Positions 1-64,000 of a stretch of 64,000 bases of DNA are shown here, piece by piece. Both the position numbers and the translations under genes were made by a program. The stretch spans positions 186,001-250,000 of the forward strand of contig NZ_CP032707.1 of NCBI RefSeq assembly GCF_003627995.1. The letters run 5' to 3'. The number at the start of each line of letters is the position of its first letter. Positions within the stretch are counted from its first letter, which is position 1. The notes beneath the pieces were generated by a model. The model did no database searches and was not told the DNA's origin. It saw only the letters and a program-made list of their open reading frames with translations. Source of the stretch: Brevundimonas naejangsanensis (GTDB lineage: Bacteria; Pseudomonadota; Alphaproteobacteria; Caulobacterales; Caulobacteraceae).

Positions 1-978
1 GTCCAGCATCCGTTCGACCTGGGCGCGCCGCGCCGGGTCCGCCACGGCGGCGGGATCGGGCGTGCGGCCGCCGATGGGCGTTGTAGTCTCGGGGCTGGTG
101 CCCCAGGTGACCATGGGCTCGACGGCCGAGGCGTCGATCCGAACCACCTTGTCGTAGGTCGCGCCCGGATCGCTGGCCAAGGTCCGCCAATCGGCGACCG
201 CCGCCGCGAAGGCCTCGCCCCGGGGCGCATGGGGACGGCCCTCCAGATAGGCGAAGGTCGTCTCGTCCGGCGCGATCAGGCCCGCGCGCGCGCCCGCCTC
301 GATGGACATGTTGCAGACCGTCATCCGCCCTTCCATGTCCAGGGCGCGGATCGCCGGACCCGCATATTCGATGATGTGACCGGTGGCGCCGTCCGTGCCG
401 ATGCGGCCGATAACGGCCAGGATCAGGTCCTTGGCCGTGACGCCGCGGCCGAGTTCACCCTCCACCTCGACCAGCATCGACCGGACGCGTTTCTGCACCA
501 GGGTCTGGGTCGCCAGGACGTGCTCGACCTCGGAGGTGCCGATGCCAAAGGCCAGAGCGCCGAAAGCCCCATGGGTGGCGGTGTGGCTGTCGCCGCAGAC
601 GATGGTCGTGCCCGGCAGGGTCAGCCCTTGCTCCGGCCCGACCACGTGGACGATGCCCTGGTCCGGGCTGTCCAGAGGAATCCACGGCAGGCCGAACTCA
701 GCCGCGTTCGCCTCCAACTGCTCGATCTGCGCCCGACTTTCGGGATCGAGGATGCCCGCCCCCCGGTTCAGGGTCGGCACGTTGTGATCGGCTACGGCCA
801 GGGTCCGGTCGGGCGCATGGACTCCGATCCCGCGCTGGCGCAGGCCCTCGAAGGCCTGGGGGCTGGTGACCTCGTGGACGAGATGGAAGTCGACGTACAT
901 CAGCATATCGCCGTCGCCGAGGTCGGCGACAAAGTGCCGGTCGTAGATCTTGTCCAGCAGGGTGCAGGGCGCGGTCAT
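1..978 (-). CDS. LeuC-like 3-isopropylmalate dehydratase large subunit (partial, runs off the left edge)
   Basis: The first 326 residues of an aconitase-superfamily protein are visible; the family is about 470 residues long, so the C-terminal third and the usual cluster-ligating cysteines lie outside the window. The family isomerises 2- and 3-hydroxy dicarboxylates with a [4Fe-4S] cluster and needs a LeuD small subunit, which is not visible here. Seen: the N-terminal LeuC stretch [12 protein letters not shown] at about 35-46, CGDSHT at 128-133 followed by [19 protein letters not shown]. The ATG at 978 follows a strong GAGGAGG ribosome site. It lies 10 bp after an enoyl-CoA hydratase stop, so it is co-transcribed with it. 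This context suggests a catabolic hydroxyacid isomerase rather than leucine synthesis, but sequence alone cannot decide. Confidence 0.85.
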
Positions 979-988
979 CTCAGCCTCC

Positions 989-1747
989 TCAGCGGCCAGT
1001 GAAGCGCGCGGGGCGACGGGCGATGAAGGCGGCGGCGCCTTCACGGAAATCGGCCGTGCGCCCCGCCTCCCCTTGCGCCTCGCGCTCGAGATCCAGGGCC
1101 TGAGCGAAGCCGAGATCCAGAGCCGCCCGCGCGGTGCGGCGCACGGCGGCGTAGGCCTGCGTCGGCCCGCTGGCCAGCCGCTCCAGCAGGGCCTCGGCTT
1201 CGCTGACCAGCACTTCAGGATCGACGGCCTTCCAGGCCAGGCCCCAGTCCAGCGCCTGGTCCGCCGTGATGCGCTCGCCGGTCATCATCAGGCTCATGGC
1301 CCGGTGCCAGCCCAGGGTCCGCGGCAGCAGCCAGCTGGCCCCGCCGTCCGGCGCCAGCCCCACCTGAGCGAAGGCGTAGGCCAGGAAGGCCGAGCGCGAC
1401 ATGACGATCATGTCGGCGGCCAGGGCGATCGACGCCCCCGCCCCGATCGCCGGGCCGTTGACCGCCGCGACCAGGGGGATCGGCAAGTCCGCCAGCTTGA
1501 GCAGCAGGGGGTTGATGTGGCTTTCCAGGATGGCCCCGGCGTCCTGGGGCAGCGGCTCCGACAGCGTGCCCCCGGCGCAGAAGGCCCGGCCCGCCCCGGT
1601 GATCATCAGGGCGCGGGCGCCCGAAGCCACGGCGGCGTCGACGGCGGCGTCCAGCGCCTCGACCATGGGTTCGGTCAGGGCGTTCATCCGCTGGGGCTGG
1701 TCGAGACGGATGATCGCGCCTTCGCCCTTGCGTTCAAAACCGATCAT
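989..1747 (-). CDS. Enoyl-CoA hydratase/isomerase family protein (PaaG-like)
   Basis: A 252-residue crotonase-fold enzyme that hydrates or isomerises an unsaturated acyl-CoA. Seen: the first oxyanion-hole segment GRAFCAGG near 53-60, the second, [16 protein letters not shown], near 97-112, and [15 protein letters not shown] near 129-143. The aspartate in that last segment, in place of the hydratase glutamate, resembles PaaG-type ring-opening isomerases. The ATG at 1747 is chosen because it begins the conserved domain and follows a GAGGTG ribosome site; an upstream ATG at 1828 would add 27 low-complexity arginine-rich residues. The gene is first in a minus-strand operon with leuC and diverges from the acyl-CoA synthetase across a GTCAA-N5-TTGAC operator. 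The acyl-CoA substrate is unknown. Confidence 0.88.
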
Positions 1748-1848
1748 CGCACACCTCGCCGCGCCGCCCCGGCCGCGCAACCGACGGCCCGGACAACGAA
1801 AAACGCCTGAACATGAGTTGACAGACATGGTTCGGGACGGGATTAGAT

Positions 1849-1863
1849 GTCAATAGATTTGAC
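1849..1863. promoter_or_regulatory. GTCAA-N5-TTGAC operator, copy 1 (perfect)
   Basis: Perfect inverted repeat GTCAA-TAGAT-TTGAC. It lies in the divergent promoter region, about 100 bp from the enoyl-CoA hydratase start and 42 bp from the acyl-CoA synthetase start. The TTGAC arms also resemble -35 hexamers in both directions. It is one of eight matching sites in the island; the regulator is inferred to be one of the two MarR proteins. Confidence 0.75.
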
Positions 1864-1904
1864 AATCTTTCCCGCCCTCCGCGGCGGCAGGAGCACCCCT
1901 TTCG

Positions 1905-3449
1905 ATGAGAATTACGCAGGGCCTGGTGCGCGCCGTCGTCACGGCCGCGAACCGCACCGCCACCATCGATGGAGACCGTCGCCGCACCTGGCGCGAGGTC
2001 GGCGACCGCGTCGCCCGCCTGGCCGGCGGCCTGCGCGGCCAGGCCGGGTTGAAGGCCGGCGACCGGGTCGCCATCCTGGCCCACAACTGCGACCTCTATT
2101 TCGAGACCTATTTCGGCGTGCTGTGGGCCGGAGGCGTGCTGACGCCGATGAACACCCGCCTGGCCACGCCCGAGTTGGCCTTCCAACTGAAGGACGCCGG
2201 GGTCGAAACCCTGTGCTTCGGCGAGGAGTTCGCCGCCGTCGCCGAGCAGCTGCTGGCCGAGGGCGCGGTGCGGCGCCTGATCGCCATGGACGGCGCGGCA
2301 GACGAGGCGCGCCTGACCCACGAAGGCCTGATCCGGGCGTCGGAACCCGCCGAAGAACATCTGGCCGCCAATGACGATCTGGCGGGCATCTTCTACACCG
2401 GCGGCACCACGGGCCTGCCCAAGGGAGTGATGCTGAGCCACGGCAATCTGCACGCCATCGCGTCCAACCTGCTGATGACCATTCCGTTCGACGAGACGGG
2501 GGTCAATTTCCACGCCGCGCCCATGTTCCATCTGGCGGACATCGGCATCCTGTTCGCCACCATGACCGGCGCGACCCACGTCTTCCGCCGCAGCTACAAC
2601 GCCGAGACCATGCTGGAGGCGATCGCCGAGCACGGGGTGACGCACTGCTTCACCGTGCCCGCCGTCATCGACCGCATGGCCAAGTACGAGCGGCTGGACC
2701 AGCTCGATCTGTCGAAGCTGCAGATGCTGGGCTACGGCGGTTCGTCCCTGCCCGCCGCCACCCTGGCCCTGGCGCGCGAGAAGTTCCCGCACGTCGACTT
2801 CATCCAGGGCTTCGGCCAGACCGAGATGGCCTCCGTCACCGTGCTGACGCCCCAGGACCACCAGTGCGCCGACGACCACCCGCGTCTGCGCTCATGCGGC
2901 AAGGTCGCGCCGGGCTTCGAGATCCGCATCGTCGACGAGGCCGGAAACGAGGTCCCGCGCGGCCAGATCGGCGAGATCGTCGGGCGCGGCGACAACGTCA
3001 TGATGGGATATTGGAACCGCCCGGAAGAGACCGCCGACGTCATGCGCAACGGCTGGCTGCATACCCGCGACGCCGGGTGGATGGACGAGGACGGCTATAT
3101 CTACATCACCGACCGGCTGAAGGACATGATCGTGTCCGGGGCCGAGAACATCTATTCGATCGAGGTCGAGAACGCCCTGTCCTGGCACCCGGCGATCGAG
3201 GAAAGCGCCGTGATCGGCGTGCCCGATCCGGTCTGGGGCGAGCGGGTCCACGCCCATATCGTCTGCAAGGCGGGCGTGGAGCAGCCGAGCTTCGAGGAGT
3301 TGTCCGCCTTCTGCCGCCAGCGCATCGCCGGCTACAAGACGCCCAAGAGCGTCAGCTTCAGCGAGACCCGCCTGCCGCGCAGCGCCGCCGGCAAGATCCA
3401 GAAGGGCCCGGTCCGGGAGGCCGTGCTGAGGAATCTGAATCTGGCCTGA
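1905..3449 (+). CDS. Acyl-CoA synthetase (AMP-forming, class I adenylate-forming enzyme)
   Basis: A 514-residue ATP-dependent ligase that activates a carboxylic acid to its CoA thioester, the expected entry step of this catabolic island. Seen: the P-loop YTGGTTGLPKG near 163-173, the adenylate motif QGFGQTEM near 304, the hinge region YITDRLKDMI near 398-407, and the C-terminal catalytic lysine in GKIQKGPV near 497. The length is standard for the family. The ATG at 1905 follows GCAGGAG at a somewhat long spacing. The gene stands alone on the plus strand behind operator copy 1. The closest functional class could be medium-chain or aromatic acid ligases, or the LvaE ligase of levulinate catabolism given the LvaA/B-like genes nearby; substrate specificity cannot be read from the sequence. 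Confidence 0.92.
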   Translation: MRITQGLVRAVVTAANRTATIDGDRRRTWREVGDRVARLAGGLRGQAGLKAGDRVAILAHNCDLYFETYFGVLWAGGVLTPMNTRLATPELAFQLKDAGVETLCFGEEFAAVAEQLLAEGAVRRLIAMDGAADEARLTHEGLIRASEPAEEHLAANDDLAGIFYTGGTTGLPKGVMLSHGNLHAIASNLLMTIPFDETGVNFHAAPMFHLADIGILFATMTGATHVFRRSYNAETMLEAIAEHGVTHCFTVPAVIDRMAKYERLDQLDLSKLQMLGYGGSSLPAATLALAREKFPHVDFIQGFGQTEMASVTVLTPQDHQCADDHPRLRSCGKVAPGFEIRIVDEAGNEVPRGQIGEIVGRGDNVMMGYWNRPEETADVMRNGWLHTRDAGWMDEDGYIYITDRLKDMIVSGAENIYSIEVENALSWHPAIEESAVIGVPDPVWGERVHAHIVCKAGVEQPSFEELSAFCRQRIAGYKTPKSVSFSETRLPRSAAGKIQKGPVREAVLRNLNLA

Positions 3450-3454
3450 GAAAA

Positions 3455-3654
3455 CCCTCTCCCGATGGGAGAGGGCTTAAGCCTCCAAGAGCGTAGCGAT
3501 TGGAACAGGCGAAAGGGTGAGGGTTCGCGGGGGAAGTCGGCCGAAGGCCGTGGTGCGACGGCTGACGCCGACTGATGGGACAAGCCCCTCACCCTTTCGC
3601 GCAAGGACGACGGCTACGCCGCCGTGCGCTCAAGCCCTCTCCCGCCGGAGAGGG
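3455..3654. repeat. Nested palindromic intergenic repeat
   Basis: The gap between the convergent synthetase and fadB-like genes is almost wholly nested palindromes. CCCTCTCCC-GAT-GGGAGAGGG forms a hairpin at 3455-3475. A partner hairpin, CCCTCTCC...GGAGAGGG, lies at 3635-3654. GCGAAAGGGTGAGGG at about 3509-3523 pairs with CCCTCACCCTTTCGC at about 3586-3600. The layout suggests a dispersed, non-coding repeat element that may also stop convergent transcription. No T-run follows the hairpins. Confidence 0.7.
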
Positions 3655-3711
3655 AAAAAGGGCGGGACGCTTGCGCCCCGCCTTTCCTTGTTCACGTATC
3701 CGCCAAGGCGA

Positions 3712-5883
3712 TCAGGCCGCCAGCGGCTTCGGCGCCGGATAGAAGCGCTCGCCCTTCTCGGCCATGGTCTTCAGCAGGGCCGGCGGCGCGAACCGCTCGC
3801 CGTACTGCGCGGCCAGGGCCTCGCAGGCGGCGGTGAACTCGGCGACGCCGGTGCTGTCGATCAGGCTGATCGGGCCGCCGGTCCAGGGCGCGAAGCCCCA
3901 GCCCAGGATGGCGCCGACATCGGCGTCGCGGGCGGCGGTGACGACGTTCTCGTCCATGCAGCGCGCGGCTTCGACGGCCTGGCGGTATAGCAGACGCTGC
4001 TTCAGGTGCTCGATCAGCTCCGGCGACGACTGGCTGATCTTGACCGGATGCATTTCGGCCAGACCGGCCCACAGGCGCTTGGGCTCGCCCTGCGGATAGT
4101 CATAGACGCCCTTGCCGTTCTTGCGGCCCCAACGCTCCTGGCCGATCATGTCGATCAGGAATTTGTCGGTGTCGCCCGCCACAGGCGCCGGCAGGTTGAG
4201 GTCGATGCGACGCTGGCCCGCCACGCGGTCCACCAGATCGATGGCCACGTCGTCCAGCAGCTCCAGTGGGCCGCGCGGCATGCCGGTCATGCGGCCGACG
4301 TTGTCGATGATGGCGGGGGCGATGCCCTCGATCAGCATCTCCAGACCTTCGCGGATGTAGGTGTCGAACACCCGGCTGGTGAAGAAGCCCCGGCTGTCGT
4401 TGACGACGATCGGCACCTTCTTCAGCTGCTTGCAGTAGTCCAGCGCCTTGGCCAGCGTCTCCTGCGAGGTGGCCTTGCCGACGATGATCTCCACCAACTC
4501 CATCCGGTCAACCGGCGAGAAGAAGTGGATGCCGATGAAGTTGGCCGGACGCTCGGCCGCTTCCGACAGGCCGGTGATCGGGAGGGTCGAGGTGTTGGAG
4601 GCGAAGACGGCGTCCGGGCCGATCTGGGCCTCGGCGCGCTTGGTCACATCGGCCTTCAGGGCGCGGTCCTCGAACACGGCCTCGACCACCAGGTCGGCGC
4701 CCTTGATGGCGTCATAGTCGGTGGTGGCGGTGATGCGGCCGACCAGGTCGTCGGCGGCCTGCTGGCTCATCGCGCCCTTGGCCACGGCCTTGGCGACCAG
4801 ACCTTCCGAATAGGCCTTGCCCTTGTCGGCGCCGGCCTGGGCCACGTCGATCAGGACGGTGTCGATGCCGACCCGCGCCTGGGCGTAGGCGATGCCCGCC
4901 CCCATCATGCCAGCGCCCAGGACGGCGGCCTTCTTGACGGCATAGGTCGGCACGCCCGCCGGGCGGGCGCCGCCCTTGGCCAGGGCCTGCTTCGACAGGA
5001 AGAGCGAGCGGATCATGGCCCGCGCCTGGGGCGACTGCTGGGTGTCCAGGAACAGCCGCGCCTCGACGCGAAGCGCCGCGTCCATCGGCAGGTTGAAGCC
5101 CTCATAGACGCAGCGGGCGATGTTCTTCTGGGCCGGATAGTTGCCGTAGGTCTTCGACATGATCCGGGGCGGAACCATCATGAAGACAGGCGAACCGGCT
5201 TCCGAATAGGGGCCGTCCTTCATGACATAGCCCTTGCGGTCCCATGGCTGGACGCCCTCGCCGCCGGCCAGAATCCAGGCCTTGGCGGCGGCCAGGGCCT
5301 GACCCGGCTCGACCACTTCGTCGATGATGCCGATGGCCTTGGCCTTTTCAGCGTCGACCGGCGCGCCGGTCAGCATCAAGTCGAGCGCGGCCTGAACGCC
5401 CGCCAGACGCGGCACGCGCTGGGTGCCGCCGGCGCCCGGCAGCAGGCCGATGGTGACTTCCGGCAGGCCGACGCGGGCCTTGGTCGAGGCGACGCGATAG
5501 TGGGCCGCGAGCGCGAACTCGAAGCCGCCGCCCAGGGCGACGCCCTCGATGGCGGCGACCACCGGCTTGCCGACGGTTTCCAGGGCGCGCAGGGCCCAGG
5601 TCATGCGCGAGGTGGCGGGCAGAGCCGCTTCGCGCGCCGCGCCCGAGGCCTGCCCGCCGGCCGTCTCGCCCAGTTCGCCCAGGTCGGCGCCGGCGCAGAA
5701 GCCGTTCGCCTTGCCCGAGGCGAGGATGGCGCCCTTGATCGAGTCGTCGTCGCGGATCTTGGCGACGATGGCGTCGATGTCGGCCACGGCGCTGTCGGTG
5801 AAGGTGTTCATCGTGCGACCCGGCACGTCGAACAGGAAGGTGGCGATGCCGTCGGCGTCCACCGAAACGGTGAAGTTGTTCAT
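3712..5883 (-). CDS. FadB/FadJ-type bifunctional enoyl-CoA hydratase/3-hydroxyacyl-CoA dehydrogenase
   Basis: A 723-residue fusion carrying out the hydratase and NAD-dependent dehydrogenase steps of beta-oxidation. Seen: the crotonase domain at about 1-190 with GFCAGADLG near 61-69, [14 protein letters not shown] near 114-127 and the catalytic glutamate in [14 protein letters not shown] near 140-153. The Rossmann motif [12 protein letters not shown] begins near 322, and [12 protein letters not shown] carries the catalytic histidine of the dehydrogenase. The length matches the family. The start at 5883 begins directly with the conserved domain. The thiolase gene lies upstream on the same strand, separated by a palindromic repeat, giving a fadA-then-fadB order. 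No GTCAA-N5-TTGAC site was seen in front of this pair, so it may be a general rather than regulon-specific beta-oxidation unit. Confidence 0.95.
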
Positions 5884-5904
5884 TTGGGTTCAGTCCCTTT
5901 TCTT

Positions 5905-6003
5905 CGTCATCCCGGCCGTCGCAAAACGACAGAGCCGGGACCGCCGGAAACGCCGGCGCTTGCCGTGGTCCCGGATAGGCGCTGCGCGCCTTCCGGGATG
6001 ACG
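5905..6003. repeat. CGTCATCCCGG palindromic intergenic repeat
   Basis: CGTCATCCCGG at 5905-5915 is mirrored by CCGGGATGACG at 5993-6003, with further internal pairing between GCCGGGACC and GGTCCCGG. Long hairpins with this end sequence are typical of dispersed palindromic elements in alphaproteobacteria. It separates the thiolase and fadB-like genes. Confidence 0.7.
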
Positions 6004-6016
6004 GCGTGGGGTTGGA

Positions 6017-7219
<1,203 letters not shown>

Positions 7220-7240
7220 GGTCGTTTCCTCGTGCAGGGA

Positions 7241-8305
7241 TCAGGCGTCGCCAGGCGCGCGCGGTTGCGGCGCAGGCGTCAGGGAGAAGCGGGGGGCCGG
7301 GGCCGGCTGCACCACGCCGTTCAGGGTGATGAAGGCCTCGCGGACCTTGTTGTGCGGATGCTCGGGCGCCTCGGCAAAGGACAGGACCGGCGCGAAGCAG
7401 GCGTCCGTCCCCTCCATCAGTTCACGCCATTCGGCGCGGGTCTTGCGACGGAAGACGGCCGTCAGACGCTCGCGGCGCGCCTCGACGCCGTCCGGCGCGT
7501 TCTGGTCCTCGAACAGGGGATCGCCCGACAGGCCCACAGCCTGCAGCATCCGCGCGTAGAAGGGCGGCTCGATCGAGCCGATGGCGATGAACTCGCCATC
7601 GGCGGTCTCATAGGTGTCGTAATAGGGCGCGCCGGTGTCCAGGTAGTTGGCGCCCCGCTCGTCGCTCCAGATTCCCTGGCCGCGAAAGCCCCAGATCATC
7701 CCCATCAGCAGGGAAGCGCCATCGGTCATGGCGCAGTCGATGACCTGGCCCTTGCCGGTCGCGCGGGCCGAGAGGATGCCCGCCAGCATGCCGAAGGCCA
7801 GCATCATCCCGCCGCCGCCGAAGTCCCCCACCATGTTGATCGGCGGGGTCGGCTTCTCACCCTTGCGGCCGAAAGCGTTCAGGGCGCCGGTGATGGCGAT
7901 GTAGTTGATGTCGTGGCCGGCGGCGTGGGCCAGCGGCCCTTCCTGGCCCCAGCCGGTCATCCGGCCGTAAACGAGGCGCGGATTGTCGGCCAGCAGCGCC
8001 TCGGGCCCCAGGCCCAACCGCTCCATGACCCCAGGACGATAGCCCTCGATCAGGCCGTCGGCGTCGCGGATCAGGGCGCGGGCGGCCGCCCTGCCCTCCT
8101 CCGACTTCAGGTCCAGTTCGACCCGCGACCGCGACCGCGCCAGCACGTCCGAGGGATCGATGCGGACGCCGGGACGGGCGATGCGGATCACCTCCGCCCC
8201 GTGGTCGGCCAGCATCATGCCGGCGAAGGGGCCGGGCCCGATGCCCTCCATCTCGATGATCTTCAGCCCGGCCAAGGCGCCGCCGGAAACGATGCCTGCG
8301 CTCAT
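7241..8305 (-). CDS. CaiB/BaiF family protein, probable alpha-methylacyl-CoA racemase
   Basis: A 354-residue family III CoA-transferase fold protein. Alpha-methylacyl-CoA racemases epimerise 2-methyl-branched acyl-CoA thioesters so that acyl-CoA dehydrogenase can act. Seen: GHDINY with His131 and GDFGGGGM with Asp161, which match the catalytic His/Asp pair of known racemases, and the N-terminal [20 protein letters not shown]. These favour racemase over a true CoA-transferase. The presence of the gene implies a methyl-branched intermediate, as in sterol side chains or isoprenoid acids; that is inference. The ATG at 8305 overlaps the stop of an 11-codon ORF that has a better ribosome site. Operator copy 2 lies about 100 bp upstream. 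Confidence 0.87.
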
Positions 8306-8337
8306 CGGCGCAGGCTTCCGCAGATGTGGTCCGTCAT
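8302..8337 (-). other. Possible 11-residue leader ORF coupled to the racemase
   Basis: An ATG at 8337 follows a strong GGGAGG ribosome site at 7 nt spacing. It opens an 11-codon frame ([11 protein letters not shown]) whose TGA overlaps the racemase ATG as ATGA. The racemase start itself has only a weak ribosome site, so translation may be coupled through this leader. It could also be a chance ORF. Confidence 0.3.
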
Positions 8338-8402
8338 GACCCGTCCTCCCGCTGATCCCCTCTGCGGGGCTTCACACGGTGATCGGACGGGCGACCAATC
8401 TT

Positions 8403-8417
8403 GTCAAGAAATTTGAC
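8403..8417. promoter_or_regulatory. GTCAA-N5-TTGAC operator, copy 2 (perfect)
   Basis: Perfect inverted repeat GTCAA-GAAAT-TTGAC. It abuts the stop codon of the upstream MarR gene and lies about 100 bp before the racemase start, so it probably controls a racemase-thiolase-fadB transcript. Confidence 0.75.
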
Positions 8418-8870
8418 TTAAGCGATTTCCATTCTTCGCTCGGACAGGGTCTCCGAACCGCCTAGGAAATTGCGCAGCCCCTGGCGCAGGGCCTCCAGAT
8501 TCTCGCCCCCCACGGCCTCTTCCAGCTCGCTTTCCAGTTCCCGCAACACCTTCTGGGCGTCGTCGCGAATGGCCTGGGACTCGGGGGCGAAACGGACGAT
8601 GCGGGCGCGCTTGTCATCCGGGTCGGGGGCCAGCTCCAGCAGCTTGCGATCGACCATCTCGGTCAGGAACTGGCTCATGGCCTGGCGCGAGACGCCCAGG
8701 TTCTCGGCCATGCGGGCGGCACGGGTCTCACCGTTGGCGACGTTGACCAGGATCAGCGACTGCGACCGGCCCAGCCGCCCCCAACCGCGCGTGTCGAGAC
8801 GCGACTGCAGCTGTTCGTCGAACCAGTAGAGGGTCCGCACCAGGTCGAGCATGAGCAGGGGGCGATTCAT
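8418..8870 (-). CDS. MarR family transcriptional regulator (paralogue 1)
   Basis: A 150-residue winged-helix regulator; MarR proteins bind palindromes as dimers and release them when bound by a pathway ligand. Seen: the recognition region MAENLGVSRQAMSQFLTEMV followed by the wing DPDDKRARIVRF. The start at 8870 (MNRPLLML) is chosen over the upstream ATG at 8951, because the longer form would place the start codon inside operator copy 3 and add 27 non-conserved residues. The chosen N-terminus also aligns with the second MarR gene at 14703: both read WFDE-x-LQ, then GW, then R-x-x-S. Its promoter carries operator copy 3, suggesting autoregulation. Confidence 0.9.
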   Translation of the reverse strand: MNRPLLMLDLVRTLYWFDEQLQSRLDTRGWGRLGRSQSLILVNVANGETRAARMAENLGVSRQAMSQFLTEMVDRKLLELAPDPDDKRARIVRFAPESQAIRDDAQKVLRELESELEEAVGGENLEALRQGLRNFLGGSETLSERRMEIA

Positions 8871-8934
8871 CGCGCCAGTGTCGCCGCCCGCCGCGCGCCG
8901 GGAAAGCCCCAAAACACCGTCATGTCGATTTTTA

Positions 8935-8949
8935 GTCAACTTACTTGAC
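8935..8949. promoter_or_regulatory. GTCAA-N5-TTGAC operator, copy 3 (perfect)
   Basis: Perfect inverted repeat GTCAA-CTTAC-TTGAC in the divergent region between MarR paralogue 1 (65 bp to its start) and the flavin monooxygenase (52 bp to its start). Confidence 0.75.
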
Positions 8950-9000
8950 ATTCATATTCTTCCGAAGCGAACCTGACCGTCCCAAGAGGGAGGATTCAAC

Positions 9001-10242
9001 ATGACGGGCGAAAAGCTCGCGGACCGACGCATTCCTGTCGGAGACGATTTTCTGGCCCCCGAGGCCGTGGCGGCCCTGACCCCGGCCGACTTGGTCGCCC
9101 GGGTCACGGCGCTGAAGCCCATGATCGCCGCCGCCTCCGCCGAGGCCGAACGCCTGCGCCGCCCGGTGGACGAGGTGTGGAGCGCCCTGCGCGCCACCGG
9201 CTATTTCTACATCTATGTGCCGCGCAAGTTCGGCGGGCTGGAGTTCGATCCCCAGACCTATATCGACGCCACCCTGGCCATCTGCGAGGCCTGCCCCTCG
9301 ACCGGCTGGACGGCCAGTTTCGCGGCCGAGCACAACTGGCTGATCGCCCAGTATCCCGAACAGACCCAGGCCGAGGTCTGGGGCCGCACCCCCTATGTCA
9401 TCGCCCCCAGCGTAGCCGCCCCTCCGGGCAAGGCGGTGCGCATGGACGGCGGCTTCCGTCTCAGCGGCCGCTGGAAGTTCGGCACCGTCGTCATGCACGC
9501 CGACTGGGCCATGCTCAACGCCATGGAGGACATGGGCGAGGGCAAGCCGCCGGTCGTGCGCATGATGCTGGTCCGCGCCGAGGACGTGAAGGTGCTGGAC
9601 ACCTGGTTCATGAGCGGCATGGCCGCCACCGGCTCCAACGACATCCTCGCCGAGGACCTGTTCGTGCCCGAGGCCTATACGTTCGAGGTCGGGCCGGTGC
9701 GCACCGGACGCGGCAACGGCGGCAAGGTGCATGACAATCCCCTCTATGCGGCGCCCATGCTGCCGCAGCTGTGCGTCACGGCGGCCCTGCCCTCGGTCGG
9801 CGCGGCCAAGGCGGCGGTCGAGCTGGCGCGCAAGCGGCTGACGGTCCACACCAAGATGGGCGGGCAGTCGACCCAGGTGGACAAGCCCGCCGCCCAGATG
9901 CGCCTGGCCCGCGCCGACCTGATGGTGCGCTCGGCCGAACTGTCGATCCGCCAGGCGGCGGACGAGAACCTGACGCTCTCGGCCCTGAGCGACGAGGAGC
10001 AGTTGCCCCATCGCCTGCGTCTGCGCGCCCAGATCGCCTATGCCGTCAGCCAATGCCTGGAGGCCGTTCGGACCTGCTGCGAGGCGTCCGGCTCGGGCAT
10101 CTACGCCATGGACAATCCGATGCAGCGCATCCTGCGCGACATCGAGGTCATGGCCAGCCACATCGTCTATGACATGGACGTGTCCACCGAGCTTCACGGC
10201 CGATCGATGGTCGGCCTGGCGCCGAACTCCCTGCTGACCTAG
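9001..10242 (+). CDS. Flavin-dependent monooxygenase, HsaA/HpaB-like (acyl-CoA dehydrogenase fold)
   Basis: A 413-residue protein with the acyl-CoA dehydrogenase fold, but with features of group D flavin monooxygenases, the oxygenase part of two-component hydroxylases such as HsaA. Seen: CPSTGWTASFAAEHNW near 98-113, SGRWKFGT near 155-162, and GSNDILAEDLFVPEAYT near 211-227. These are the family's flavin and substrate segments, and the usual dehydrogenase catalytic-base region is absent. Such enzymes need reduced flavin from a partner; the likely reductase is encoded at 21443, about 11 kb away, behind the same type of operator. A GAGGGAGGA ribosome site precedes the ATG at 9001. An unusual acyl-CoA dehydrogenase remains the alternative. 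Confidence 0.82.
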   Translation: MTGEKLADRRIPVGDDFLAPEAVAALTPADLVARVTALKPMIAAASAEAERLRRPVDEVWSALRATGYFYIYVPRKFGGLEFDPQTYIDATLAICEACPSTGWTASFAAEHNWLIAQYPEQTQAEVWGRTPYVIAPSVAAPPGKAVRMDGGFRLSGRWKFGTVVMHADWAMLNAMEDMGEGKPPVVRMMLVRAEDVKVLDTWFMSGMAATGSNDILAEDLFVPEAYTFEVGPVRTGRGNGGKVHDNPLYAAPMLPQLCVTAALPSVGAAKAAVELARKRLTVHTKMGGQSTQVDKPAAQMRLARADLMVRSAELSIRQAADENLTLSALSDEEQLPHRLRLRAQIAYAVSQCLEAVRTCCEASGSGIYAMDNPMQRILRDIEVMASHIVYDMDVSTELHGRSMVGLAPNSLLT

Positions 10243-10266
10243 GCAGGCTCAGAAGATCCCTTACTC

Positions 10267-10294
10267 GGGGGCCGCTTGCGGCCCCCCTTTTTTT
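10267..10294 (+). terminator. Rho-independent terminator after the monooxygenase
   Basis: GGGGGCCGC-TT-GCGGCCCCC is followed by a run of seven T. A second hairpin (GCCCCTCT...AGAGGGGC) follows directly and may serve the convergent SDR gene. Confidence 0.9.
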
Positions 10295-10328
10295 GCCCCT
10301 CTCCCGACGGGCAGAGGGGCATCGTTCA

Positions 10329-11093
10329 TCAATCCACGTGCTGGGCGTCGTCGATCTTGATCACCGCGCCGGTGGTGTAGGCGGCAGCGTCCGAGGTCAG
10401 GAAGCCGATCATCGGCGACAGAGCGTCTATGGGCATCAGCCGCTTGCGCGGCAGCTTGGAGATCATCTTCTGGCCCGCCTCGCTGGTGAACCACTCCTCG
10501 TTGATGTCGGTCAGCATATAGCCGGGGCAGACCACGTTGACGCTGATCCGCGCCCGCGACCATTCATTGGCCAGGGACCGGCCCAGCATGACCGCCGCCG
10601 CCTTGGAGGCGCAGTAGGCGACCAGGCCCGTCAGGGCGTGCAGGCCGCCCATCGAGGCCAGGATAACCACCCGCCCCCGCTCGGACCGGCCGCTGGCCAG
10701 CAGGCGCCGCCCGCCCTCGCGCGCGGTCAGGAAGACGCCCCGGCTGTTGACCGCCTGGATCTGGTCGAACTCCTCGATCGACAGGTCCGTGGCCGGGCCG
10801 TCGGCGTTGACCCCGGCGTTGGCGATGACGGTGTCGACCAGGCCGAAGCGCGCCTCGGCCGCGTCATAGCCGGCGATGACCGAGGCCTCGTCCGACACGT
10901 CCATGGACACGGCCAGGGCCTCGCCGCCCGCCGCCTCGATCTCGGCGACCAGGGCCGCCAGCCGGTCGGCCCGGCGCGCCGCCAGCACCACCTTGGCCCC
11001 GCCCTTCGACAGCAGGCGGGCGAACTCCGCCCCCAGGCCCGAGGAGGCGCCGGTGATCAGGGCCACGCGGCCGTGGTGAGACAGTTGGGTCAT
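10329..11093 (-). CDS. Short-chain dehydrogenase/reductase
   Basis: A 254-residue classical SDR that interconverts a hydroxyl and a keto group with NAD(P). Seen: the cofactor motif TGASSGLG near 15-22, NAGVN near 90-94, and the catalytic YCASK (Tyr and Lys) near 158-162. It is the last gene of a four-gene minus-strand operon, and its ATG overlaps the stop of the HMG-CoA-lyase-like gene by four bases. By position it is a candidate counterpart of LvaD, the SDR of the levulinate pathway; that is inference from synteny. The substrate is unknown. Confidence 0.9.
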   Translation of the reverse strand: MTQLSHHGRVALITGASSGLGAEFARLLSKGGAKVVLAARRADRLAALVAEIEAAGGEALAVSMDVSDEASVIAGYDAAEARFGLVDTVIANAGVNADGPATDLSIEEFDQIQAVNSRGVFLTAREGGRRLLASGRSERGRVVILASMGGLHALTGLVAYCASKAAAVMLGRSLANEWSRARISVNVVCPGYMLTDINEEWFTSEAGQKMISKLPRKRLMPIDALSPMIGFLTSDAAAYTTGAVIKIDDAQHVD

Positions 11094-11983
11094 GCTTGTT
11101 TCCTCTCAGCCGCGGCCAGCCAGGCGCGCGTCATGGCGCTGGTGCGCGTGCGTTCCAGTTTCTCGTTGAGCCAGACGGCCGCCGCGCACAGGGCGTCGAC
11201 GTCGACCGCCATGCGTCCGTTCAGGGCGTAGGCCACGTCCTCGCTGGCGACATTGCCCGCCGCCCCGGGCGCGAAGGGACAGCCGCCCGTGCCGCCGATG
11301 GAGGCGTCCACCGTGACCGCCCCCGCCGCCACGCCCGCGACGGCGTTGGCCACGCCCGTGCCGCGCGTATCGTGGAAATGCACCCTCACCGGAAGGGGCC
11401 GCACCGCCTCGACCGTCGCCGCGACCAGGCGCGACACCTCGTCCGGGCGAGCGACGCCGATGGTGTCGGCCAGGGCGATCTCCAGCGGACCGAAAGCGGC
11501 CAGGCGCCGCGCCATGTCCACCACCCGCGTAGGATCGACCGCGCCAGACAGCGGACAGCCGAAGGCGACGGAGATGGTGACCTGGGCGTCGCGGCCGGTC
11601 GCCCTCGCCTGTTCGATCACGCGTCCGGCCATGGCGACGCTCGCGTCCACGTCCAGGCCCTGATTGGCCAGGCCGAAGGCGTCCGAGGCGGGGACCACGA
11701 CGCCGAGTTCGTCCACCGCCGTCGCCAGGGCGCGCCCGGCGCCGCGCTCGTTCAGGACAAGGCCGATGGTCCGCACGTCGTCGCGCTTCGGCAGGGCGGC
11801 GATCACCGCCTCGGCGTCGGCCATCTGCGGCACCAGCCTGGGATTGACGAAGCTGGCGACCTCCAGCCGCCGTGCGCCCGCCGCGATCGCCGTCTCGATC
11901 AGGGAGACCTTGTCGGCGGTGGACAGGATGGTCTTTTCGTTCTGAAGCCCGTCGCGGGCCGACACTTCGACCAGTTCGATCAT
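11090..11983 (-). CDS. Hydroxymethylglutaryl-CoA lyase family protein
   Basis: A 297-residue TIM-barrel lyase of the HMG-CoA lyase family, which splits 3-hydroxy-3-methylglutaryl-CoA into acetyl-CoA and acetoacetate. Seen: the N-terminal active-site stretch EVSARDGLQNEK near 5-16, the metal-binding histidines in VRVHFHDTRGTG near 201-212, and the G-loop GTGGCPFAPGAAGN with the catalytic cysteine. The start at 11983 matches the family N-terminus; the open frame extends further but is not conserved. ATGA overlaps join it to the small gene upstream and the SDR downstream. The enzyme implies a 3-hydroxy-3-methylacyl-CoA type intermediate. A leucine-catabolism role is possible, but no liu genes are nearby. 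Confidence 0.92.
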   Translation of the reverse strand: MIELVEVSARDGLQNEKTILSTADKVSLIETAIAAGARRLEVASFVNPRLVPQMADAEAVIAALPKRDDVRTIGLVLNERGAGRALATAVDELGVVVPASDAFGLANQGLDVDASVAMAGRVIEQARATGRDAQVTISVAFGCPLSGAVDPTRVVDMARRLAAFGPLEIALADTIGVARPDEVSRLVAATVEAVRPLPVRVHFHDTRGTGVANAVAGVAAGAVTVDASIGGTGGCPFAPGAAGNVASEDVAYALNGRMAVDVDALCAAAVWLNEKLERTRTSAMTRAWLAAAERKQA

Positions 11984-12342
11984 GCCTCGACCCCCTGCGA
12001 CAGTTCGTGGCGATAGCGCGGCTGGTCGATCGCCAGCATGGCCAGGGCGGCGCGGCGCAGATGGTCGAACACGGCCGGATCCTCGGCGCTGACCGTCCCC
12101 TTGCGCAGGGCCTCGGCCAGGGCGGCGTTCAGCGTGGCGTAGTCGCCGTCGCAGCCCAGGATGGCTTGCATCCGCATGACGGCCGCGGCCTCGGCGGCGG
12201 GCCATTGGGCGAGTTCGCGTGACACCATGCCCAGGGCATTGGCCGCCACCCTGCGGTGGAAGCCCTCGACAGGGGAGGAAGCGTCCTCCAGCCAGGCGGT
12301 CGTCGCCTGCAGCAGTTCGTCCCGGCTCGGTCCCTCGATCAT
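11980..12342 (-). CDS. Small conserved protein, LvaB-like partner of the kinase (DUF6285-type)
   Basis: A 120-residue soluble, alpha-helical, alanine-rich protein with no catalytic motif that I recognise. It sits between the APH-like kinase and the HMG-CoA-lyase-like gene, with four-base overlaps on both sides. In levulinate catabolism a similarly small protein, LvaB, is required together with the APH-fold kinase LvaA to phosphorylate 4-hydroxyacyl-CoA. The size, the strict neighbourhood and the overlap make an LvaB-like role likely. The DUF6285 assignment is from memory of the family's size and context, not a search. The start at 12342 is set by the ATGA overlap; the longer open frame covers the kinase gene. 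Confidence 0.72.
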   Translation of the reverse strand: MIEGPSRDELLQATTAWLEDASSPVEGFHRRVAANALGMVSRELAQWPAAEAAAVMRMQAILGCDGDYATLNAALAEALRKGTVSAEDPAVFDHLRRAALAMLAIDQPRYRHELSQGVEA

Positions 12343-13370
12343 CGCGACGCCTCCATCAGGGCCAGCAGGTCGACCTCGCACTCGCTGAGGCGACGGCCGA
12401 TCACGGCGCGCTCGACCGACCGCGAGGCGCCGGTGGCGAAGGTGCGGTACATCATCATCGTCACCACCGCCCATTTGAACGTGCCTACCGCCTGCCAGAA
12501 GCGCACGCGCTCGACCGACGGCGGCTCTCCTCCCGCCGCGCGATAGGCGTCGAGCAGGGTCTCCAGATCGGCGAAACCCCCGACCGTCCGGTGGGTCACG
12601 CCGAACCGCCAGCTGTTTACGCACAGCCAGCCCAGGTCCTCGGCCGGGTCGCCCAGGTGGGCCAGCTCCCAGTCCAGAACGGCGGCGAGGCCCCTCTCGG
12701 GATCGACCATCAGATTGCCGTTGCGAAAGTCGCCGTGGACCAGGCGCGGCGCCACCGGCTCCGGCAGGCGCGCCTCCATCCACTTCAGCGCCGCCTCCAT
12801 GACCGGGCGCGGGCCGCTGCTCTTGCGGTAGATGTCGGCGTAGCGGTCCAGCACGGCGCGGGCGTCCTGCGTCTCCAGCGGCGGCAGGGCTTCCGGACCC
12901 ACGGCGTGGATGCGCGCCAGGGCCTCGCCGCACTGGCGGCCCAGACTCTCGCGGGCGAGGGCGAAGGCCGGATCGGCGGCGATGCGGCGGCCCAGGGTCT
13001 CGCCGGCCACGCGCTCCACCACATAGGCCTCGCCGAGGCCGTCCTCGGGCCGGCAGTCGCGCACCAGCCGGGCCACGGGCACGCCCGCCTCCTCGGCGGC
13101 CTTCAGCAGCCTGGCCTCGACCGGCAACGGCAGGGAGGTCTCGAACACCTCGGCCTCGCCGCCCCCGCCCCGACGACGCAGGATCAGGGCCCGCGCGGGT
13201 CCGTCGCCCTCGACGTCGAAGGCCCAGGTCTGCAGGCTGGCCCCGCCGGTCAGCCGGCGCAGGCCGGTCGCCTGCCGCCCTCCGCTGGCCAGGGCCGCCG
13301 CTAGGGCGGCGAGGCGCGACTGGACGAGCTCTGCCGTCTCGGATGCGGGCGGTGATGCGGAAGCGGACAT
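12339..13370 (-). CDS. Aminoglycoside-phosphotransferase-fold kinase (LvaA/ACAD10-11 kinase-like)
   Basis: A 343-residue kinase-like protein. Seen: the catalytic segment VHGDFRNGNLMVDP near 212-225 and the metal-binding VLDWELAHLGDP near 231-242, both diagnostic of the APH fold, and an N-terminal GGASLQTW nucleotide-loop region. Such kinases beside acyl-CoA dehydrogenases are not drug-resistance genes. In LvaA and the kinase domain of ACAD10/11 they phosphorylate 4-hydroxyacyl-CoA so that phosphate can then be eliminated. The start at 13370 (MSASASPP) is chosen over a TTG at 13406 that lies within operator copy 4. It is the first gene of a four-gene operon and diverges from an acyl-CoA dehydrogenase. 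Confidence 0.88.
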   Translation of the reverse strand: MSASASPPASETAELVQSRLAALAAALASGGRQATGLRRLTGGASLQTWAFDVEGDGPARALILRRRGGGGEAEVFETSLPLPVEARLLKAAEEAGVPVARLVRDCRPEDGLGEAYVVERVAGETLGRRIAADPAFALARESLGRQCGEALARIHAVGPEALPPLETQDARAVLDRYADIYRKSSGPRPVMEAALKWMEARLPEPVAPRLVHGDFRNGNLMVDPERGLAAVLDWELAHLGDPAEDLGWLCVNSWRFGVTHRTVGGFADLETLLDAYRAAGGEPPSVERVRFWQAVGTFKWAVVTMMMYRTFATGASRSVERAVIGRRLSECEVDLLALMEASR

Positions 13371-13401
13371 GACGAATGGATGGCCGAAGCTGAGGATATT
13401 T

Positions 13402-13416
13402 GTCAAATAGATTGAC
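13402..13416. promoter_or_regulatory. GTCAA-N5-TTGAC operator, copy 4 (perfect)
   Basis: Perfect inverted repeat GTCAA-ATAGA-TTGAC between the divergent kinase operon (32 bp to its start) and the acyl-CoA dehydrogenase (59 bp to its start). Confidence 0.75.
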
Positions 13417-13474
13417 GTTTATCGTGAGGGCGTCACAGGATGCCCCTATCCTAATTTCAGTTTGAGAGTCTCCG

Positions 13475-14626
13475 ATGAGCGCCCATTCCGGCCCTTCTCC
13501 CTACACTCAGGAAGACGTCGACCTGTTCCGCGAGGGTTTGTCCAAATTCCTCGACGCCGAGTGCCCGCCGGAGAAGATCGAGGCCTGGAGCCGCAACAAG
13601 ATCGTCGAGCGCGAGATGTGGACCAAGGGCGCCGAGTTCGGGCTACTGGGCCTGTCGGTCCCCGAGGAATACGGCGGCATGGGCGCCGACTTCCGCCATG
13701 AGCGCGTGGTCATCGAGGAGTTCGGCGCGCGCGGCATGGAGGGCTGGGGCGTGCCGCTGCACAACATGATCGTGGCCCCCTACCTGATCGCCTTCGGCAC
13801 CGAAGAGCAGAAGCAGAAATGGCTGCCCGGCGTGGTCTCGGGCGAGATCGTCCTGGCCATCGCCATGACCGAGCCGGGCACGGGCTCAGACCTGCAGGGC
13901 ATCCGCACCCGCGCCCGGCTGGAGGGCGACGAATGGGTGCTGAACGGCCAGAAGACCTTCATCTCCAACGGCCAAACGGCGGACCTGATCCTGGTGGTGT
14001 GCCGCACCTCGGACAACGGCTCGCGCGGCATCTCTCTGATCGCGGTGGAAGGCGACCGCGCGGGCTTCGTGCGCGGCCGCAACCTCGACAAGATGGGCCG
14101 CGCCGCCCAGGACACCTCCGAGCTGTTCTTCGAGGACGTGCGTGTTCCCGCGTCCAACCTCGTCGGCGGGATCGAGGGCAAGGGCTTCGGCCAACTGATG
14201 CAGATGCTGCCCCAGGAACGCCTCGGCATCGCCGCCATGGGCCTGGCCATCCTGGAGCGGGCGCTGAAGCTGACGGTCGACTACACGCGCGAGCGCCAGG
14301 CCTTCGGCAAGACGTTGATGGAGTTCCAGAACACCCAATTCACCCTGGCCGACATCAAGGCCAAGGCGGTGATCGCCCGCAGCTTCATCGACAGCTGCAC
14401 CGAAAAACTGATCCGCGGCGAACTGGACGCGGCGACCGCCTCCATCGCCAAGCTGTGGATCACGGAGACCGAACTGGAAGGCGTGAACAAATGCCTGCAG
14501 CTGTTCGGCGGCTACGGCTATATGAACGAATATCCGATCGCTCAGCTGTATAAGGACGCGCGGATCGACACCATCCACGGCGGCACGTCCGAAGTGATGA
14601 AGATGCTGATCGCCCGCACGCTCTGA
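13475..14626 (+). CDS. Acyl-CoA dehydrogenase (1)
   Basis: A 383-residue FAD-dependent dehydrogenase that introduces an alpha-beta double bond into acyl-CoA. Seen: AMTEPGTGSDLQGI near 130-143, the FAD/substrate segment WVLNGQKTFISNG near 155-167, RQAFGKTLMEFQ near 275-286, the C-terminal LFGGYGYMNEYP near 345-356 and the terminal IHGGTSEVMKMLIARTL. Length and motifs are standard. The position of the catalytic glutamate (the ERLG region or the C-terminal NEYP region) is not settled by reading alone. It is controlled from operator copy 4 and followed by a MarR gene on the same strand. Confidence 0.94.
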   Translation: MSAHSGPSPYTQEDVDLFREGLSKFLDAECPPEKIEAWSRNKIVEREMWTKGAEFGLLGLSVPEEYGGMGADFRHERVVIEEFGARGMEGWGVPLHNMIVAPYLIAFGTEEQKQKWLPGVVSGEIVLAIAMTEPGTGSDLQGIRTRARLEGDEWVLNGQKTFISNGQTADLILVVCRTSDNGSRGISLIAVEGDRAGFVRGRNLDKMGRAAQDTSELFFEDVRVPASNLVGGIEGKGFGQLMQMLPQERLGIAAMGLAILERALKLTVDYTRERQAFGKTLMEFQNTQFTLADIKAKAVIARSFIDSCTEKLIRGELDAATASIAKLWITETELEGVNKCLQLFGGYGYMNEYPIAQLYKDARIDTIHGGTSEVMKMLIARTL

Positions 14627-14702
14627 AACGAAGGCGCGCGCGCCAGTTTACACTTGGCGGGCCAAGCGGAGCAGCGGCATAAGTCGATATCGGGAGAACG
14701 CG

Positions 14703-15197
14703 ATGATCATGAATTCCGACTATCTGATCGTGCCGCTGCTGGCGGGATTTGAATGGTTCGACGAAAGCCTGCAGATGAGCCTGCGCGAGGCTGGCTGGCC
14801 GCATCTGACCCGGCCCGAGTCGATGGTCATGATGCACGTCCAGATGAACGTCGTGCGCCCCGCCGACATCGCCCGCAGCCTGCGCCTGACGCGCCAGGCG
14901 GTGCACTCCACCATCAACTCCCTGGTCGAGCGCGGCGTGTTCGAGATGGCGGACGATCCCACGGACGGCCGCATCCGCATCGTCCAGCTGACCCCCATGG
15001 GCAGGGCCATGCGTCAGGACGCCCAGAGGATCGTCGCCGAGCTGACCGAAGAGCTTGGCCGTCGCATCGGCGCCAAGCGGGTCAAGGCCCTGCGTGAGGC
15101 CTTCGGCTCCGACTGGGGCGCCCCCATTCTGTGCAGCCTGGGCGAGCCCGGCGGGCGCGCGGCGGATTTTCGGCAGACCGCGAACAAAAATCAGTAA
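14703..15197 (+). CDS. MarR family transcriptional regulator (paralogue 2)
   Basis: A 164-residue winged-helix protein paralogous to the MarR gene at 8418-8870; both share the N-terminal pattern WFDE-x-LQ, GW and the helix-turn-helix spacing. Seen: the recognition helix SLRLTRQAVHSTINSLVERG and the wing DPTDGRIRIVQL. A GGGAG ribosome site lies 6 nt before the ATG at 14703. It lies 76 bp after the acyl-CoA dehydrogenase, and operator copy 5 overlaps its stop codon. Two related regulators in one island with one operator class suggest either heterodimers or regulators answering to different ligands. Confidence 0.92.
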   Translation: MIMNSDYLIVPLLAGFEWFDESLQMSLREAGWPHLTRPESMVMMHVQMNVVRPADIARSLRLTRQAVHSTINSLVERGVFEMADDPTDGRIRIVQLTPMGRAMRQDAQRIVAELTEELGRRIGAKRVKALREAFGSDWGAPILCSLGEPGGRAADFRQTANKNQ

Positions 15198-15208
15198 AGT
15201 AACTTGAC
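15194..15208. promoter_or_regulatory. GTCAA-N5-TTGAC operator, copy 5 (one mismatch)
   Basis: GTAAA-GTAAC-TTGAC, overlapping the MarR stop codon and upstream of the TonB-dependent receptor. It is identical over 15 bp to copy 8 at 21352-21366. Confidence 0.65.
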
Positions 15209-15228
15209 GATCAAAACGGATCGAGTTT

Positions 15229-15243
15229 GTCTAGTTTCTTGAC
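15229..15243. promoter_or_regulatory. GTCAA-N5-TTGAC operator, copy 6 (one mismatch)
   Basis: GTCTA-GTTTC-TTGAC, 35 bp centre to centre from copy 5. This is the only tandem arrangement of the operator seen in the island, in front of the receptor gene. Confidence 0.55.
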
Positions 15244-15285
15244 AAGCAGCTCGGCAAGAAGCGGCGGTCAGGGAGGGAGGGAAAC

Positions 15286-15387
15286 ATGGTCCGTTCGCGG
15301 TCTCAACGCCTCCTCGTAGCAAACACAGCTCTGGCCTCCGGGCCGGGGCCGCATGGGGAGGAATACGCATGCGTTGTCGTTATGTGA
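15286..15387 (+). other. Possible 33-codon leader ORF overlapping the receptor start
   Basis: An ATG at 15286 follows a GGGAGGGAGGG ribosome site. It opens a 33-codon frame that ends at TGA 15385-15387, overlapping the first 19 bases of the receptor gene in another frame. It could couple or modulate receptor translation, or be chance; the encoded peptide has no recognisable features. Confidence 0.3.
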
Positions 15388-17546
15388 TGCTGCTCGCGTC
15401 GAGCAGCCTGGTTCTCAGCACCGCCGCCATGGCCCAGACGGCGCCTGAAGGGCCCGCAGCCCAGGCCGATACGACCACGGTCGCCGATATCCTGGTCACC
15501 GCGCGCAAGCGCACCGAGCGCCTGCAGGACGTACCGATCTCGGTCAACGTCACCAGCGGCGAGGAACTGGCCAGCCAGGACGTGCGCAACCTGGAGGCCC
15601 TGTCGGGCTCGGTGCCGAACCTGCACATCCAGGCCACGCCGGGCAACAACGCCATCTACATCCGGGGCATCGGCTCCTCGCCAGGCAACCTGGCCTTCGA
15701 GCAGTCGGTCGGCCTGTTCGTCGACGGCGCCTACGCCGGGCGCGGCCGCCAGTTCGCCGCCCCTTTCCTGGACGTGGCCAGCGTCGAGGTGCTGCGCGGC
15801 GCCCAGGGCGCCCTGTTCGGCAAGAACACCGCCGCCGGGGCCATCAACATCACCTCGAACGGCCCGCGCGCCACGCGTGAACTGGCGACCACCATCACCG
15901 GCACGGTCGAGGGCGACAACGGCTATGAGATCAGCCACATCGTCTCGGGTCCGATCACCGACAAGCTGCTGGTCCGCCTGGCCGGCAAGTACAGCGACAA
16001 CGAAGGCTGGGTCGAGAACACCACCACCGGCGACCGTAATCCGGGCCGCGAGGACCTGATCGGCCGCGCCGTCGTCGACTATCTGGCCAGCGACACCCTG
16101 TCCTTCCGTCTCAAGCTGGAAGGCGCGCGCCAGGAGCTGACTGGCCAGCCCATGAGCAGCGTCCCCGTCGGCGGCTCCAAGTCCTTCACCCGCACGACCA
16201 CGGCCGGCGTGCCGGACTATGACGACACCAACAGCTTCAACGGCGTGCTGACGATCAACAAGGATTTCGCCAACGGCGTCACCCTGACCGCGATCAGCGC
16301 CTATTCGGCCTTCGGCTACGACAAGCAGATCGACAGCGACTTCGTCGCCGCCCCCCTGCTGCGCACCATCTTCCAGGAAGACTTCAGCCAGATCTCGCAG
16401 GAAGTGCGCCTGACCTCGTCCAACGAGGGGCCGCTGACCTGGATCGTGGGCGCATATGCCCACAAGAACGAGATCGACATGCATCAGGAGTCCGCCATCC
16501 TGATGGGCGCCCTCAACGGGACCAGCAAGCGCGATTTCAACCAGACGAACGAGAGCTATTCGATCTACGGTCAGGCTACCTATGCCTTCAACGACCACTG
16601 GAAACTGACCGCCGGCCTGCGCCAGACCTGGGAGGACAAGGCCGCCGACCAGACGCGCCAGACCTCGGGCGTCCTGCCGCCGTCGTGGGTGAACACCCCG
16701 CTCAGCGGCCAGCGCCGCGAGAGCCAGCTCGATCCCTCGGTCCAAGTCCAGTACGTCGTCGACCGCGACATGATGTTCTACGCCTCCTACGCCAAGGGCT
16801 CGAAGGCGGGCGGCTTCGTCGGCGCCCAGTCGACCGGCGGCCAGGACGCCTTCGAGTTCGAGGGCGAAACCTCCAACTCGATCGAGGTCGGGACCAAGCT
16901 GACCCTGCTGGACGGCCGCGCGACCCTGAACCTGGCGGCCTACACCTCCAAGTTCGAGGACCTGCAGGTGTCGGGTTTCAACGCCGCGACCAACGCCTTC
17001 ATCACCACCAACGCCGCCAGCGCCAAGAGCCAGGGCGTCGAGGCCGAGGGCACGCTGCGCATCAACCCGTCGGTCACCCTGTCGGGCTCGGTCGCCTACA
17101 ATGACGCCCGGTACGATTCCTACCCGACGGCGCCCTGCGTCTATAAGAACGGCGTCGCTCCCGCGGCTAACTGCGTCGAGGACATCGGCGGCGTGCGCCT
17201 GCCGCGCGCGCCCAAATGGTCGGGTGCCCTGACGCTGAACGTCGACCATCCGCTGGAGAACGGCATGCGCCTGCTGGCCGACGCCACGGTGCGCGGCCGC
17301 AGCGGGACCTATCTGGAAGAGAACCTGAACCCGCGATCCTATCAGGAAGGCTTCTCGAAGGTGGACCTGCGCCTGGGCGTGGCCTCGCCCGACGACCGCT
17401 GGACCCTGGCCCTGATCGGCCGGAACCTGACCAACGAATGGACCGCCTCACACTCGTTCGGCACGCCCTTCCTGGCCGCCTCGTCGCAGACCTATGTGGT
17501 CGATCCTGGCCGGGTCGTCTCGATCCAGCTGGGCCTGCGCTACTGA
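15369..17546 (+). CDS. TonB-dependent outer-membrane receptor
   Basis: A 725-residue receptor for energy-dependent uptake across the outer membrane. Seen: a signal peptide with a probable cut after AMAQ near 23, a TonB-box-like VADILVTARKR near 38-48, the plug domain (DVPISVNV, VPNLHIQATPGNNAIYIRGIG) and a beta-barrel ending in an aromatic residue (GLRY). A GGGGAGGAA ribosome site precedes the ATG at 15369. Two operator copies lie upstream and a clear terminator follows, so it is a single-gene unit of the regulon. It probably imports the island's substrate, whose identity is unknown. Confidence 0.93.
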   Translation: MRCRYVMLLASSSLVLSTAAMAQTAPEGPAAQADTTTVADILVTARKRTERLQDVPISVNVTSGEELASQDVRNLEALSGSVPNLHIQATPGNNAIYIRGIGSSPGNLAFEQSVGLFVDGAYAGRGRQFAAPFLDVASVEVLRGAQGALFGKNTAAGAINITSNGPRATRELATTITGTVEGDNGYEISHIVSGPITDKLLVRLAGKYSDNEGWVENTTTGDRNPGREDLIGRAVVDYLASDTLSFRLKLEGARQELTGQPMSSVPVGGSKSFTRTTTAGVPDYDDTNSFNGVLTINKDFANGVTLTAISAYSAFGYDKQIDSDFVAAPLLRTIFQEDFSQISQEVRLTSSNEGPLTWIVGAYAHKNEIDMHQESAILMGALNGTSKRDFNQTNESYSIYGQATYAFNDHWKLTAGLRQTWEDKAADQTRQTSGVLPPSWVNTPLSGQRRESQLDPSVQVQYVVDRDMMFYASYAKGSKAGGFVGAQSTGGQDAFEFEGETSNSIEVGTKLTLLDGRATLNLAAYTSKFEDLQVSGFNAATNAFITTNAASAKSQGVEAEGTLRINPSVTLSGSVAYNDARYDSYPTAPCVYKNGVAPAANCVEDIGGVRLPRAPKWSGALTLNVDHPLENGMRLLADATVRGRSGTYLEENLNPRSYQEGFSKVDLRLGVASPDDRWTLALIGRNLTNEWTASHSFGTPFLAASSQTYVVDPGRVVSIQLGLRY

Positions 17547-17590
17547 TCTTGTCCTCGTCCGGGGCCTGATCGGGGCCCCTGACACCCTGG

Positions 17591-17623
17591 CCGGAGCGTC
17601 CCCCGACGCTCCGGTCTTTTTTT
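17591..17623 (+). terminator. Rho-independent terminator after the receptor
   Basis: A ten-base stem CCGGAGCGTC/GACGCTCCGG with a CCCC loop, followed by TC and a run of T. Confidence 0.92.
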
Positions 17624-17697
17624 GTCATCTCTCCGAATTGATGACGGCCGCCCCTGCGAGGAGGCGGCCGTTTCCACAGGTCGACTGTCGCCGAGCG

Positions 17698-18864
17698 TCA
17701 GAAGGTGGCTTTCATCCACTCCACGAAGACGGCCGCGCCTTCGGCGGCCTTGTCGGGCTGGCCGGAGTAGTAGTGGTTGGCGCCCTTGATGACCGCGTGG
17801 GTCTGCGGCGCGTTCACGGCCGCCTCCATCAGGCGGGCCGCGTGGCTGGGGGTGCAGGCGTCGTCGGCGCTGTTCTCGATGACCAGCATGGGCACGCTGA
17901 TCCGCGCCGCGCACTTCAGCCCGTCGGCGTTTGAGTCGTCGTAGGACCACTGCGACAACCATGAACGCAGCGTCGAGAAGCGCGCCAGGCCGACCGGGCC
18001 GTCGTTGACCACTTCGGGGTCGCCGAGCATGCAGTAGTTGGGACGGCGGTCGCTGGGCTCCAGCGTCTCGTCGATGAAGCGCGGGTCGGCCATCGTCCCC
18101 TGCACCACGAAGCCGCGTTCGTGGTTGTGCAACCCTCGCGCCTTCAGCTCGGCCAGCTGCGCCTTCACCCAGGCGGTGATGCGTCGGTTGCGGGCGATCT
18201 GGGCCTGGCGATAACGGGCGATGTATTCGGCGCTGTAGGGCGCCTGGTTCGGATTGGCGGGGTCGTAGATGTTCAGTTCGGGATCGCGCTCGAACGGACG
18301 GCTCTCGTCCGTGACCGAGGGGTCGATCCACTCGGTCAGGGTCAGGTTGCGCGACAGGTGCGCGGCCAGAAGAGCGATGCCGTCGGCCGGGATCAGGTTG
18401 GCCTTGGTCAGGTCGATCGGATCGCCCGCCGGGGTCTGGGTCACGGTCGGGTTCTCGGCCTCGGCCTGATAGAAGAGCGACAGGGCGCCGCCGCCGGACC
18501 AGCCGCCGAGAATGACCTTCTTGTAGCCCAGCCGCTCCTTGGCGTCGCGGACGCAGGCGCCCAGGTCCAGGGCGCACTTCTCCATGATCAGGGCGTTGTC
18601 GATGCCCCGATAGCGGCTGTTGCAATAGATGACGTGAACGCCCTGCTTGGCCAGCGCCGCCGGCAAGGGCAGCCAGGCGCCGCCGCCGATCGGGTGCATC
18701 ATGACGACCACGGTGTCGGACGGCGTGTCCGGCTTCAGCAGGTGCGCCTCCAGCGCCACCGCGCCCTCGGCCCCGCCATAGGTGTCCTTGAACGTCGCCT
18801 GTTCCTGAAAGACGATCAGATAGGGGATGCGCTGGTATTTCTTCTTCACGGGCGCCTCGCTCAT
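17698..18864 (-). CDS. Alpha/beta hydrolase
   Basis: A 388-residue alpha/beta-hydrolase fold protein. Seen: MMHPIGGGAW near 54-63 (oxyanion region), the nucleophile elbow GGWSGGGA with serine near 121, and a late GANHYYSG with the probable catalytic histidine. At 388 residues it is longer than typical meta-cleavage C-C hydrolases of about 285 residues, with an inserted cap of about 150 residues. Its ATG overlaps the stop of the VOC gene by four bases, so the two are translated together. Pairing with a VOC protein suggests a ring-cleavage and hydrolysis couple, but an esterase or peptidase activity on another intermediate is also possible. Confidence 0.85.
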   Translation of the reverse strand: MSEAPVKKKYQRIPYLIVFQEQATFKDTYGGAEGAVALEAHLLKPDTPSDTVVVMMHPIGGGAWLPLPAALAKQGVHVIYCNSRYRGIDNALIMEKCALDLGACVRDAKERLGYKKVILGGWSGGGALSLFYQAEAENPTVTQTPAGDPIDLTKANLIPADGIALLAAHLSRNLTLTEWIDPSVTDESRPFERDPELNIYDPANPNQAPYSAEYIARYRQAQIARNRRITAWVKAQLAELKARGLHNHERGFVVQGTMADPRFIDETLEPSDRRPNYCMLGDPEVVNDGPVGLARFSTLRSWLSQWSYDDSNADGLKCAARISVPMLVIENSADDACTPSHAARLMEAAVNAPQTHAVIKGANHYYSGQPDKAAEGAAVFVEWMKATF

Positions 18865-19451
18865 CCCTTCAGCTCCGACTGGGGCTTGCCGCGGCGGTCC
18901 AGGGCCTCGGCGCCGAACTTGGCTTCCTTCTCCGCGCGGGTCTGAGCCGACCAGGCCTTCAGCGTCTGCGGCAGGGCGGCGCCCTCCTCGCCCAGGATGC
19001 GGTCGTGGTCGGCGGTGCGGGTGGTGATCTCCACCTGGATGCCGTTCGGGTCGTACATATAGACCGAGCGCACGAAGTGATGCTCGACCGGGCCCAGGCA
19101 GCTGACGCCGTGGGCGCGGATGCGCTGCTGCATCTCCAGCATGTGCGCCTCGTCGCGCGCCTGGATGGCGATGTGCATGTCGAAGCTGTCCTTGCGCTGG
19201 AACCAGGCCGGATCGGCAGTCGAGGGCGCGTCGAAGAAGGCGACGAAATTGCCGTCCCCCATCTCGAAGAAGATATGCATGTAGGGCGTCGGCTCATGGG
19301 TGCCCGGCACCTCGTCCAGCACGATCCCGGCCGAGGCCTTCAGCCCCAGAACGTCCTCATAGAACCAGCGCGTCTGCTCGGCGTCGCGGCAGCGGAACGC
19401 CGCGTGATGCAGCGAGCGCAGCCCGCTCTCGGTGGTGACCGGCGTGGCCAT
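18861..19451 (-). CDS. VOC superfamily protein (glyoxalase/extradiol dioxygenase fold)
   Basis: A 196-residue vicinal-oxygen-chelate protein. Metal ligands are visible at the expected places: His in LHHAAFRC, His in FDMHIAIQ and Glu in GIQVEITTR. Family members include extradiol dioxygenases, glyoxalases and epimerases, and this single two-module protein is shorter than HsaC/BphC-type dioxygenases of about 300 residues. The ATG at 19451 is preferred over 19460 because AGGAAGG abuts the upstream ATG but lies 9 nt from this one. The C-terminal 50 residues form a charged extension outside the fold. The gene diverges from acyl-CoA dehydrogenase 2 across operator copy 7. Confidence 0.85.
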   Translation of the reverse strand: MATPVTTESGLRSLHHAAFRCRDAEQTRWFYEDVLGLKASAGIVLDEVPGTHEPTPYMHIFFEMGDGNFVAFFDAPSTADPAWFQRKDSFDMHIAIQARDEAHMLEMQQRIRAHGVSCLGPVEHHFVRSVYMYDPNGIQVEITTRTADHDRILGEEGAALPQTLKAWSAQTRAEKEAKFGAEALDRRGKPQSELKG

Positions 19452-19511
19452 GGGACTCATCCTTCCTGTCGTTTCCTTATGAAATCGACTCCATACGCGC
19501 CGCCGATGTTT

Positions 19512-19526
19512 GTCAAATTGCTTTAC
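19512..19526. promoter_or_regulatory. GTCAA-N5-TTGAC operator, copy 7 (one mismatch)
   Basis: GTCAA-ATTGC-TTTAC between the divergent VOC-hydrolase operon (61 bp to its start) and acyl-CoA dehydrogenase 2 (52 bp to its start). Confidence 0.65.
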
Positions 19527-19577
19527 GTTATTCCTCCTGCGTCATAGGCTCCGATCAAAGAGTAAGGAGGAGCGCGC

Positions 19578-20867
19578 ATGGACTTCGAACTGCCCGCCGA
19601 AATCACCGACTACCTGGCGGAGCTGGACGCCTTCATCGAGGCCGAGATCGCTCCCCTGCAGGCGCAGGACGACAACGAGCGCTTCTTCGACCACCGCCGC
19701 GAATGGGCGCGCACCGACTTCGACAACGGCGGCCTGCCCCGCCACGAGTGGGAGGCCCTGCTCGGCGAGGCCAAGCGCCGCGCCGACGCGGCCGGCCACC
19801 TCCGCTTCGCCCTGCCCGCCGAGTTCGGCGGCAAGGACGGCTCGAACCTGGCCATGGCCGTGATCCGCGAGCATTTCGCCGCCAAGGGCCTGGGCCTGCA
19901 CAACGACCTGCAGAACGAGCACTCAATCGTCGCCAACTATCCGCAGGTGCTGATGTTCCGCGACTTCGGCTCCCAGGCGCAGAAGGACGAGTTCATCGCC
20001 GGCATGCTGGACGGGACCCGTTCGGTCTGCTTCGGCCTGACCGAGCCCGAGCACGGTTCGGACGCGACGCACATGGACACCACGGCCGTGCGCGAGACGC
20101 GCGACGGCGTCGAGGGTTGGCGCATCGACGGCGAGAAGATGTGGACCACGGGGATGCACGTGGCGACCCACGTCATGGTCTTCGCCCGCACCTCGGGCGA
20201 GGCAGGCGACGCGCGGGGCATCAGCTGCTTCCTGGTCCCGGCCGAGGCGGAGGGCGTCAAGGTCGAGGAGTATCTCTGGACCTTCAACATGCCGACCGAC
20301 CACCCGCGCGTCAGCTTCACCGGCGTCTGGGTGCCCGACAGCGCCCTGTTCGGCCCGGCCGGCGGCGGGTTGGAGCTGGCCCAGCATTTCGTCCACGAGA
20401 ACCGCATCCGCCAGGCCGCCTCGTCCCTGGGCGCCGCGGATTACTGCATCCGTGAGGCGGTGAAGTACGCGCGCGAGCGCAAGCCCTTCGGCAAGCCGCT
20501 GGCCGTAAACCAGGCCATCCAATTCCCCCTCGTCGAACTGGCCACCCAGGTCGAGATGCTGCGCCTGCTGATCCGCAAGACAGCCTGGGAGATGGACCGC
20601 ATGTCCAAGCCCGAGGTGGCGACCACACTCTCGGACCGGGTGTCCATGTGCAACTACTGGGCGAACCGCCTGGTCTGCCAGGCGGCGGACACGGCCATGC
20701 AGGTGCACGGCGGCATGGGCTATTCGCGCCACAAGCCGTTCGAGCACATCTATCGCCACCACCGCCGCTATCGCATCACCGAGGGCGCCGAAGAGATCCA
20801 GATGCGCAAGATCGCCGCCTGGATGTTCGGCTTCGCCGGGCCGAACAAGATCGCGAGAAAGGCGTGA
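19578..20867 (+). CDS. Acyl-CoA dehydrogenase (2), ACAD11/LvaC-like
   Basis: A 429-residue dehydrogenase that differs from the copy at 13475 in having a long N-terminal segment (QDDNERFFDHRREW near 34-47) and the stretch LGLHNDLQNEHSIV near 102-115. Both recall the ACAD10/11 subfamily. Seen: GLTEPEHGSDATH near 152-164, EKMWTTGMHVATH near 183-195, RKPFGKPLAVNQAIQ near 300-314, HGGMGYSRHKPFEHIYRHH and a terminal RITEGAEEIQ. Enzymes of this class act after an APH-like kinase to remove phosphate from 4-phosphoacyl-CoA, and such a kinase is encoded at 12339. AAGGAGGAG precedes the ATG. The MaoC gene follows with a four-base overlap. Confidence 0.92.
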   Translation: MDFELPAEITDYLAELDAFIEAEIAPLQAQDDNERFFDHRREWARTDFDNGGLPRHEWEALLGEAKRRADAAGHLRFALPAEFGGKDGSNLAMAVIREHFAAKGLGLHNDLQNEHSIVANYPQVLMFRDFGSQAQKDEFIAGMLDGTRSVCFGLTEPEHGSDATHMDTTAVRETRDGVEGWRIDGEKMWTTGMHVATHVMVFARTSGEAGDARGISCFLVPAEAEGVKVEEYLWTFNMPTDHPRVSFTGVWVPDSALFGPAGGGLELAQHFVHENRIRQAASSLGAADYCIREAVKYARERKPFGKPLAVNQAIQFPLVELATQVEMLRLLIRKTAWEMDRMSKPEVATTLSDRVSMCNYWANRLVCQAADTAMQVHGGMGYSRHKPFEHIYRHHRRYRITEGAEEIQMRKIAAWMFGFAGPNKIARKA

Positions 20868-21349
20868 GCGGCGGCGCGCGCGTCGTCGCTTTCGCCGACC
20901 TGCCCGGCCTGGCCGGGCGGGACCTCGGCGTCTCCGACTGGCTGGCACTGGACCAGGGCCGCATCGACCGCTTCGCCGCGGCCACCGACGACCGCCAATG
21001 GATCCATGTCGATGTCGAGAGGGCGCAGCGCGAGATCGGCGGGCCGATCGCCCATGGTTTCCTGACCCTGTCGCTGCTGCCGCGCCTTCAGGACGACCTG
21101 TTGCGCATCGACGGCGCGGACCGGGTGCTGAACGTGGGCGTCAACAAGGTGCGCTTCATCGCCCCCGCGCCCAGCGGCGTCCGAATCCGCCTGCGCCAGA
21201 CGGTGGTCGCCGTGGAAGCCCGCGCGGGCGGCTGGCAGATTGTCAGCGACTGCGTGATCGAGGGCGAAGGCCAGGCCAGGCCGCTGTGCGCCGCCCAGAG
21301 CGTCATGCTGGCCCTGCCGCCCTCCGACGCCGAAAGTCACGCCGCTTGA
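20864..21349 (+). CDS. MaoC-like (R)-specific enoyl-CoA hydratase
   Basis: A 161-residue hot-dog fold hydratase adding water to a 2-enoyl-CoA. Seen: the catalytic Asp/His region QWIHVDVERA near 39-48 (the exact catalytic positions are not certain) and the hydratase-2 motif GPIAHGFLTLSLLP near 54-67. The GTG at 20864 is chosen because GTGA overlaps the dehydrogenase stop and the MaoC fold begins soon after; the longer open frame upstream is the shadow of the dehydrogenase. It forms a two-gene operon with acyl-CoA dehydrogenase 2, giving consecutive dehydrogenation and hydration. Confidence 0.9.
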   Translation: MSGGARVVAFADLPGLAGRDLGVSDWLALDQGRIDRFAAATDDRQWIHVDVERAQREIGGPIAHGFLTLSLLPRLQDDLLRIDGADRVLNVGVNKVRFIAPAPSGVRIRLRQTVVAVEARAGGWQIVSDCVIEGEGQARPLCAAQSVMLALPPSDAESHAA

Positions 21350-21351
21350 TA

Positions 21352-21366
21352 GTAAAGTAACTTGAC
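21352..21366. promoter_or_regulatory. GTCAA-N5-TTGAC operator, copy 8 (one mismatch)
   Basis: GTAAA-GTAAC-TTGAC, two bases after the MaoC stop and 77 bp before the flavin reductase. It is identical to copy 5. Confidence 0.65.
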
Positions 21367-21442
21367 ATACTGACCAGCCATCGCAGTATCGACGACGTCA
21401 TGTCCGGCAACAGGGCAGGCGCAAGGAGGAGACGAGACCGCC

Positions 21443-21934
21443 ATGGATGACGCCCTGGCCCCGGCGCTGAAGAGCGCCCTGCGCAATCTGGTCCGCTCGG
21501 TCGTGGTGGTCACCGCCCAGCACGACGGCCGCCCCTTCGCCATGGCCGCCACGGCCGTCAGCGAGGTCAGCATGGACCCGCCTTCCATGCTGGTCTGCAT
21601 CAACCGAGACGCCGCCATCTTCCAGGCCATCGACGCCGGGTCGGACTTGGTGCTGAACGTGCTGAGCGCCGACCATGAGGCGGTGTCGCGCGCCTGCGGC
21701 GGCGGGGTGCGCGGCGGCGAACGCTTCGCCATCGGCGCCTGGGACGGCGGCCAAGACGACCGGCCCCCGGCCCTGCGCGACGCCTGCGCCGTCATCCGCC
21801 TGAAACAGGCCCATGTGGTCGACCACGGCAGCCACCGCATCGTCATCGGCGACGTCCAGACAGTGGACCTGCCCTCGCCCATGCCGCCCCTCGCTTACTT
21901 CGACGGCCGCTATGTACAGGTGGCCGCCGCCTGA
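21443..21934 (+). CDS. Flavin reductase (HsaB/HpaC-like), likely partner of the monooxygenase at 9001
   Basis: A 163-residue flavin reductase of the FMN-binding split-barrel family, which uses NAD(P)H to supply reduced flavin to an oxygenase. Seen: VRSVVVVTAQHDGRPFAMAA near 14-33, the family stretch EVSMDPPSMLVCINRDA near 39-55, LVLNVLSADH near 70-79 and GERFAIGAWD. The only visible flavin oxygenase needing it is the HsaA-like enzyme at 9001-10242, 11 kb away but behind the same operator class. An AGGAGGAG ribosome site lies upstream of the ATG at a long spacing. The sulfatase gene follows after 53 bp and is probably co-transcribed. Confidence 0.9.
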   Translation: MDDALAPALKSALRNLVRSVVVVTAQHDGRPFAMAATAVSEVSMDPPSMLVCINRDAAIFQAIDAGSDLVLNVLSADHEAVSRACGGGVRGGERFAIGAWDGGQDDRPPALRDACAVIRLKQAHVVDHGSHRIVIGDVQTVDLPSPMPPLAYFDGRYVQVAAA

Positions 21935-21987
21935 CCATCCTTCGCCCCTGGGCCGCGAAGACGGCCGGGCTTTCAGTGGAGTGAGAC

Positions 21988-23679
21988 ATGCCCCGGATCG
22001 ATCGTCGTTCCCTTCTGGCCGGTATGGCCGGCGTCAGCGCCGCCGCCGGCGTCGCCCCGCCCGTGCGCGCCCGGCCCCGCGCGCCGCGTGACCCGAACAA
22101 GCCGCTGAACATCCTCTTCATCATGACGGACCAGGAGTTCGGCCTGCGGTCCTATCCCGACGGCCTGTTGGACCATCTGCCCGGGCACAAGGCCCTGCTT
22201 GAGCGCAGCCTGCACCTGCCGAACTACCATGTGCACACCACGCCCTGCACACCGTCGCGGGCGGTCATCTACACCGGCCAGCACACCCAGAAGACCAAGG
22301 TCTATTCCAACGCCGAACAGGGCGCCGTGCTGACGCCCGAGATCGACACCCTGGGCGACATGATGCGGGCGGCGGGCTACTACACGACCTACAAGGGCAA
22401 GTGGCACCTCTCGAAGCTGCCGACCGCCGCGCCGGGCTTCCAGCGCGAGTTCCCCGACACCACCGACGCCATGGAGCCGTTCGGCTTCTCCGATTACAAC
22501 TTCTACGGTGAGGAAATCGGCCTGACCTGGGCCGGCTACCGCACCGACCGGGCCGTCACCGGCGACGCCGCCATGCTGATCCAGGACCTGGCCAGGGACC
22601 CGAAGAAGCGCCAGGACAAGCCCTGGTTCATGGCCGTGAACCTGGTCAATCCGCACGACATCATGTTCTACGACGCCACCGGCGAGCAGGCCGAGACGCG
22701 CGCCGTGTGGAACCTGGCCGGGGTCATGCGCGCCGAGCCGGGCGACGAATTGTATCAGACGGACCTGGGCTTCCCCCTGCCCCGCAGCTTCCGCCTGGAC
22801 GACCTGTCGACCAAGCCCGAGGCGCATCGCGGGATCGCCGCCCTGGACGTCAAGACCTACGGCGCCATGCCGCGCGAGGACGAGGCCGCCTGGCTGCGCT
22901 TCGTCAACTACTACTGCAACTGCCTGCGTGACGTGGACCAGAACATCCTGACCCTGCTGTGGGCGCTCGAGAAGTCGGGGCAGATGGACGACACCATCAT
23001 CGTCTACACCTCGGACCACGGCGAGCGGGCCGCCGCCCACGGCATGCGCCAGAAGGGCGGCACCATCTACAAGGAAGAGACCAACGTCCCGATGTTCATC
23101 GCCCACCCCGACGGCGCGCGCGGCGTGACCAGTCAGGCGGTGATGAGTTCGGTCGACATCGCTCCGACCCTGCTGGGCTTCGCGGGCAAGGACGAGGCCT
23201 GGAGCACGGCGAACTTCCCCCAGTTGGTCGGCCACGACCTGTCGGGCCTGGCGCGCACGCCCGACGCCCGCACCCGCCGCGACGAGGAAGGGCACCTGTT
23301 CAACTACGGCGTCCTGCTGTCATGGGACCGGCTGAACAAGAACTACCTCGACCGTCCCATCTTCGACCTGTCGAAGCGGCGCGTGCATCGCGGCGTGTTC
23401 GACGGCCGCTACAAATTCGCCCGCTATTTCGCCCCCAGCCAGCACCATACGCCAGCGACCTGGGAGCAGCTCCTGGCGCACAACGACCTGGAACTTTACG
23501 ACACCCACGCCGATCCGGACGAGATCATCAATCTGGCCGCCGAGCCCGAGCGCCACAAGGCCTTGATCCTGCGCCTCAACGCCATGACCAACGCCCTCAT
23601 CGCGCGCGAGGTCGGCGAGGACCGCGGCGGCGAGTATCCGGGACCGATCGAGCAGTACAACACGCTGCATCTCGCATAG
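21988..23679 (+). CDS. Sulfatase (type I, cysteine formylglycine class), Tat-exported
   Basis: A 563-residue alkaline-phosphatase superfamily sulfatase that removes sulfate esters. Seen: a Tat-like N-terminus (DRRSLLAGMAG), the metal-binding FIMTDQEFG near 44-52, the modification motif CTPSR at 87-91 with the cysteine that becomes formylglycine, KGKWHLSK and the second metal site YTSDHGER. A periplasmic location is inferred from the leader. It follows the flavin reductase on the same strand, so the island may handle a sulfated compound, with desulfation before uptake. The sulfatase subclass and substrate cannot be assigned by reading. Confidence 0.92.
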   Translation: MPRIDRRSLLAGMAGVSAAAGVAPPVRARPRAPRDPNKPLNILFIMTDQEFGLRSYPDGLLDHLPGHKALLERSLHLPNYHVHTTPCTPSRAVIYTGQHTQKTKVYSNAEQGAVLTPEIDTLGDMMRAAGYYTTYKGKWHLSKLPTAAPGFQREFPDTTDAMEPFGFSDYNFYGEEIGLTWAGYRTDRAVTGDAAMLIQDLARDPKKRQDKPWFMAVNLVNPHDIMFYDATGEQAETRAVWNLAGVMRAEPGDELYQTDLGFPLPRSFRLDDLSTKPEAHRGIAALDVKTYGAMPREDEAAWLRFVNYYCNCLRDVDQNILTLLWALEKSGQMDDTIIVYTSDHGERAAAHGMRQKGGTIYKEETNVPMFIAHPDGARGVTSQAVMSSVDIAPTLLGFAGKDEAWSTANFPQLVGHDLSGLARTPDARTRRDEEGHLFNYGVLLSWDRLNKNYLDRPIFDLSKRRVHRGVFDGRYKFARYFAPSQHHTPATWEQLLAHNDLELYDTHADPDEIINLAAEPERHKALILRLNAMTNALIAREVGEDRGGEYPGPIEQYNTLHLA

Positions 23680-23710
23680 AGGCGGTCCCCCAGCAGGGGC
23701 CTGCTCGGGT

Positions 23711-25891
23711 TCAGAAGCGGCGTTGCAGCGTCAGGCGCGCCGTTCGCCCGATCGGGTCCTGAAGGTCCCGCCCAAAGCCGGGCGCGGGCGAGCCGTCTCC
23801 CAGGCGCGCCCCGGGACGCGCATCGAACAGATTGTCGATCTCGAGGCTCAACTGCAGCCCGCCGCCTCTTCTGGACGGCGGGCCGTCCTCGCCGTCCTGG
23901 CCAGGCCGGGCCGACGACGGAATCACCAGATAGCTCAGCTTCACGTCGACGGCCGTGAACGGCTCCATGACCAGGTCGCGCGGGTCGTCCCGGCCGCTGA
24001 CGCGCCGGGTGCGATAGCTGTCCTGCCATCGCGCCGAGGCGTTGACGCCCCATCGCCCTCGCCGCGCGTCGAGCGTGCCCCTCGCCTCCTGCCGGGAGAC
24101 GCCGCCGCCGTCGCCCCTCAGGCGATCCAGATCCGGCCGTCCTTCCAGCAGCGCGACCGTATTCCTCAACCGAAGGCTGTGGCTGAGCGCCACCCGCAGG
24201 ACCATCGCTTCGTTCGCGGCGACGCCCGCGGGGCGCGGAAGTTTGAAGTTCAGGCTGGTCGACAAGGTTTCCGACAGGCTGGACCGCGAATTGATCGGTC
24301 GATAGTCGATGCTGATCAGACGGCCGTCGGCGTCGCGCTGAAATCGATCGGGCAAGGCCGCTTCGACGTCCTCCGTCAGGTCCGGCAGAGCGCCGATCCC
24401 ATCGGTCGACGCCATGCGCTGGTAGCCAAGGTTGCCGGTCACGCCCCAGGGGGTGAACGGCCCCGCCGCCGCCGTCAGGGACACCCGTTCCGAACGGGGC
24501 GGCCGCAAGTCGGGATTTCCGCCCCGGATGGGCACGACCTCGACCGCCTGCCCGGTCCTGAAGTCAAACACGATCGTCGGCGTCCCGTGATGGAGGGGCT
24601 CGAACCTCTGCAGATCCGGCACGCTGTCGCTCGACGCGGACCAGACGCCGTTCAGGCGCAGCCCCTTGCGCGGCGTCCAGGCCAGGGCTGCGTTCACCTC
24701 ATCGCCGGAACCGGCGCTGCTTTCCCGGACGCCGCCGCCCACGGTCGCCAGAAGCTCGCCGAACAGACGCCCCGTCCCTTCTTCCCCGGCCTTGGACAGC
24801 GGAATCGCCAACGACCCACGCGCCTCTCCCGTGTGAAAGTCGGTGCTGGCCCGGACATGATCGCGATGGATGGTCGACCAGCTTCCCCTGAGGTGACCGT
24901 TCAGATTCACCACCACCGCGCCGGTCGGCAATTCGAACAGGGCGCGATTGGCCGAGCTGGTCAGCCCCAGCGACCGGCGCTCGTTTCGTGTGTCGGCGAA
25001 GCCGTCTTCCCGAGCGCGCGACGCCTGGCCGTTCATGTTCGCCTGCAGGGACCAGCCGGCCGCCCGTCCGCTGAATCCCGCCGATGCTCCAAGGTTTTCG
25101 GATCGCCCACGGCTGTCGACGATCCTTTCGCCGAAACGGGCCACGGACCGACTGTCGCGCGCCTGGCCGTTCAGGCTGAAGACGCTGGACCAATCGCCCA
25201 GCGGCCGCGTCATGTTGGCGTTGACCGAAACGGCGTCGACGCGGGGGCGCAGGGTGATCGCTCCGTCGTTCGCCCCTTCGTCGACAAGGCCCCGCTCGCG
25301 TTCTTCAGCGCGAAGAGCGGTGTCGCGCGAAACGCGCAGGCCCAGTTGATGGGTCCTGCCGCCCGTGATGGCCGATCGGCGCAGATCGGCCGACAGGGAG
25401 GAGGTTCCCCCCTGGGTCGGGCGTGCGCCGCTCATGCGGCCGTCGTGGCTGGAGAAGCGTTTCTGGAGAACCAGGTTGACGACCCTCTGGCCAGGCGCGC
25501 CGCCATAGAGGGCCGCCGCCTCGGGCGGCAGGACTTCCGCCCGCGCCAGGGCATCGGGCGGAAACCCCGAAAAAACGGCTGAATTGGGCGCCCGCTTGCC
25601 GTTGATCAGGACCATCGGCTCTTCGCCGAGGTCCAGGGTCTCGTTCATGCGCCGCAGCACTTCGCCGATGTCCCAGGCGCCCAGGGCGTCGATGTCGGCG
25701 CCGTCCAGCTCGGTCTCGGGCGGCACGAGGGCGACGCCCCGACGGCCACGGACCTCGATGTCATCCACTCGCACAGGGTCATCGAGGCGCTGGCGGCTCC
25801 CCTGCCAGTCCGCATGGCCCGGGGCGACCGCCAGGCTCGACGCTTGCGGCTGTTCCACCATCATCACGGCAGCCAGCGGCAGCCATAACAT
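23711..25891 (-). CDS. TonB-dependent receptor-like outer-membrane protein (divergent)
   Basis: A 726-residue receptor-like protein with a short leader, a plug region with VRVDDIEVRGRRG near 40-52 and EEPMVLINGKRAPNS near 90-104, and a beta-barrel ending in the outer-membrane signature LQRRF. The plug ALYGGAPGQRVVNLVLQKRF resembles the Oar-like or CUT-type subgroup rather than siderophore receptors. It is convergent with the sulfatase, with no regulon operator seen in the 160 bp upstream. The ligand is unknown, and its link to the island rests on position only. Confidence 0.82.
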   Translation of the reverse strand: MLWLPLAAVMMVEQPQASSLAVAPGHADWQGSRQRLDDPVRVDDIEVRGRRGVALVPPETELDGADIDALGAWDIGEVLRRMNETLDLGEEPMVLINGKRAPNSAVFSGFPPDALARAEVLPPEAAALYGGAPGQRVVNLVLQKRFSSHDGRMSGARPTQGGTSSLSADLRRSAITGGRTHQLGLRVSRDTALRAEERERGLVDEGANDGAITLRPRVDAVSVNANMTRPLGDWSSVFSLNGQARDSRSVARFGERIVDSRGRSENLGASAGFSGRAAGWSLQANMNGQASRAREDGFADTRNERRSLGLTSSANRALFELPTGAVVVNLNGHLRGSWSTIHRDHVRASTDFHTGEARGSLAIPLSKAGEEGTGRLFGELLATVGGGVRESSAGSGDEVNAALAWTPRKGLRLNGVWSASSDSVPDLQRFEPLHHGTPTIVFDFRTGQAVEVVPIRGGNPDLRPPRSERVSLTAAAGPFTPWGVTGNLGYQRMASTDGIGALPDLTEDVEAALPDRFQRDADGRLISIDYRPINSRSSLSETLSTSLNFKLPRPAGVAANEAMVLRVALSHSLRLRNTVALLEGRPDLDRLRGDGGGVSRQEARGTLDARRGRWGVNASARWQDSYRTRRVSGRDDPRDLVMEPFTAVDVKLSYLVIPSSARPGQDGEDGPPSRRGGGLQLSLEIDNLFDARPGARLGDGSPAPGFGRDLQDPIGRTARLTLQRRF

Positions 25892-26052
25892 TCAGACCCC
25901 CACCGCAGCCGTCACGCCCTCCTATTTACATCTACATCAACTTCTTTCCCACGCCCAGCGGAAGTAGGCGGCAAGCCGCCGCCGAGATCGGCGGCTCTAG
26001 AACGCTCCTCGCCTGATCGCGTTGACCAAGGCGCGACGTCAGCGAGGTCAGG

Positions 26053-26793
26053 ATGCCCTACGCCCTCTATTACTGGTCCGCCCCCTTTCGCGGCCAGTTC
26101 GTGCGCGCCGTCCTGGCCTTTGCCGGCGAGGACTGGGCCGAGCCCGGCGACGGCGCCATCGCGGCCTTGATGGCGGGCGCGCCGGAAGACATGCCGATCC
26201 CCTTCATGGGACCGCCGGTGCTGGTCGACGCGGCCGCCGACGTCGCGATCTCCCAGATGCCGGCCATCGTCTTCTACCTCGGCGAAACCCTCGGGCTCCT
26301 GCCGTCGACCCCAGCCCTGCGCGCGCTGACGATCAAGGTGGTCAACGACGCCAATGACGTCATCGACGAAATCACCCTGGACGGCGGACGCCAGATGTGG
26401 ACCGAGCAGCGCTGGACCGCCTTCGCGCCGCGCCTGAGACGATGGATGGCGCTGTGGGAGGAGCAGGGGCGCCGACACGGGTTGCGCGCCCGTTCCGGCT
26501 TTCTGCTGGGAGGCGACGCGCCCGGCATCGCGGACGTGGTCACCGCGACCCTCTGGTCGACGCTGTCCGAGCGCTTTCCGAAGATCGGGGCCATGCTTGA
26601 AGACACGGCGCCCCTGACCGCAAACCTGGTTCGCCGCGTCTCCGCCGTCCCCGCCCTGGCCGACCTGGCCGCGCGCGCCTGGCGCGACTATGGCGAGACC
26701 TATTGCGGAGGCCGGATCGAGATTTCCTTGCGCAGGGTGGCGGGATCGGACGTCGCTAACGACAGGGACCAGGCCGCGCCGGAAGGGTCATAG
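26053..26793 (+). CDS. Glutathione S-transferase family protein
   Basis: A 246-residue GST-like protein with a thioredoxin-fold N-terminal domain ([22 protein letters not shown] near 4-25, [13 protein letters not shown] near 50-62) and an all-helical C-terminal domain. Such proteins conjugate or reduce substrates with glutathione. A serine or tyrosine near residues 6-9 could serve as the catalytic residue. The 3' end overlaps the convergent photolyase remnant by six bases. No operon partner is evident. Confidence 0.82.
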
Positions 26794-28111
26794 CGGCTCG
26801 TCATCGTGAGGACGCGTGGCGATCGACTTCAGGGCGTGCAGCCAGCGGCCCGGCAACGCCCGGAGTTCGGGAACCCAGCGGCGGACATAGCGCCCGGCGG
26901 GGTCGAACTTCTCGCCCTGGGCCACCGGATTGAAGATGCGGAAATAGGGCGCGGCGTCGGCGCCGGACCCGGCGACCCACTGCCAGTTCTGCACATTGCT
27001 GGCCAGGTCGGCGTCCACCAAGGTGTCCCAGAACCAGGCCTCGCCCTCGCGCCAGTCGATCAGCAGATGCTTGACCAGGAAGGAGGCGACAGCCGGTCGC
27101 CCACAACTCCCGCATCCCCGCGTCGACCAGCGGATAGCCGGTGCGCCCCCGCTTCCACGCCGCCAGCCCCTCGGGGTCGGTCCGCCACGGCATGGCGTCG
27201 AACTCGGGCCGGAAGGCGCGCTCGGCCATGTAGGGGAACTGATGCAGCAGATGGGCCGAGAACTCGCGCCAGCCGACCTCGGCGACGAACTTGTCCGCCT
27301 GGGCGGGGGCGACGCGGCCCTGGGCGGCGGCGGCGCGGACAGCCCGCACCACGCTGCGCGGACTGATCTCGCCCCAGTGCAGGTGCGGCGACAGGGGCGA
27401 GGCGCCCCGGCGCTCCGGAACATCCCGGCCGACGGCGTAGTCCGCCAGGCCGCCCTCGAGGAAGGCGGACAGGGCCGCGGCGGCGCCCGCCTCGCCCGGC
27501 GTCCCGTCGAAGCCTTGCGACCAATCGGGCGCGGTCGGGTGCAGACCCCAGGCGTCGATGTCCTCGCCGGCCAGGCCCTCGGGCGTGGCCAGGGTTTCGG
27601 GCGCGGGCGTCGCCGGCCTGTCGGGCGCGGCCTGGAGCAGCGCCTTCAGGAAGGGGGTGAACACCCGGTAGGGCTTTCCAGCGCCGGTCAGCACGGCGCC
27701 CGGCCGGGCCAGCAGGCTGCCGTTGAAGCCGTGGCAGGCGATGCCCTCGGCCTTCAGGGCGTGGGCGATGTCGGCGTCGCGGATGAAGGCCTCCGGCTCG
27801 AACCGGCGGTTCATGAAGACCTGGTCGGCGCCCGTCTCGTCGATCAGGCGGCGCAGTTCGGCCTCGCTGTCGCCCCGCCGCAGGATGAGCCGGCCTCCGC
27901 ATCGCCCCAGCGCGGCGTCGAGGGCGGCGCCGGGTCGACGCCCTTCGCCGCCCTCGTCCAGGACATAGACCGGCAGGATCGGCCGCCCGGTGTCGATCGC
28001 GGCGGCCAGGGCCGGATTGTCCGCCAGCCTCAGGTCGCGGCGGAACCACAGGATGACGGGGCGCCCGCCCGGCGCGCGGCCGCGAAACTCATAGTCCATC
28101 TTCATCGCCAT
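26788..28111 (-). pseudogene. Deoxyribodipyrimidine photolyase, broken by a short deletion and frameshift
   Basis: The gene would encode a class I CPD photolyase using FAD and light to repair DNA. The N-terminal domain (VILWFRRDLRLADNPAL near 20-36) and the FAD domain ([49 protein letters not shown]) read in one frame down to about position 27091. The rest ([20 protein letters not shown]...[11 protein letters not shown]...RRWVPEL) continues in another frame to the stop at 26788. Between the two frames the highly conserved WMHNRVRM-type segment is missing, so 23-26 bases have been lost rather than a single base. The uninterrupted frame runs on past the break into 90 unrelated residues. The enzyme should be inactive unless the break is an assembly error. 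Confidence 0.88.
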
Positions 28112-28279
28112 GACGGCTCGCACAGCCGCCGGCCGACCGTGGGCGCGTTGGTCCCGATAATAGACTGATGGGATTGGCGTCGTCAGCAAACGTCGCGCCC
28201 GCTACTGACGGAACAGAGTTCCTCGTGACGCATTACTGCCACGATCGTCCGGCCGCCAACCGATGCTCGGGGGAACAGC

Positions 28280-29652
28280 ATGCCGCGTATCCTGGAAGTC
28301 ATTCTGACCCGCGCGGCGCGCCTGAGCCGGACGTTTTCGCGCGCCCTGCGTCGGGAAGACGGCAATGTCGGGCCGCTGGGCGCCCTCATGATCGTTCCCC
28401 TTCTGGGTGCGCTGAGCCTCGCGATCGAGGGGGGAACTGGTACCTGACCCAGCGCTCGATGCAGCATGCGGCGGACTCGGCCGCCCTGGCCGCGGCGACC
28501 AACGGCGACGTCGGCTATCTGATCGAGGCGCGGGCCGTCGGCGCCCGCTACGGCTACGCCAACGGCGCGCTCAACACGACGGTCGACGCCATCGACACCG
28601 CCGCCTGTCCGCCCCCCTCGACCGCGACCAACTGCTATCGGGTGACCATCAGCCGCCCGGTCCCCCTCTACATGATGGGCATCGTCGGCTTCTCGGGCGA
28701 CACCGCCATCGGCGACCGGCGCGCCCAGACGGTCAGGGCCCAGGCGGTCGCCCGGCCGCGCGGGCGCGGCGAGAACTATTGCCTGATCGGCCTGAGCTCC
28801 AGCGGAGAGGCGATCCGGATCAACGGCGGCCCGAACGTGGACCTGGCCGGCTGCGACATGTTCAGCAACAGCAACCTGCGCTGCAACGGCGCCAATTCGG
28901 ACAACGGCGTCTATTACGGCGACGCGGTCGGCACGTCGAACTGCGGCCAGGTGCAGCGCGGCGGCCAATCGCCGATCGTGGATCCTTTCGCGCAGCTGTC
29001 GGCCAATCCGCCGATCCCGGCGAACACCTGCGGCGCCTATCCCCAGGGCGCGAGCGGGCCGGTCCTGTCCACCTCGGAATCCTGGGCCTCGCCGGTCAAG
29101 AAGTGCGGCGACACCCGCCTGACCGCGGACGTCAACGTCACCGCGCCCAACAGCGTCCTGGTGGTGTACAACGGCAAACTGGACCTGAACGGCCACAAGC
29201 TGCAGACCTCGGGATCGGGCAGCCTGACGGTGATCTTCTCGGGCACGCGGACCCAAGGCGGCTCGACGACCTACAGCCACTTCCCGGCCAACTCGACGGG
29301 CACGGGCCGCCTCGACATCGCCGCGCCGAAGACCGGGGCGCTGAAAGGCGTGGCCATCCTTCAGGACGGCCGCCTGACAGGCAACAAGAACGACCTGGAC
29401 ATGGTCTACAAGGGCAATGATCCGACCCTGCTGATCCAGGGGCTGATCTATATGCCGAACGGCAATTTCCAGATTAACGGCGCGATCAACCACAAGACCG
29501 ACGGCCTGTCCTGCATCGGCATCGTGGCCAAGACCATCCTGGTCAGCGGCACGGGCAGCATCTTCGACAACCCGACCTCCGAATGCCGCGAGGCGGGACT
29601 GGAGTTGCCCGCCGTGCCCGGCACGGCCAACCGGCTGAGGCTGGTGCAATGA
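28280..29652 (+). pseudogene. tadG: TadG-like pilus assembly protein, frameshifted at a G6 tract
   Basis: From the ATG at 28280 the product starts with a TadE/G-type membrane anchor (DGNVGPLGALMIVPLLGALSLAIEGG) but stops after 55 codons at 28445-28447. One base out of frame the protein continues exactly as expected (NWYLTQRSMQHAADSAALAAATNG) to 29652. The break falls on six G at 28429-28434; seven G would restore a protein of about 457 residues. The long C-terminal part is secreted and cysteine-bearing. Causes could be a sequencing undercall, a real mutation, slipped-strand phase variation or ribosomal slippage on G-GGG-GGA. The next gene overlaps its stop, and the whole unit belongs to the Tad pilus locus. 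Confidence 0.82.
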
Positions 29653-30224
29653 GGGGGCGCGGAGGCCTGCGGCACGGACGGGACGGCGCAGCCGGGGTCG
29701 AATTCGCCCTATGGCTCAGCGTGCTGACCATCCCCATCCTGAACGTCATCGACATCGGGCTCTACGTCCATCGGCGCATGCAGGTCGAGGAGGCCGCCCA
29801 GGTCGCCGCCCAGATGATCTGGGAGACCTGCGACACGCGCGCCAAGCTGCCCGCCACGGATGCGACGCGCTGTCCGCTGCTGACGGCGCCGACCAACCGC
29901 ATCCTGGCGGCGGCGCAAAGCACGTCCCTGGGCGCCGCAGTCCAGTTGCGCAATCCGGATGAGCCGGACGCTCCGATTCAGCGGGTCGGCGTGACCGAAG
30001 GTTATTTCTGCATCACCCCCTCGGGCGATCGACAGCAGGTGGCCGCGCCGCCCGCCGCCCGCCCGGCGGATTGCACTTCCGTCGGCGGTGCCGCGACGAC
30101 CGTGCCGGGCGACTACGTCACCGTGACCGTCTCCTATCCCTACGCCCCGCTGTTCAACGGCGTAAGCCTGGGCGGCATGCTGACCACGCCGATCGTGAGA
30201 ACCTCGACCATGAGGCTGGACTGA
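29649..30224 (+). CDS. tadE: TadE-like pseudopilin (first copy)
   Basis: A 191-residue protein with a short basic N-terminus, then GAAGVEFALWLSVLTIPILNVI near 13-34: a glycine followed by a Glu-5 type hydrophobic segment, as in TadE pseudopilins cleaved by the Tad prepilin peptidase. The remainder is a periplasmic domain with paired cysteines. The ATG at 29649 overlaps the TadG stop and is preferred to an earlier in-frame start inside tadG. It is expected to help assemble the Flp pilus in the inner membrane. Confidence 0.85.
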   Translation: MRGRGGLRHGRDGAAGVEFALWLSVLTIPILNVIDIGLYVHRRMQVEEAAQVAAQMIWETCDTRAKLPATDATRCPLLTAPTNRILAAAQSTSLGAAVQLRNPDEPDAPIQRVGVTEGYFCITPSGDRQQVAAPPAARPADCTSVGGAATTVPGDYVTVTVSYPYAPLFNGVSLGGMLTTPIVRTSTMRLD

Positions 30225-30610
30225 TGCGCCCGCGCGCCGCGCGTCGGCCGGTCGGGGATCGCTGCGGCGCCTCGGCCGTCGAGTTCGCCCTGGTCGCCCC
30301 GGCCTTCCTGGCCCTGACCATCGGCTCGATCTACATGGCCATGCTGGTGTTCGCCTACGCCAACCTGCAGAGCACGGCGCAGGAAGCGGCGCGCTGCGCC
30401 TCGGTGCGGACGGCCGTCTGCTTCGACCAGACCAGCGTCGCGGCCTTCGCCAACGGTCGCTATCGCGGCCTCGGCGTGAGCCCCGTCTTCACCTACGCCA
30501 TCGCGCCGTGCGGCCACCGCGTGACCGCGTCGGGGTCGCTGACCCTGATCAGCGGCCTGCCCGGCGCCGGGGGCGTAAGCCCGTTCACCGTGACGGCCTG
30601 CCATCCCTGA
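30224..30610 (+). CDS. tadE: TadE-like pseudopilin (second copy)
   Basis: A 128-residue protein with the TadE signature GASAVEFALVAPAFLALTIGS near 14-34 and a small periplasmic domain with four cysteines. The ATG at 30224 overlaps the stop of the preceding copy as TGATG, so tadG, tadE and this gene form one translationally coupled unit. Two TadE-like proteins plus TadG is the usual minor-pilin set of Tad systems; which one corresponds to TadF is not resolved. Confidence 0.85.
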   Translation: MRPRAARRPVGDRCGASAVEFALVAPAFLALTIGSIYMAMLVFAYANLQSTAQEAARCASVRTAVCFDQTSVAAFANGRYRGLGVSPVFTYAIAPCGHRVTASGSLTLISGLPGAGGVSPFTVTACHP

Positions 30611-30680
30611 CGCCGCGAGCGAGCATCCCCGTCAATCGCGGTTATCAGCTTCTTAACCGCCCCAGCCGTCTCATCCGACC

Positions 30681-31658
30681 ATGCAGCAGACGTCGCCCCA
30701 CCTGGCGCTGGAAGTCCGCGGCCTCGCGCATCGCTACAGCGGCGGTCGCGGCGTGACCGAGGTGTCGATCGGCGTGCCGCGCGGGTCGATCACCGGCTTC
30801 ATCGGCGTCAACGGGGCAGGCAAGAGCACCACCCTGCGCTGCGTCCTCGGCCTGCTGTCGCCGCACGCGGGCGAGATCCGGCTGTTCGGCGGCCCCGCCG
30901 ACGCGGCGCGGCGGCGGCGGGTCGGCTTCCTGCCCGAGGAGCGCGGCCTGTTCGCGCGCGACCGCGCGCGCGACGTCATCGCCTTCAACGCCCGCCTGAA
31001 GGGCATGGAGCGCAAGGCCGCGCTGGCGGCCGCCGACCGGCTGCTGGGCCGCATCGGCCTGGGCGGGCGCGAGCGGGCGCGCATCGAAACCCTGTCCAAG
31101 GGCAACGCCCAGCGGGTCCAGCTGCTGTGCGCCCTGGCCCACGGCCCGGAGCTGCTGGTGCTGGACGAGCCGCTGTCGGGGCTGGACCCCATCGCCCAGA
31201 GCGAAATCCTGTCGCTGTTCGCCGAGTTTCGCGCCGGCGGCGGCGCCATCCTGTTCTCGACCCACTCCATGGCGGCCGCCGAGGCGATCTGCGACCGGGT
31301 GGTCATCCTGTCGAACGGCCGCACCGTGTTCGAGGGCGCGGTGGCCGAGGCCGCGGCCCTGGCGCCGCACGGCGCGATCGTGGTGACCGACGACGACGCC
31401 GGCCTGATCGCCGCCGCCGACGCCGTCGGCGGGCGCACCCTGCCGCTCGGGCGGACGACGGTGCGCCTGGGGGCGGCGACGCGCTGGCAGGTCGCCCTGC
31501 CGCAGGACGTGACGCCTCCGGTCCTGATGCGCGCCCTGTCGGAGCGCTCCGTGCCGATCTTCGCCTTCGAGCCCATTCGCCAGGATCTCGAGGGCGCCTT
31601 CTGGAGCCTGACCCGGGCCCCGGACGCCGCCCGCGCGCCTGACCGGCGGGCGGCATGA
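30681..31658 (+). CDS. ABC-2 type transporter ATP-binding protein (NatA-like)
   Basis: A 325-residue ATPase that powers an ABC-2 exporter. Seen: Walker A GVNGAGKST near 42-50, signature LSKGNAQRVQ near 138-147, Walker B LLVLDEPLSGLDP near 157-169, and a 100-residue C-terminal domain typical of DrrA/NatA proteins. Its stop overlaps the permease start by four bases. It lies inside the tad locus, between tadE and flp, on the same strand and 70 bp after tadE. Whether it serves the pilus or is an unrelated passenger is unclear. Confidence 0.92.
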   Translation: MQQTSPHLALEVRGLAHRYSGGRGVTEVSIGVPRGSITGFIGVNGAGKSTTLRCVLGLLSPHAGEIRLFGGPADAARRRRVGFLPEERGLFARDRARDVIAFNARLKGMERKAALAAADRLLGRIGLGGRERARIETLSKGNAQRVQLLCALAHGPELLVLDEPLSGLDPIAQSEILSLFAEFRAGGGAILFSTHSMAAAEAICDRVVILSNGRTVFEGAVAEAAALAPHGAIVVTDDDAGLIAAADAVGGRTLPLGRTTVRLGAATRWQVALPQDVTPPVLMRALSERSVPIFAFEPIRQDLEGAFWSLTRAPDAARAPDRRAA

Positions 31659-32842
31659 GCGGGCCTGTCCGGCTCATCGCCGAGCGCGAGTTCCGGACCT
31701 ATGTCGCCACGGCCAGCTTCTGGATCGCCCTGCTGGTCGGTCCCGTCCTCATGGCCCTGGCGGCGGGTCTGCTGGCGGCCTCGGCCGCGCCGACCGCGCC
31801 GGCGCCGATCCACGTGGTCGCCGACGCCCCCGCCCTGGCCCGCGTGACGGCCGCCGCGCTGGAGGAGGTCGTCGGGCTGGACGGGCGCGCCGCCGTGGTC
31901 CGCATCGGCCCGCCGCCCGCCTCGCCGACGCCGCCTCTGACCATCCAGGTGCGCCGCACCGGCCCGGCTGAGGTCGAGCTGGCCCAGTCCGGCGCCCCGG
32001 CCCTGGGGCCGCTGCCGTGGCGCCTGCTGACGCGCACGGTCGAGCGCGACGTGGCGCGCGGCGTCCTCGCCGCCTCGCCCCCGCCCCGGCCGGAGGCGGC
32101 GCCGCCGCCGGGGGACTCGCCGCCTTCCGTGGGCGCGGCGGCGGCGCTGGGGCGCTTCGCCCTGGTGCTGACGCTGTGGATGACCCTGACCGGGTCGCTG
32201 GGAATGTTGCTTCAGGCAGTCGTCCGTGAACGCGGCAACCGGTCGCTGGAAAGCCTGCTGGCCTCGGTGCGCCCCATGCAGATCGTGCTGGGCAAGGTGG
32301 TCGGCGTGGGGGCCGTGTCGCTGCTGGTGCTCGGCGCCTGGCTGGGCTCGGCGGCGGCCCTCGCCATGCTGGCGCCGGGCGTGCGGCAAGCGGGCGGCGC
32401 CGGGCTGGCCGACAGCCTGGGCGATCCGGTGTCCCTGGTCCGCGCCGCGGCGATCTACCTGCTGGCCTTCGCCTTCTATGGGCTGCTGACCGTGGCGGTC
32501 GGCGCGCGGGCCCGCGATGCGGCCTCGGCCCAGAACCTGACCCGTCCGCTGTTCGGCCTGTTGCTGGCGACCTTCTTCGTCGCCCTTGCTGTCCCGCTCG
32601 GCGCGGGCGATCGCCTGGACTGGCTGTTGTGGGTTCCGCCCTTCACGCCCTTCGTGCTGCTGACCAAGGCGCCGGGCGCCCTGCCCCTGGTTCAGGAGGT
32701 CGCCGCCTGCGTCCTGCTGGCGATCGGCGCCGTCCTGGCGGGCCGGGCCGCCGCACAAGGGCTGGCGGCGCAGCCGATCGAACGGCGTCGCCAGATCATC
32801 GGCCGCCGCGCCGAAGACCGCGACCCGGCCTCCATCCCCTAG
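31655..32842 (+). CDS. ABC-2 type transporter permease (NatB-like)
   Basis: A 395-residue membrane protein: an N-terminal segment (FWIALLVGPVLMALAAGLLAAS near 21-42), a soluble proline-rich periplasmic domain, then about five further membrane segments between 160 and 380 (ALVLTLWMTLTGSLGMLL, LLVLGAWLGSAAALAML and others). This is the NatB/YhaP arrangement for export of ions or small compounds, with the preceding ATPase as partner. A RERGNRSLESLLASVRP coupling segment is visible near 189-205. Confidence 0.9.
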   Translation: MSGPVRLIAEREFRTYVATASFWIALLVGPVLMALAAGLLAASAAPTAPAPIHVVADAPALARVTAAALEEVVGLDGRAAVVRIGPPPASPTPPLTIQVRRTGPAEVELAQSGAPALGPLPWRLLTRTVERDVARGVLAASPPPRPEAAPPPGDSPPSVGAAAALGRFALVLTLWMTLTGSLGMLLQAVVRERGNRSLESLLASVRPMQIVLGKVVGVGAVSLLVLGAWLGSAAALAMLAPGVRQAGGAGLADSLGDPVSLVRAAAIYLLAFAFYGLLTVAVGARARDAASAQNLTRPLFGLLLATFFVALAVPLGAGDRLDWLLWVPPFTPFVLLTKAPGALPLVQEVAACVLLAIGAVLAGRAAAQGLAAQPIERRRQIIGRRAEDRDPASIP

Positions 32843-33166
32843 ACCGCCGCCGCGACGCCTCGCGCCACGACGATGACGCGCATCTCAATAGTTGAGACGC
32901 CGAATTCATGGCCTCCGCGCATCGATCGGCTGACAAAACAAGCTTGGCAGTAGAAATTAATGTTTTCGGATGGAACCAAATCACGAGTTGCTAATACGCG
33001 TAGAAGACGAAAACTTGGCGTTAACTATCTATTAGGGTTTACACTTGGTAAAAGCGGTGCTTTAAAAACAGTCACGGTAGGCGATAGGACCGCCTGTCCC
33101 TCACCGGAATGGTAAGCGACCCGCGTCCCAGGGTCGGATTCTCAATCTGATGAAGGAGACACTCCC
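32843..33166 (+). other. flp promoter region (324 bp, no gene)
   Basis: This gap is clearly richer in A+T than its surroundings from about 32935 to 33080. It holds a perfect inverted repeat TCTCAA-TAG-TTGAGA at 32883-32897 just after the permease gene, a CtrA-like box at 33021-33035, and an AAGGAG ribosome site for the pilin at about 33151. No ORF or RNA gene was recognised. Confidence 0.6.
33021..33035. promoter_or_regulatory. CtrA-like box upstream of flp pilin
   Basis: TTAA-CTATCTA-TTAG matches the CtrA consensus TTAA-N7-TTAA with one mismatch, 132 bp before the pilin ATG. CtrA controls pilus genes in Caulobacter, so cell-cycle control is likely. Confidence 0.55.
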
Positions 33167-33349
33167 ATGAGCAAGCTCATGTCCTATCTGGCTGACGAAA
33201 ACGGCGCCTCGGCCGCCGAATACGCCCTCATCCTGGCCATCGTCGGCGTCGGCATCGCCGTCGCGGCGATCGCGCTGGGCGGCAGCATCAGCGACGCCAT
33301 GACCCGCGCCAAGGAATGCATCGACACGAACGGCGGCACCTGCTCCTGA
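33167..33349 (+). CDS. flp: Flp family type IVb pilin
   Basis: A 60-residue pilin precursor. Seen: a short leader ending ENG, then the type IVb processing motif ASAAEYALILAIVG with the Glu-Tyr pair at positions 5-6 after the cut, and a single hydrophobic helix that packs the pilus core. The C-terminus carries two cysteines (KECIDTNGGTCS) that may form a disulfide loop. AAGGAG precedes the ATG by about 9 nt and a strong terminator follows, so the major pilin is made from its own short transcript, as in Caulobacter pilA. Confidence 0.95.
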   Translation: MSKLMSYLADENGASAAEYALILAIVGVGIAVAAIALGGSISDAMTRAKECIDTNGGTCS

Positions 33350-33359
33350 CAGCGAGATT

Positions 33360-33392
33360 ACGGCCCGCGGCTTCGGCCCGGGCCGTATTTTT
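33360..33392 (+). terminator. Rho-independent terminator after flp
   Basis: ACGGCCCG...CGGGCCGT forms the outer stem with an inner CGGCTTCGG loop, followed by ATTTTT. It separates the abundant pilin message from cpaB. Confidence 0.88.
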
Positions 33393-33504
33393 CCTAGTCC
33401 GTTCGCGTGCTTATCGGTTTGGTAACAGTCCTAAACGATCCTTGTTCACTGAGGACAGTTGAACAACGGATGCCCTAGACCTCGTTTCGGGGGAGCGGTC
33501 GGCC

Positions 33505-34395
33505 ATGTCCACCTCAACGCGATCTCTGGTCGCCCTTCTGGCGGCGGTCCTGATGGGACTGGTCGTCGTCGTCCTTGTCCGCGGATACGTCAACTCGACC
33601 CGGTCGACGCCGGCCCAACAGGCCGCGAACACCGCCGCCGTGCCCGTCGTGGTCGCCGCGGGACCCATTCCGCGCGGAACCCAGCTGACGCCCGCCATGC
33701 TCAAGGTCGTCCATTTCCCCGCCGACGCCGCCCCGGACGGATCTTTCGGCTCTACTCAGGCTTTACTCGCGGATACAGAACCGAGGCGCGCCCTGCGCCC
33801 GCTGTCGCCCAATGAACCCATCCTCAGCAACCGGGTGTCCAGCTCGACCACGCGCCTGAACCTGTCGGCCGCGCTGGGCGACGGGATGCGCGCCGTCAGC
33901 GTGCGCGTCAACGACGTCGCCGGGGTCGGCGGCTTCGTCCTGCCGGGCGATCGGGTCGACGTCCTGCTGACCCGCGCGGCCGAGGGCGACAAGCCCGCGA
34001 TCACCCAGGTCCTGGCCGAGAACGTCATGGTCCTGGGCGTCGACCAGTCGGACGACGACGAGGCGGACAAGCCCGTCGTGGCGCGGGCCGTCACCCTGGA
34101 GGTGTCGCCCGACCAGGCCCAGACCATCTCCCTGGGCGGGGTCGTGGGCACGGTGTCGCTGTCGCTGCGCCGGATCGAGGACGGGGCGCTGCAGTCGCCC
34201 GCAATGATCACCACCGCCGACCTGGGCCTGCCCGGGCGCCGCGCGGTCTTCACGCCGGTCGCCGCGACCTACGCCTCCGCGCCGCGCGCCCGACCGGCGC
34301 GGTCGCCTTCGCCGAGCGCCCCGCGCGGCCCGGCGCCGGTCGAGATCAAGGTCACCCGCGGCACGGAAACGTCCGCATATTCCGTCGGCTTCTAA
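33505..34395 (+). CDS. cpaB: Flp pilus assembly protein CpaB/RcpC
   Basis: A 296-residue periplasmic protein anchored by an N-terminal helix (LVALLAAVLMGLVVVVLVRGY near 8-28). Seen: the SAF domain near 45-110 (VVAAGPIPRGTQLTPAMLKV) and the RcpC region SVRVNDVAGVGGFVLPGDRVDVLL near 132-155. The C-terminal 60 residues are proline and arginine rich. It works with the CpaC secretin at the outer membrane and lies 14 bp upstream of cpaC. Confidence 0.94.
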   Translation: MSTSTRSLVALLAAVLMGLVVVVLVRGYVNSTRSTPAQQAANTAAVPVVVAAGPIPRGTQLTPAMLKVVHFPADAAPDGSFGSTQALLADTEPRRALRPLSPNEPILSNRVSSSTTRLNLSAALGDGMRAVSVRVNDVAGVGGFVLPGDRVDVLLTRAAEGDKPAITQVLAENVMVLGVDQSDDDEADKPVVARAVTLEVSPDQAQTISLGGVVGTVSLSLRRIEDGALQSPAMITTADLGLPGRRAVFTPVAATYASAPRARPARSPSPSAPRGPAPVEIKVTRGTETSAYSVGF

Positions 34396-34409
34396 CGAGA
34401 GGCGGGGGC

Positions 34410-35873
34410 ATGAAAAGCCACAACGCACACGCTATCCAGCACCGCGCCGGCCGCCTCGCGGCCGCCGCCGCCTCCGCCCTTCTGCTGGGCCTGACCGGCC
34501 TGGCGGCCGAGGCCGCGGCCCAGGACCGCCCGACGCCCTACCCGGCGATGGAGGACCGGCAATCCGGGGAACTGTTCCTCAGCCCCGGCGCCGCCCGCAC
34601 CGTCGACGTGCCAGAGGGCTACACGGCCCTGATGATCGGCGACGCCGAGATCGCCGACGTCATGCCCCTGAACAGCCGTTCGGTTCATGTGGTGGCCAAG
34701 AAGATGGGCTCCACCACCCTGACCGTCCGGGGCGCCGGCGGCCGGGCGATGGCCAACATGGCGATCACGGTCGGCCCGGACGTCAACGGTCTGAAGCAGC
34801 GGATCCATGAGATCCTGCCCGCCGAGACCCGCGTCGCGATCCGCGCCTCGAACGAGTCCATCGTCCTGTCCGGCCCGGTGGGCAGCCCCGTCGCCCTCGG
34901 CCAGATCATGACCCTGGCCGAAAGCTACGCGCCCGGCCATGTGGTGAACCTGATGTCGGTCGAGGGCACTCAGCAGGTGATGCTGAACGTGCGCTTCGCC
35001 GAGATGCGCTCGTCGACGGCCCGCGACCTGCGCCTGAACGTCAAGCGCGACCCGACCGGCGGCAACCCGTCGCTGGACATCACCACCGGAGACACCCTGA
35101 CGGCCACGGCGGGGAACCTGCTGCGGACCTTCGGCAAGGCCTCCCTGGTGTTCAGCGCCGGGGACGGCGACCTGACCCTGCTGTTCGACGCCCTGGAGAC
35201 GCGCGGCCTGGTCAAGACGCTGGCCGAGCCCAATCTGGTCGCCATGTCGGGCGACACCGCCAGCTTCCTGGCGGGCGGCGAGTTCCCCATCCCCGTCGCC
35301 GTCGACACCCAGCGCGCCAACGGCCCCAACGTCACGATCGAGTTCAAGCAGTTCGGCGTCTCCCTGGCCTTCACGCCGACCATCCTGGCCGACGGCATGA
35401 TCAACCTGGTCGTCGCCCCGGAGGTGTCGAGCATCGACCCGTCGGTGTCGATCACCAACGGCGGCATCATCATCCCCGGCCTGCGCGTCAGCCGGGCGAA
35501 CACCACCGTCGAACTGCGCGACGGCGAATCCTTCACCATCGCCGGCCTGCTGCGCAACGACTACCAGAACCAGATCCGCCAGTTCCCCTTCCTGGGCGAC
35601 CTGCCGATCATCGGCGCCCTGTTCAAGTCGACGGGCTTCCAGCGCGACGAGACCGAACTGGTGATCGTGGTGACGCCGCATCTGGTCACCCCCCGGCGCG
35701 GACGCCTGCAGACCGCCGCCGACAACTACATCCCTCCGTCGGACTTCGAGCTCTTCCTGCTGGGACGTCAGACGGGTTCGGCCGGCTCCGTCCGCCCCGA
35801 AGACCGGGTCCTGCTCCGCTCGGCGCCGGGCGCGGGCGGCATCGAAGGGCCGCACGGCCATGTCCTCTACTAA
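34410..35873 (+). CDS. cpaC: Flp pilus secretin CpaC/RcpA
   Basis: A 487-residue outer-membrane secretin that forms the pilus exit pore. Seen: a signal peptide to about residue 37, the N-terminal pilus domain (MIGDAEIADVMPLNSRSVHVVAKK near 76-99), a BON-like segment, and the secretin domain from about 240 with LAEPNLVAMSGDTASFLAGGEFPIPV and the late FLGDLPIIGALFKSTGF near 396-412. The length fits the family. It sits between cpaB and the small lipoprotein. Confidence 0.95.
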   Translation: MKSHNAHAIQHRAGRLAAAAASALLLGLTGLAAEAAAQDRPTPYPAMEDRQSGELFLSPGAARTVDVPEGYTALMIGDAEIADVMPLNSRSVHVVAKKMGSTTLTVRGAGGRAMANMAITVGPDVNGLKQRIHEILPAETRVAIRASNESIVLSGPVGSPVALGQIMTLAESYAPGHVVNLMSVEGTQQVMLNVRFAEMRSSTARDLRLNVKRDPTGGNPSLDITTGDTLTATAGNLLRTFGKASLVFSAGDGDLTLLFDALETRGLVKTLAEPNLVAMSGDTASFLAGGEFPIPVAVDTQRANGPNVTIEFKQFGVSLAFTPTILADGMINLVVAPEVSSIDPSVSITNGGIIIPGLRVSRANTTVELRDGESFTIAGLLRNDYQNQIRQFPFLGDLPIIGALFKSTGFQRDETELVIVVTPHLVTPRRGRLQTAADNYIPPSDFELFLLGRQTGSAGSVRPEDRVLLRSAPGAGGIEGPHGHVLY

Positions 35874-35883
35874 GGCGCTCGCC

Positions 35884-36177
35884 ATGACCCCTGCCCCCAG
35901 CCTCATCGCCCGCGCCGCCCTGGCGGCGGCCCTGCTCGCGCCGCTCGCGGCCTGCACCCAGAGCCAGATGCACGTCACGCCGGACCTCGGCGTCGCGCTG
36001 AACGCCGCCCTGGCCGCTCAGATCGCCGATCCGGACGCCCAATATCCGGCAGGTCCGCCGAACGCCGACGGCTCCCGGGTGGGGCTGGCGCAGGCGCGCT
36101 ATCGCACCGGGACCGTCATCCCGCCCCGCGTGGTCGACACCACCGCCATCCGCGCGACGACAGGTTCGCCCCGCTAA
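35884..36177 (+). CDS. Small lipoprotein in the CpaD position
   Basis: A 97-residue predicted lipoprotein with hydrophobic leader and lipobox LAAC near 21-24, then an unstructured-looking stretch. It occupies the place of cpaD between cpaC and cpaE but is less than half the usual CpaD length of about 200 residues, and I cannot recognise the CpaD domain. It may be a reduced CpaD or an unrelated pilotin for the secretin. The ATG at 35884 is preferred over 35860, which overlaps cpaC, because it starts the leader and follows AAGG at about 10 nt. Confidence 0.75.
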   Translation: MTPAPSLIARAALAAALLAPLAACTQSQMHVTPDLGVALNAALAAQIADPDAQYPAGPPNADGSRVGLAQARYRTGTVIPPRVVDTTAIRATTGSPR

Positions 36178-36228
36178 CACTCAGGAGACGCCGACCGGCG
36201 TCTATCGCGTCGGAAGGCGCAAGGTACC

Positions 36229-37431
36229 GTGGTCAGTCAACTTCTCTCCAGGTTCGGTCGACAAGGGTCTTCAACGACCAACGCCCGCCAGGCGGGCCCC
36301 GCCGCGCGCCGGATCGGCGTGGTGGACGGCGCCCTGGGAGACAGCGGCCTGCACATGGTCGCCGGGCTGTTTCCCCACGCGGCCTTCGTCCCCCTCGGCG
36401 CGGAATGGCCGTCGACGCCGCCGCCGGGGCTGGACTTCATCATCGCCGCGGTCGACGGCGGTTCGGCCACCGAAGTGGAGGCCGCGCGCGCCCGCATCCT
36501 CGCGACGCGCCACATCGGGATCATCGTCGTCCTGCGCCAGGCCGACGTCATCACCACCCGCCAGCTGATCCGCGACGGCGCCGTCGACGTCCTGCCCGCG
36601 CCGGTGTCGGAAGCGGCCCTGGCGCTGTCGCTGGAGCGCCTGCTGGGCGTCGGCGAGGCCCGCCCGCAGGGCAAGCGCGACAATCAGGTCGTCGCCGTCA
36701 TCAAGGCCGGCGGCGGCGTCGGCGCCACGGCCCTGACCGTGCAGGTCGGCGCCATCCTCGCCGGACGGCGCGCGGGCGACGTCTGCGTGGCCGACCTGGA
36801 CCTGCAGTTCGGATGCGCGGGCCTGTATCTCGACATTCATGACGCCGTGTCCCTGACGGACTGCATGGCGGCGGGCGGAGAAATCGCGGACGTGCCGCTG
36901 GGCGCCGCCCTGGCGCGCCATGCCAACGGCCTGCGCGTTCTGGTCGGCCCCAGGGAGGTGACCCCTCTGGAGGCCCTGTCGTCGAAGCAGATCGACGCCC
37001 TGCTGGCCGGCCTGCGTCGCGATTTCGCCCTGACCCTTCTGGACATGCCCTCGGTCTGGACGGCCTGGACCAATCGAGCGCTTCAGCTGGCGGACCGGAT
37101 CGTGGTGGTGACCGCCCTGTCGGTGCCGCACATCCACCTGCTGCGACGGCAGCTCGCGGTCATCGCCAAGCAGGGCCTGAGCGATCGCCCCCTGACCCTG
37201 GTGCTGAACGCCGTCTCGCCCGAACAGACCGCCGCCCTGTCGGTCCGGGCCGCCGAGCATGCGCTGGGCCGTCCCTTCGACCTGTGCCTGCCCCAGGACG
37301 GCGCCATGGACGTGGCCGTCAACCAGGGGGTCGAGCTGTCCAGCATCCGCCGCGGCACGCGGCTGGAAAAGGCGCTCGGACAGTTCGCCGACATCCTCCA
37401 CGCCCCGATGCGCCTGACCGCGGAGTCATAG
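36229..37431 (+). CDS. cpaE: Pilus localisation ATPase CpaE/TadZ
   Basis: A 400-residue protein with an atypical receiver-like N-terminal domain (about 28-145) and a MinD/ParA-type ATPase domain. Seen: the deviant Walker A KAGGGVGATALTVQVG near 162-177 and DLDLQFGCAGLYLDI near 192-206. CpaE places the Tad machine at the cell pole. The start is GTG at 36229 behind GGAAGGCGCAAGG. cpaF follows after 2 bp, so the two are translated together. Confidence 0.93.
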   Translation: MVSQLLSRFGRQGSSTTNARQAGPAARRIGVVDGALGDSGLHMVAGLFPHAAFVPLGAEWPSTPPPGLDFIIAAVDGGSATEVEAARARILATRHIGIIVVLRQADVITTRQLIRDGAVDVLPAPVSEAALALSLERLLGVGEARPQGKRDNQVVAVIKAGGGVGATALTVQVGAILAGRRAGDVCVADLDLQFGCAGLYLDIHDAVSLTDCMAAGGEIADVPLGAALARHANGLRVLVGPREVTPLEALSSKQIDALLAGLRRDFALTLLDMPSVWTAWTNRALQLADRIVVVTALSVPHIHLLRRQLAVIAKQGLSDRPLTLVLNAVSPEQTAALSVRAAEHALGRPFDLCLPQDGAMDVAVNQGVELSSIRRGTRLEKALGQFADILHAPMRLTAES

Positions 37432-37433
37432 AC

Positions 37434-38783
37434 ATGTTGTGGACGCCCGACGACGCCGGCCTTCCGACGCCTCGCCCGCCGCGGGACGATCAATCCTCGG
37501 GCGTTGCGTCGCCGGACGGCGTCGCCCTGAGGGTGCGCATCCATCAGCAGCTCCTGGACCTCCTGAACCTCAGCGCCCTGGAGCGCGCGTCGCGCGAGCA
37601 ACTGCGCGGCGAGGTGCGCGGGGTCGTCACGCGCCTGCTGGCCGAGGAGAAGCGCCTGCTGTCGCCGGCCCAGACCGACGTCCTGATCGACGACGTGCTG
37701 GACGAGCTTCTGGGCCTGGGGCCGCTGGAGCCGCTGCTCGCCGATCACACGATCAACGACATTCTGATCAACACCCATTCGACGGTTTACGTGGAACGGC
37801 AGGGGCAGCTCGAGCTGACCGACGTGCGGTTCGAGGACACGCGCCATCTGGTGCGGATCATCAACAAGATCGTCTCCGCCGTCGGTCGGCGGGTGGACGA
37901 GTCCCAGCCCATGGTCGACGCCCGCCTGCCGGACGGCAGCCGGGTCAACGCCATCATCCCGCCCCTGGCCGTCGACGGTCCGCTGGTGTCCATCCGCAAA
38001 TTCGCCCACGACCCCATCCGCATGGGCACCCTGGTGGAGCTGCAGTCCCTCACCCAGGAGATGGCGACCATCCTCGAGGGCGTCGTTCGCGCACGCCGCA
38101 ACATCCTGATCTCGGGCGGCACGGGCTCGGGCAAGACGACGCTGCTGAACGCCATGTCGGCCTTCATCGACGACCGCGAGCGCATCGTCACGATCGAGGA
38201 CTCGGCCGAACTTCAGCTGCAGCAGCCCCATGTGGGCCGGCTGGAGACGCGTCCGCCGAACATCGAGGGCACGGGCGAGGTGACGCTGCGCGATCTCGTG
38301 CGCAACGCCCTGCGGATGCGTCCCGACCGGATCATCGTCGGCGAGGTTCGCGCGGGCGAGGCCTTCGACATGCTGCAGGCGATGAACACCGGGCACGAAG
38401 GCTCGATGACCACCGTCCATGCCAACTCGCCGCGCGACGCCCTGGGCCGCGTCGAGCAGATGATCGGCATGGCGGGGCTGGAGATTTCGTCGCGCTCCAT
38501 CCGCCAGCAAATCGCCTCGGCCATCCACCTGGTGGTGCAGACCGAGCGGCTCGAGGACGGGCGACGGCGCATCGTCTCCATCTCCGAAATCGTCGGCATG
38601 GAGGACGACGTCATCTCCATGCAGGAGATCTTCCGGTTCCGACGCCTCAGCCGGGACGGCGACGGCCGCGTTCAGGGGCAGTTGGAAACCACCGGCGTGC
38701 GGCCGAAATTCATGGAGTTGCTGTCGACGCGCGGCATCCAGCTTCCGCATGACATCTTCGTGCCGGGCAGGATCTCCCGATGA
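37434..38783 (+). CDS. cpaF: Pilus assembly ATPase CpaF/TadA
   Basis: A 449-residue secretion ATPase of the VirB11/TadA family that drives pilin polymerisation. Seen: an N-terminal helical domain ([12 protein letters not shown]), [20 protein letters not shown] near 91-110, Walker [14 protein letters not shown] near 224-236, the Asp box and Walker B ([15 protein letters not shown] near 299-313) and the His box [15 protein letters not shown] near 321-335. The ATG at 37434 is chosen; an upstream in-frame start lies inside cpaE. Its stop overlaps the tadB start. Confidence 0.96.
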
Positions 38784-39778
38784 CGCCGACCAGCTTAATT
38801 CCCCTGGCCTATGTGCTGACCTTCGCGGCCGTGGTGCTGGTCGTCCAGACCACCGCGGACCGCCTGCTGTCCGCGCGCGTCAGCCATCGGCGCATCAACC
38901 GCCGCCTGAGCATGCAGGCCGCCGGCGCGCCGGCGCAAGAGGTCTACGAGCGCCTGGTGCGGCGGCCCGGCGCCCCGTCCTCGGCCGGACGGCGGCTGGC
39001 CGCCCTTCATGACGCGGTGTGGAGCTATTGCCGACAGGCCGGGATGACGATCTCGCCGACGCGGCTGGCGGTGATCGTCCTGGCCGCAGCCGGGGCCCTG
39101 TGGCTTCTGTCGTTCGCCTTCATGCGCCCCGCCGCGGCCTCGACCGCGGCGGCGAACGGCGTGGTGACCCTGGTCGCCGCCCTGGGCCTGTCGGCCATGG
39201 CGGCCTATCTGATCATCGCCCATCGTCGCCGGCTGCGGCTGAGGAAGCTGGAGGAACAGCTTCCCATCGCCCTGGACGTCATCACTCGGGCCCTGCGCGC
39301 CGGCCATCCCGTCATTTCCGCCGTGAACCTGGCCGCGACCGAGATGAGCGATCCGATCGGTTCGGAAATGGGCCTGATCGTCGATGAAACCACCTATGGC
39401 GCGACCTTCAAGGACGCCCTCATCAGCTTCGCCCAAAGGACAGGGTCGTCCGACGCCCACTTCTTCGCCGTCAGCGTGGCGATCCAGACGGAGACCGGCG
39501 GCAATCTGGTGCAGATCCTCGACGGACTGGCCGGCGTCGTGCGCGGTCGGCATTCGCTGGCCAAGCGGGTCAAGGCCCTGGCCAGCGAGGGCAAGGCTTC
39601 GGCCCTGATCCTGAGCCTTCTGCCGCTCTTCATCATCGGCGCGATCGTTCTGTTCCAGCCCCAGTTCTATTCATCAAAGTTCTCGGACCCGATCTTCTGG
39701 CCGTTCGCCATCACCATTGCAGCCATCTACTTCGTCGGCCAGTTCATCATGAACAAGATCATCAACTTCAAATACTGA
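38780..39778 (+). CDS. tadB: Flp pilus assembly protein TadB
   Basis: A 332-residue inner-membrane platform protein with a type II secretion F domain. Membrane segments are visible near 8-26, 95-140 and the C-terminal 270-325 (LILSLLPLFIIGAIVLFQ). The cytoplasmic F domain includes EEQLPIALDVITRALRAGHP near 158-177. The ATG overlaps the cpaF stop (ATGA). It pairs with TadC. Confidence 0.94.
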   Translation: MTPTSLIPLAYVLTFAAVVLVVQTTADRLLSARVSHRRINRRLSMQAAGAPAQEVYERLVRRPGAPSSAGRRLAALHDAVWSYCRQAGMTISPTRLAVIVLAAAGALWLLSFAFMRPAAASTAAANGVVTLVAALGLSAMAAYLIIAHRRRLRLRKLEEQLPIALDVITRALRAGHPVISAVNLAATEMSDPIGSEMGLIVDETTYGATFKDALISFAQRTGSSDAHFFAVSVAIQTETGGNLVQILDGLAGVVRGRHSLAKRVKALASEGKASALILSLLPLFIIGAIVLFQPQFYSSKFSDPIFWPFAITIAAIYFVGQFIMNKIINFKY

Positions 39779-39785
39779 ACCCAGC

Positions 39786-40733
39786 ATGATACTCGACGCG
39801 ATCATCTATGTTCTCAGCTTCGCCGCCGCCGCGCTGGGCACGCTCGCGATGATCCAGACCGTCTCGCGGGTCGCGCGGACGCAGCGGCGCTTGGGCGAAA
39901 CCCTGACCGCCGCCGATGCGGGCGAGCCGTCGATCGTGCGCGCCGACTCGGTCGGCGGCTCCTTCATGAAATGGGTCCAGCGCTCCTCGTCGCTGAGCGA
40001 CAACGAGGGGCGGCGCAAGCTGCGAAACCGGCTGTCGCTGGTGGGCGTCGAACATCCGGCGGCGCCCGTCTGGTACGTCATGGGCCGCTTCGCCCTGGCG
40101 ATCGGCCTGCCGCTGCTGTTTCTGTTCAGTCAGAGGTTCGTGGCCCAGCCGGCGTCCCTGCTCCAACTCGTCGTCATCTCCCTGGCGCTGTGCGGCGTCG
40201 GCCTGATCCTGCCGCACATGATCCTCGACAACCGCATCAAGGCCCGACGCCAGGCCATGGAGCAGGAGTTCCCCGACGTCCTGGACCTGACCGTGGTGTG
40301 CATCGAGGCAGGCCTCGGCCTGGAGGCCGCCCTCGTGCGCGTTGGTCAGGAGATCGGCGGATCCCACCCGCGCATGGCCGACGCCTACGCCCGGGTCTCG
40401 CAGCAGCTCCGCGCCGGACAATCCCGCGCCGAAGCGCTGCGCAGCATGGCCAAGCGCGTCGAGGTCGACGGCGTCTCCTCCTTCGTGACCCTGGTGATCC
40501 AGAGCGACGCCCTGGGCGCCAGTATCGCCCAGACGCTGCGCAGCTACGCCGCCGAGATGCGCGCCAACCGCTTCCATGCGGCGGAGGAGAAGGCCATGCG
40601 CATTCCCGTGCTGATGACCATTCCCCTGGTCGCCTGCATCCTGCCCGTGGTCGTGTTCGCCCTGCTGCTGCCGCCGATCATCGACGTCATTCGCGAACTG
40701 GCGCCGGCGCTCGCCGGCCAAGGGAGAGGGTGA
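39786..40733 (+). CDS. tadC: Flp pilus assembly protein TadC
   Basis: A 315-residue platform protein paralogous to TadB, with membrane segments near 5-22, 95-145 and 275-305 and the F domain stretch EQEFPDVLDLTVVCIEAGLGLEAAL near 159-183. It lies 7 bp after tadB, and its stop overlaps the next ATG. Together with TadB it forms the inner-membrane ring of the pilus motor. Confidence 0.94.
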   Translation: MILDAIIYVLSFAAAALGTLAMIQTVSRVARTQRRLGETLTAADAGEPSIVRADSVGGSFMKWVQRSSSLSDNEGRRKLRNRLSLVGVEHPAAPVWYVMGRFALAIGLPLLFLFSQRFVAQPASLLQLVVISLALCGVGLILPHMILDNRIKARRQAMEQEFPDVLDLTVVCIEAGLGLEAALVRVGQEIGGSHPRMADAYARVSQQLRAGQSRAEALRSMAKRVEVDGVSSFVTLVIQSDALGASIAQTLRSYAAEMRANRFHAAEEKAMRIPVLMTIPLVACILPVVVFALLLPPIIDVIRELAPALAGQGRG

Positions 40734-41701
40734 TGCCAGGTCTCCGCTTCATGCCGGCGCTGGGTCTGGCCGTCGCCCTGGGCGGCTGCAGCCTGCTGCC
40801 CTTCGGCTGGATCAAGCCCGACCGCCCCGTCGTGCCTCGCCCCGCCTCGATGTCGAGCGCCTCGGCCCTGTCCAACGGCGACGCCTATTATGATCGCGCC
40901 GTGTCGGCGATCGCGCGCCGCGACTACGCGCTGGCGCTGGACCTGCTCCAGCGCGCCCGCGCCCAGGACGCCTCGGACGTTCGCGTCCTGAACGCCTTCG
41001 GCGTCGTCTATGACAAGCTGGGGCGGTTCGACCTCAGCGCCCGCTATTATGGTCAGGCGCTGCAACTGGAGCCCGCCTCCCGCGTCGTGGCCGAGAACCT
41101 CGCCTATTCGCATCAGTTGCAGGGCCTGACGCCCGCCTCCCCGGTGGCTTTCGCAGGCCTCGCCGACGCCCCGTTCCCCCAGCCGTCCCCCGCAAACGCT
41201 CCTCAGGTCGCCATTGCGGCCGCCCCCGTCACCCCCTCTGCCCCGGCCGTCATGATGGTCGAGACCCCATCCCTCGCCGCCCCCGTCGGAGCCCTGCCGT
41301 CTGCGCCGGTCCCTGTCCCCGTGCTCGCGCGGGCCGACGCCGCTTCGCCGCCGCCCCCCCGCTCGCCCGGCCTGATGGGACGCCCGCTGGATCTCGAGAA
41401 CGCCTCGGGCCGCCCCGCCCTGACGGCGGCCACGCGGCGACACCTGACCAGCCGCGGCTGGACCTCGCCGCGCCTGTCGCGGGCCGTCATCCAGCCCCAG
41501 GCGCGCACGACCATCAGCTTCCCGGAATCGCGCCGCACCATCGCCCTCGCCCTGTCGCGGACCCTGCCCGGCCCCGCCCGCCTGACGCCTTGCGCGACGC
41601 CCTGCGAAGGGGTGCGCCTGACCCTCGGCGCCGACGCCCGGACCTGGCGTCTGCCGCCGCCCGCCGAACCGCTCGGCCCATCCCCCGCCAGGAGATCATG
41701 A
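40733..41701 (+). CDS. TPR lipoprotein with LytR_C-like domain (TadD-like)
   Basis: A 322-residue predicted lipoprotein: leader with lipobox LGGC near 16-19, TPR repeats near 50-125 (YYDRAVSAIARRDYALALDLL), a proline/alanine-rich linker near 128-215, and a C-terminal domain near 220-310 (LENASGRPALTAATRRHLTSRG) that resembles the LytR_C fold. TadD is a TPR lipoprotein needed for pilus assembly, so this is the likely counterpart; the LytR_C-like tail is an addition. The ATG at 40733 overlaps the tadC stop. Confidence 0.82.
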   Translation: MPGLRFMPALGLAVALGGCSLLPFGWIKPDRPVVPRPASMSSASALSNGDAYYDRAVSAIARRDYALALDLLQRARAQDASDVRVLNAFGVVYDKLGRFDLSARYYGQALQLEPASRVVAENLAYSHQLQGLTPASPVAFAGLADAPFPQPSPANAPQVAIAAAPVTPSAPAVMMVETPSLAAPVGALPSAPVPVPVLARADAASPPPPRSPGLMGRPLDLENASGRPALTAATRRHLTSRGWTSPRLSRAVIQPQARTTISFPESRRTIALALSRTLPGPARLTPCATPCEGVRLTLGADARTWRLPPPAEPLGPSPARRS

Positions 41702-42585
41702 TGACGCTGAACAGGACTCTGGCCTGCTGGCTTACGATCGTGGCGCTCGCCGGCGCGGCCTGGTCGCCGACCTTGGCGAGCCCCGCCGCCTCGGCGATCG
41801 CGGACGCGCGGGTCGCCGACATCAGTCGGGCGCTGGACGAACGGCGCCTGGTCGACGCCGGACGGATGCTGGATCAGGCCCTGCTGGCCGGCGTTCAGGA
41901 CGCCCGGCTGGACCTTCTGACCGGCGAGCTGCAGCTCGCGCGCGGACGGCCCGCCGACGCGCTGGAGACGTTCACCCGCGCCGGCGCCGCGCCCTCCGCC
42001 CACGCCGCCGCCCGTCAGGGCGCCGGCCTCGCCCTGTCGCTGTTGGGCAAGAGCGACGAAGCCAGGGCCGCGCTCGAAGAGGCGGTGGCCGCCGATCCCC
42101 ACGCGGGCCGCGCCTGGAACGGCCTGGGCGCCGAGCACGACCGTCGGCGCGAGTGGGCTCAGGCCGAGGCCGCCTATGAACGGGCGCTCGCAACCAGCGC
42201 CGACCCGGCGCCGGTATACAATAACCGCGGCTTCTCGCGTCTGCTTCAGGGGCGGCTGGACGAAGCCGTCGCCGACTTCGTCCAGGCGCTCGAACGCAAG
42301 CCGGACATGGACGCGGCGCGCACCAACCTGCGGCTGGCGATGGCGATGCGCGGCGAGTACGACCGGGCCGTGTCCGGGGCCACGCCGGCCGAGGCCGCCG
42401 CCCTGCTGAACAACGCAGGCTTCGCCGCCGCGGTTCGCGGCGACTATCGGCAGGCCGACACGCTGCTGACCCAGGCGATCAAGGCCCGGGGCGAATACTA
42501 TCAGCGCGCCTCGGCCAACCTGCAGTATGCGCGCGACCTGGCCGCGGGCGACCAGCGCAGGCCGACCGCCAATGCCGATCGTTGA
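41701..42585 (+). CDS. TPR repeat protein in the tad locus
   Basis: A 294-residue exported protein: signal peptide to about residue 25 (WLTIVALAGAAWSPTLAS), then at least four TPR-like repeats (ARAALEEAVAADPHAGRAWNGLG, AAYERALATSADPAPVYNN, DFVQALERKPDMDAARTN). TPR arrays serve as scaffolds, and a second TPR protein beside TadD is common in Caulobacter-type tad loci. AGGAG lies 6 nt before the ATG at 41701; an ATG one codon earlier (41698) is possible. It overlaps the preceding and following genes. Confidence 0.85.
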   Translation: MTLNRTLACWLTIVALAGAAWSPTLASPAASAIADARVADISRALDERRLVDAGRMLDQALLAGVQDARLDLLTGELQLARGRPADALETFTRAGAAPSAHAAARQGAGLALSLLGKSDEARAALEEAVAADPHAGRAWNGLGAEHDRRREWAQAEAAYERALATSADPAPVYNNRGFSRLLQGRLDEAVADFVQALERKPDMDAARTNLRLAMAMRGEYDRAVSGATPAEAAALLNNAGFAAAVRGDYRQADTLLTQAIKARGEYYQRASANLQYARDLAAGDQRRPTANADR

Positions 42586-43138
42586 GATCTTCCAGTACGT
42601 GATCGCCGCGGCCTTCTGCGCCGTAGCGGCCTGGATCGCGGTTTCGGACGCGCAGCGTCGCCGCATCCCCAATCTGGCGCTGCTGGTCCTGCTGATCCTG
42701 TTTGTGCCGTGGTGCTTCCTGGCGGACGGGGTCCGTCTGGGCCCCGCCTTGGCCGCAGCCGGCATCGCCCTGGGGATGACGATGGTGCTGTGGCTGACCA
42801 ACATCATCGGCGCGGGCGATTCCAAGATGTTCGCGACGGTCGCGCTCTTCCTGGGCCTGGACAACCTGCCTGCCGTGGCCCTGCTCACCGTGCTGATCGG
42901 CGGCGTGATGGCCCTGGCCAGCTTCGCCAGCCGCCCCCGACGCGCCCTGGCCATGATCACCCTGCGCGGCAGGGGAAACTGGGGACGCGGCATTCCCTAC
43001 GGCGTCGCCATCGCCCTGGCGGGCGCGATCGGCATCTGGAGCCAACTACTCGGCCTGACGCCGTACATGGGGCAGCCGCGCGCTGTCACCGTCCAGGACA
43101 TGCAGGCGCTGATCGCCGACAGCGAGGCGACGCCCTGA
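42572..43138 (+). CDS. cpaA: Prepilin peptidase CpaA/TadV
   Basis: A 188-residue integral-membrane aspartyl protease that cuts the leader of Flp and TadE-type pilins. Seen: the two catalytic aspartates, in SDAQRRRIPNL near 27-37 and in GAGDSKMFATVAL near 77-89, with about six membrane segments. The ATG at 42572 overlaps the preceding gene by 14 bp and starts the first helix; the longer frame adds only shadow sequence. It is the last gene of the pilus locus. Confidence 0.94.
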   Translation: MPIVEIFQYVIAAAFCAVAAWIAVSDAQRRRIPNLALLVLLILFVPWCFLADGVRLGPALAAAGIALGMTMVLWLTNIIGAGDSKMFATVALFLGLDNLPAVALLTVLIGGVMALASFASRPRRALAMITLRGRGNWGRGIPYGVAIALAGAIGIWSQLLGLTPYMGQPRAVTVQDMQALIADSEATP

Positions 43139-43376
43139 CCATGCTCGATAAGCGTTAAACCACCGACAGCCACGTGCGTTGGATGAAGCCAGCAGAGGAG
43201 AGGACAGGAGATCAGGAGGCGCCAGCCTCAGCCAAACTCCCCTGAAGAAACCCGCCAGCCTGACGACGCCGGCGCACGCCTTTGTCTCTTGTTCCCACCG
43301 CTAATCAAAGAATGAAGCTTAAGCATTGGAAACATGAGTTTTTCTTGTCGAAGGGACGGAAAAATTGTGTTCATTC

Positions 43377-43391
43377 TTAACAAACGGCTAA
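43377..43391. promoter_or_regulatory. CtrA-like box upstream of the DUF1611-type gene
   Basis: TTAA-CAAACGG-CTAA matches TTAA-N7-TTAA with one mismatch and lies 19 bp before the ATG at 43410, in an A+T-rich 270-bp gap that holds no gene. So close to the start it could repress or activate. Confidence 0.45.
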
Positions 43392-43409
43392 CAGATGGAT
43401 CTGTGAGTA

Positions 43410-43967
43410 ATGGTCGACATTATCCTCCCCTCAGAATCGACCTCATTTGAGAAGAAGCGCGCCAAGCGCCAACCCGGCCCCTCCGTCGCGGACTTCTCAC
43501 CGGCTCGACAGGCAGAGGCCAAGGCGGCCTTCGTCACGCGCCGCGTGCCATCCACGGCGATGAAGACTCTGATCAGCGGGCCGATGCGGCCGCGAACGGG
43601 CGACCTGCTGCTCGCGAGGGTCGATCGCCTGGGCTATCAGACGCGGCTGGAATTGACGTCGGGCCGCAAGGCGTCCTTGCACCCTGGCGACGAAATCATC
43701 CTCGCTTACGGCGACCGCTATGCCACCGACCAGTTCGAGGCCGAGGTTCCGCCCGACCTGGGCCCGACCAACCTGGTGGCCACGGGAGGCGTCGCCTCGC
43801 GGATGCTGTCGCGGTTGAAGGGCATGCGCGCGGCGACCGGCATCACGCCGCTGGGGCTGATCGGAGACGCCCAGGGGGCGCCGCTGAACCTCTCCCAATT
43901 CGCCTTCCTGCCGCAGATCCCCCCGCCGTGCGGCCGCGCATCATCGTCGTGCTCGGCACCTCGATGA
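43410..43967 (+). CDS. DUF1611-type protein, N-terminal part (frame broken at a C6 tract)
   Basis: A 185-residue frame whose first 170 residues look like the N-terminal domain of DUF1611-type P-loop proteins (SGPMRPRTGDLLLARVDRLG, LHPGDEIILAYGDRY, VATGGVASRMLSRLKGM). The last 12 residues (CGRASSSCSAPR) are out-of-frame translation. The natural continuation, RPRIIVVLGTSMNSGKTT, lies in the next gene, and adding one C to the six at 43919-43924 would fuse the two into about 440 residues. The ribosome site before the ATG is weak. A CtrA-like box lies just upstream. The function of the family is not known to me with certainty. Confidence 0.7.
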   Translation: MVDIILPSESTSFEKKRAKRQPGPSVADFSPARQAEAKAAFVTRRVPSTAMKTLISGPMRPRTGDLLLARVDRLGYQTRLELTSGRKASLHPGDEIILAYGDRYATDQFEAEVPPDLGPTNLVATGGVASRMLSRLKGMRAATGITPLGLIGDAQGAPLNLSQFAFLPQIPPPCGRASSSCSAPR

Positions 43968-44731
43968 ATTCGGGCAAGACGACGATCAATCGCCAACTGG
44001 TTTCGGGGCTGAGCCGAGCCGGCCGCCGTCCGGGCGCGGCCAAGGTCACCGGCACGGGATCGGGCGGCGACTTCTGGGTCATGGCCGACGCCGGCGCCCA
44101 CGCCGTGGCCGACTTCACCGACGTCGGCTACGCCTCGACCTACAAGATTCCGACCGACCTTCTGGAAAAGGCGGCCATCGACCTGGTCACGCACCTGTCC
44201 AGCCAGGGATGCGGCGTCATCCTGCTCGAAATCGCCGACGGCCTCCTGCACCAGCAGAACATCGAACTGCTGCAAACCGACTTCTTCAGGACGTTCGTCG
44301 ACGGAGTAATGTTCGCGGCGTGCGACTCCATGGGCGCGGTCCTGGGCGTGTCGCAGCTACAGGCCCTGGGTGTGCCCGTCCTGGGCGTGTCCGGGAGCTT
44401 CACGGCGTCGGAACTCCTGGTCAAGGAGGCGGCGCGCGCCTGTTCGGCGCCGATCTACACCAAGGAGGAGTTGGCCGATCCCGTCAGGGCGATTGAGATC
44501 GTCGGGCTCACGACAGACGCCGCCGCGCCCTCGCCCCCGATCGAGACCTTCAATCCCGCGACCTACTACGTCGGCTACCGCGATCGCCGGTCGCGCGATG
44601 CGCGGGGTCTCAAGGCCGGCCAGTGGCGCGGCAAGGAGCGCCGGCTCCAGAGCCTGAACGGCTTCCATGTCGGCGACTTCGGCATAGCCGAGACAGCCGC
44701 CGCCCATCCGTCGGCGTCGGTCGCGCCATGA
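43928..44731 (+). CDS. DUF1611-type P-loop NTPase, C-terminal part
   Basis: A 267-residue frame from a GTG at 43928, holding a P-loop (GTSMNSGKTT near 9-18), KVTGTGSGGDFWVMADAGAH near 39-58 and the stretch LEIADGLLHQQN near 98-109 that recalls dethiobiotin-synthetase or MobB-like folds. It could be expressed alone from the GTG, but more likely is the second half of the gene beginning at 43410. Its stop overlaps the ABC exporter ATG (ATGA), so the NTPase and exporter are coupled. The role may be a ligase or activation step for the exported compound; this is inference. Confidence 0.72.
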   Translation: MRPRIIVVLGTSMNSGKTTINRQLVSGLSRAGRRPGAAKVTGTGSGGDFWVMADAGAHAVADFTDVGYASTYKIPTDLLEKAAIDLVTHLSSQGCGVILLEIADGLLHQQNIELLQTDFFRTFVDGVMFAACDSMGAVLGVSQLQALGVPVLGVSGSFTASELLVKEAARACSAPIYTKEELADPVRAIEIVGLTTDAAAPSPPIETFNPATYYVGYRDRRSRDARGLKAGQWRGKERRLQSLNGFHVGDFGIAETAAAHPSASVAP

Positions 44732-46437
44732 CGGGCAACGAGCAAAGGCTGGGCGGAGCCTGGCTCCGATTTCGCGACTATGCGGTCATCCTGGCGCTGG
44801 GCCTGGCCGAGATGACGGCCATCGGCGGCATTATCGCCCTGGTCTGGCTGATCGTGAACCGCATTACGGCTTCGCCCCTGGCTGCCGCGTCGGCCTTTCC
44901 GCTGATCGGCGCCCTGGGCGTGGTGATGGTCGTCAGCGCGGTGCTTCGCGCGCTTCAGTTCGCCGTGACCGAACGCATCGGCCTGATCCTGGCGCGCCGC
45001 CTGCGCATGCTGATCTACGACCACATGAGTGGCATGACGCCCAAACAGATTCAGCACCGCTCGCGCGGCAGCCTGATCCTGCGCCTCACGGGCGACCTGA
45101 CCATGTTACGGACCTGGATCAGCCGGGGGATCGGCCGCGGCATCATCGCCGCGATGATGGTGGCGGGCGGCATGGCCGTCCTGGCCTTCATCAGCGCCAA
45201 CATCGCCGCGGTCGTGGCCTTGATCTTCGTCGTCGGCCTGGTGCTGTCGGTGTGGGCGGGAAAGCGACTGGCGCGGTTGACGCGGAGGGTCCGGCGTCGC
45301 CGCTCCCTGCTGACCAGCAACATTGACGAGCAGATCAACGCCCTGTCGGTGGTCCAGCTCTTCGGGCGCTCGAAAGGCGAACGTAGCCGCCTGGCCAAGC
45401 AGAACGATGGCCTGACGGACCTTCTGGTGCGCGAGGCCACGGTGCGCGGGGTGTTGCGCGGCATTTCCGCAGGCGCCGGCTGGGCCACGATACTGGCGGT
45501 TCTGGCCCTGGGGGCCCTGGACGTCGCCCGGGGGCAGCTGTCGATCGGCGCGCTGGCTGCGGCGGTCACGGCGGTCCGCTTCATGAGCAATCCCGTGCGC
45601 ACCCTGGGGTTCGCCCATGACTACTGGCGACGGGCCCAGATTTCGCAGCGCAAGCTGCAGGACTTCATGGCCAGCTCCAGTCGCAATCTGGAGGGCCCCG
45701 CGGATGAGAAGCTGCGCGCGCGGCGCGGACGGATCCAGTTCCGCGACGTGATCGTCGACGGCGTGCTGAACGGCTTCACCGCCACGGCCGAGGCGGGACA
45801 GCATATCGCCATCATGGGAGCGACGGCGGTCGGCAAGTCGACCCTCCTGGGCGTAGCGGCCCGCATTGTCGAACCCGCGTCGGGCGAGGTCGCCATCGAT
45901 GACCAGCGCCTGGCCGATTGCTCGCCCCTATCGATCTTCGCTCGACTGGGCGTGGTGGGGCCGGATCTGCCGCTCATGCGCGGGACGCTGCGGCGCAACC
46001 TGACCTATCGCGACCCCCTGGCCCCAGAGGAGGAGATCCGACAGGTCATGGCGGCGTGCCGCCTGGACATTGTTCTGGGCCGGTTACCGGGCGGGATGTC
46101 GGCCTGGATCACCGAGGGCGGCGCCAATCTGTCGCTGGGGCAGCGCCGCCTTGTGGCCTTGGCCCGAGCGATGCTCGGACGCCCGCCGATCCTGCTTCTG
46201 GACGAACCGCTGGTCAGTCTCGACGAGGAGTCCCGGCGGATCGCCCAGGAGGCGTTGCGACGTTACAAGGGCACGGTGCTGATGGTCACGCATGACCCCG
46301 CGGTCGCCGAACTGGCGGACCGTGTCTGGCGGCTGGAGGACGGGCGGCTGGCCAGCGACATGGCGGGCGACGAATACCGGGCGATGCGACGAGCCGACGA
46401 GAAGCTGGCGCGACGCGCCGACCTCGTGATCTCATAG
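44728..46437 (+). CDS. ABC exporter, fused transmembrane and ATPase domains
   Basis: A 569-residue half-transporter. Six predicted membrane helices lie in residues 15-310 and the nucleotide-binding domain in about 330-560. Seen: Walker A GATAVGKST near 362-370, a Q-loop-like region, signature NLSLGQRRL near 467-475, Walker B ILLLDEPLVSLDE near 487-499, and the H-loop MVTHDP. Note GQRR in place of the common GQRQ, and P-L-M in the loop after the Q region. Such half-transporters dimerise to export peptides, lipids or polysaccharide precursors. The gene is coupled to the P-loop protein upstream and followed by a hydrolase after 9 bp. Confidence 0.93.
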   Translation: MTGNEQRLGGAWLRFRDYAVILALGLAEMTAIGGIIALVWLIVNRITASPLAAASAFPLIGALGVVMVVSAVLRALQFAVTERIGLILARRLRMLIYDHMSGMTPKQIQHRSRGSLILRLTGDLTMLRTWISRGIGRGIIAAMMVAGGMAVLAFISANIAAVVALIFVVGLVLSVWAGKRLARLTRRVRRRRSLLTSNIDEQINALSVVQLFGRSKGERSRLAKQNDGLTDLLVREATVRGVLRGISAGAGWATILAVLALGALDVARGQLSIGALAAAVTAVRFMSNPVRTLGFAHDYWRRAQISQRKLQDFMASSSRNLEGPADEKLRARRGRIQFRDVIVDGVLNGFTATAEAGQHIAIMGATAVGKSTLLGVAARIVEPASGEVAIDDQRLADCSPLSIFARLGVVGPDLPLMRGTLRRNLTYRDPLAPEEEIRQVMAACRLDIVLGRLPGGMSAWITEGGANLSLGQRRLVALARAMLGRPPILLLDEPLVSLDEESRRIAQEALRRYKGTVLMVTHDPAVAELADRVWRLEDGRLASDMAGDEYRAMRRADEKLARRADLVIS

Positions 46438-46446
46438 GGGCTTGCG

Positions 46447-47319
46447 ATGGAGCGGCGAGCACCTGCAACCAAGACCGAGCTTCGCTGCCACCTCTATCTG
46501 CCCCCGCGTCCCCAGCGGCCGCTGCTGGTCCTGGCGCACGGCGTCACCACGCGTCCCGAACGCCTGATCGCCTACGCCGCTCCGCTCGCCGCGCGCTTCG
46601 GGGTTCCCTTGCTGGCTCCGGATTTTTCGGGACCGGGCTATTCTGGCTTCCAACAACTGTCGGCGAACGGCCGGGCGATGGAGGCCGCCAGAGCCCTGTC
46701 GCGGGCGGTGGAGCGCACGCGCAGACAGAACGGCCTCGCATCTGGTCCCTTTGACCTGATGGGCTTCTCCGCGGGAGCGCAATTCGCCCATCGTTTCGCC
46801 ATCTGCTTTCCCGACCAGGTGCGGCGGGCCGTCGTGGCCTCGGCCGGCTGGTACACCTACCTGGACCCGCGCCTGGCCTATCCCCAGGGCATCGCCCGCC
46901 TGGGCGGCCACACGCCGTCGACAACCGATGCCTTCCTGCGCCTGCCCATGCTGGTGGCCGTCGGCGATCAGGACACCGGCAGAGGACGTCATTTCAGGAA
47001 TGATCCCGATGTCGATCGCCGTCAGGGCGTCCATCGCCTGGAACGCGCCCGACGGTGGTTCAAACACCTCTCACAGGAGGCCGCGCGGCGCGGCATCAAG
47101 GATCAGTTCGAGTTTCGGCTTCTCTCCGGCGTCGGCCATTCTCTGAAACAGGCCATCCTCGTCGGCGATATGATGAGCGTCAGCTTCGAATTCCTGATGC
47201 GGCCCGACAGCCAGACCACGGCAACCGCAACGACGTCTGATCCGTACTTGAGCGCGCTCGACCTCAACCCGGAAAATGAAAGACTGAAATCAATATTTTT
47301 TCATAGAAGCACCTACTAG
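46447..47319 (+). CDS. Alpha/beta hydrolase
   Basis: A 290-residue hydrolase: oxyanion region VLAHGVTTRP near 28-37, nucleophile elbow GFSAGAQ with serine near 107, an acid candidate in GDQDTG near 176-181 and catalytic histidine in SGVGHSL near 233-239. No signal peptide is seen, so it acts in the cytoplasm. The C-terminal 45 residues beyond the fold are of a different, more hydrophilic composition. By position it could remove or transfer an acyl group on the product handled by the ABC exporter. Confidence 0.87.
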   Translation: MERRAPATKTELRCHLYLPPRPQRPLLVLAHGVTTRPERLIAYAAPLAARFGVPLLAPDFSGPGYSGFQQLSANGRAMEAARALSRAVERTRRQNGLASGPFDLMGFSAGAQFAHRFAICFPDQVRRAVVASAGWYTYLDPRLAYPQGIARLGGHTPSTTDAFLRLPMLVAVGDQDTGRGRHFRNDPDVDRRQGVHRLERARRWFKHLSQEAARRGIKDQFEFRLLSGVGHSLKQAILVGDMMSVSFEFLMRPDSQTTATATTSDPYLSALDLNPENERLKSIFFHRSTY

Positions 47320-47403
47320 AATGCGATCCGGCAAAGAAACACTGATAAATGCAATACTCAGTACATGGCGTTTGGGATCTTATCTTTACCCCTAGGGGGC
47401 GGC

Positions 47404-48309
47404 ATGAACATCAAGTCCATCACTCAGCGCCTGATCTGGCTGGCCACCACGGCCGTCGCCGTCGGGGCGGCCTCGACGGCGACGGCCCAGGATTATTTCG
47501 GAAACATATCGGCGTCGGGCGTGTACGCTGAGGGCGCGAAGCTCGCGGACGACGAGGAGGACAGCAACCGGTCCGCCATCATCCTTAGAGGCGACGCCGG
47601 GGCGCGCTGGAGGCGGGGCGACCACACCACCCAGCTGACGATCTCCAGCAACTATTTCAACTATACGGACGAGGGGCGGAAGGACCGCTGGAACAACGAG
47701 ATCGAATTGACGCACGAGATCTCGCTTTCCAAGGCAGTCACCCTGGACCTGAGAGCGGCCGTCGGCGCCGACTATTCCACGCTGGAATACCGATCAGCGG
47801 ACCAGCTTACGCTGGGCGCGGAGATCTCCTATCGGCCCCGTCGCGAGCACCGGTTCGGCGCACGGGCCGAGTACCGCCGTCGTGAATATGACGATCCGAC
47901 CGGCGCTAGCGGCGACGCGCCCTTCGTCGAGGTCAGCTACCGCTATCAGCCCAGCAACATCCATCGCTTCGACATGGAAGCCCGTTACGAATGGGTCGAC
48001 ACGAACCTTCCCGTCTTCGATTACGACCGTCAACGACTGACGGCCTTCTACACGCGTTCCTTCGGCCGCCAGAACCGGTTGCGGCTGGGGGCCGCGCTCC
48101 AGAACTGGGAATATGACACCCGCCAGGTCAGCGGCGGCGGCGAACGCCTGCACAGCTGGCGCATCCAGCCCCAGGCGCGCTTCATCCACACCCTGGCGAA
48201 CGATATGAGCATAGAGGCGGAGTATCGTCGCGACTTCCGCCGCTCCAACGACAGCACCCAGGAAGAGGACGGCAATCGCTTCTCCCTGACGCTGCGCAAA
48301 CGGTTCTAG
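47404..48309 (+). CDS. Outer-membrane beta-barrel protein
   Basis: A 301-residue exported protein: signal peptide with probable cut after TATAQ near 27, then alternating hydrophobic/polar beta-strands (LRGDAGARWRRG, LTLGAEISYRPR, FGARAEYRRREY) and a C-terminal phenylalanine (RKRF), the outer-membrane sorting signal. It resembles the BBP2-type porins found beside polysaccharide export genes. The ATG at 47404 follows TAGGGGGCGGC and starts the leader; the longer frame has no leader. It is the last plus-strand gene of the cassette and may form the exit channel. Confidence 0.85.
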   Translation: MNIKSITQRLIWLATTAVAVGAASTATAQDYFGNISASGVYAEGAKLADDEEDSNRSAIILRGDAGARWRRGDHTTQLTISSNYFNYTDEGRKDRWNNEIELTHEISLSKAVTLDLRAAVGADYSTLEYRSADQLTLGAEISYRPRREHRFGARAEYRRREYDDPTGASGDAPFVEVSYRYQPSNIHRFDMEARYEWVDTNLPVFDYDRQRLTAFYTRSFGRQNRLRLGAALQNWEYDTRQVSGGGERLHSWRIQPQARFIHTLANDMSIEAEYRRDFRRSNDSTQEEDGNRFSLTLRKRF

Positions 48310-48312
48310 GCC

Positions 48313-49461
48313 TCAATCCGAACGCAGCTGGATGAACCGACCCAGGTCGTCCTCCGAGGCGCTCATCCGAGCGCGCGTGGCGGCGTCGGCCCGCGCCGCC
48401 AGCGCATCGAACACGCGTCTGAACTCTTCGGCGGACGCGAGACGTGGCTGGAAATCGGTCACGCGATTGTTCGACAGGATGGGGTAAAGGCGAACCTCGG
48501 GGCCGCTGCCGTTGTCCGGAAACAGCAGATCGACGGCGAGGCTGAACGGCAAGACGTTGCGATATCGGCTGAACCGCCCCGGCGAGTTGAACATGAAGTT
48601 GCCCACCCCATAAAGAATCCAGCGATCGCGATACCGCTCGATCTCCTGAAGGACATGACCGTGGTGGCCGATGACCATGTCCGCCCCTGCATCCAGCAGG
48701 CCCCGCGCCAGGGCGACCTGTTCGTCGGATCGCCATTGGTAGTTGGCGCCCCAATGCGGGAAGGCGATGACGAAGAGCGAGGGGTAGAGGCGACGGAAAT
48801 CCTCGGCCGCGCTGGCGAAGGCCGCCACATCCAGCCGATTGGCGCCGGCGCGCCGGTCCGTGGCGTAGAAACGATACCGCTGGTCGTAACGGCGACGGTA
48901 TTCGAACAGGCCGAACACGGCGATCGGCCGCGCCGGCCCATGGACCGAAGCCGGAATAATCAGCGGGCGGGCGGCGCTGTCCGCATTCTCGCCGGCGCCG
49001 AACCACTGGATGCCATGTCGGCGCAGGGCCTCGAATGTATTCCTGAGGCCTGCCTGGCCGAAGTCCAGCGTATGGTTGTTGGCCAATCCGACGGCGTCGA
49101 CCCCGTGCGCCCGCAGTTGCTCGGGGGCTCGTTCGACGTCCGACCAGTGCAGATAGGCCTTGCCCTGAAGGACAGGCCGCCGGTCGTCGGTAAGCGGAGT
49201 CTCAAGGTTCAGAACCGTATAGTTGGCCCGCGCGATCAAAGGGCTCAGCCTTTCCAGCGAGTGGCCATAGCTGAAGGCGGCGACCGACGTGGTCGTCCTT
49301 CCGTCATGGTCAAACCGATAGTTTTCGCCGAAGCTGGTGTCCCCGCCGAGAAGCAGTCGGAACGGAGCGCCGGAAGGGGGTTGCAGCGATGCGCGAGATG
49401 TCGAGGCGATCCCGCCGAAAGGCAAGGACAGGGCAGTGATCAACAACGTCCGTCTGAGCAC
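48313..49461 (-). CDS. CapA-like protein (poly-gamma-glutamate/polymer capsule metallophosphatase fold)
   Basis: A 382-residue exported protein of the CapA/PgsA family. Seen: a signal peptide near 1-24, LLLGGDTSFGENY near 36-48, LNLETPLTDD, LANNHTLDFGQAG and GHHGHVLQEIERY near 273, the histidine-rich metal-site segments of the fold. CapA proteins accompany poly-gamma-glutamate synthesis in Gram-positives and occur beside other surface polymer genes; the CapB/CapC partners are not seen here. The start is GTG at 49461. It is convergent with the beta-barrel gene, 3 bp apart, so the five genes make a compact cassette. Confidence 0.9.
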   Translation of the reverse strand: MLRRTLLITALSLPFGGIASTSRASLQPPSGAPFRLLLGGDTSFGENYRFDHDGRTTTSVAAFSYGHSLERLSPLIARANYTVLNLETPLTDDRRPVLQGKAYLHWSDVERAPEQLRAHGVDAVGLANNHTLDFGQAGLRNTFEALRRHGIQWFGAGENADSAARPLIIPASVHGPARPIAVFGLFEYRRRYDQRYRFYATDRRAGANRLDVAAFASAAEDFRRLYPSLFVIAFPHWGANYQWRSDEQVALARGLLDAGADMVIGHHGHVLQEIERYRDRWILYGVGNFMFNSPGRFSRYRNVLPFSLAVDLLFPDNGSGPEVRLYPILSNNRVTDFQPRLASAEEFRRVFDALAARADAATRARMSASEDDLGRFIQLRSD

Positions 49462-49663
49462 TGGGCAACGCCTTCAGCACGGTGAAATTGGTGCGACGCC
49501 AGAAGATGAGGCGGCGCTTTGCAATGGCGCACCGCAGCACCATTAATGACATGGTTTCCGATTGGTTTCCCATTGAAAAAAGGAAATGCGGGAACGGATG
49601 GCGCTGCCTTTTCCGGGCAACCCAGCGAAGCTGCCCCCGCACGCCGAAAGCTCCAAACCACAA

Positions 49664-49692
49664 CAGGCCGGCCCGCTGGGCGGACCGGCCTG
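49664..49692 (-). terminator. Hairpin after the TonB-dependent receptor gene
   Basis: CAGGCCGG...CCGGCCTG stem with a 13-base loop, just after the minus-strand receptor stop at 49721. On the transcribed strand it is followed by TTGTGGTTT, a weak T-run. The 259-bp gap from 49462 otherwise shows no gene. Confidence 0.55.
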
Positions 49693-49720
49693 CTGCTTGC
49701 CTCAGGGACGTTGATCGCCC

Positions 49721-52700
49721 TTAGAAGCGGATGTTGAGGCCCGCGACCACGCGGCGGTCGGTCAGGCCATTGTAGCAGAGCAGTGCATCGTCGTTGATGC
49801 AGTACTCGTTGGCGTCTTCACGGGTGAGGTTGATCGCCTCGACGCCGACGCTGGCCCAACGGTTGATCTCATAGTTGACGCTGGCGTTGAGCTGGCCGCG
49901 GTCGTCGCTGACGCGCGGAACGTCGAAGGCCGAGGTGAAGGCTTCGGTGTTGATGAAGTCGGAGCGCCAAGTGTAGCGCATCCGCGCGCTCAGACCGCCC
50001 CGCTCGTAGAACACCGTCGCGTTGTACGCATACTTGGACAGGTTCTCCAGCTCGATGAGATCCTGGGGCAGAGGGTCGAAGCCCAGGTCCCGGGTCGTGT
50101 TGCGCGTCAGGCCGATGGTCCGGTAGTTGGCGACGTTTCCGCCGGTCTTCTGATAGGTGAAGTTGCCGATGAAGCCGAAGCCGGACATCCAGCCCAGGCG
50201 GTCCTCCCACTGCGACAGGTCGTACTGGAACGCCGCCTCGACGCCGGTCTGGGTCGTCTCGCCGTCGACGTTGAAGGTCGAGGTCAGCGGCACGCAGATG
50301 CCCGTCTGACCCTTGGCCGGGTTGTTGACGTTGATGATGGCGATCGGGTTGTAGATGCCGCCGCCGGGGCAGGCTTGATCGCGGCTGCGGTTCACCACCC
50401 CGTTCACGGCGTTGTCCGGCGGGCTTTCCGTGACGCTCGCGAACAGGTTGTCGCGGACCTTGTGGAAGACGCCGAGGCTGATCAGGCTGGACGGGGCGAA
50501 ATAGTATTCGGCCGACAGGTCGAACGACAGGACCGTCTCCGGCTCCAGGTTCGGGTTGCCGCGGTTGACCGCGGTGTTCTCGCTGGTGGCGAAGGTCACC
50601 GAGGACGACAGGCGGTTGAAGTCGGGACGACGGATGTCGCGGGCGACGCCGGCGCGGACGATGACGTCCTCGCGCGGTTCGGCGACCAGGTTGAAGCGCG
50701 GCAGCCAGAACTCATAGGAGGTGTTGTGCACCGCCCGGGTCGAGATTCCGCCGGTCGCGATCGTGTTGCCGACCGAGCTCAGGTCGGTGCTGACATAGCG
50801 CACGCCCGCGTTGCCGCGCATCGGCACGCCGAAGGCCTCGGTGTCGAAGTTCGCCTGCAGGTAGGCGGTGCTGGTGTCCTCGACGATCTCGAAGAAGGCG
50901 CTGGCCTGCGACGTCGGCTCGCCGATCAGCGGGATGTTGGCGCCGTTGGCGCTGTTGCTGGCCGCGATGGCGGCGTTGAGCTCGGCCAGGGTCCCGGCCG
51001 GATCGCGGAAGGCGCGGGCGCCGTCGATGATCAGGAAGTCCGAGAAGTACAGGCGACGGCCATCCGCCGCGTTGAAGTTGTTCGGGCCGGCGATCAGCAG
51101 GCTCGAGAAACGGTCGCCGCTCGGCCGGAAGAAGGACGAGTTGACGTTAGTGAAGTTCGTCGTGCCGGTGACGTTGTCGTTGAGCACGCTCGTCTCGTTC
51201 CAACGCAGACCGGCGTCGATCGAGGTGATGAAGGGCAGGATGCCGTCCGTGGCGTAGGAGACGTCCAGGCGCAGCGCCTTTTCCTCGTTCTCACGGATGC
51301 TGCGGCCCTGGGCCACCTGTTGCAGGCGGTAGTTGGCCGGGTCGAGCAGCTGGGCCGCGCTGGGCGTCGAGGCCTGTCCCTGGGCGATGCCGAACTGCAG
51401 GGTGCCGCCGGTCAGGTCGAACTCAATCGGCACGCCATTGGCCAGCGACACGCCCTGGACGGGCTGCGGCCCGTTCGGATTGACGAATTCCAGCGTCGTA
51501 TTGAAGCTCGGCAGGGTCGAGTCCGAGGTCGACAGCGACGCCTGGCCGCTGACCGTCAGCCGATCATGATCCCATTGGCCGCCCAGGGCGAACACCTGGC
51601 TCTCGGTCAGGCGCGATCCCGTGTCGCTGGTGGTGCGCAGATAGGGCGCCAGGTTGCCGTTCGTGCGCGGCAGGATGATGCCCGACTGGGCGGCCTGGAC
51701 CGAGCCCAGGTTGATCGTGCCGTTCGGCCCCTGGACCTTGCCCAGGTTGACCGTCTCGAACGAGGTGTTCTTGGTGTTGTCGACCACGCCGTTGTCCGAC
51801 ACGGTCGAGATCTGGACCGTCGAGCTCTGTTCGGCGCGCTGCTGATCGTTCAGCGTCATGTCGAAATAGAACTTCAGGTTGTCCTTCGGCTTCCACTCCG
51901 CCGAACCCGAGAAGTTCTTGGTCTCGTATTCGAAATTATCCAGGTCCTGGTTGAAGAACTGGATGCGCAGGAAGGGGAAGGCCTCGGCGCTGGCGCGGCC
52001 CGAATTAGGCGTGACGACGGCGTCGCGGTCGACGCGCGGCCGGAAGGCGGCGACGTCCTGTTCAGCGTAGCTGAAGCTGCCGACCAGGCCGAATTCACCG
52101 AAATTCGTGTCCCAGCGCTTGCCCATGGTGCCCGAGTAGCGCGGGGTCAGGGTGTCGGACAGGTCGCTGTATTCCGACTGGGCGCGGAAGGCGATCAGGG
52201 GTTCCTTCAGGTCCAGCGGACGGATGGTCCGCAGGTTGATGGTGCCGCCCACCGAGCCTTCGATGGTCTTGGCCTCGGGCACCTTGATGACCTGGACCGA
52301 GCTAATCATCGAGGCCGCCAGGTCGTCGAAGCTGATGCCCGAACGGCCCGAGCCCGACCCGACCGTGGAGACGCCGTTGATCTCGACCCGGTTCGCGTCC
52401 GTGCCTCGGATCTGCACGCCGCGCCCGACGCCCGCCTCGCGGGTGATCTGGATGCCGGTGACGTTCTCGAGCACTTCGGCCAGGTTCTGGTCCGGCAGCT
52501 TGCCGATGTCCTCGGCCTCGATGACCTCGACCAGGTTGTCGGCGTTGCGCTTCTGCGACAGGGCGTTCTGCAGCGACGCGCGGATGCCGGTGACCACGAT
52601 CTCGTCGACCTGGGTGGCCCCCCCGTCCTGCCCCGCATCGACGCTCTGCGCGAACGCCGGAGCGGCGATCATGATCATCGCCGTCGTCGTCAGCAGGACG

Positions 52701-52756
52701 GTCGTCAGTCGTTTGCCCGAGCCCGAACGAGCTCCGGCATCCCCAAATTGCCTCAT
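49721..52756 (-). CDS. TonB-dependent receptor, probable alginate oligosaccharide importer
   Basis: A 1011-residue receptor: leader with AAPAFAQ cut near 36, TonB-box region VDEIVVTGIRASLQNALSQKR near 50-70, the plug (LAEVLENVTGIQITREAG) and a long barrel ending GLNIRF. The ASLQNAL...KLPDQNLAEVLENV pattern marks the carbohydrate-linked receptor subgroup common in Caulobacter and Xanthomonas. It lies in the alginate locus downstream of kdgK, and a GntR-type site lies 100 bp upstream. It probably moves alginate oligomers into the periplasm for PL17. Confidence 0.92.
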   Translation of the reverse strand: MRQFGDAGARSGSGKRLTTVLLTTTAMIMIAAPAFAQSVDAGQDGGATQVDEIVVTGIRASLQNALSQKRNADNLVEVIEAEDIGKLPDQNLAEVLENVTGIQITREAGVGRGVQIRGTDANRVEINGVSTVGSGSGRSGISFDDLAASMISSVQVIKVPEAKTIEGSVGGTINLRTIRPLDLKEPLIAFRAQSEYSDLSDTLTPRYSGTMGKRWDTNFGEFGLVGSFSYAEQDVAAFRPRVDRDAVVTPNSGRASAEAFPFLRIQFFNQDLDNFEYETKNFSGSAEWKPKDNLKFYFDMTLNDQQRAEQSSTVQISTVSDNGVVDNTKNTSFETVNLGKVQGPNGTINLGSVQAAQSGIILPRTNGNLAPYLRTTSDTGSRLTESQVFALGGQWDHDRLTVSGQASLSTSDSTLPSFNTTLEFVNPNGPQPVQGVSLANGVPIEFDLTGGTLQFGIAQGQASTPSAAQLLDPANYRLQQVAQGRSIRENEEKALRLDVSYATDGILPFITSIDAGLRWNETSVLNDNVTGTTNFTNVNSSFFRPSGDRFSSLLIAGPNNFNAADGRRLYFSDFLIIDGARAFRDPAGTLAELNAAIAASNSANGANIPLIGEPTSQASAFFEIVEDTSTAYLQANFDTEAFGVPMRGNAGVRYVSTDLSSVGNTIATGGISTRAVHNTSYEFWLPRFNLVAEPREDVIVRAGVARDIRRPDFNRLSSSVTFATSENTAVNRGNPNLEPETVLSFDLSAEYYFAPSSLISLGVFHKVRDNLFASVTESPPDNAVNGVVNRSRDQACPGGGIYNPIAIINVNNPAKGQTGICVPLTSTFNVDGETTQTGVEAAFQYDLSQWEDRLGWMSGFGFIGNFTYQKTGGNVANYRTIGLTRNTTRDLGFDPLPQDLIELENLSKYAYNATVFYERGGLSARMRYTWRSDFINTEAFTSAFDVPRVSDDRGQLNASVNYEINRWASVGVEAINLTREDANEYCINDDALLCYNGLTDRRVVAGLNIRF

Positions 52757-52857
52757 TGCGTGCCTCCCAGCCGCGCTTCTTTTTGTTGGCTGAACGCTGG
52801 ATTGGCCTTACCCATCTGTCAACCCATTTTCAGACCAGATGCTGATCATTTTCCAGA

Positions 52858-52878
52858 CCAACTGTCAGGACCAGTTGG
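52858..52878. promoter_or_regulatory. Putative GntR (FadR-type) operator before the alginate receptor
   Basis: CCAACTG-N7-CAGTTGG inverted repeat, embedded in a stretch with four GACCA copies (52832-52895). It shares GACCAGTTGG with the site at 61991-62008. The gap 52757-52978 holds no gene. Confidence 0.55.
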
Positions 52879-52978
52879 ATAAGTCACCCAGACCAGCCTC
52901 TGATCCAGCCGTCACTGACGGCCCGGGCCGGACGGCCGGGCGCGTCGTCGACGCCCTCTCCCTTCGGACCGGCGGGCG

Positions 52979-54088
52979 TCAGCGGCTGCCGCCGCGCTCG
53001 CCCCGGATCAGCGCTTCGATCTCGGCCAGGTTGGTCTCGGCGTTGTCGCCGGGCGTGGTCATGGCCAGCGCCCCGTGGGCGGCCGCCAGCTCCACCGCCC
53101 GCTGGGCGCTCTCGCCGGCCATGAGCCCGTGGATGAGGCCCGAGGCGAAGGCGTCGCCGCCGCCGACGCGGTCCAGGATCTCCAGGTCGGGCCGGGCGAT
53201 GGAGACGTACCGCTCGTCCCGCTCGTGGAAGACGCCCTGCCAGCCGTTGACGGTGGCGCTCTTCGGATCGCGCAGGGTGTAGGCGACTCCCCTCAGCTGC
53301 GGGAAGGCGTCGAAGGCCATCTGCGCCGCCTTGGACGGCGGCCCCGGATCGGTCGGCCAGGCGCGCCGTCCGACCTCTTCGCTGACCAGGCCCAGGCAGG
53401 CGGCCAGCCCCCGGTCATCGGCGAAGACCAGGTCGCATTCGGCCACGATCGCCCGATTGACCGCGCGCAGGGCCTCGGGGTCCGGATGGCTGCGCCACAA
53501 GCTTTCGCGATAGTTGAGGTCGTAGGAGACGGTGACGCCGAGGCGCCGCGCCGCGCGCACGGCCGTCAGGGCCGTCTGCGCCGTCTCCGCCGACAGGGCC
53601 GCGAAGACCCCGCCGGTGTGCAGCCAATGCGCCCCGCTCGCGCCCAGGACCTCGTCCCAGTCGAACGCCTGCGGCTCGAGCGCCGAGGCCGCCGAATGCG
53701 CCCGGTCTGACACGCCCTGGGGCGGGCGGACGCCGAAGCCGCGCTCGGTGAAGTTGAGGCCCATCCGCGCCTCGCGCCCGACGCCGTCGTAGTCGCGCCA
53801 GACGATGGCGCCGACGTCCACGCGCGCCTGGGCGATCAGGCTTTCGGCCAGCGCCCCCAGGGGGTTGCGCGGCAGGGCCGTCAGCACCGTCGTCGGCCGC
53901 CGGAAGGTCCGGCTGAGCCCGCGCGCGACGTTGTACTCGCCCCCGCCCTCCCAGACGTCGAAGGCGCGGGCGCTGCGGATACGTCCCTCTCCGGGATCGA
54001 AGCGCAGCATCACCTCGCCGAGGGCGGCCAGGTCCCACCGCTTGCCGCCGCCGACAGGCAGCGCCCACGAACGCGCCACCCCGCTCAT
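52979..54088 (-). CDS. kdgK: 2-keto-3-deoxygluconate kinase (PfkB family)
   Basis: A 369-residue ribokinase-fold kinase converting KDG to KDPG, the entry to the Entner-Doudoroff route from alginate. Seen: GEVMLRFDPGEGR near 24-36, GGGEYNVARGLSR near 47-59, SYDLNYRESLW, and the PfkB signature 2 as DRVGGGDAFASGLIHGL near 307-323 with the catalytic aspartate in GGGD, where GAGD is usual. The ATG overlaps the SGNH hydrolase stop (ATGA). Substrate assignment rests on family pattern plus the alginate context. Confidence 0.9.
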   Translation of the reverse strand: MSGVARSWALPVGGGKRWDLAALGEVMLRFDPGEGRIRSARAFDVWEGGGEYNVARGLSRTFRRPTTVLTALPRNPLGALAESLIAQARVDVGAIVWRDYDGVGREARMGLNFTERGFGVRPPQGVSDRAHSAASALEPQAFDWDEVLGASGAHWLHTGGVFAALSAETAQTALTAVRAARRLGVTVSYDLNYRESLWRSHPDPEALRAVNRAIVAECDLVFADDRGLAACLGLVSEEVGRRAWPTDPGPPSKAAQMAFDAFPQLRGVAYTLRDPKSATVNGWQGVFHERDERYVSIARPDLEILDRVGGGDAFASGLIHGLMAGESAQRAVELAAAHGALAMTTPGDNAETNLAEIEALIRGERGGSR

Positions 54089-55299
54089 CGCGCGTCACAC
54101 CCGAAGAGCGACAGATCGACCGCCTCCGCCATCATTCGGTAGCCCTCGTCATTGGGGTGGAGCTTGTCGTCGCGGGCGGCGCCCGCGCGGAAGGCCTCGG
54201 GATCGGCCGGATCGCGGACGGCCGCGTCGAAGTCCACGACCCCGTCGAAGGCGCCGCCGTCGCGCATGAAGGCGTTGAGGGTCCGGCGCGCCTCGGACGA
54301 CGGGGCGTCGTAGCGCTCCGAACCCTTGAACGGCGTCAGGGTGCCGGCGACCGCCTTCACCCCGTGATCGTGCAGGCGGGCGACCAGTTGGCGATAGCCC
54401 TGGATCATGTCCGCCGCGTTGCGGCCCGGCTTGGCGGGATCGCCCCCGTGCCGGATGTCGTTGATGCCTTCCAGCACGATGACGTAGTTGACTTGAGGCA
54501 GGGCCAGGATGTCCCGGTCCAGCCGCGCCAGGCCCGAATGGGATCGGCCGTGGTCCAATAGCTTGTTGCCGCTGATCCCCTGATTCAGCACGACGACCTG
54601 GCCGGGGCAGGTCGCCTCGAAACGGCGCGCCAGGACGCTGGGCCAGTCGCGCTCGGCGCCCAGGGTGGCCGTCGCCCCCTCGGTGATGGAGTCGCCGAAA
54701 GCGACCACCACGATCGGCGCCGTCTCGCGTTCGCCATAGACGGCGGAGATCACGTTCTGGCGGTAGTCCAGGGCGACCTCGTCGCCGGGCGTCGCCTCGC
54801 CCTGCCCTATCCGAACAACCGTGCGGCGTACGGCGGGGCGGGTCGCCTCGGGGAAGCGCAGGCTGACCGAGACCTGGGAAAAGGCCGGGGCCTGCAGAGC
54901 CACCGGGTCGCTGACCAGGACGGAGCCGACCGGGATCACCACCTCGCTGCGCCCGTCGAAGAGAACGGGCGTCGTCGCAGCTTCGTCCGGCCCGCTGACC
55001 CTCATGTCGGCGACTCGCAGCGGCGCATCGCCCAGTTCGTTGCTGATGCGCAGCCGGATGCCTCGCACCGACGCTCCCAGACGCATGTCCTGGCGAACGG
55101 TCTGCCCTTCGAACTGCACGGGCGCCTCGGGCGTGCCGTCCTTCCGGTCGGGCGCGGGCGAAGCGGTCCAGACCGGGGTCCAGACCTGCGCCGAGGCCGT
55201 CGTGGCGCCCGCAGCGGCGACGAGGGCCGCCGCCACACAGGCCGCTCGCCGGTTCAAGCGGCGAGGGAGCGGCAGCCGGACAGAGGTCGAACGGATCAT
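54085..55299 (-). CDS. SGNH/GDSL hydrolase (exported), candidate alginate or sugar deacetylase
   Basis: A 404-residue protein: signal peptide with a cut after TTASAQ near 38, an N-terminal beta-rich domain near 40-190, and an SGNH hydrolase domain. Seen: block I AFGDSITEGAT with the nucleophile serine near 204, GISGNKLL (block II), EGINDIRHG (block III) and DKLHPNDEGY (block V, Asp and His). Such enzymes deacetylate or deacylate sugars. Between the SDR and kdgK in an alginate locus, removal of O-acetyl groups from acetylated (bacterial) alginate is a plausible role, not demonstrated. Confidence 0.88.
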   Translation of the reverse strand: MIRSTSVRLPLPRRLNRRAACVAAALVAAAGATTASAQVWTPVWTASPAPDRKDGTPEAPVQFEGQTVRQDMRLGASVRGIRLRISNELGDAPLRVADMRVSGPDEAATTPVLFDGRSEVVIPVGSVLVSDPVALQAPAFSQVSVSLRFPEATRPAVRRTVVRIGQGEATPGDEVALDYRQNVISAVYGERETAPIVVVAFGDSITEGATATLGAERDWPSVLARRFEATCPGQVVVLNQGISGNKLLDHGRSHSGLARLDRDILALPQVNYVIVLEGINDIRHGGDPAKPGRNAADMIQGYRQLVARLHDHGVKAVAGTLTPFKGSERYDAPSSEARRTLNAFMRDGGAFDGVVDFDAAVRDPADPEAFRAGAARDDKLHPNDEGYRMMAEAVDLSLFGCDAR

Positions 55300-55366
55300 G
55301 GCAAGGCCTCGATGGAGACAGGGTCGCGGCGAAGGCGGGACGCGCCCGCCTTCGCACGCTCCCGGA

Positions 55367-56119
55367 TCAGGAGAAGTAGGTTCCGCCGTTCACGTCGACG
55401 TTGGCGCCGGTCATGAAGTTGGCGGCGTCCGACGCCAGGAAGACGGCGACGTCGGCGGCTTCCTGCGGGCGGCCTTCGCGGCGCAGCGGGGTGGCGTTGG
55501 CCACGGCCTGGCGCACTTCCGGCTTGGTGAAGTCGTCGTGGAAGCGGGTCGAGATCATGCCGCAGCACAGGGAGTTGACGCGGATCCCCTTGGGACCCAG
55601 TTCCTTGGCCATGGCGCGGGTGAAGGTCATGACCGCCGCCTTGGACGCCGCATAGAGCGAAGCGCCGGGGCCGCCGCCGTCACGCCCCGCCTGGGAGGCG
55701 AAGTTCACGATGGCCGCGCCTTCCGACATGTGCGGCACGACCGCCCGCGTCGTCAGGAAGGTCGAGCGGAAGTTCACGTCCATGACCTTGTCGAAGAAGG
55801 CGTCGTCGATCTCGAGCAGGGGCTTGCGCGCCACCATGCCGCCGGCCGTGTTGACCAGGATGTCCACGCCGGGGCCGAACGCCGCCTGGGCGGCCGACAC
55901 CAGGCCGTCGACGCCCTCGGGCGTGGTGACGTCGGCGCGGTGCAGCACCGCGGTTCCGCCCGCTGCCTCGATCATGCTCAGCGTCTCTTCCGCGCTGGCG
56001 GCGTCGTTGGCGTAGTTGACCACCACCTTGGCGCCTTCGGCGGCCAGCTTCAGCGACACCTCGCGTCCGATGTCGCGCCCGCCGCCCGTGACGATGGCCA
56101 CCTTGTTGTTGAGTTTCAT
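55367..56119 (-). CDS. SDR, probable 4-deoxy-L-erythro-5-hexoseulose uronate (DEH) reductase
   Basis: A 250-residue classical SDR. Seen: TGGGRDIGREV near 11-21, NTAGGMVAR near 89-97, the catalytic YAASKAA near 153-159 and a C-terminal VDVNGGTYFS. In alginate catabolism the unsaturated uronate released by PL17 rearranges to DEH, which an SDR reduces to 2-keto-3-deoxygluconate; the next genes include KDG kinase, which fits. The ATG at 56119 follows AAGAGCGAG and starts the fold; an ATG at 56143 would add 8 residues. Confidence 0.87.
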   Translation of the reverse strand: MKLNNKVAIVTGGGRDIGREVSLKLAAEGAKVVVNYANDAASAEETLSMIEAAGGTAVLHRADVTTPEGVDGLVSAAQAAFGPGVDILVNTAGGMVARKPLLEIDDAFFDKVMDVNFRSTFLTTRAVVPHMSEGAAIVNFASQAGRDGGGPGASLYAASKAAVMTFTRAMAKELGPKGIRVNSLCCGMISTRFHDDFTKPEVRQAVANATPLRREGRPQEAADVAVFLASDAANFMTGANVDVNGGTYFS

Positions 56120-56161
56120 CTCGCTCTTAATCCTTGAAAGCAAAGTGATGAGTGAAGGGGA

Positions 56162-57448
56162 TCAGCCGCGCGCCGACGAGACGTCGACCTTCTCGATGCG
56201 GCCGGTCACAACCCAGATCGCGACCAGGCACAGCGGTACGAGCGCGGCCACCAGGATGAAGATCGGGGCGTAGGAAACCTTGGTCATGACCGGCACCAGC
56301 CAGGTGGTGATCAGGGTCCCGGCCACGGCCGCCATGCCGCCGACGCCCGCCAGGGAGCCGACCGACTTGCCGTGGAAGACGTCGCCGGGCAGCGTCTGGA
56401 TGTTGCCGATGGCGACCTGGAAGCCGAACAGGACGGCGGCGATGGTCAGCACGGCGACCGTGGGATCATTGGCCAGAACCGCGCCCAGCAGGGCCGGCGC
56501 CATGATCAGGCAGCCCAGGGTGATGACCCATTTGCGGGCGCGGTCGACCGAGCGGCCCGAGGCGATCAGACGCCCCGACAGCCAGCCGCCGAACAGGCTG
56601 CCCAGCATGGCCCCGACGAAGGGCACCCAGGCGAAGATGCCGATCTGCTTGATGTCGAAGGAGAAGGTCTCGGCCAGGTAGATCGGCAGCCAGGAGACGA
56701 ACAGCCACCAGATGGGATCGAGAAAGAAGCGGGCCAGGACGATGCCCCAGCTCTGCCGGTGCGACATCATCTGCTTCAGGCTGGGCGCCTTGGCGGGTTC
56801 GGCCTCGGGCTCCGCGGCCGTCTCGGCGGGGGCGTCCAGGATCAGGGCGCGCTCGGCGGCGTTGACCCAGGGGTGCTTGTCCGGCCCGGCGCGATAGATC
56901 ACCAGCCAGGGCAGCACCCAGATGAAGCCGAGGGCGCCTACCAGCAGGAAGGTGCCCTTCCAGCCCAGCGACAGGAAGAGCAAGGCGATCAGCGGCGCCG
57001 AGACGATGGCTCCGATCGAGGCCCCGGCATTGAAGATGCCCTGGGCGAAGGCGCGCTCCTTGGGCGGGAACCACTCGGCGTTGGCCTTGACCGCGCCGGG
57101 CCAGGCGCCGGCCTCACTGACGCCCAGCATGGCGCGGAAGATGCCGAAGGAGGCGATGCTGCTGGCCGTGGCGTGCAGGGCGATCGAGATCGACCATAGG
57201 CCAATCGACCAGGCGAATCCCAGGCGCGTGCCGATGCGGTCGAACAGCCGTCCGAAGGCGAACTGGCCCGCCGCGTAGAAGAGCATGAAGATGGTGACCA
57301 GAAGGGCGTAGTCCTCCTTGGTCGCGCCGATCTCGCCGGCGATCTCGGGCCACATCACCGCCAGGGCGTTGCGGTCGATGTAGTTGATCACCGTGGCCAC
57401 GGCGATCATGGCGATGATGGCCCACCGGATGGCGGATCTCTTTTGCAT
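56162..57448 (-). CDS. MFS transporter, ACS family (hexuronate/uronate)
   Basis: A 428-residue, 12-helix major facilitator. Seen: VINYIDRNALAVMWPEIA near 19-36, FGRLFDRIGTRLGF near 66-79, GVSEAGAWPGAVKANAEWFPPKERAFAQG near 105-133 and a central loop near 200-220. This pattern matches the ExuT/GudP-type anion:cation symporters for uronates. The ATG at 57448 follows GGGAGGA; the longer open frame upstream (57529) is not conserved. It lies between the PL17 and SDR genes and likely brings the unsaturated monomer or DEH across the inner membrane. Confidence 0.9.
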   Translation of the reverse strand: MQKRSAIRWAIIAMIAVATVINYIDRNALAVMWPEIAGEIGATKEDYALLVTIFMLFYAAGQFAFGRLFDRIGTRLGFAWSIGLWSISIALHATASSIASFGIFRAMLGVSEAGAWPGAVKANAEWFPPKERAFAQGIFNAGASIGAIVSAPLIALLFLSLGWKGTFLLVGALGFIWVLPWLVIYRAGPDKHPWVNAAERALILDAPAETAAEPEAEPAKAPSLKQMMSHRQSWGIVLARFFLDPIWWLFVSWLPIYLAETFSFDIKQIGIFAWVPFVGAMLGSLFGGWLSGRLIASGRSVDRARKWVITLGCLIMAPALLGAVLANDPTVAVLTIAAVLFGFQVAIGNIQTLPGDVFHGKSVGSLAGVGGMAAVAGTLITTWLVPVMTKVSYAPIFILVAALVPLCLVAIWVVTGRIEKVDVSSARG

Positions 57449-57495
57449 GTCTGGTCCTCCCCTTGTCGGGCCGGTCGCGCGCGGCGCCGGCCTCT

Positions 57496-59709
57496 CTATT
57501 GATCCAGTCGCGCCCAGGGCCCGGTCCAACGCCAGGTCCGGCCGTTCGCCGTGACGACGTGGGCGGCGCGGGGCGACGGATCGTCGGCGACGCCCAGGAC
57601 CACCGTCTTGCCCGAGGCGAGGGTCACGACGACCACCTCGGCGTCGGCGCCCCGCACGCTGCGCAGGTCGCGGATGGCGCTGTCGGCGCCGACCACGGTC
57701 TCGGCCCGCCCGTCGTAGCGGCCGTGCGGCTCCAGCACGCCGACGAAGGTCGCGTCCTTCTGGCCGTCGGCCCGCAGGATCAGGGCCGGCTCGCGGCGCA
57801 GGTTGAAGTCCGGGTCATTGGCGCCGCTCTCGGCCAGGATGGCCTGGGCCGGCACGCTCGAGGCGAAGCGCCAGGTGTAGAAGCGGCCGTCCAGCAGCCA
57901 GGTCAGGCTGCGACTGTCCTGCGAAGGCTTGGAGACCGCATCGACCCACAGGTGCTGATAGCCGTCCGATGCGCCCAGGACGGGGCGCTCGGCCACCGCC
58001 CGCTCGGCCTCGAAGCCCAGCTTCATGATATGGCCGTTGTAGTGCAGCGGCAGGTCGTAGCGCGCCGGACGCTCGCCGGAGATGCGCAGCAGGTCGATCA
58101 CGACCGGCCGCTCCAGTTCGGGATGCTCGACCAGGGCCTGGGTGCGCGTGAACGTCACGCCTTCATAAGCTCCGGCCTGACGCGCCGAGACGATCTGCGT
58201 CCCCTCGGCCTTGTCGAAGAAGAGCACCTGGGGCGCGTGGTTCTCACCCGTCTGCCAGTGGCCGCCGAACTGGTCGCGCTCGTTCACCACCAGGGTGTTG
58301 TGGGCGACCGTCGCCTTGGCCCAGCTGGTGTTCTCAGGCAGGTAGATGCCGCCCGCCTTGGCCTCGATGTTGAGGAAGCGCGCGGCGCCGTAGTCGGTCA
58401 CCACCGTCTGGCCATTGTCGTAGAAGAGCCAGTTCAGCTTGTCGAAATGGCCATGCCCCATACCCATGGCGGTCGCCTTCTGGACCAGGGCCTGACCGTC
58501 CTCGCCGCGCGCGCGGATGATGGCCAGGGCGCCCCGCGTCCCGTCAGGGCCGTCGCTCAGCAGGACCGAACGGAAGGCGTAGGGCCGCGCCGCGCCCGAG
58601 GCCGCCGCCTCGGCCACCTTCAGCCCCTCGGGCGACAGTATGGTGCGCCCCTGCCGTTGGGCGATGGACAGCAGGCCTGCGTCCTGGGTGCGCGCGTAGA
58701 CGGAGGCCACGCCCGTGACCAGTTCCTCGGTGTCCAACCCCTTGTCGAGGATGGCGTCGTTGATCGGGATGAAATAGCCGCCGTAGCTCGACTGGATCAG
58801 CGTATCCACGGCCTTGAGCAGCACCCCGTCGCGGCGCTGGAAAATGCCGCGTCCCGGTTCGTTCCGGTCAATCGCGCCGGCGAAGATGATGAAGGGGGCC
58901 AGGGCGTAACGCTGATAATAGGGCCCCTCTTCATAATAGCCGTCAGGCGAGAAGAGCTGGTCGACCTGAGTCAGGAAACCGGCCGAGCCGTCCTTCTTCA
59001 GCCCGGTCAGGGCCTTGTCCGACAGGTCGCGATCGCGCAGCACATAGCCGGTCATGCCGACGGCGGCGACCGCCCAGGTGGCGTGGTTGTGGATGCGCTC
59101 GAAATTGTTCGGCGTCTCATGGGACAGGAAGCCGGCCATGCGACGGAAGACGTCGTCGTCGATGCGGCGACGCTCTTCGGCGGTCAGGGTCTCGCGGATC
59201 GCGTCATAGCCCTGGATCGAATAGACCAGCCAGACCGAGTCGTTCAGCGTCTGCCAGAATAGGCGCCCCGGGATCTCTCCCCGCCCGGCCGGGTGCTTGC
59301 CCAGGGTCGGATAGAGTTCGGCGTATTCCAGCAGCAGGTCGCGGGCGAAGTCGGCGTAGGCCTTGTCGCCCGTCAGCCGATACAGGGCCCCGGCGTTGTA
59401 GATGGCCTGGTAGTTCCGCTTGTGCTGCTCGTGGGTGTAGCCGCCGCCGGGATCGCGCGGCGTGGGCACGTTCACGCCCTGGGCCATGGCGGCGCGAACC
59501 AGAGCCTCGACCCGCTCGCGCTCGACGGCGAACAGGGGATAGGCGGACCCCGCCTCGGCCATCCGCCGCCATTCCTGGGGCGTGGTCAGCACCGGCGCGG
59601 TCTCGGCCGAAACGACGGCGGAGGCTGGCGCGACGGGAGCAGCCGCCGCCGGGGCGCTCAGGGCGCTGCCGGCGAGCAGAAGGGCGGTCAGAGGCAGGGC
59701 GCGCAGCAT
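57496..59709 (-). CDS. PL17 family oligo-alginate lyase (heparinase II/III-like)
   Basis: A 737-residue exported exo-lyase with an N-terminal alpha-toroid and a C-terminal beta-sandwich. Seen: a signal peptide to about 24, the catalytic pair in NNFERIHNHATW with Asn208-His209, the Tyr pair in EEGPYYQRYA near 264-265, and the histidine segment MGHGHFDKLNW near 415. These match the Asn/His/Tyr/His set of Alg17C-type enzymes. It cuts alginate oligomers to unsaturated monomers in the periplasm. Its start directly abuts the PL6 stop (59709/59710). Confidence 0.95.
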   Translation of the reverse strand: MLRALPLTALLLAGSALSAPAAAAPVAPASAVVSAETAPVLTTPQEWRRMAEAGSAYPLFAVERERVEALVRAAMAQGVNVPTPRDPGGGYTHEQHKRNYQAIYNAGALYRLTGDKAYADFARDLLLEYAELYPTLGKHPAGRGEIPGRLFWQTLNDSVWLVYSIQGYDAIRETLTAEERRRIDDDVFRRMAGFLSHETPNNFERIHNHATWAVAAVGMTGYVLRDRDLSDKALTGLKKDGSAGFLTQVDQLFSPDGYYEEGPYYQRYALAPFIIFAGAIDRNEPGRGIFQRRDGVLLKAVDTLIQSSYGGYFIPINDAILDKGLDTEELVTGVASVYARTQDAGLLSIAQRQGRTILSPEGLKVAEAAASGAARPYAFRSVLLSDGPDGTRGALAIIRARGEDGQALVQKATAMGMGHGHFDKLNWLFYDNGQTVVTDYGAARFLNIEAKAGGIYLPENTSWAKATVAHNTLVVNERDQFGGHWQTGENHAPQVLFFDKAEGTQIVSARQAGAYEGVTFTRTQALVEHPELERPVVIDLLRISGERPARYDLPLHYNGHIMKLGFEAERAVAERPVLGASDGYQHLWVDAVSKPSQDSRSLTWLLDGRFYTWRFASSVPAQAILAESGANDPDFNLRREPALILRADGQKDATFVGVLEPHGRYDGRAETVVGADSAIRDLRSVRGADAEVVVVTLASGKTVVLGVADDPSPRAAHVVTANGRTWRWTGPWARLDQ

Positions 59710-61869
59710 TCAGTGTCCTTCCCGCGCCGCGATGGGCGCGATGTCGGTTTGCATCTCGGGCGTGCGGACCAGGCGGTTCCCCGCCACGGCCAGCACGGGC
59801 TCGCCGACGCGGTGGGAGAAGCTGATCGCGCCGCTGTCGGTCAGGGTGTTGTCGACCAGTTCGGCGTGCTGGACGCCGCGCATCAGGATCGACGGCCGTT
59901 CGGCCGAACCGACCCGCTCGAAGCTCGCCCCCTTGATCACCAGGCGCGGCCCGAAGGTGCTCTCGTCCGTGCCGCCGCGATAGAGGTCGACGACCGGGCC
60001 GCCGATGCGGCTGAAGGCGCCGCCTTCGATCTGCACCAGTTCGGCGTTGTAGGTGCCCCGGTCGTCCGTCTCGGCGGCGGCCGAGATCACCGAGCCGGTG
60101 ATGTTGTCCACCCGCACGTCGCGCAGCAGGACGCGGTCGGCCATGACGCCCTTGCCCAGGGCGATCAGGTTGAAGCCGCGATTGACCGTCAGGTCACGGA
60201 CCTCGACGTCCTCGAGCACCAGGTCGAAGTTGGCCGCGCTGGAGCCCGGCGCGACGCGGATCACCGCGTTGCCGGTCTCGTCGGGGGCGTCGGCTCCGGT
60301 CACCGACAGGCCAGCCAGCTTCAGCGATCCGCCCTTGGCCACCTCGAACAGAGAGGGCCGTGAGAAGGCGATCTCGACCCGCCCCTGCCCCGATCCGCGC
60401 ACCGTCAGCGGCGCGCCGACCGTCAGGGTCCGGTCGACCGCATAACGTCCCGGCGACAGCACCAGGACATCGCCCGGACGGGCGGCGGCGACGGCGGCCT
60501 CCAGCGCGCCCTCGGCCGGACCGACGGCGATCTCGGCGCCCTGGTCCAGGCGCACGGCCTGAACATCCTTGGGATACCAGGCCACCCCGGTCGCCTCGCG
60601 CGGGATCATGACCAGATCGGGCGAGGCGCCTGCGCCTTGCGGCGTCTCGGGGACCAGCAGACCGTTGGCGCCGCGCACCAGGGCGACGTCGCGCGCCTGG
60701 ATGTTGTCCGTGAAGGCGACGCCCGACAGGTCGCCCAGCCTCCGCATCGGATCGTGGCCGTCCACATTGACGATCAGGTTGCGCGAAAACCGGCTGTCGA
60801 TCGGCGGGGCCGAGCGCTCGGCGTCCATGCCCGCGCCCAGGAAGAGGCTGTGCGCGCCGATGATGGTGTTGTTCTCGATCACCGCGCCCACGACCTGATG
60901 GTAGCGGTTGATGGAGGAATTGGGGACGCCGTGCATCACGCTCAGCGCGGCGGTGAAGCCGTCGCCGGTGATCCCCTCCATGTAGTTGTTCCGCACCGTC
61001 TGGTGGCGGTTGATGACGCGGATGCCGCCGGTGTGCGGCTTGCCCCCGCCGAGGAAGACATTGTTCTCGACCAGGTTTCCGTCGCCGTGGCGCAGGACCA
61101 TGGACCCGCGCGAGTGATAGAAGACGTTGCCGCGATAGGTGTTGCCGCCCGACTTGTTCGAGACGATCTCGACCTCGCCGTCGGCGCCCTCGAACCAGTT
61201 GCTCTCGACCACGGTGTTGGAGGCCGACAGGGAGTCGGCGCTGGTGCCCACGCGCAGGGTCTCGCCGCCGTTGGACCCCAGGTTGGGGCGCGGGCCGAAA
61301 TAGTTGTGGTCGATGCGGTGGCGGTTATCGAGGCCCTGCTGCTCGTCGCGCACGACGACGAGCGTGGTCCCGACGTTGTTTTTGCCGGTCAGGTGGTTGT
61401 GATCGAAGCGGTTGTCGTGGCCGTACAGCGCCACCCAATTGTCCGAGGTGGCCCGGTCCGGCTTGTTGTAGCCGTCGATCACCAGGCCGGTGACGCGGCT
61501 GTCGACTGCGCGATGCTCCTTGGAGCGGCGGAAGGACACCACCTCCCCCGTCGGCGACCAGCCGTCGCGGAAGACCAGGTTGGACACCACCAGCTGGCTG
61601 CCCGCCAGCCGTAGATTGGACTGGCCCGACAGCACCACCCCGCCCGGGGTCTGGGCGGTCAGGGTGATCGGCCGGCCGGGCCGCCCCTCGGCCTCGAACA
61701 GGATCTGGAAGTCGCGCCACACCCCGTCCTTCAGAACGATGACGTCGCCGGGCTTAACCCCGCGCAGAGCCTGCTGATACTCCGCCGGCGTGGCCACCAG
61801 GGTCGACGTCTGGGCAGACGCCGCTCCGGCCCACAGCAAGGCGGCCGCAAGCGCCAATCTCGACAACAT
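59710..61869 (-). CDS. PL6 family alginate lyase (chondroitinase-B-like beta-helix)
   Basis: A 719-residue exported lyase with a right-handed parallel beta-helix. Seen: signal peptide near 1-19, the catalytic lysine and arginine in VSNKSGGNTYRG (Lys239) and SMVLRHGDGN (Arg260), 21 residues apart as in characterised PL6 enzymes, and EVEIVSNKS with calcium-site acids. The second half (about 440-700) forms a further beta-helix domain, as in two-domain PL6 proteins. It starts the catabolic operon PL6-PL17-MFS-SDR and makes alginate oligomers outside or in the periplasm. Confidence 0.95.
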   Translation of the reverse strand: MLSRLALAAALLWAGAASAQTSTLVATPAEYQQALRGVKPGDVIVLKDGVWRDFQILFEAEGRPGRPITLTAQTPGGVVLSGQSNLRLAGSQLVVSNLVFRDGWSPTGEVVSFRRSKEHRAVDSRVTGLVIDGYNKPDRATSDNWVALYGHDNRFDHNHLTGKNNVGTTLVVVRDEQQGLDNRHRIDHNYFGPRPNLGSNGGETLRVGTSADSLSASNTVVESNWFEGADGEVEIVSNKSGGNTYRGNVFYHSRGSMVLRHGDGNLVENNVFLGGGKPHTGGIRVINRHQTVRNNYMEGITGDGFTAALSVMHGVPNSSINRYHQVVGAVIENNTIIGAHSLFLGAGMDAERSAPPIDSRFSRNLIVNVDGHDPMRRLGDLSGVAFTDNIQARDVALVRGANGLLVPETPQGAGASPDLVMIPREATGVAWYPKDVQAVRLDQGAEIAVGPAEGALEAAVAAARPGDVLVLSPGRYAVDRTLTVGAPLTVRGSGQGRVEIAFSRPSLFEVAKGGSLKLAGLSVTGADAPDETGNAVIRVAPGSSAANFDLVLEDVEVRDLTVNRGFNLIALGKGVMADRVLLRDVRVDNITGSVISAAAETDDRGTYNAELVQIEGGAFSRIGGPVVDLYRGGTDESTFGPRLVIKGASFERVGSAERPSILMRGVQHAELVDNTLTDSGAISFSHRVGEPVLAVAGNRLVRTPEMQTDIAPIAAREGH

Positions 61870-61990
61870 GATGGCCTCCCCCTCCGGTCCGCTTTGGCGC
61901 GGACTTGTTCGCGGTTTTTCACCCGCAGGGGAAAGCTATCAGGGAGGTCGCCAAAGGCAACCACCTGGTTCGTATAAATCTGAGAAATTT

Positions 61991-62008
61991 CTAGACCAGT
62001 TGGCCTAG
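61991..62008. promoter_or_regulatory. Putative GntR (FadR-type) operator before the PL6 gene
   Basis: CTAGACCAGTTGGCCTAG, palindromic at 16 of 18 positions, 122 bp before the PL6 ATG and across the regulator stop codon. It shares the ACC-RR-TTGG core with sites at 52858 and 62771. Confidence 0.6.
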
Positions 62009-62745
62009 ACGGAATGCGTGCTGATCAGGAAGCGTTCGCGGCTCGCGGCCATCTGGCGCTCCAGCGCCTCCAGGGCCGAGGCGGCGCTGGCGTCGAGCAT
62101 GGCGGCGAGCAGGCGGTTGAAGTGGGTCCGCATCGCCCGCCGCGCCGCGCCCGGGTCGCGCGCCTTCAGGGCGTTGAGGATGGCCGCGTGCTCCTCGACC
62201 CGCGAGGAGTCGTCGATCTCGCAGACCGCCTGGTGGGCGGCGCTGACGTCGGGCTGCTCGGTGCGCATGCGCCACAGGGTTTCGATGGTGTGCAGGACAG
62301 CCGCGTTGTTGGCCGAGGCGGCGATGACGCGATGGAACTCGCGGTCGGCGGCGTCGGGATCCAGGTCGGGGTTCTTTCCGCCCATGGCCTCGACCAGGTA
62401 GTCCAGCCGCGCCAGGGCCTCGTCGGTGATGACCGAGGCCGCCAGGGCCGCGGCCTCCGATTCGAACAGGGAGCGCGCCTCGGTGACCTCGAAGGGGCTG
62501 ACGGGCGGCAGGGCGTCCGCCTTCTGGGGCGTCGAGCAGACGAAGACGCCCGACCCCGTCTTGATCGCCAGCTTGCCCTGGGCCTGCAGCGCCACCTCGG
62601 CCTCGCGCACGGTCACGCGGCTGACGCCGAAGCGCTCGGCCAGCTCGCGCTCGCCGGGAAGCTTGGCCCCCGGCCCAAAGCCTTCGTCAGCGATGAGCTG
62701 AAGAATCTGATCGGCGACCGTGTGGAAGAGGCGTTTCTGGCTCAT
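62005..62745 (-). CDS. GntR family regulator, FadR subfamily (FCD domain)
   Basis: A 246-residue regulator: winged helix near 8-75 with GERELAERFGVSRVTVREAEVAL near 31-53, and a helical FCD ligand domain near 95-230 with an Asp/His-rich metal-binding arrangement (DREFHRVIAASANN, THFNRL). FadR-type regulators of uronate catabolism release DNA on binding a pathway intermediate, often KDG. It sits next to the PL6 operon on the same strand, with an apparent binding site in front of its own start. It is likely the repressor of the alginate genes. Confidence 0.9.
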   Translation of the reverse strand: MSQKRLFHTVADQILQLIADEGFGPGAKLPGERELAERFGVSRVTVREAEVALQAQGKLAIKTGSGVFVCSTPQKADALPPVSPFEVTEARSLFESEAAALAASVITDEALARLDYLVEAMGGKNPDLDPDAADREFHRVIAASANNAAVLHTIETLWRMRTEQPDVSAAHQAVCEIDDSSRVEEHAAILNALKARDPGAARRAMRTHFNRLLAAMLDASAASALEALERQMAASRERFLISTHSV

Positions 62746-62770
62746 GCCCGCAGCTTAAACGAACCGCGGC

Positions 62771-62790
62771 GTCTGGCCAATCGGTCTGAC
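62771..62790. promoter_or_regulatory. Putative GntR operator before the regulator gene
   Basis: On the minus strand this reads GTCAGACCGATTGGCCAGAC, sharing AGACC-RR-TTGGCC with the site at 61991 and lying 26 bp upstream of the regulator ATG. Autoregulation is inferred. Confidence 0.5.
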
Positions 62791-62831
62791 GCTCGCCGCC
62801 GCCTCCAAAACAGCGTGATATGGAGGTGCGC

Positions 62832-63680
62832 TCAGCCGCGGGAAGGCGCAGCCGCGACGGTCGTGCAGCGAATCTCGCCGACGCCCTCGAACACGCAGGT
62901 CGCCGCGCTGCCGACGCCCACGCGGTGCACGCCGGTGACGGCGCCCGTGGACACCAGGGTCCCGGCGGCCAGGGGACGCCCCAGCCGGGCGCGATGCTCC
63001 AGCAGGAAGCGCACCGATTCCAGCGCCCCGCCCGCCAGCGACAGCGAGCCGCCGCGCCCGACGCTGACGCCGTCGATGACGGTCTCGACCGCGATGTCGT
63101 CCAGGCGCGCGCGCCAGTCGGTCAGTTCCGGGCCGATGACCAGGCCGAGGTTGTTGCCGAAGTCCGAGGCCACGACCACCGGGCCCAGGTCGTTGATGGT
63201 GGACAGTGGGCTGCCGGACAACTCCACCCCGATGAAGACCGCCTCGACCTGGTCCGCCGCCGCCTCCAGGGTCCAGTCGGTGCGGGTCGGATCGACGTCG
63301 GGACCGATGCGGGCGACGAATTCAGCCTCGATCGCCGCGAAGCCGCCTTCGATGACAGGCAGCGGCGTCGGCGCCTCGCCGACGGTCCAGACGCGGTCGG
63401 CCAAGACCGCGCCGGCCACCCGATGCGCGCCCAGCGCCGCCTGCAGGTCGGGCGCCACGCCCCCCACCTTCCAGCCGACCGGACGAGCGTCACAGAGGCC
63501 GATGGCGGCCTCCTGAATCGCATAGGCGCGCGCGAGGTCAGCCGGGATCGCGCCCGGATAGTCCGGCAGCGCCCGGGCGGCGCGGCGCGCGGCGACGAAG
63601 GCCTCGGCGATGGCCAGTTCGGCGGGCGTGACCTCAACGATCCTTTCGCCGCGTCCCTTGAACTCGCTCGAACCGATCAT
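62832..63680 (-). CDS. 2-keto-4-pentenoate hydratase/FAH-fold protein
   Basis: A 282-residue protein of the MhpD/HpcG family that hydrates 2-oxopent-4-enoate-type compounds in meta-cleavage routes. Seen: AYAIQEAAIGLC near 52-63, VGWKVGGVAPDL near 68-79, the metal-site segment AAIEAEFVARIGPD near 115-128, and LEHRARLGRPLAAGTLVSTGAVTGV near 228-252. GGGGTGG lies just before the ATG. It stands alone beside the alginate regulator on the same strand; its substrate is open, as it could act on a sugar-derived 2-keto acid or on an aromatic pathway intermediate. Confidence 0.87.
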   Translation of the reverse strand: MIGSSEFKGRGERIVEVTPAELAIAEAFVAARRAARALPDYPGAIPADLARAYAIQEAAIGLCDARPVGWKVGGVAPDLQAALGAHRVAGAVLADRVWTVGEAPTPLPVIEGGFAAIEAEFVARIGPDVDPTRTDWTLEAAADQVEAVFIGVELSGSPLSTINDLGPVVVASDFGNNLGLVIGPELTDWRARLDDIAVETVIDGVSVGRGGSLSLAGGALESVRFLLEHRARLGRPLAAGTLVSTGAVTGVHRVGVGSAATCVFEGVGEIRCTTVAAAPSRG

Positions 63681-63852
63681 GACGCCACCCCACTGAAAGC
63701 CGGCTAATGGTCAAAGAAGAAGGCGGGTGTCAATGTATTCACCGCCGCCCCTCACATCGCTCCGCTCGCGACCGAAGCTGGCATGACCACGCCGGATAGA
63801 CGATCTGCGGCCGGATCAACGAAAAGCGCGACGCCATCCGGCCAAGACAACA

Positions 63853-63882
63853 AAACCCCCGTAGCGAGGGCTGCGGGGGTTT
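63853..63882 (-). terminator. Terminator-like hairpin downstream of the tRNA fragment
   Basis: AAACCCCCG...CGGGGGTTT stem; on the minus strand it is followed by TTTTG. It lies about 10 bp past the tRNA-like 3' end, the normal place of a tRNA terminator. Confidence 0.6.
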
Positions 63883-63891
63883 GGGATCTTG

Positions 63892-63910
63892 GGTGCGGGA
63901 GCAGGATTTG
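63892..63910 (-). other. tRNA 3'-end fragment (possible attachment site remnant)
   Basis: On the minus strand it reads CAAATCCTGCTCCCGCACC, the look of a tRNA T-arm 3' half plus acceptor strand and CC(A). The rest of a tRNA cloverleaf is absent on the far side, where unrelated sequence begins. Integrases often leave such tRNA 3' copies. Confidence 0.45.
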
Positions 63911-64000
63911 GGCGATACCTCATACCGATAATCCGATTTATGACGTAACTACGCTGGTGGCGTTCAAAGCCCCCATGCCCGATTAGAGAAGCCGGTCATT

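Follow-up and report, generated by a model that had tools for sequence, protein, structure and literature searches.

Does a short palindrome repeated across a set of degradation genes mark those genes as a single regulon, and if so, which protein reads it? The window considered here (the whole stretch of 64,000 nucleotides of Brevundimonas naejangsanensis DNA that was analysed) raises this question, as it carries part of a 33-kb set of degradation genes, hereafter the island, which starts 9.3 kb upstream of the window. The first-pass annotation had proposed that eight copies of a 15-bp operator, GTCAA-N5-TTGAC, tie the island into one regulon, and had assigned them by inference to two MarR proteins encoded there. 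Sites, promoter placement, conservation and co-occurrence with this MarR subfamily were computed directly.

Operator sites and genes in the window

A pattern scan recovered all eight annotated sites, i.e., four perfect copies (1849, 8403, 8935 and 13402) and four with one mismatch (15194, 15229, 19512 and 21352), and no further site with zero or one mismatch was found in the 64,000 bases. The annotated expectation of about 0.06 perfect sites in 64 kb is correct for uniform base composition (64,000/4^10). When two mismatches were allowed, the window yielded 31 matches, compared to a mean of 11.4 and a maximum of 24 in 100 shuffles. The complete motif spans some 19 bp, TTGTCAAnTwAnTTGACAA; the extended pattern and the position weight matrix (PWM) used below were derived from these same sites.

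A rough gene call from codon usage places all eight sites between genes, in keeping with the claim that each lies in a promoter region; none was given a strand. Four of them occupy gaps between divergent genes, as had been noted of several. The site at 1849..1863 (GTCAATAGATTTGAC), identical in two other Brevundimonas islands, separates a crotonase gene (ECH, 989-1747, minus strand) from an acyl-CoA ligase gene (1905-3449, plus strand), both assigned by Pfam and the gene call; ECH is followed, upstream of the window, by LeuC- and LeuD-like genes. The remaining seven sites are each backed by the scan, the gene call and conservation. The site at 8403..8417 lies between the stop codon of MarR1 (8418..8870, minus strand) and the start of the CaiB1-FadA-FadB unit (CoA-transferase III, FadA-like thiolase and FadB-like genes, 3712..8305, minus strand), treated as one unit behind it. 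Between the divergent MarR1 and HsaA1 genes is the site at 8935..8949, which is intergenic only if MarR1 starts at 8870 (150 aa) and not at 8951, to which a longer ORF could reach; the start at 8870 is preferred because the similarity of homologues begins there. HsaA1 (9001..10242, plus strand, start at 9001 or 9067), a predicted regulated gene, encodes an HsaA-like flavin-dependent monooxygenase, which scores 241 bits against the NCBIfam HsaA model, under its cut-off of 450, and has XiaF and HsaA as relatives in the PDB. The site at 13402..13416 divides a unit of APH, DUF6285, HMG-CoA-lyase-like (HMGL) and SDR genes (10329..13370, minus strand), treated as one, from the acyl-CoA dehydrogenase gene ACAD1 (13475..14626, plus strand), which is probably co-transcribed with MarR2 (14703..15197, plus strand).

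Two sites precede the gene for the TonB-dependent receptor TonB2 (15387..17546, plus strand, start at 15369 or 15387; Pfam), also predicted to be regulated: 15194..15208 (GTAAAGTAACTTGAC), which runs into the stop codon of MarR2, and 15229..15243 (GTCTAGTTTCTTGAC). The site at 19512..19526 lies between two divergent units, each treated as one, namely an alpha/beta hydrolase with a VOC (glyoxalase/dioxygenase superfamily) protein (17698..19460, minus strand) and the acyl-CoA dehydrogenase ACAD2 with a MaoC dehydratase (19578..21349, plus strand). For the hydrolase, a PDB search gave no relative at E 0.001; the VOC protein is close to PDB 9u42, for which an open-access literature search gave no paper. 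The last site, 21352..21366, is indeed identical to the fifth (GTAAAGTAACTTGAC) and stands before a flavin reductase gene (21443-21934) and a sulfatase gene (21988-23679), both on the plus strand, the membership of the sulfatase being uncertain. The island holds two ligases and two CoA-transferases, and the best pointers to a substrate are relatives among the monooxygenases of the HsaA/XiaF type and the VOC protein.

Sites beyond the window

The count of eight stands for the window and falls short for the island, as four further conserved island sites lie upstream, at genome positions 176664, 176685, 183621 and 183690 (window positions -9336, -9315, -2379 and -2310); in this genome, two of them carry a single mismatch and the other two carry two. 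With these included, paired sites occur at three promoter regions (TonB1, TonB2 and FadD2/CaiB2). Likewise, the annotation had noticed no site outside the island, which holds within the window at up to one mismatch but not for the genome: a strong site at genome position 314803, 107 kb away, precedes a gene for a secreted serine hydrolase and has a PWM score of 29.5, on par with the island's own sites. An orthologue of this hydrolase in B. naejangsanensis sits inside the island. The hydrolase is missing from 4 of 7 MarR genomes at E 1e-60, and its orthologues in two island-bearing genomes (G165 and G215) have no clear site of their own. Four other matches were left out of the count: 2213953 (PWM 16.0), the pattern match at 2133087, and sites near 158413 (PWM 19.1) and 159346 (PWM 16.6), which could belong to another regulator. 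The latter two have as neighbours genes for a TonB receptor and a Coq4-like protein, and also a possible TetR-like gene that was recognised by eye and had no match in a Pfam scan.

Placement, specificity and conservation of the motif

The first-pass annotation held that an equal frequency of the motif inside genes and in unrelated promoters would count against a regulon. For the loose pattern (zero or one mismatch) the genome-wide frequency is indeed equal, with 64 forward matches against 72 for a reversed control; this count is uninformative as a test of the regulon because 45 of the 53 matches outside the island are coding. The placement of the matches tells a different story, however: 10 of the 11 in the island are intergenic with A/T-rich spacers, compared to 5 of 53 elsewhere (8 of 53 being intergenic at all). 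Within the island, every divergent gap carries a site (5/5) and no convergent gap does (0/6). Across 33 MarR loci from outside Brevundimonas, A/T-rich sites were found in 21 of 84 divergent, 13 of 109 same-strand and 0 of 35 convergent gaps of 40-700 bp, and all 26 perfect sites in these loci are intergenic.

We also ranked GTCAA-N5 among 780 palindromes whose arms have its base composition. It comes first in the island's intergenic DNA, with 10 occurrences against 5 for the runner-up, which is a frame-shifted version of these very sites, and first again in the 33 outside loci, with 26 against 9 for the next and a mean of 0.33. When all 80 MarR loci were taken, redundancy included, its rank within 500 bp was only 7th among 1,057 palindromes.

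Twelve sites are conserved both in place and in sequence in two further Brevundimonas islands. Among the 12 triplets from these three islands, every one of the 15 site columns is identical in 10-12, compared to 3-10 for positions beyond 7 nt from the site. A division of the sites by arm is conserved in the three genomes as well: in the window, both arms are GTCAA as far as site 13402, and from 15194 on the sites have a GTAAA or GTCTA arm. We do not claim two operator subtypes, one per MarR, since MarR2-like loci of other genera (L081 and L084) have perfect GTCAA sites.

Conservation across 15 promoter-facing flanks is highest at 19-24 nt from the edge of the operator (12.3 of 15, compared to 7.9 and 8.1 to either side), which is where a -10 element would lie; this block fits TATAAT poorly, matching 0.27 of the letters, with neighbouring offsets reaching 0.28. 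The operator arm that points outward, TTGAC(A), probably doubles as a -35 box. Of the features of a CouR-type inverted repeat over the -35, the 5-bp spacer and the TTGAC arm are present, and the overlap itself is predicted.

The two MarR proteins and their co-occurrence with the operator

Both MarR1 (scanned as the longer ORF) and MarR2 match the Pfam model MarR_2, a MarR-type winged-helix domain, above its gathering score, and they align with 37% identity across 132 residues. A genome search for this MarR subfamily found two members only, one of which is MarR1. The AlphaFold2 model of MarR2 (mean pLDDT 91) resembles MarR-family structures, the ST1710-DNA complex among them. No named NCBIfam MarR regulator (Saro_0803, HpaR, BilQ, AdcR, FabT or OhrR) scored above its curated cut-off, the best being 25 bits against 175 for MarR1 and 34 against 200 for MarR2. 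Relatives of the two occur in Caulobacterales, Sphingomonadales and some gammaproteobacterial MAGs and share, in alignment, a WFDE-LQ helix and an invariant RQ that opens the predicted recognition helix. No relative with a described function turned up, and many of the relatives' genes have the same palindrome nearby.

Among 131 genomes of the genus, the 7 with the MarR pair have 10-13 extended sites and the other 124 have 0-4 (51 of these 124 showing 1-4 matches), and both paralogues occur together in all 7 genomes having either at E 1e-10; within-genus tests such as these are weakened by the shared descent of the Brevundimonas islands. Among 199 genomes of the family, 9 contain the exact consensus, 8 of which encode such a MarR (hypergeometric P 7e-9); outside the genus, the co-occurrence of consensus and MarR is 5 of 6 against 15 of 159 (P 2e-5). 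The exact consensus is absent from 10 of the 18 MarR genomes in the family, and one genome (G101) has a single exact site with no close MarR homologue found. At up to one mismatch, 8 of the 33 outside loci lack any intergenic A/T-rich site, 18 of 33 lack one at 500 bp or less from the MarR gene, and 4 of 20 family loci (L071-L090) lack an intergenic site. Gene content near these MarRs varies, the most frequent other best-hit homologue, an acyl-CoA ligase, being present in 21 of 34 loci, which leaves the MarR as the partner that varies least, although the loci had been chosen for encoding it. The assignment of the sites to the MarR proteins thereby gains comparative support from site conservation, from enrichment in the 33 outside MarR loci and from co-occurrence in 131 genus and 199 family genomes. 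Dimers of MarR-family regulators usually recognise a short palindrome in the promoters of their own and adjacent genes; here such a palindrome is present, conserved and linked to the MarR gene, and its binding is predicted.

A proposed MarR regulon and its known counterparts

Placement, conservation and MarR co-occurrence support the reading of the island as one regulon, and we consider it quite probable that the sites act as operators for an autoregulated repressor regulon that spans the island and is run by a distinct MarR subfamily, represented here by two paralogues. Autoregulation is proposed because MarR1 has sites on both sides and the ACAD1-MarR2 unit is preceded by one. A MarR dimer would bind the 19-bp palindrome, one site serving both paralogues. 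Because the TTGAC(A) arm is probably the -35 box, the bound repressor would bar RNA polymerase, and a single site between divergent genes would shut off both directions. The inducer may be the substrate of the pathway, although a CoA thioester of that substrate is likelier; it would free MarR from the DNA and turn on all units: uptake (two TonB receptors and an MFS transporter), CoA activation, ring or side-chain oxidation, beta-oxidation and both MarR genes.

By analogy, a mechanism of the CouR kind is the best reading. CouR of Rhodococcus jostii RHA1 is described as a MarR repressor of p-hydroxycinnamate catabolism with p-coumaroyl-CoA as effector, and it has several operators over one catabolic locus, one at its own promoter (PMC4737184). 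These operators are inverted repeats with a 5-bp spacer that overlap a TTGAcA -35 box, and one serves divergent promoters (PMC4737184). The island shares with that account the MarR fold, the 5-bp-spacer repeat with a TTGAC arm, the divergent-promoter sites and the multi-operator catabolic locus including its own promoter. It differs in having two paralogues, about 13 sites, a different pathway, and GTCAA/TTGAC arms where those of CouR are printed as cATTGA/TCAATg; sequence similarity to CouR structures is weak (profile E 4e-8, with CouR chains among many MarR hits).

DesR of Sphingobium sp. SYK-6, a MarR repressor of vanillate and syringate genes, was compared by its operators alone: it has 15-bp inverted repeats before several targets and its own gene, one of them over a -35 (PMC6888825). 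However, its repeats are of the type GTTTGTGTCACATAC and not GTCAA-N5-TTGAC, its effectors are free acids, and at least three targets have repeats (PMC6888825). GbsR and OpcR of Bacillus subtilis are likewise two MarR-type paralogues (34% identity), which jointly control one promoter, but the operators of the two are not alike, one acts as a roadblock, and their function is osmoprotection, not catabolism (PMC7396694). PheR, an IclR-type regulator, was set aside.

Alternative explanations

Catabolic genes often have MarR genes as neighbours. This favours the possibility that another regulator (e.g., of TetR type, or a global factor encoded elsewhere) binds the palindrome and that the MarR genes merely adjoin its targets, as do the site in G101 and the fact that binding by MarR1 or MarR2 is a prediction. 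We regard this as improbable, as this very palindrome is enriched in loci picked solely for a MarR2-like protein (from Phenylobacterium, Hyphomonas, Sphingopyxis, Novosphingobium and others), a MarR of this kind is encoded in 8 of the 9 family genomes with the consensus, and the MarR is the most constant partner, though the loci were picked for it. A better contender, if still unlikely, is that both MarRs are activators, or one a repressor and one an activator: the paired sites at three promoter regions would allow two occupancy states, and the paralogues are kept together in all seven genus genomes that encode either. The conserved block at -10 distance nevertheless suggests that the arm sits on the -35, a typical position for repression, with CouR and DesR as precedents.

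The same block at -10 spacing, together with the match of TTGAC(A) to the -35 consensus, would also suit sites that are simply strong -35 boxes made to look palindromic by divergent promoters. Yet both arms are retained at sites that by gene orientation face one direction (8403, 15194, 15229, 21352 and 176685), the N5 spacing is fixed, and extended matches number 0-4 in the 124 genomes without these MarRs against 10-13 in the 7 with them, which makes this account very improbable. Chance, or the A/T-rich composition of intergenic DNA, is scarcely credible: local intergenic DNA is richer in A/T and the loose pattern is common genome-wide, but composition-matched palindromes reach at most 5 against 10 in the island and at most 9 against 26 in the outside loci, the footprint is conserved across three Brevundimonas islands, and the genus and family co-occurrence counts contradict this account as well.

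Implications

No description of the operator or of this MarR subfamily was found in the open-access full-text literature, among the matches listed. A broader proposal, which we put forward tentatively and hold to be less probable than not, is that this subfamily carries its own 19-bp operator code, occurs widely among the catabolic islands of Caulobacterales and Sphingomonadales, and here has two paralogues sharing an operator, by competition or as heterodimers, to gate the 33-kb island and the outside hydrolase by two different pathway intermediates. On the regulon model, members at a distance are to be expected, the secreted hydrolase being an example, and the compact, paired repressor-operator system may lend itself to study or to use as a biosensor once the inducer is known. 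Operator and MarR subfamily together would offer a search key with which to find and delimit undescribed degradation islands in many alphaproteobacteria.

Predicted operator sites and extent of the island

The eight copies of GTCAA-N5-TTGAC that the first-pass annotation had placed at window positions 1849, 8403, 8935, 13402, 15194, 15229, 19512, and 21352 were all confirmed exactly by a pattern scan, which found no further site with 0-1 mismatch in the 64,000-nt window. Their assignment to promoter regions also held, in that all eight lie outside the genes predicted by a rough caller based on codon usage (training set, 13 window genes; starts approximate). The window spans positions 186001-250000 of a genome that consists of one 3.0-Mb contig, and a reading of the 60 kb upstream revealed that the island extends beyond the window. 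Its first gene, at genome position 176766, encodes a TonB receptor (TonB1); next come genes for another HsaA-like monooxygenase, a SnoaL-like protein, an MFS transporter, another acyl-CoA ligase, and a CoA-transferase III, then a LeuD-like gene and, as read by eye, a LeuC-like gene. Two promoter gaps in this upstream part hold four more sites with 1-2 mismatches each, at genome 176664 and 176685 in one gap and 183621 and 183690 in the other. The stretch bounded by the first site and the sulfatase gene's end measures 33 kb.

The aconitase-type LeuD/LeuC-like genes (genome 184967-186978, window -1033 to 978) adjoin a crotonase gene and are unexpected company in an aromatic or lipid pathway; among the 34 representative loci, 6, including Sphingopyxis, Hyphomonas, and Henriciella, likewise have homologues close to a MarR relative. 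At the downstream edge, a large ORF on the minus strand (window 23711-25768) has a translation resembling a TonB-type receptor, with no match in a Pfam search and no operator site.

Site placement follows promoters in the island. All five divergent gaps carry a site and none of the six convergent gaps does, while the same-strand gaps with a site are four, of 93, 112, 189, and 237 bp, and those without one measure 133, 89, 76, 66, 43 bp and shorter. On our reading of these gaps, with operon boundaries drawn from gap length, each transcription unit from TonB1 through the flavin reductase starts with a site.

Separation from chance matches

It had been proposed to scan the whole genome for the pattern with up to one mismatch. 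The loose pattern alone proved to be no evidence, as it gave 64 forward matches vs. 72 for the same pattern read backwards; what sets the island apart is context. Eleven of the 64 matches lie in the island; all but one of these are intergenic, and those 10 each have three or more A/T in the spacer. Among the 53 matches elsewhere, 12 are A/T-rich, 8 are intergenic, and 5 combine both features; the 8 may be an overestimate, because for a few of them no neighbouring gene was called on one flank or on both. Within the island's 2,660 bases of intergenic DNA, GTCAA-N5 occurs 10 times at up to one mismatch, the top count among 780 palindromes of the same arm composition with spacers of 0-12; the runner-up, with 5, represents the same sites seen frame-shifted.

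Link to the MarR subfamily

A genome search at E ≤0.1 returned two members of the MarR subfamily, both within the island: MarR1 (8418..8870, minus strand) and MarR2 (14703..15197, plus strand), which are 37% identical over 132 residues. Two marginal matches lie elsewhere (E 0.003 and 0.05). A scan of the genome collection with a MarR2-type alignment yielded 80 loci from the best 80 of 86 relatives, thinned at <80% MarR identity to 34 representatives, 33 of them from outside Brevundimonas. These 33 loci hold 26 perfect sites, all intergenic and spread over 18 loci, against a mean of 0.33 and a next-best count of 9 among the 780 matched palindromes. Counted only up to 500 bp from the MarR gene, sites with at most one mismatch number 22 (mean 0.52, next 7). 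An intergenic A/T-rich site at up to one mismatch is present in 25 of the 33 loci, and 15 of the 33 have one no farther than 500 bp from the MarR gene.

Unnormalised rankings were in part less favourable. Within 500 bp, GTCAA-N5 ranked 7th of 1,057 over all 80 loci and 1st of 673 over the 34 representatives (9/34 loci); within 10 kb of the representatives it ranked 19th of 4,582, where the eight best listed have G+C-only arms. For relatives nearer MarR1 than MarR2, 5 of 7 loci have an intergenic site at up to one mismatch; two of the seven share a genome, and one contains a MarR2-like fragment as well. Separately, we would like to note that one locus (L165), on a contig assigned to a Bordetella MAG, has the Brevundimonas island at ~87-96% protein identity for most genes (DUF6285 78%), and is probably a mis-binned contig.

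Co-occurrence across genomes

The MarR pair occurs in just 7 of 131 genus genomes, with both genes present every time, and this patchiness of the island (genome 176766-209679, window -9234 to 23679) suggests that it has moved horizontally or often been lost. The extended pattern WTGTMARNTWANYTKACAW, at up to 2 mismatches, is found 10-13 times in each of the seven (12 in this genome, 10 in G215, 11 in G217, 13 in G165, 12 in G102, 11 in G245, and 12 in G284) and 0-4 times in the 124 genus genomes lacking the pair, 51 of which have at least one. Common descent of the island contributes to this genus-level co-occurrence, and a family test with an exact string is more independent. A MarR relative at E ≤1e-10 is encoded in 18 of 199 family genomes; exact GTCAANTWANTTGAC occurs in 9 of the 199, 8 of them among those 18 (P 7e-9), and outside the genus 5 of 6 genomes with the string encode a relative (P 2e-5). 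In the 8 genomes, every exact match lies on a contig with a MarR gene, trivially so in the two single-contig genomes. The exception, G101, has its exact site near what, by eye, looks like a recombinase gene; the top-scoring MarR relative in that genome reaches E 7e-9 only, on a different contig from the site.

A genome recorded as Phenylobacterium (G006) has perfect sites beside VOC, APH-type phosphotransferase, and TonB-receptor genes, types that occur in the window too, and G160 has the same arrangement as read by eye. APH-type phosphotransferase genes (window 12339-13370; L224:4552-5556) are repeatedly found beside the operator in different genera, accompanied by genes for VOC proteins and TonB receptors, which suggests that these loci have a substrate class in common.

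Conserved footprint and possible promoter overlap

All 12 island sites have counterparts in two other Brevundimonas genomes (G165 and G102), where the island lies in the opposite orientation. Across the three genomes, every one of the 15 columns of the site is unchanged in 10-12 of 12 triplets; for flank columns more than 7 nt away the range is 3-10, or 3-9 if a single column is set aside. Extended, the consensus reads TTGTCAAnTwAnTTGACAA. A PWM built from this genome's own 12 sites gave them left-out scores of 12.8-30.6, and its top 11 matches in a 144-kb stretch were exclusively island sites. Rank twelve went to 158413 (19.1) and rank thirteen to the weakest island site, 176664, which scored 18.3 in training and 12.8 when left out. 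The palindrome at genome 158413 and another at 159346 are weaker and of the same type, with a TonB receptor gene, a Coq4-like gene, and perhaps a TetR-like gene nearby; they may form a separate regulon.

Along 15 promoter-facing flanks compared across the three genomes, conservation drops with distance from the operator and climbs again at 19-24 nt, where 12.3 of 15 columns are conserved; the figures for 4-16 nt and 27-45 nt are 7.9 and 8.1. The operator's TTGAC(A) could serve as a -35 box, with a 17-bp spacer leading to a -10 hexamer in the 19-24 nt block; because the letters there resemble TATAAT weakly (0.27, with neighbouring offsets equally good), this promoter is one that we infer. For CouR (PMC4737184), the operator is described as an inverted repeat with 5-bp spacing over a TTGAcA -35 box, divergent promoters have an operator in common, and p-coumaroyl-CoA is the releaser. 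The overlap proposed here would resemble that reported mode.

AF2 gave a confident, MarR-like model for MarR2 (mean pLDDT 91), whose top Foldseek match is the ST1710-DNA complex. In three alignments, the predicted recognition helix opens with an invariant arginine-glutamine pair, which would fit one operator common to both paralogues.

A distal site before a secreted hydrolase

A site at genome 314803, absent from the training set, scores 29.5 with the PWM and lies 64 bp ahead of an ATG, read by eye, of a beta-lactamase-fold serine hydrolase (PF00144; genome 314882-316216) that is outside the island and whose N-terminus is signal-like. At E 1e-60, 6 of 131 genus genomes encode an orthologue; 3 of these have the MarR pair (P 0.0018), and the hydrolase is absent from 4 of the 7 MarR-pair genomes. 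In B. naejangsanensis (G215), the orthologue lies within the island, with a TonB receptor on one side and an alpha/beta hydrolase on the other; no clear site of its own was found, and it could be transcribed from the promoter of TonB2 (15387..17546 here). No site precedes the hydrolase in G282, G247, and G264, which lack the MarRs, and no clear one was found before it in G165, which has them, so the distal site is known from one genome only. The hydrolase gene has changed place, and here it bears an island-type operator.

A MarR repressor with several operators in one catabolic locus is of a known kind. As far as full-text searches of the open-access literature show, the MarR subfamily, its predicted operator, the paralogue pair kept together, and the regulon map are new. 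The regulon reading is well supported and useful, if not very surprising.
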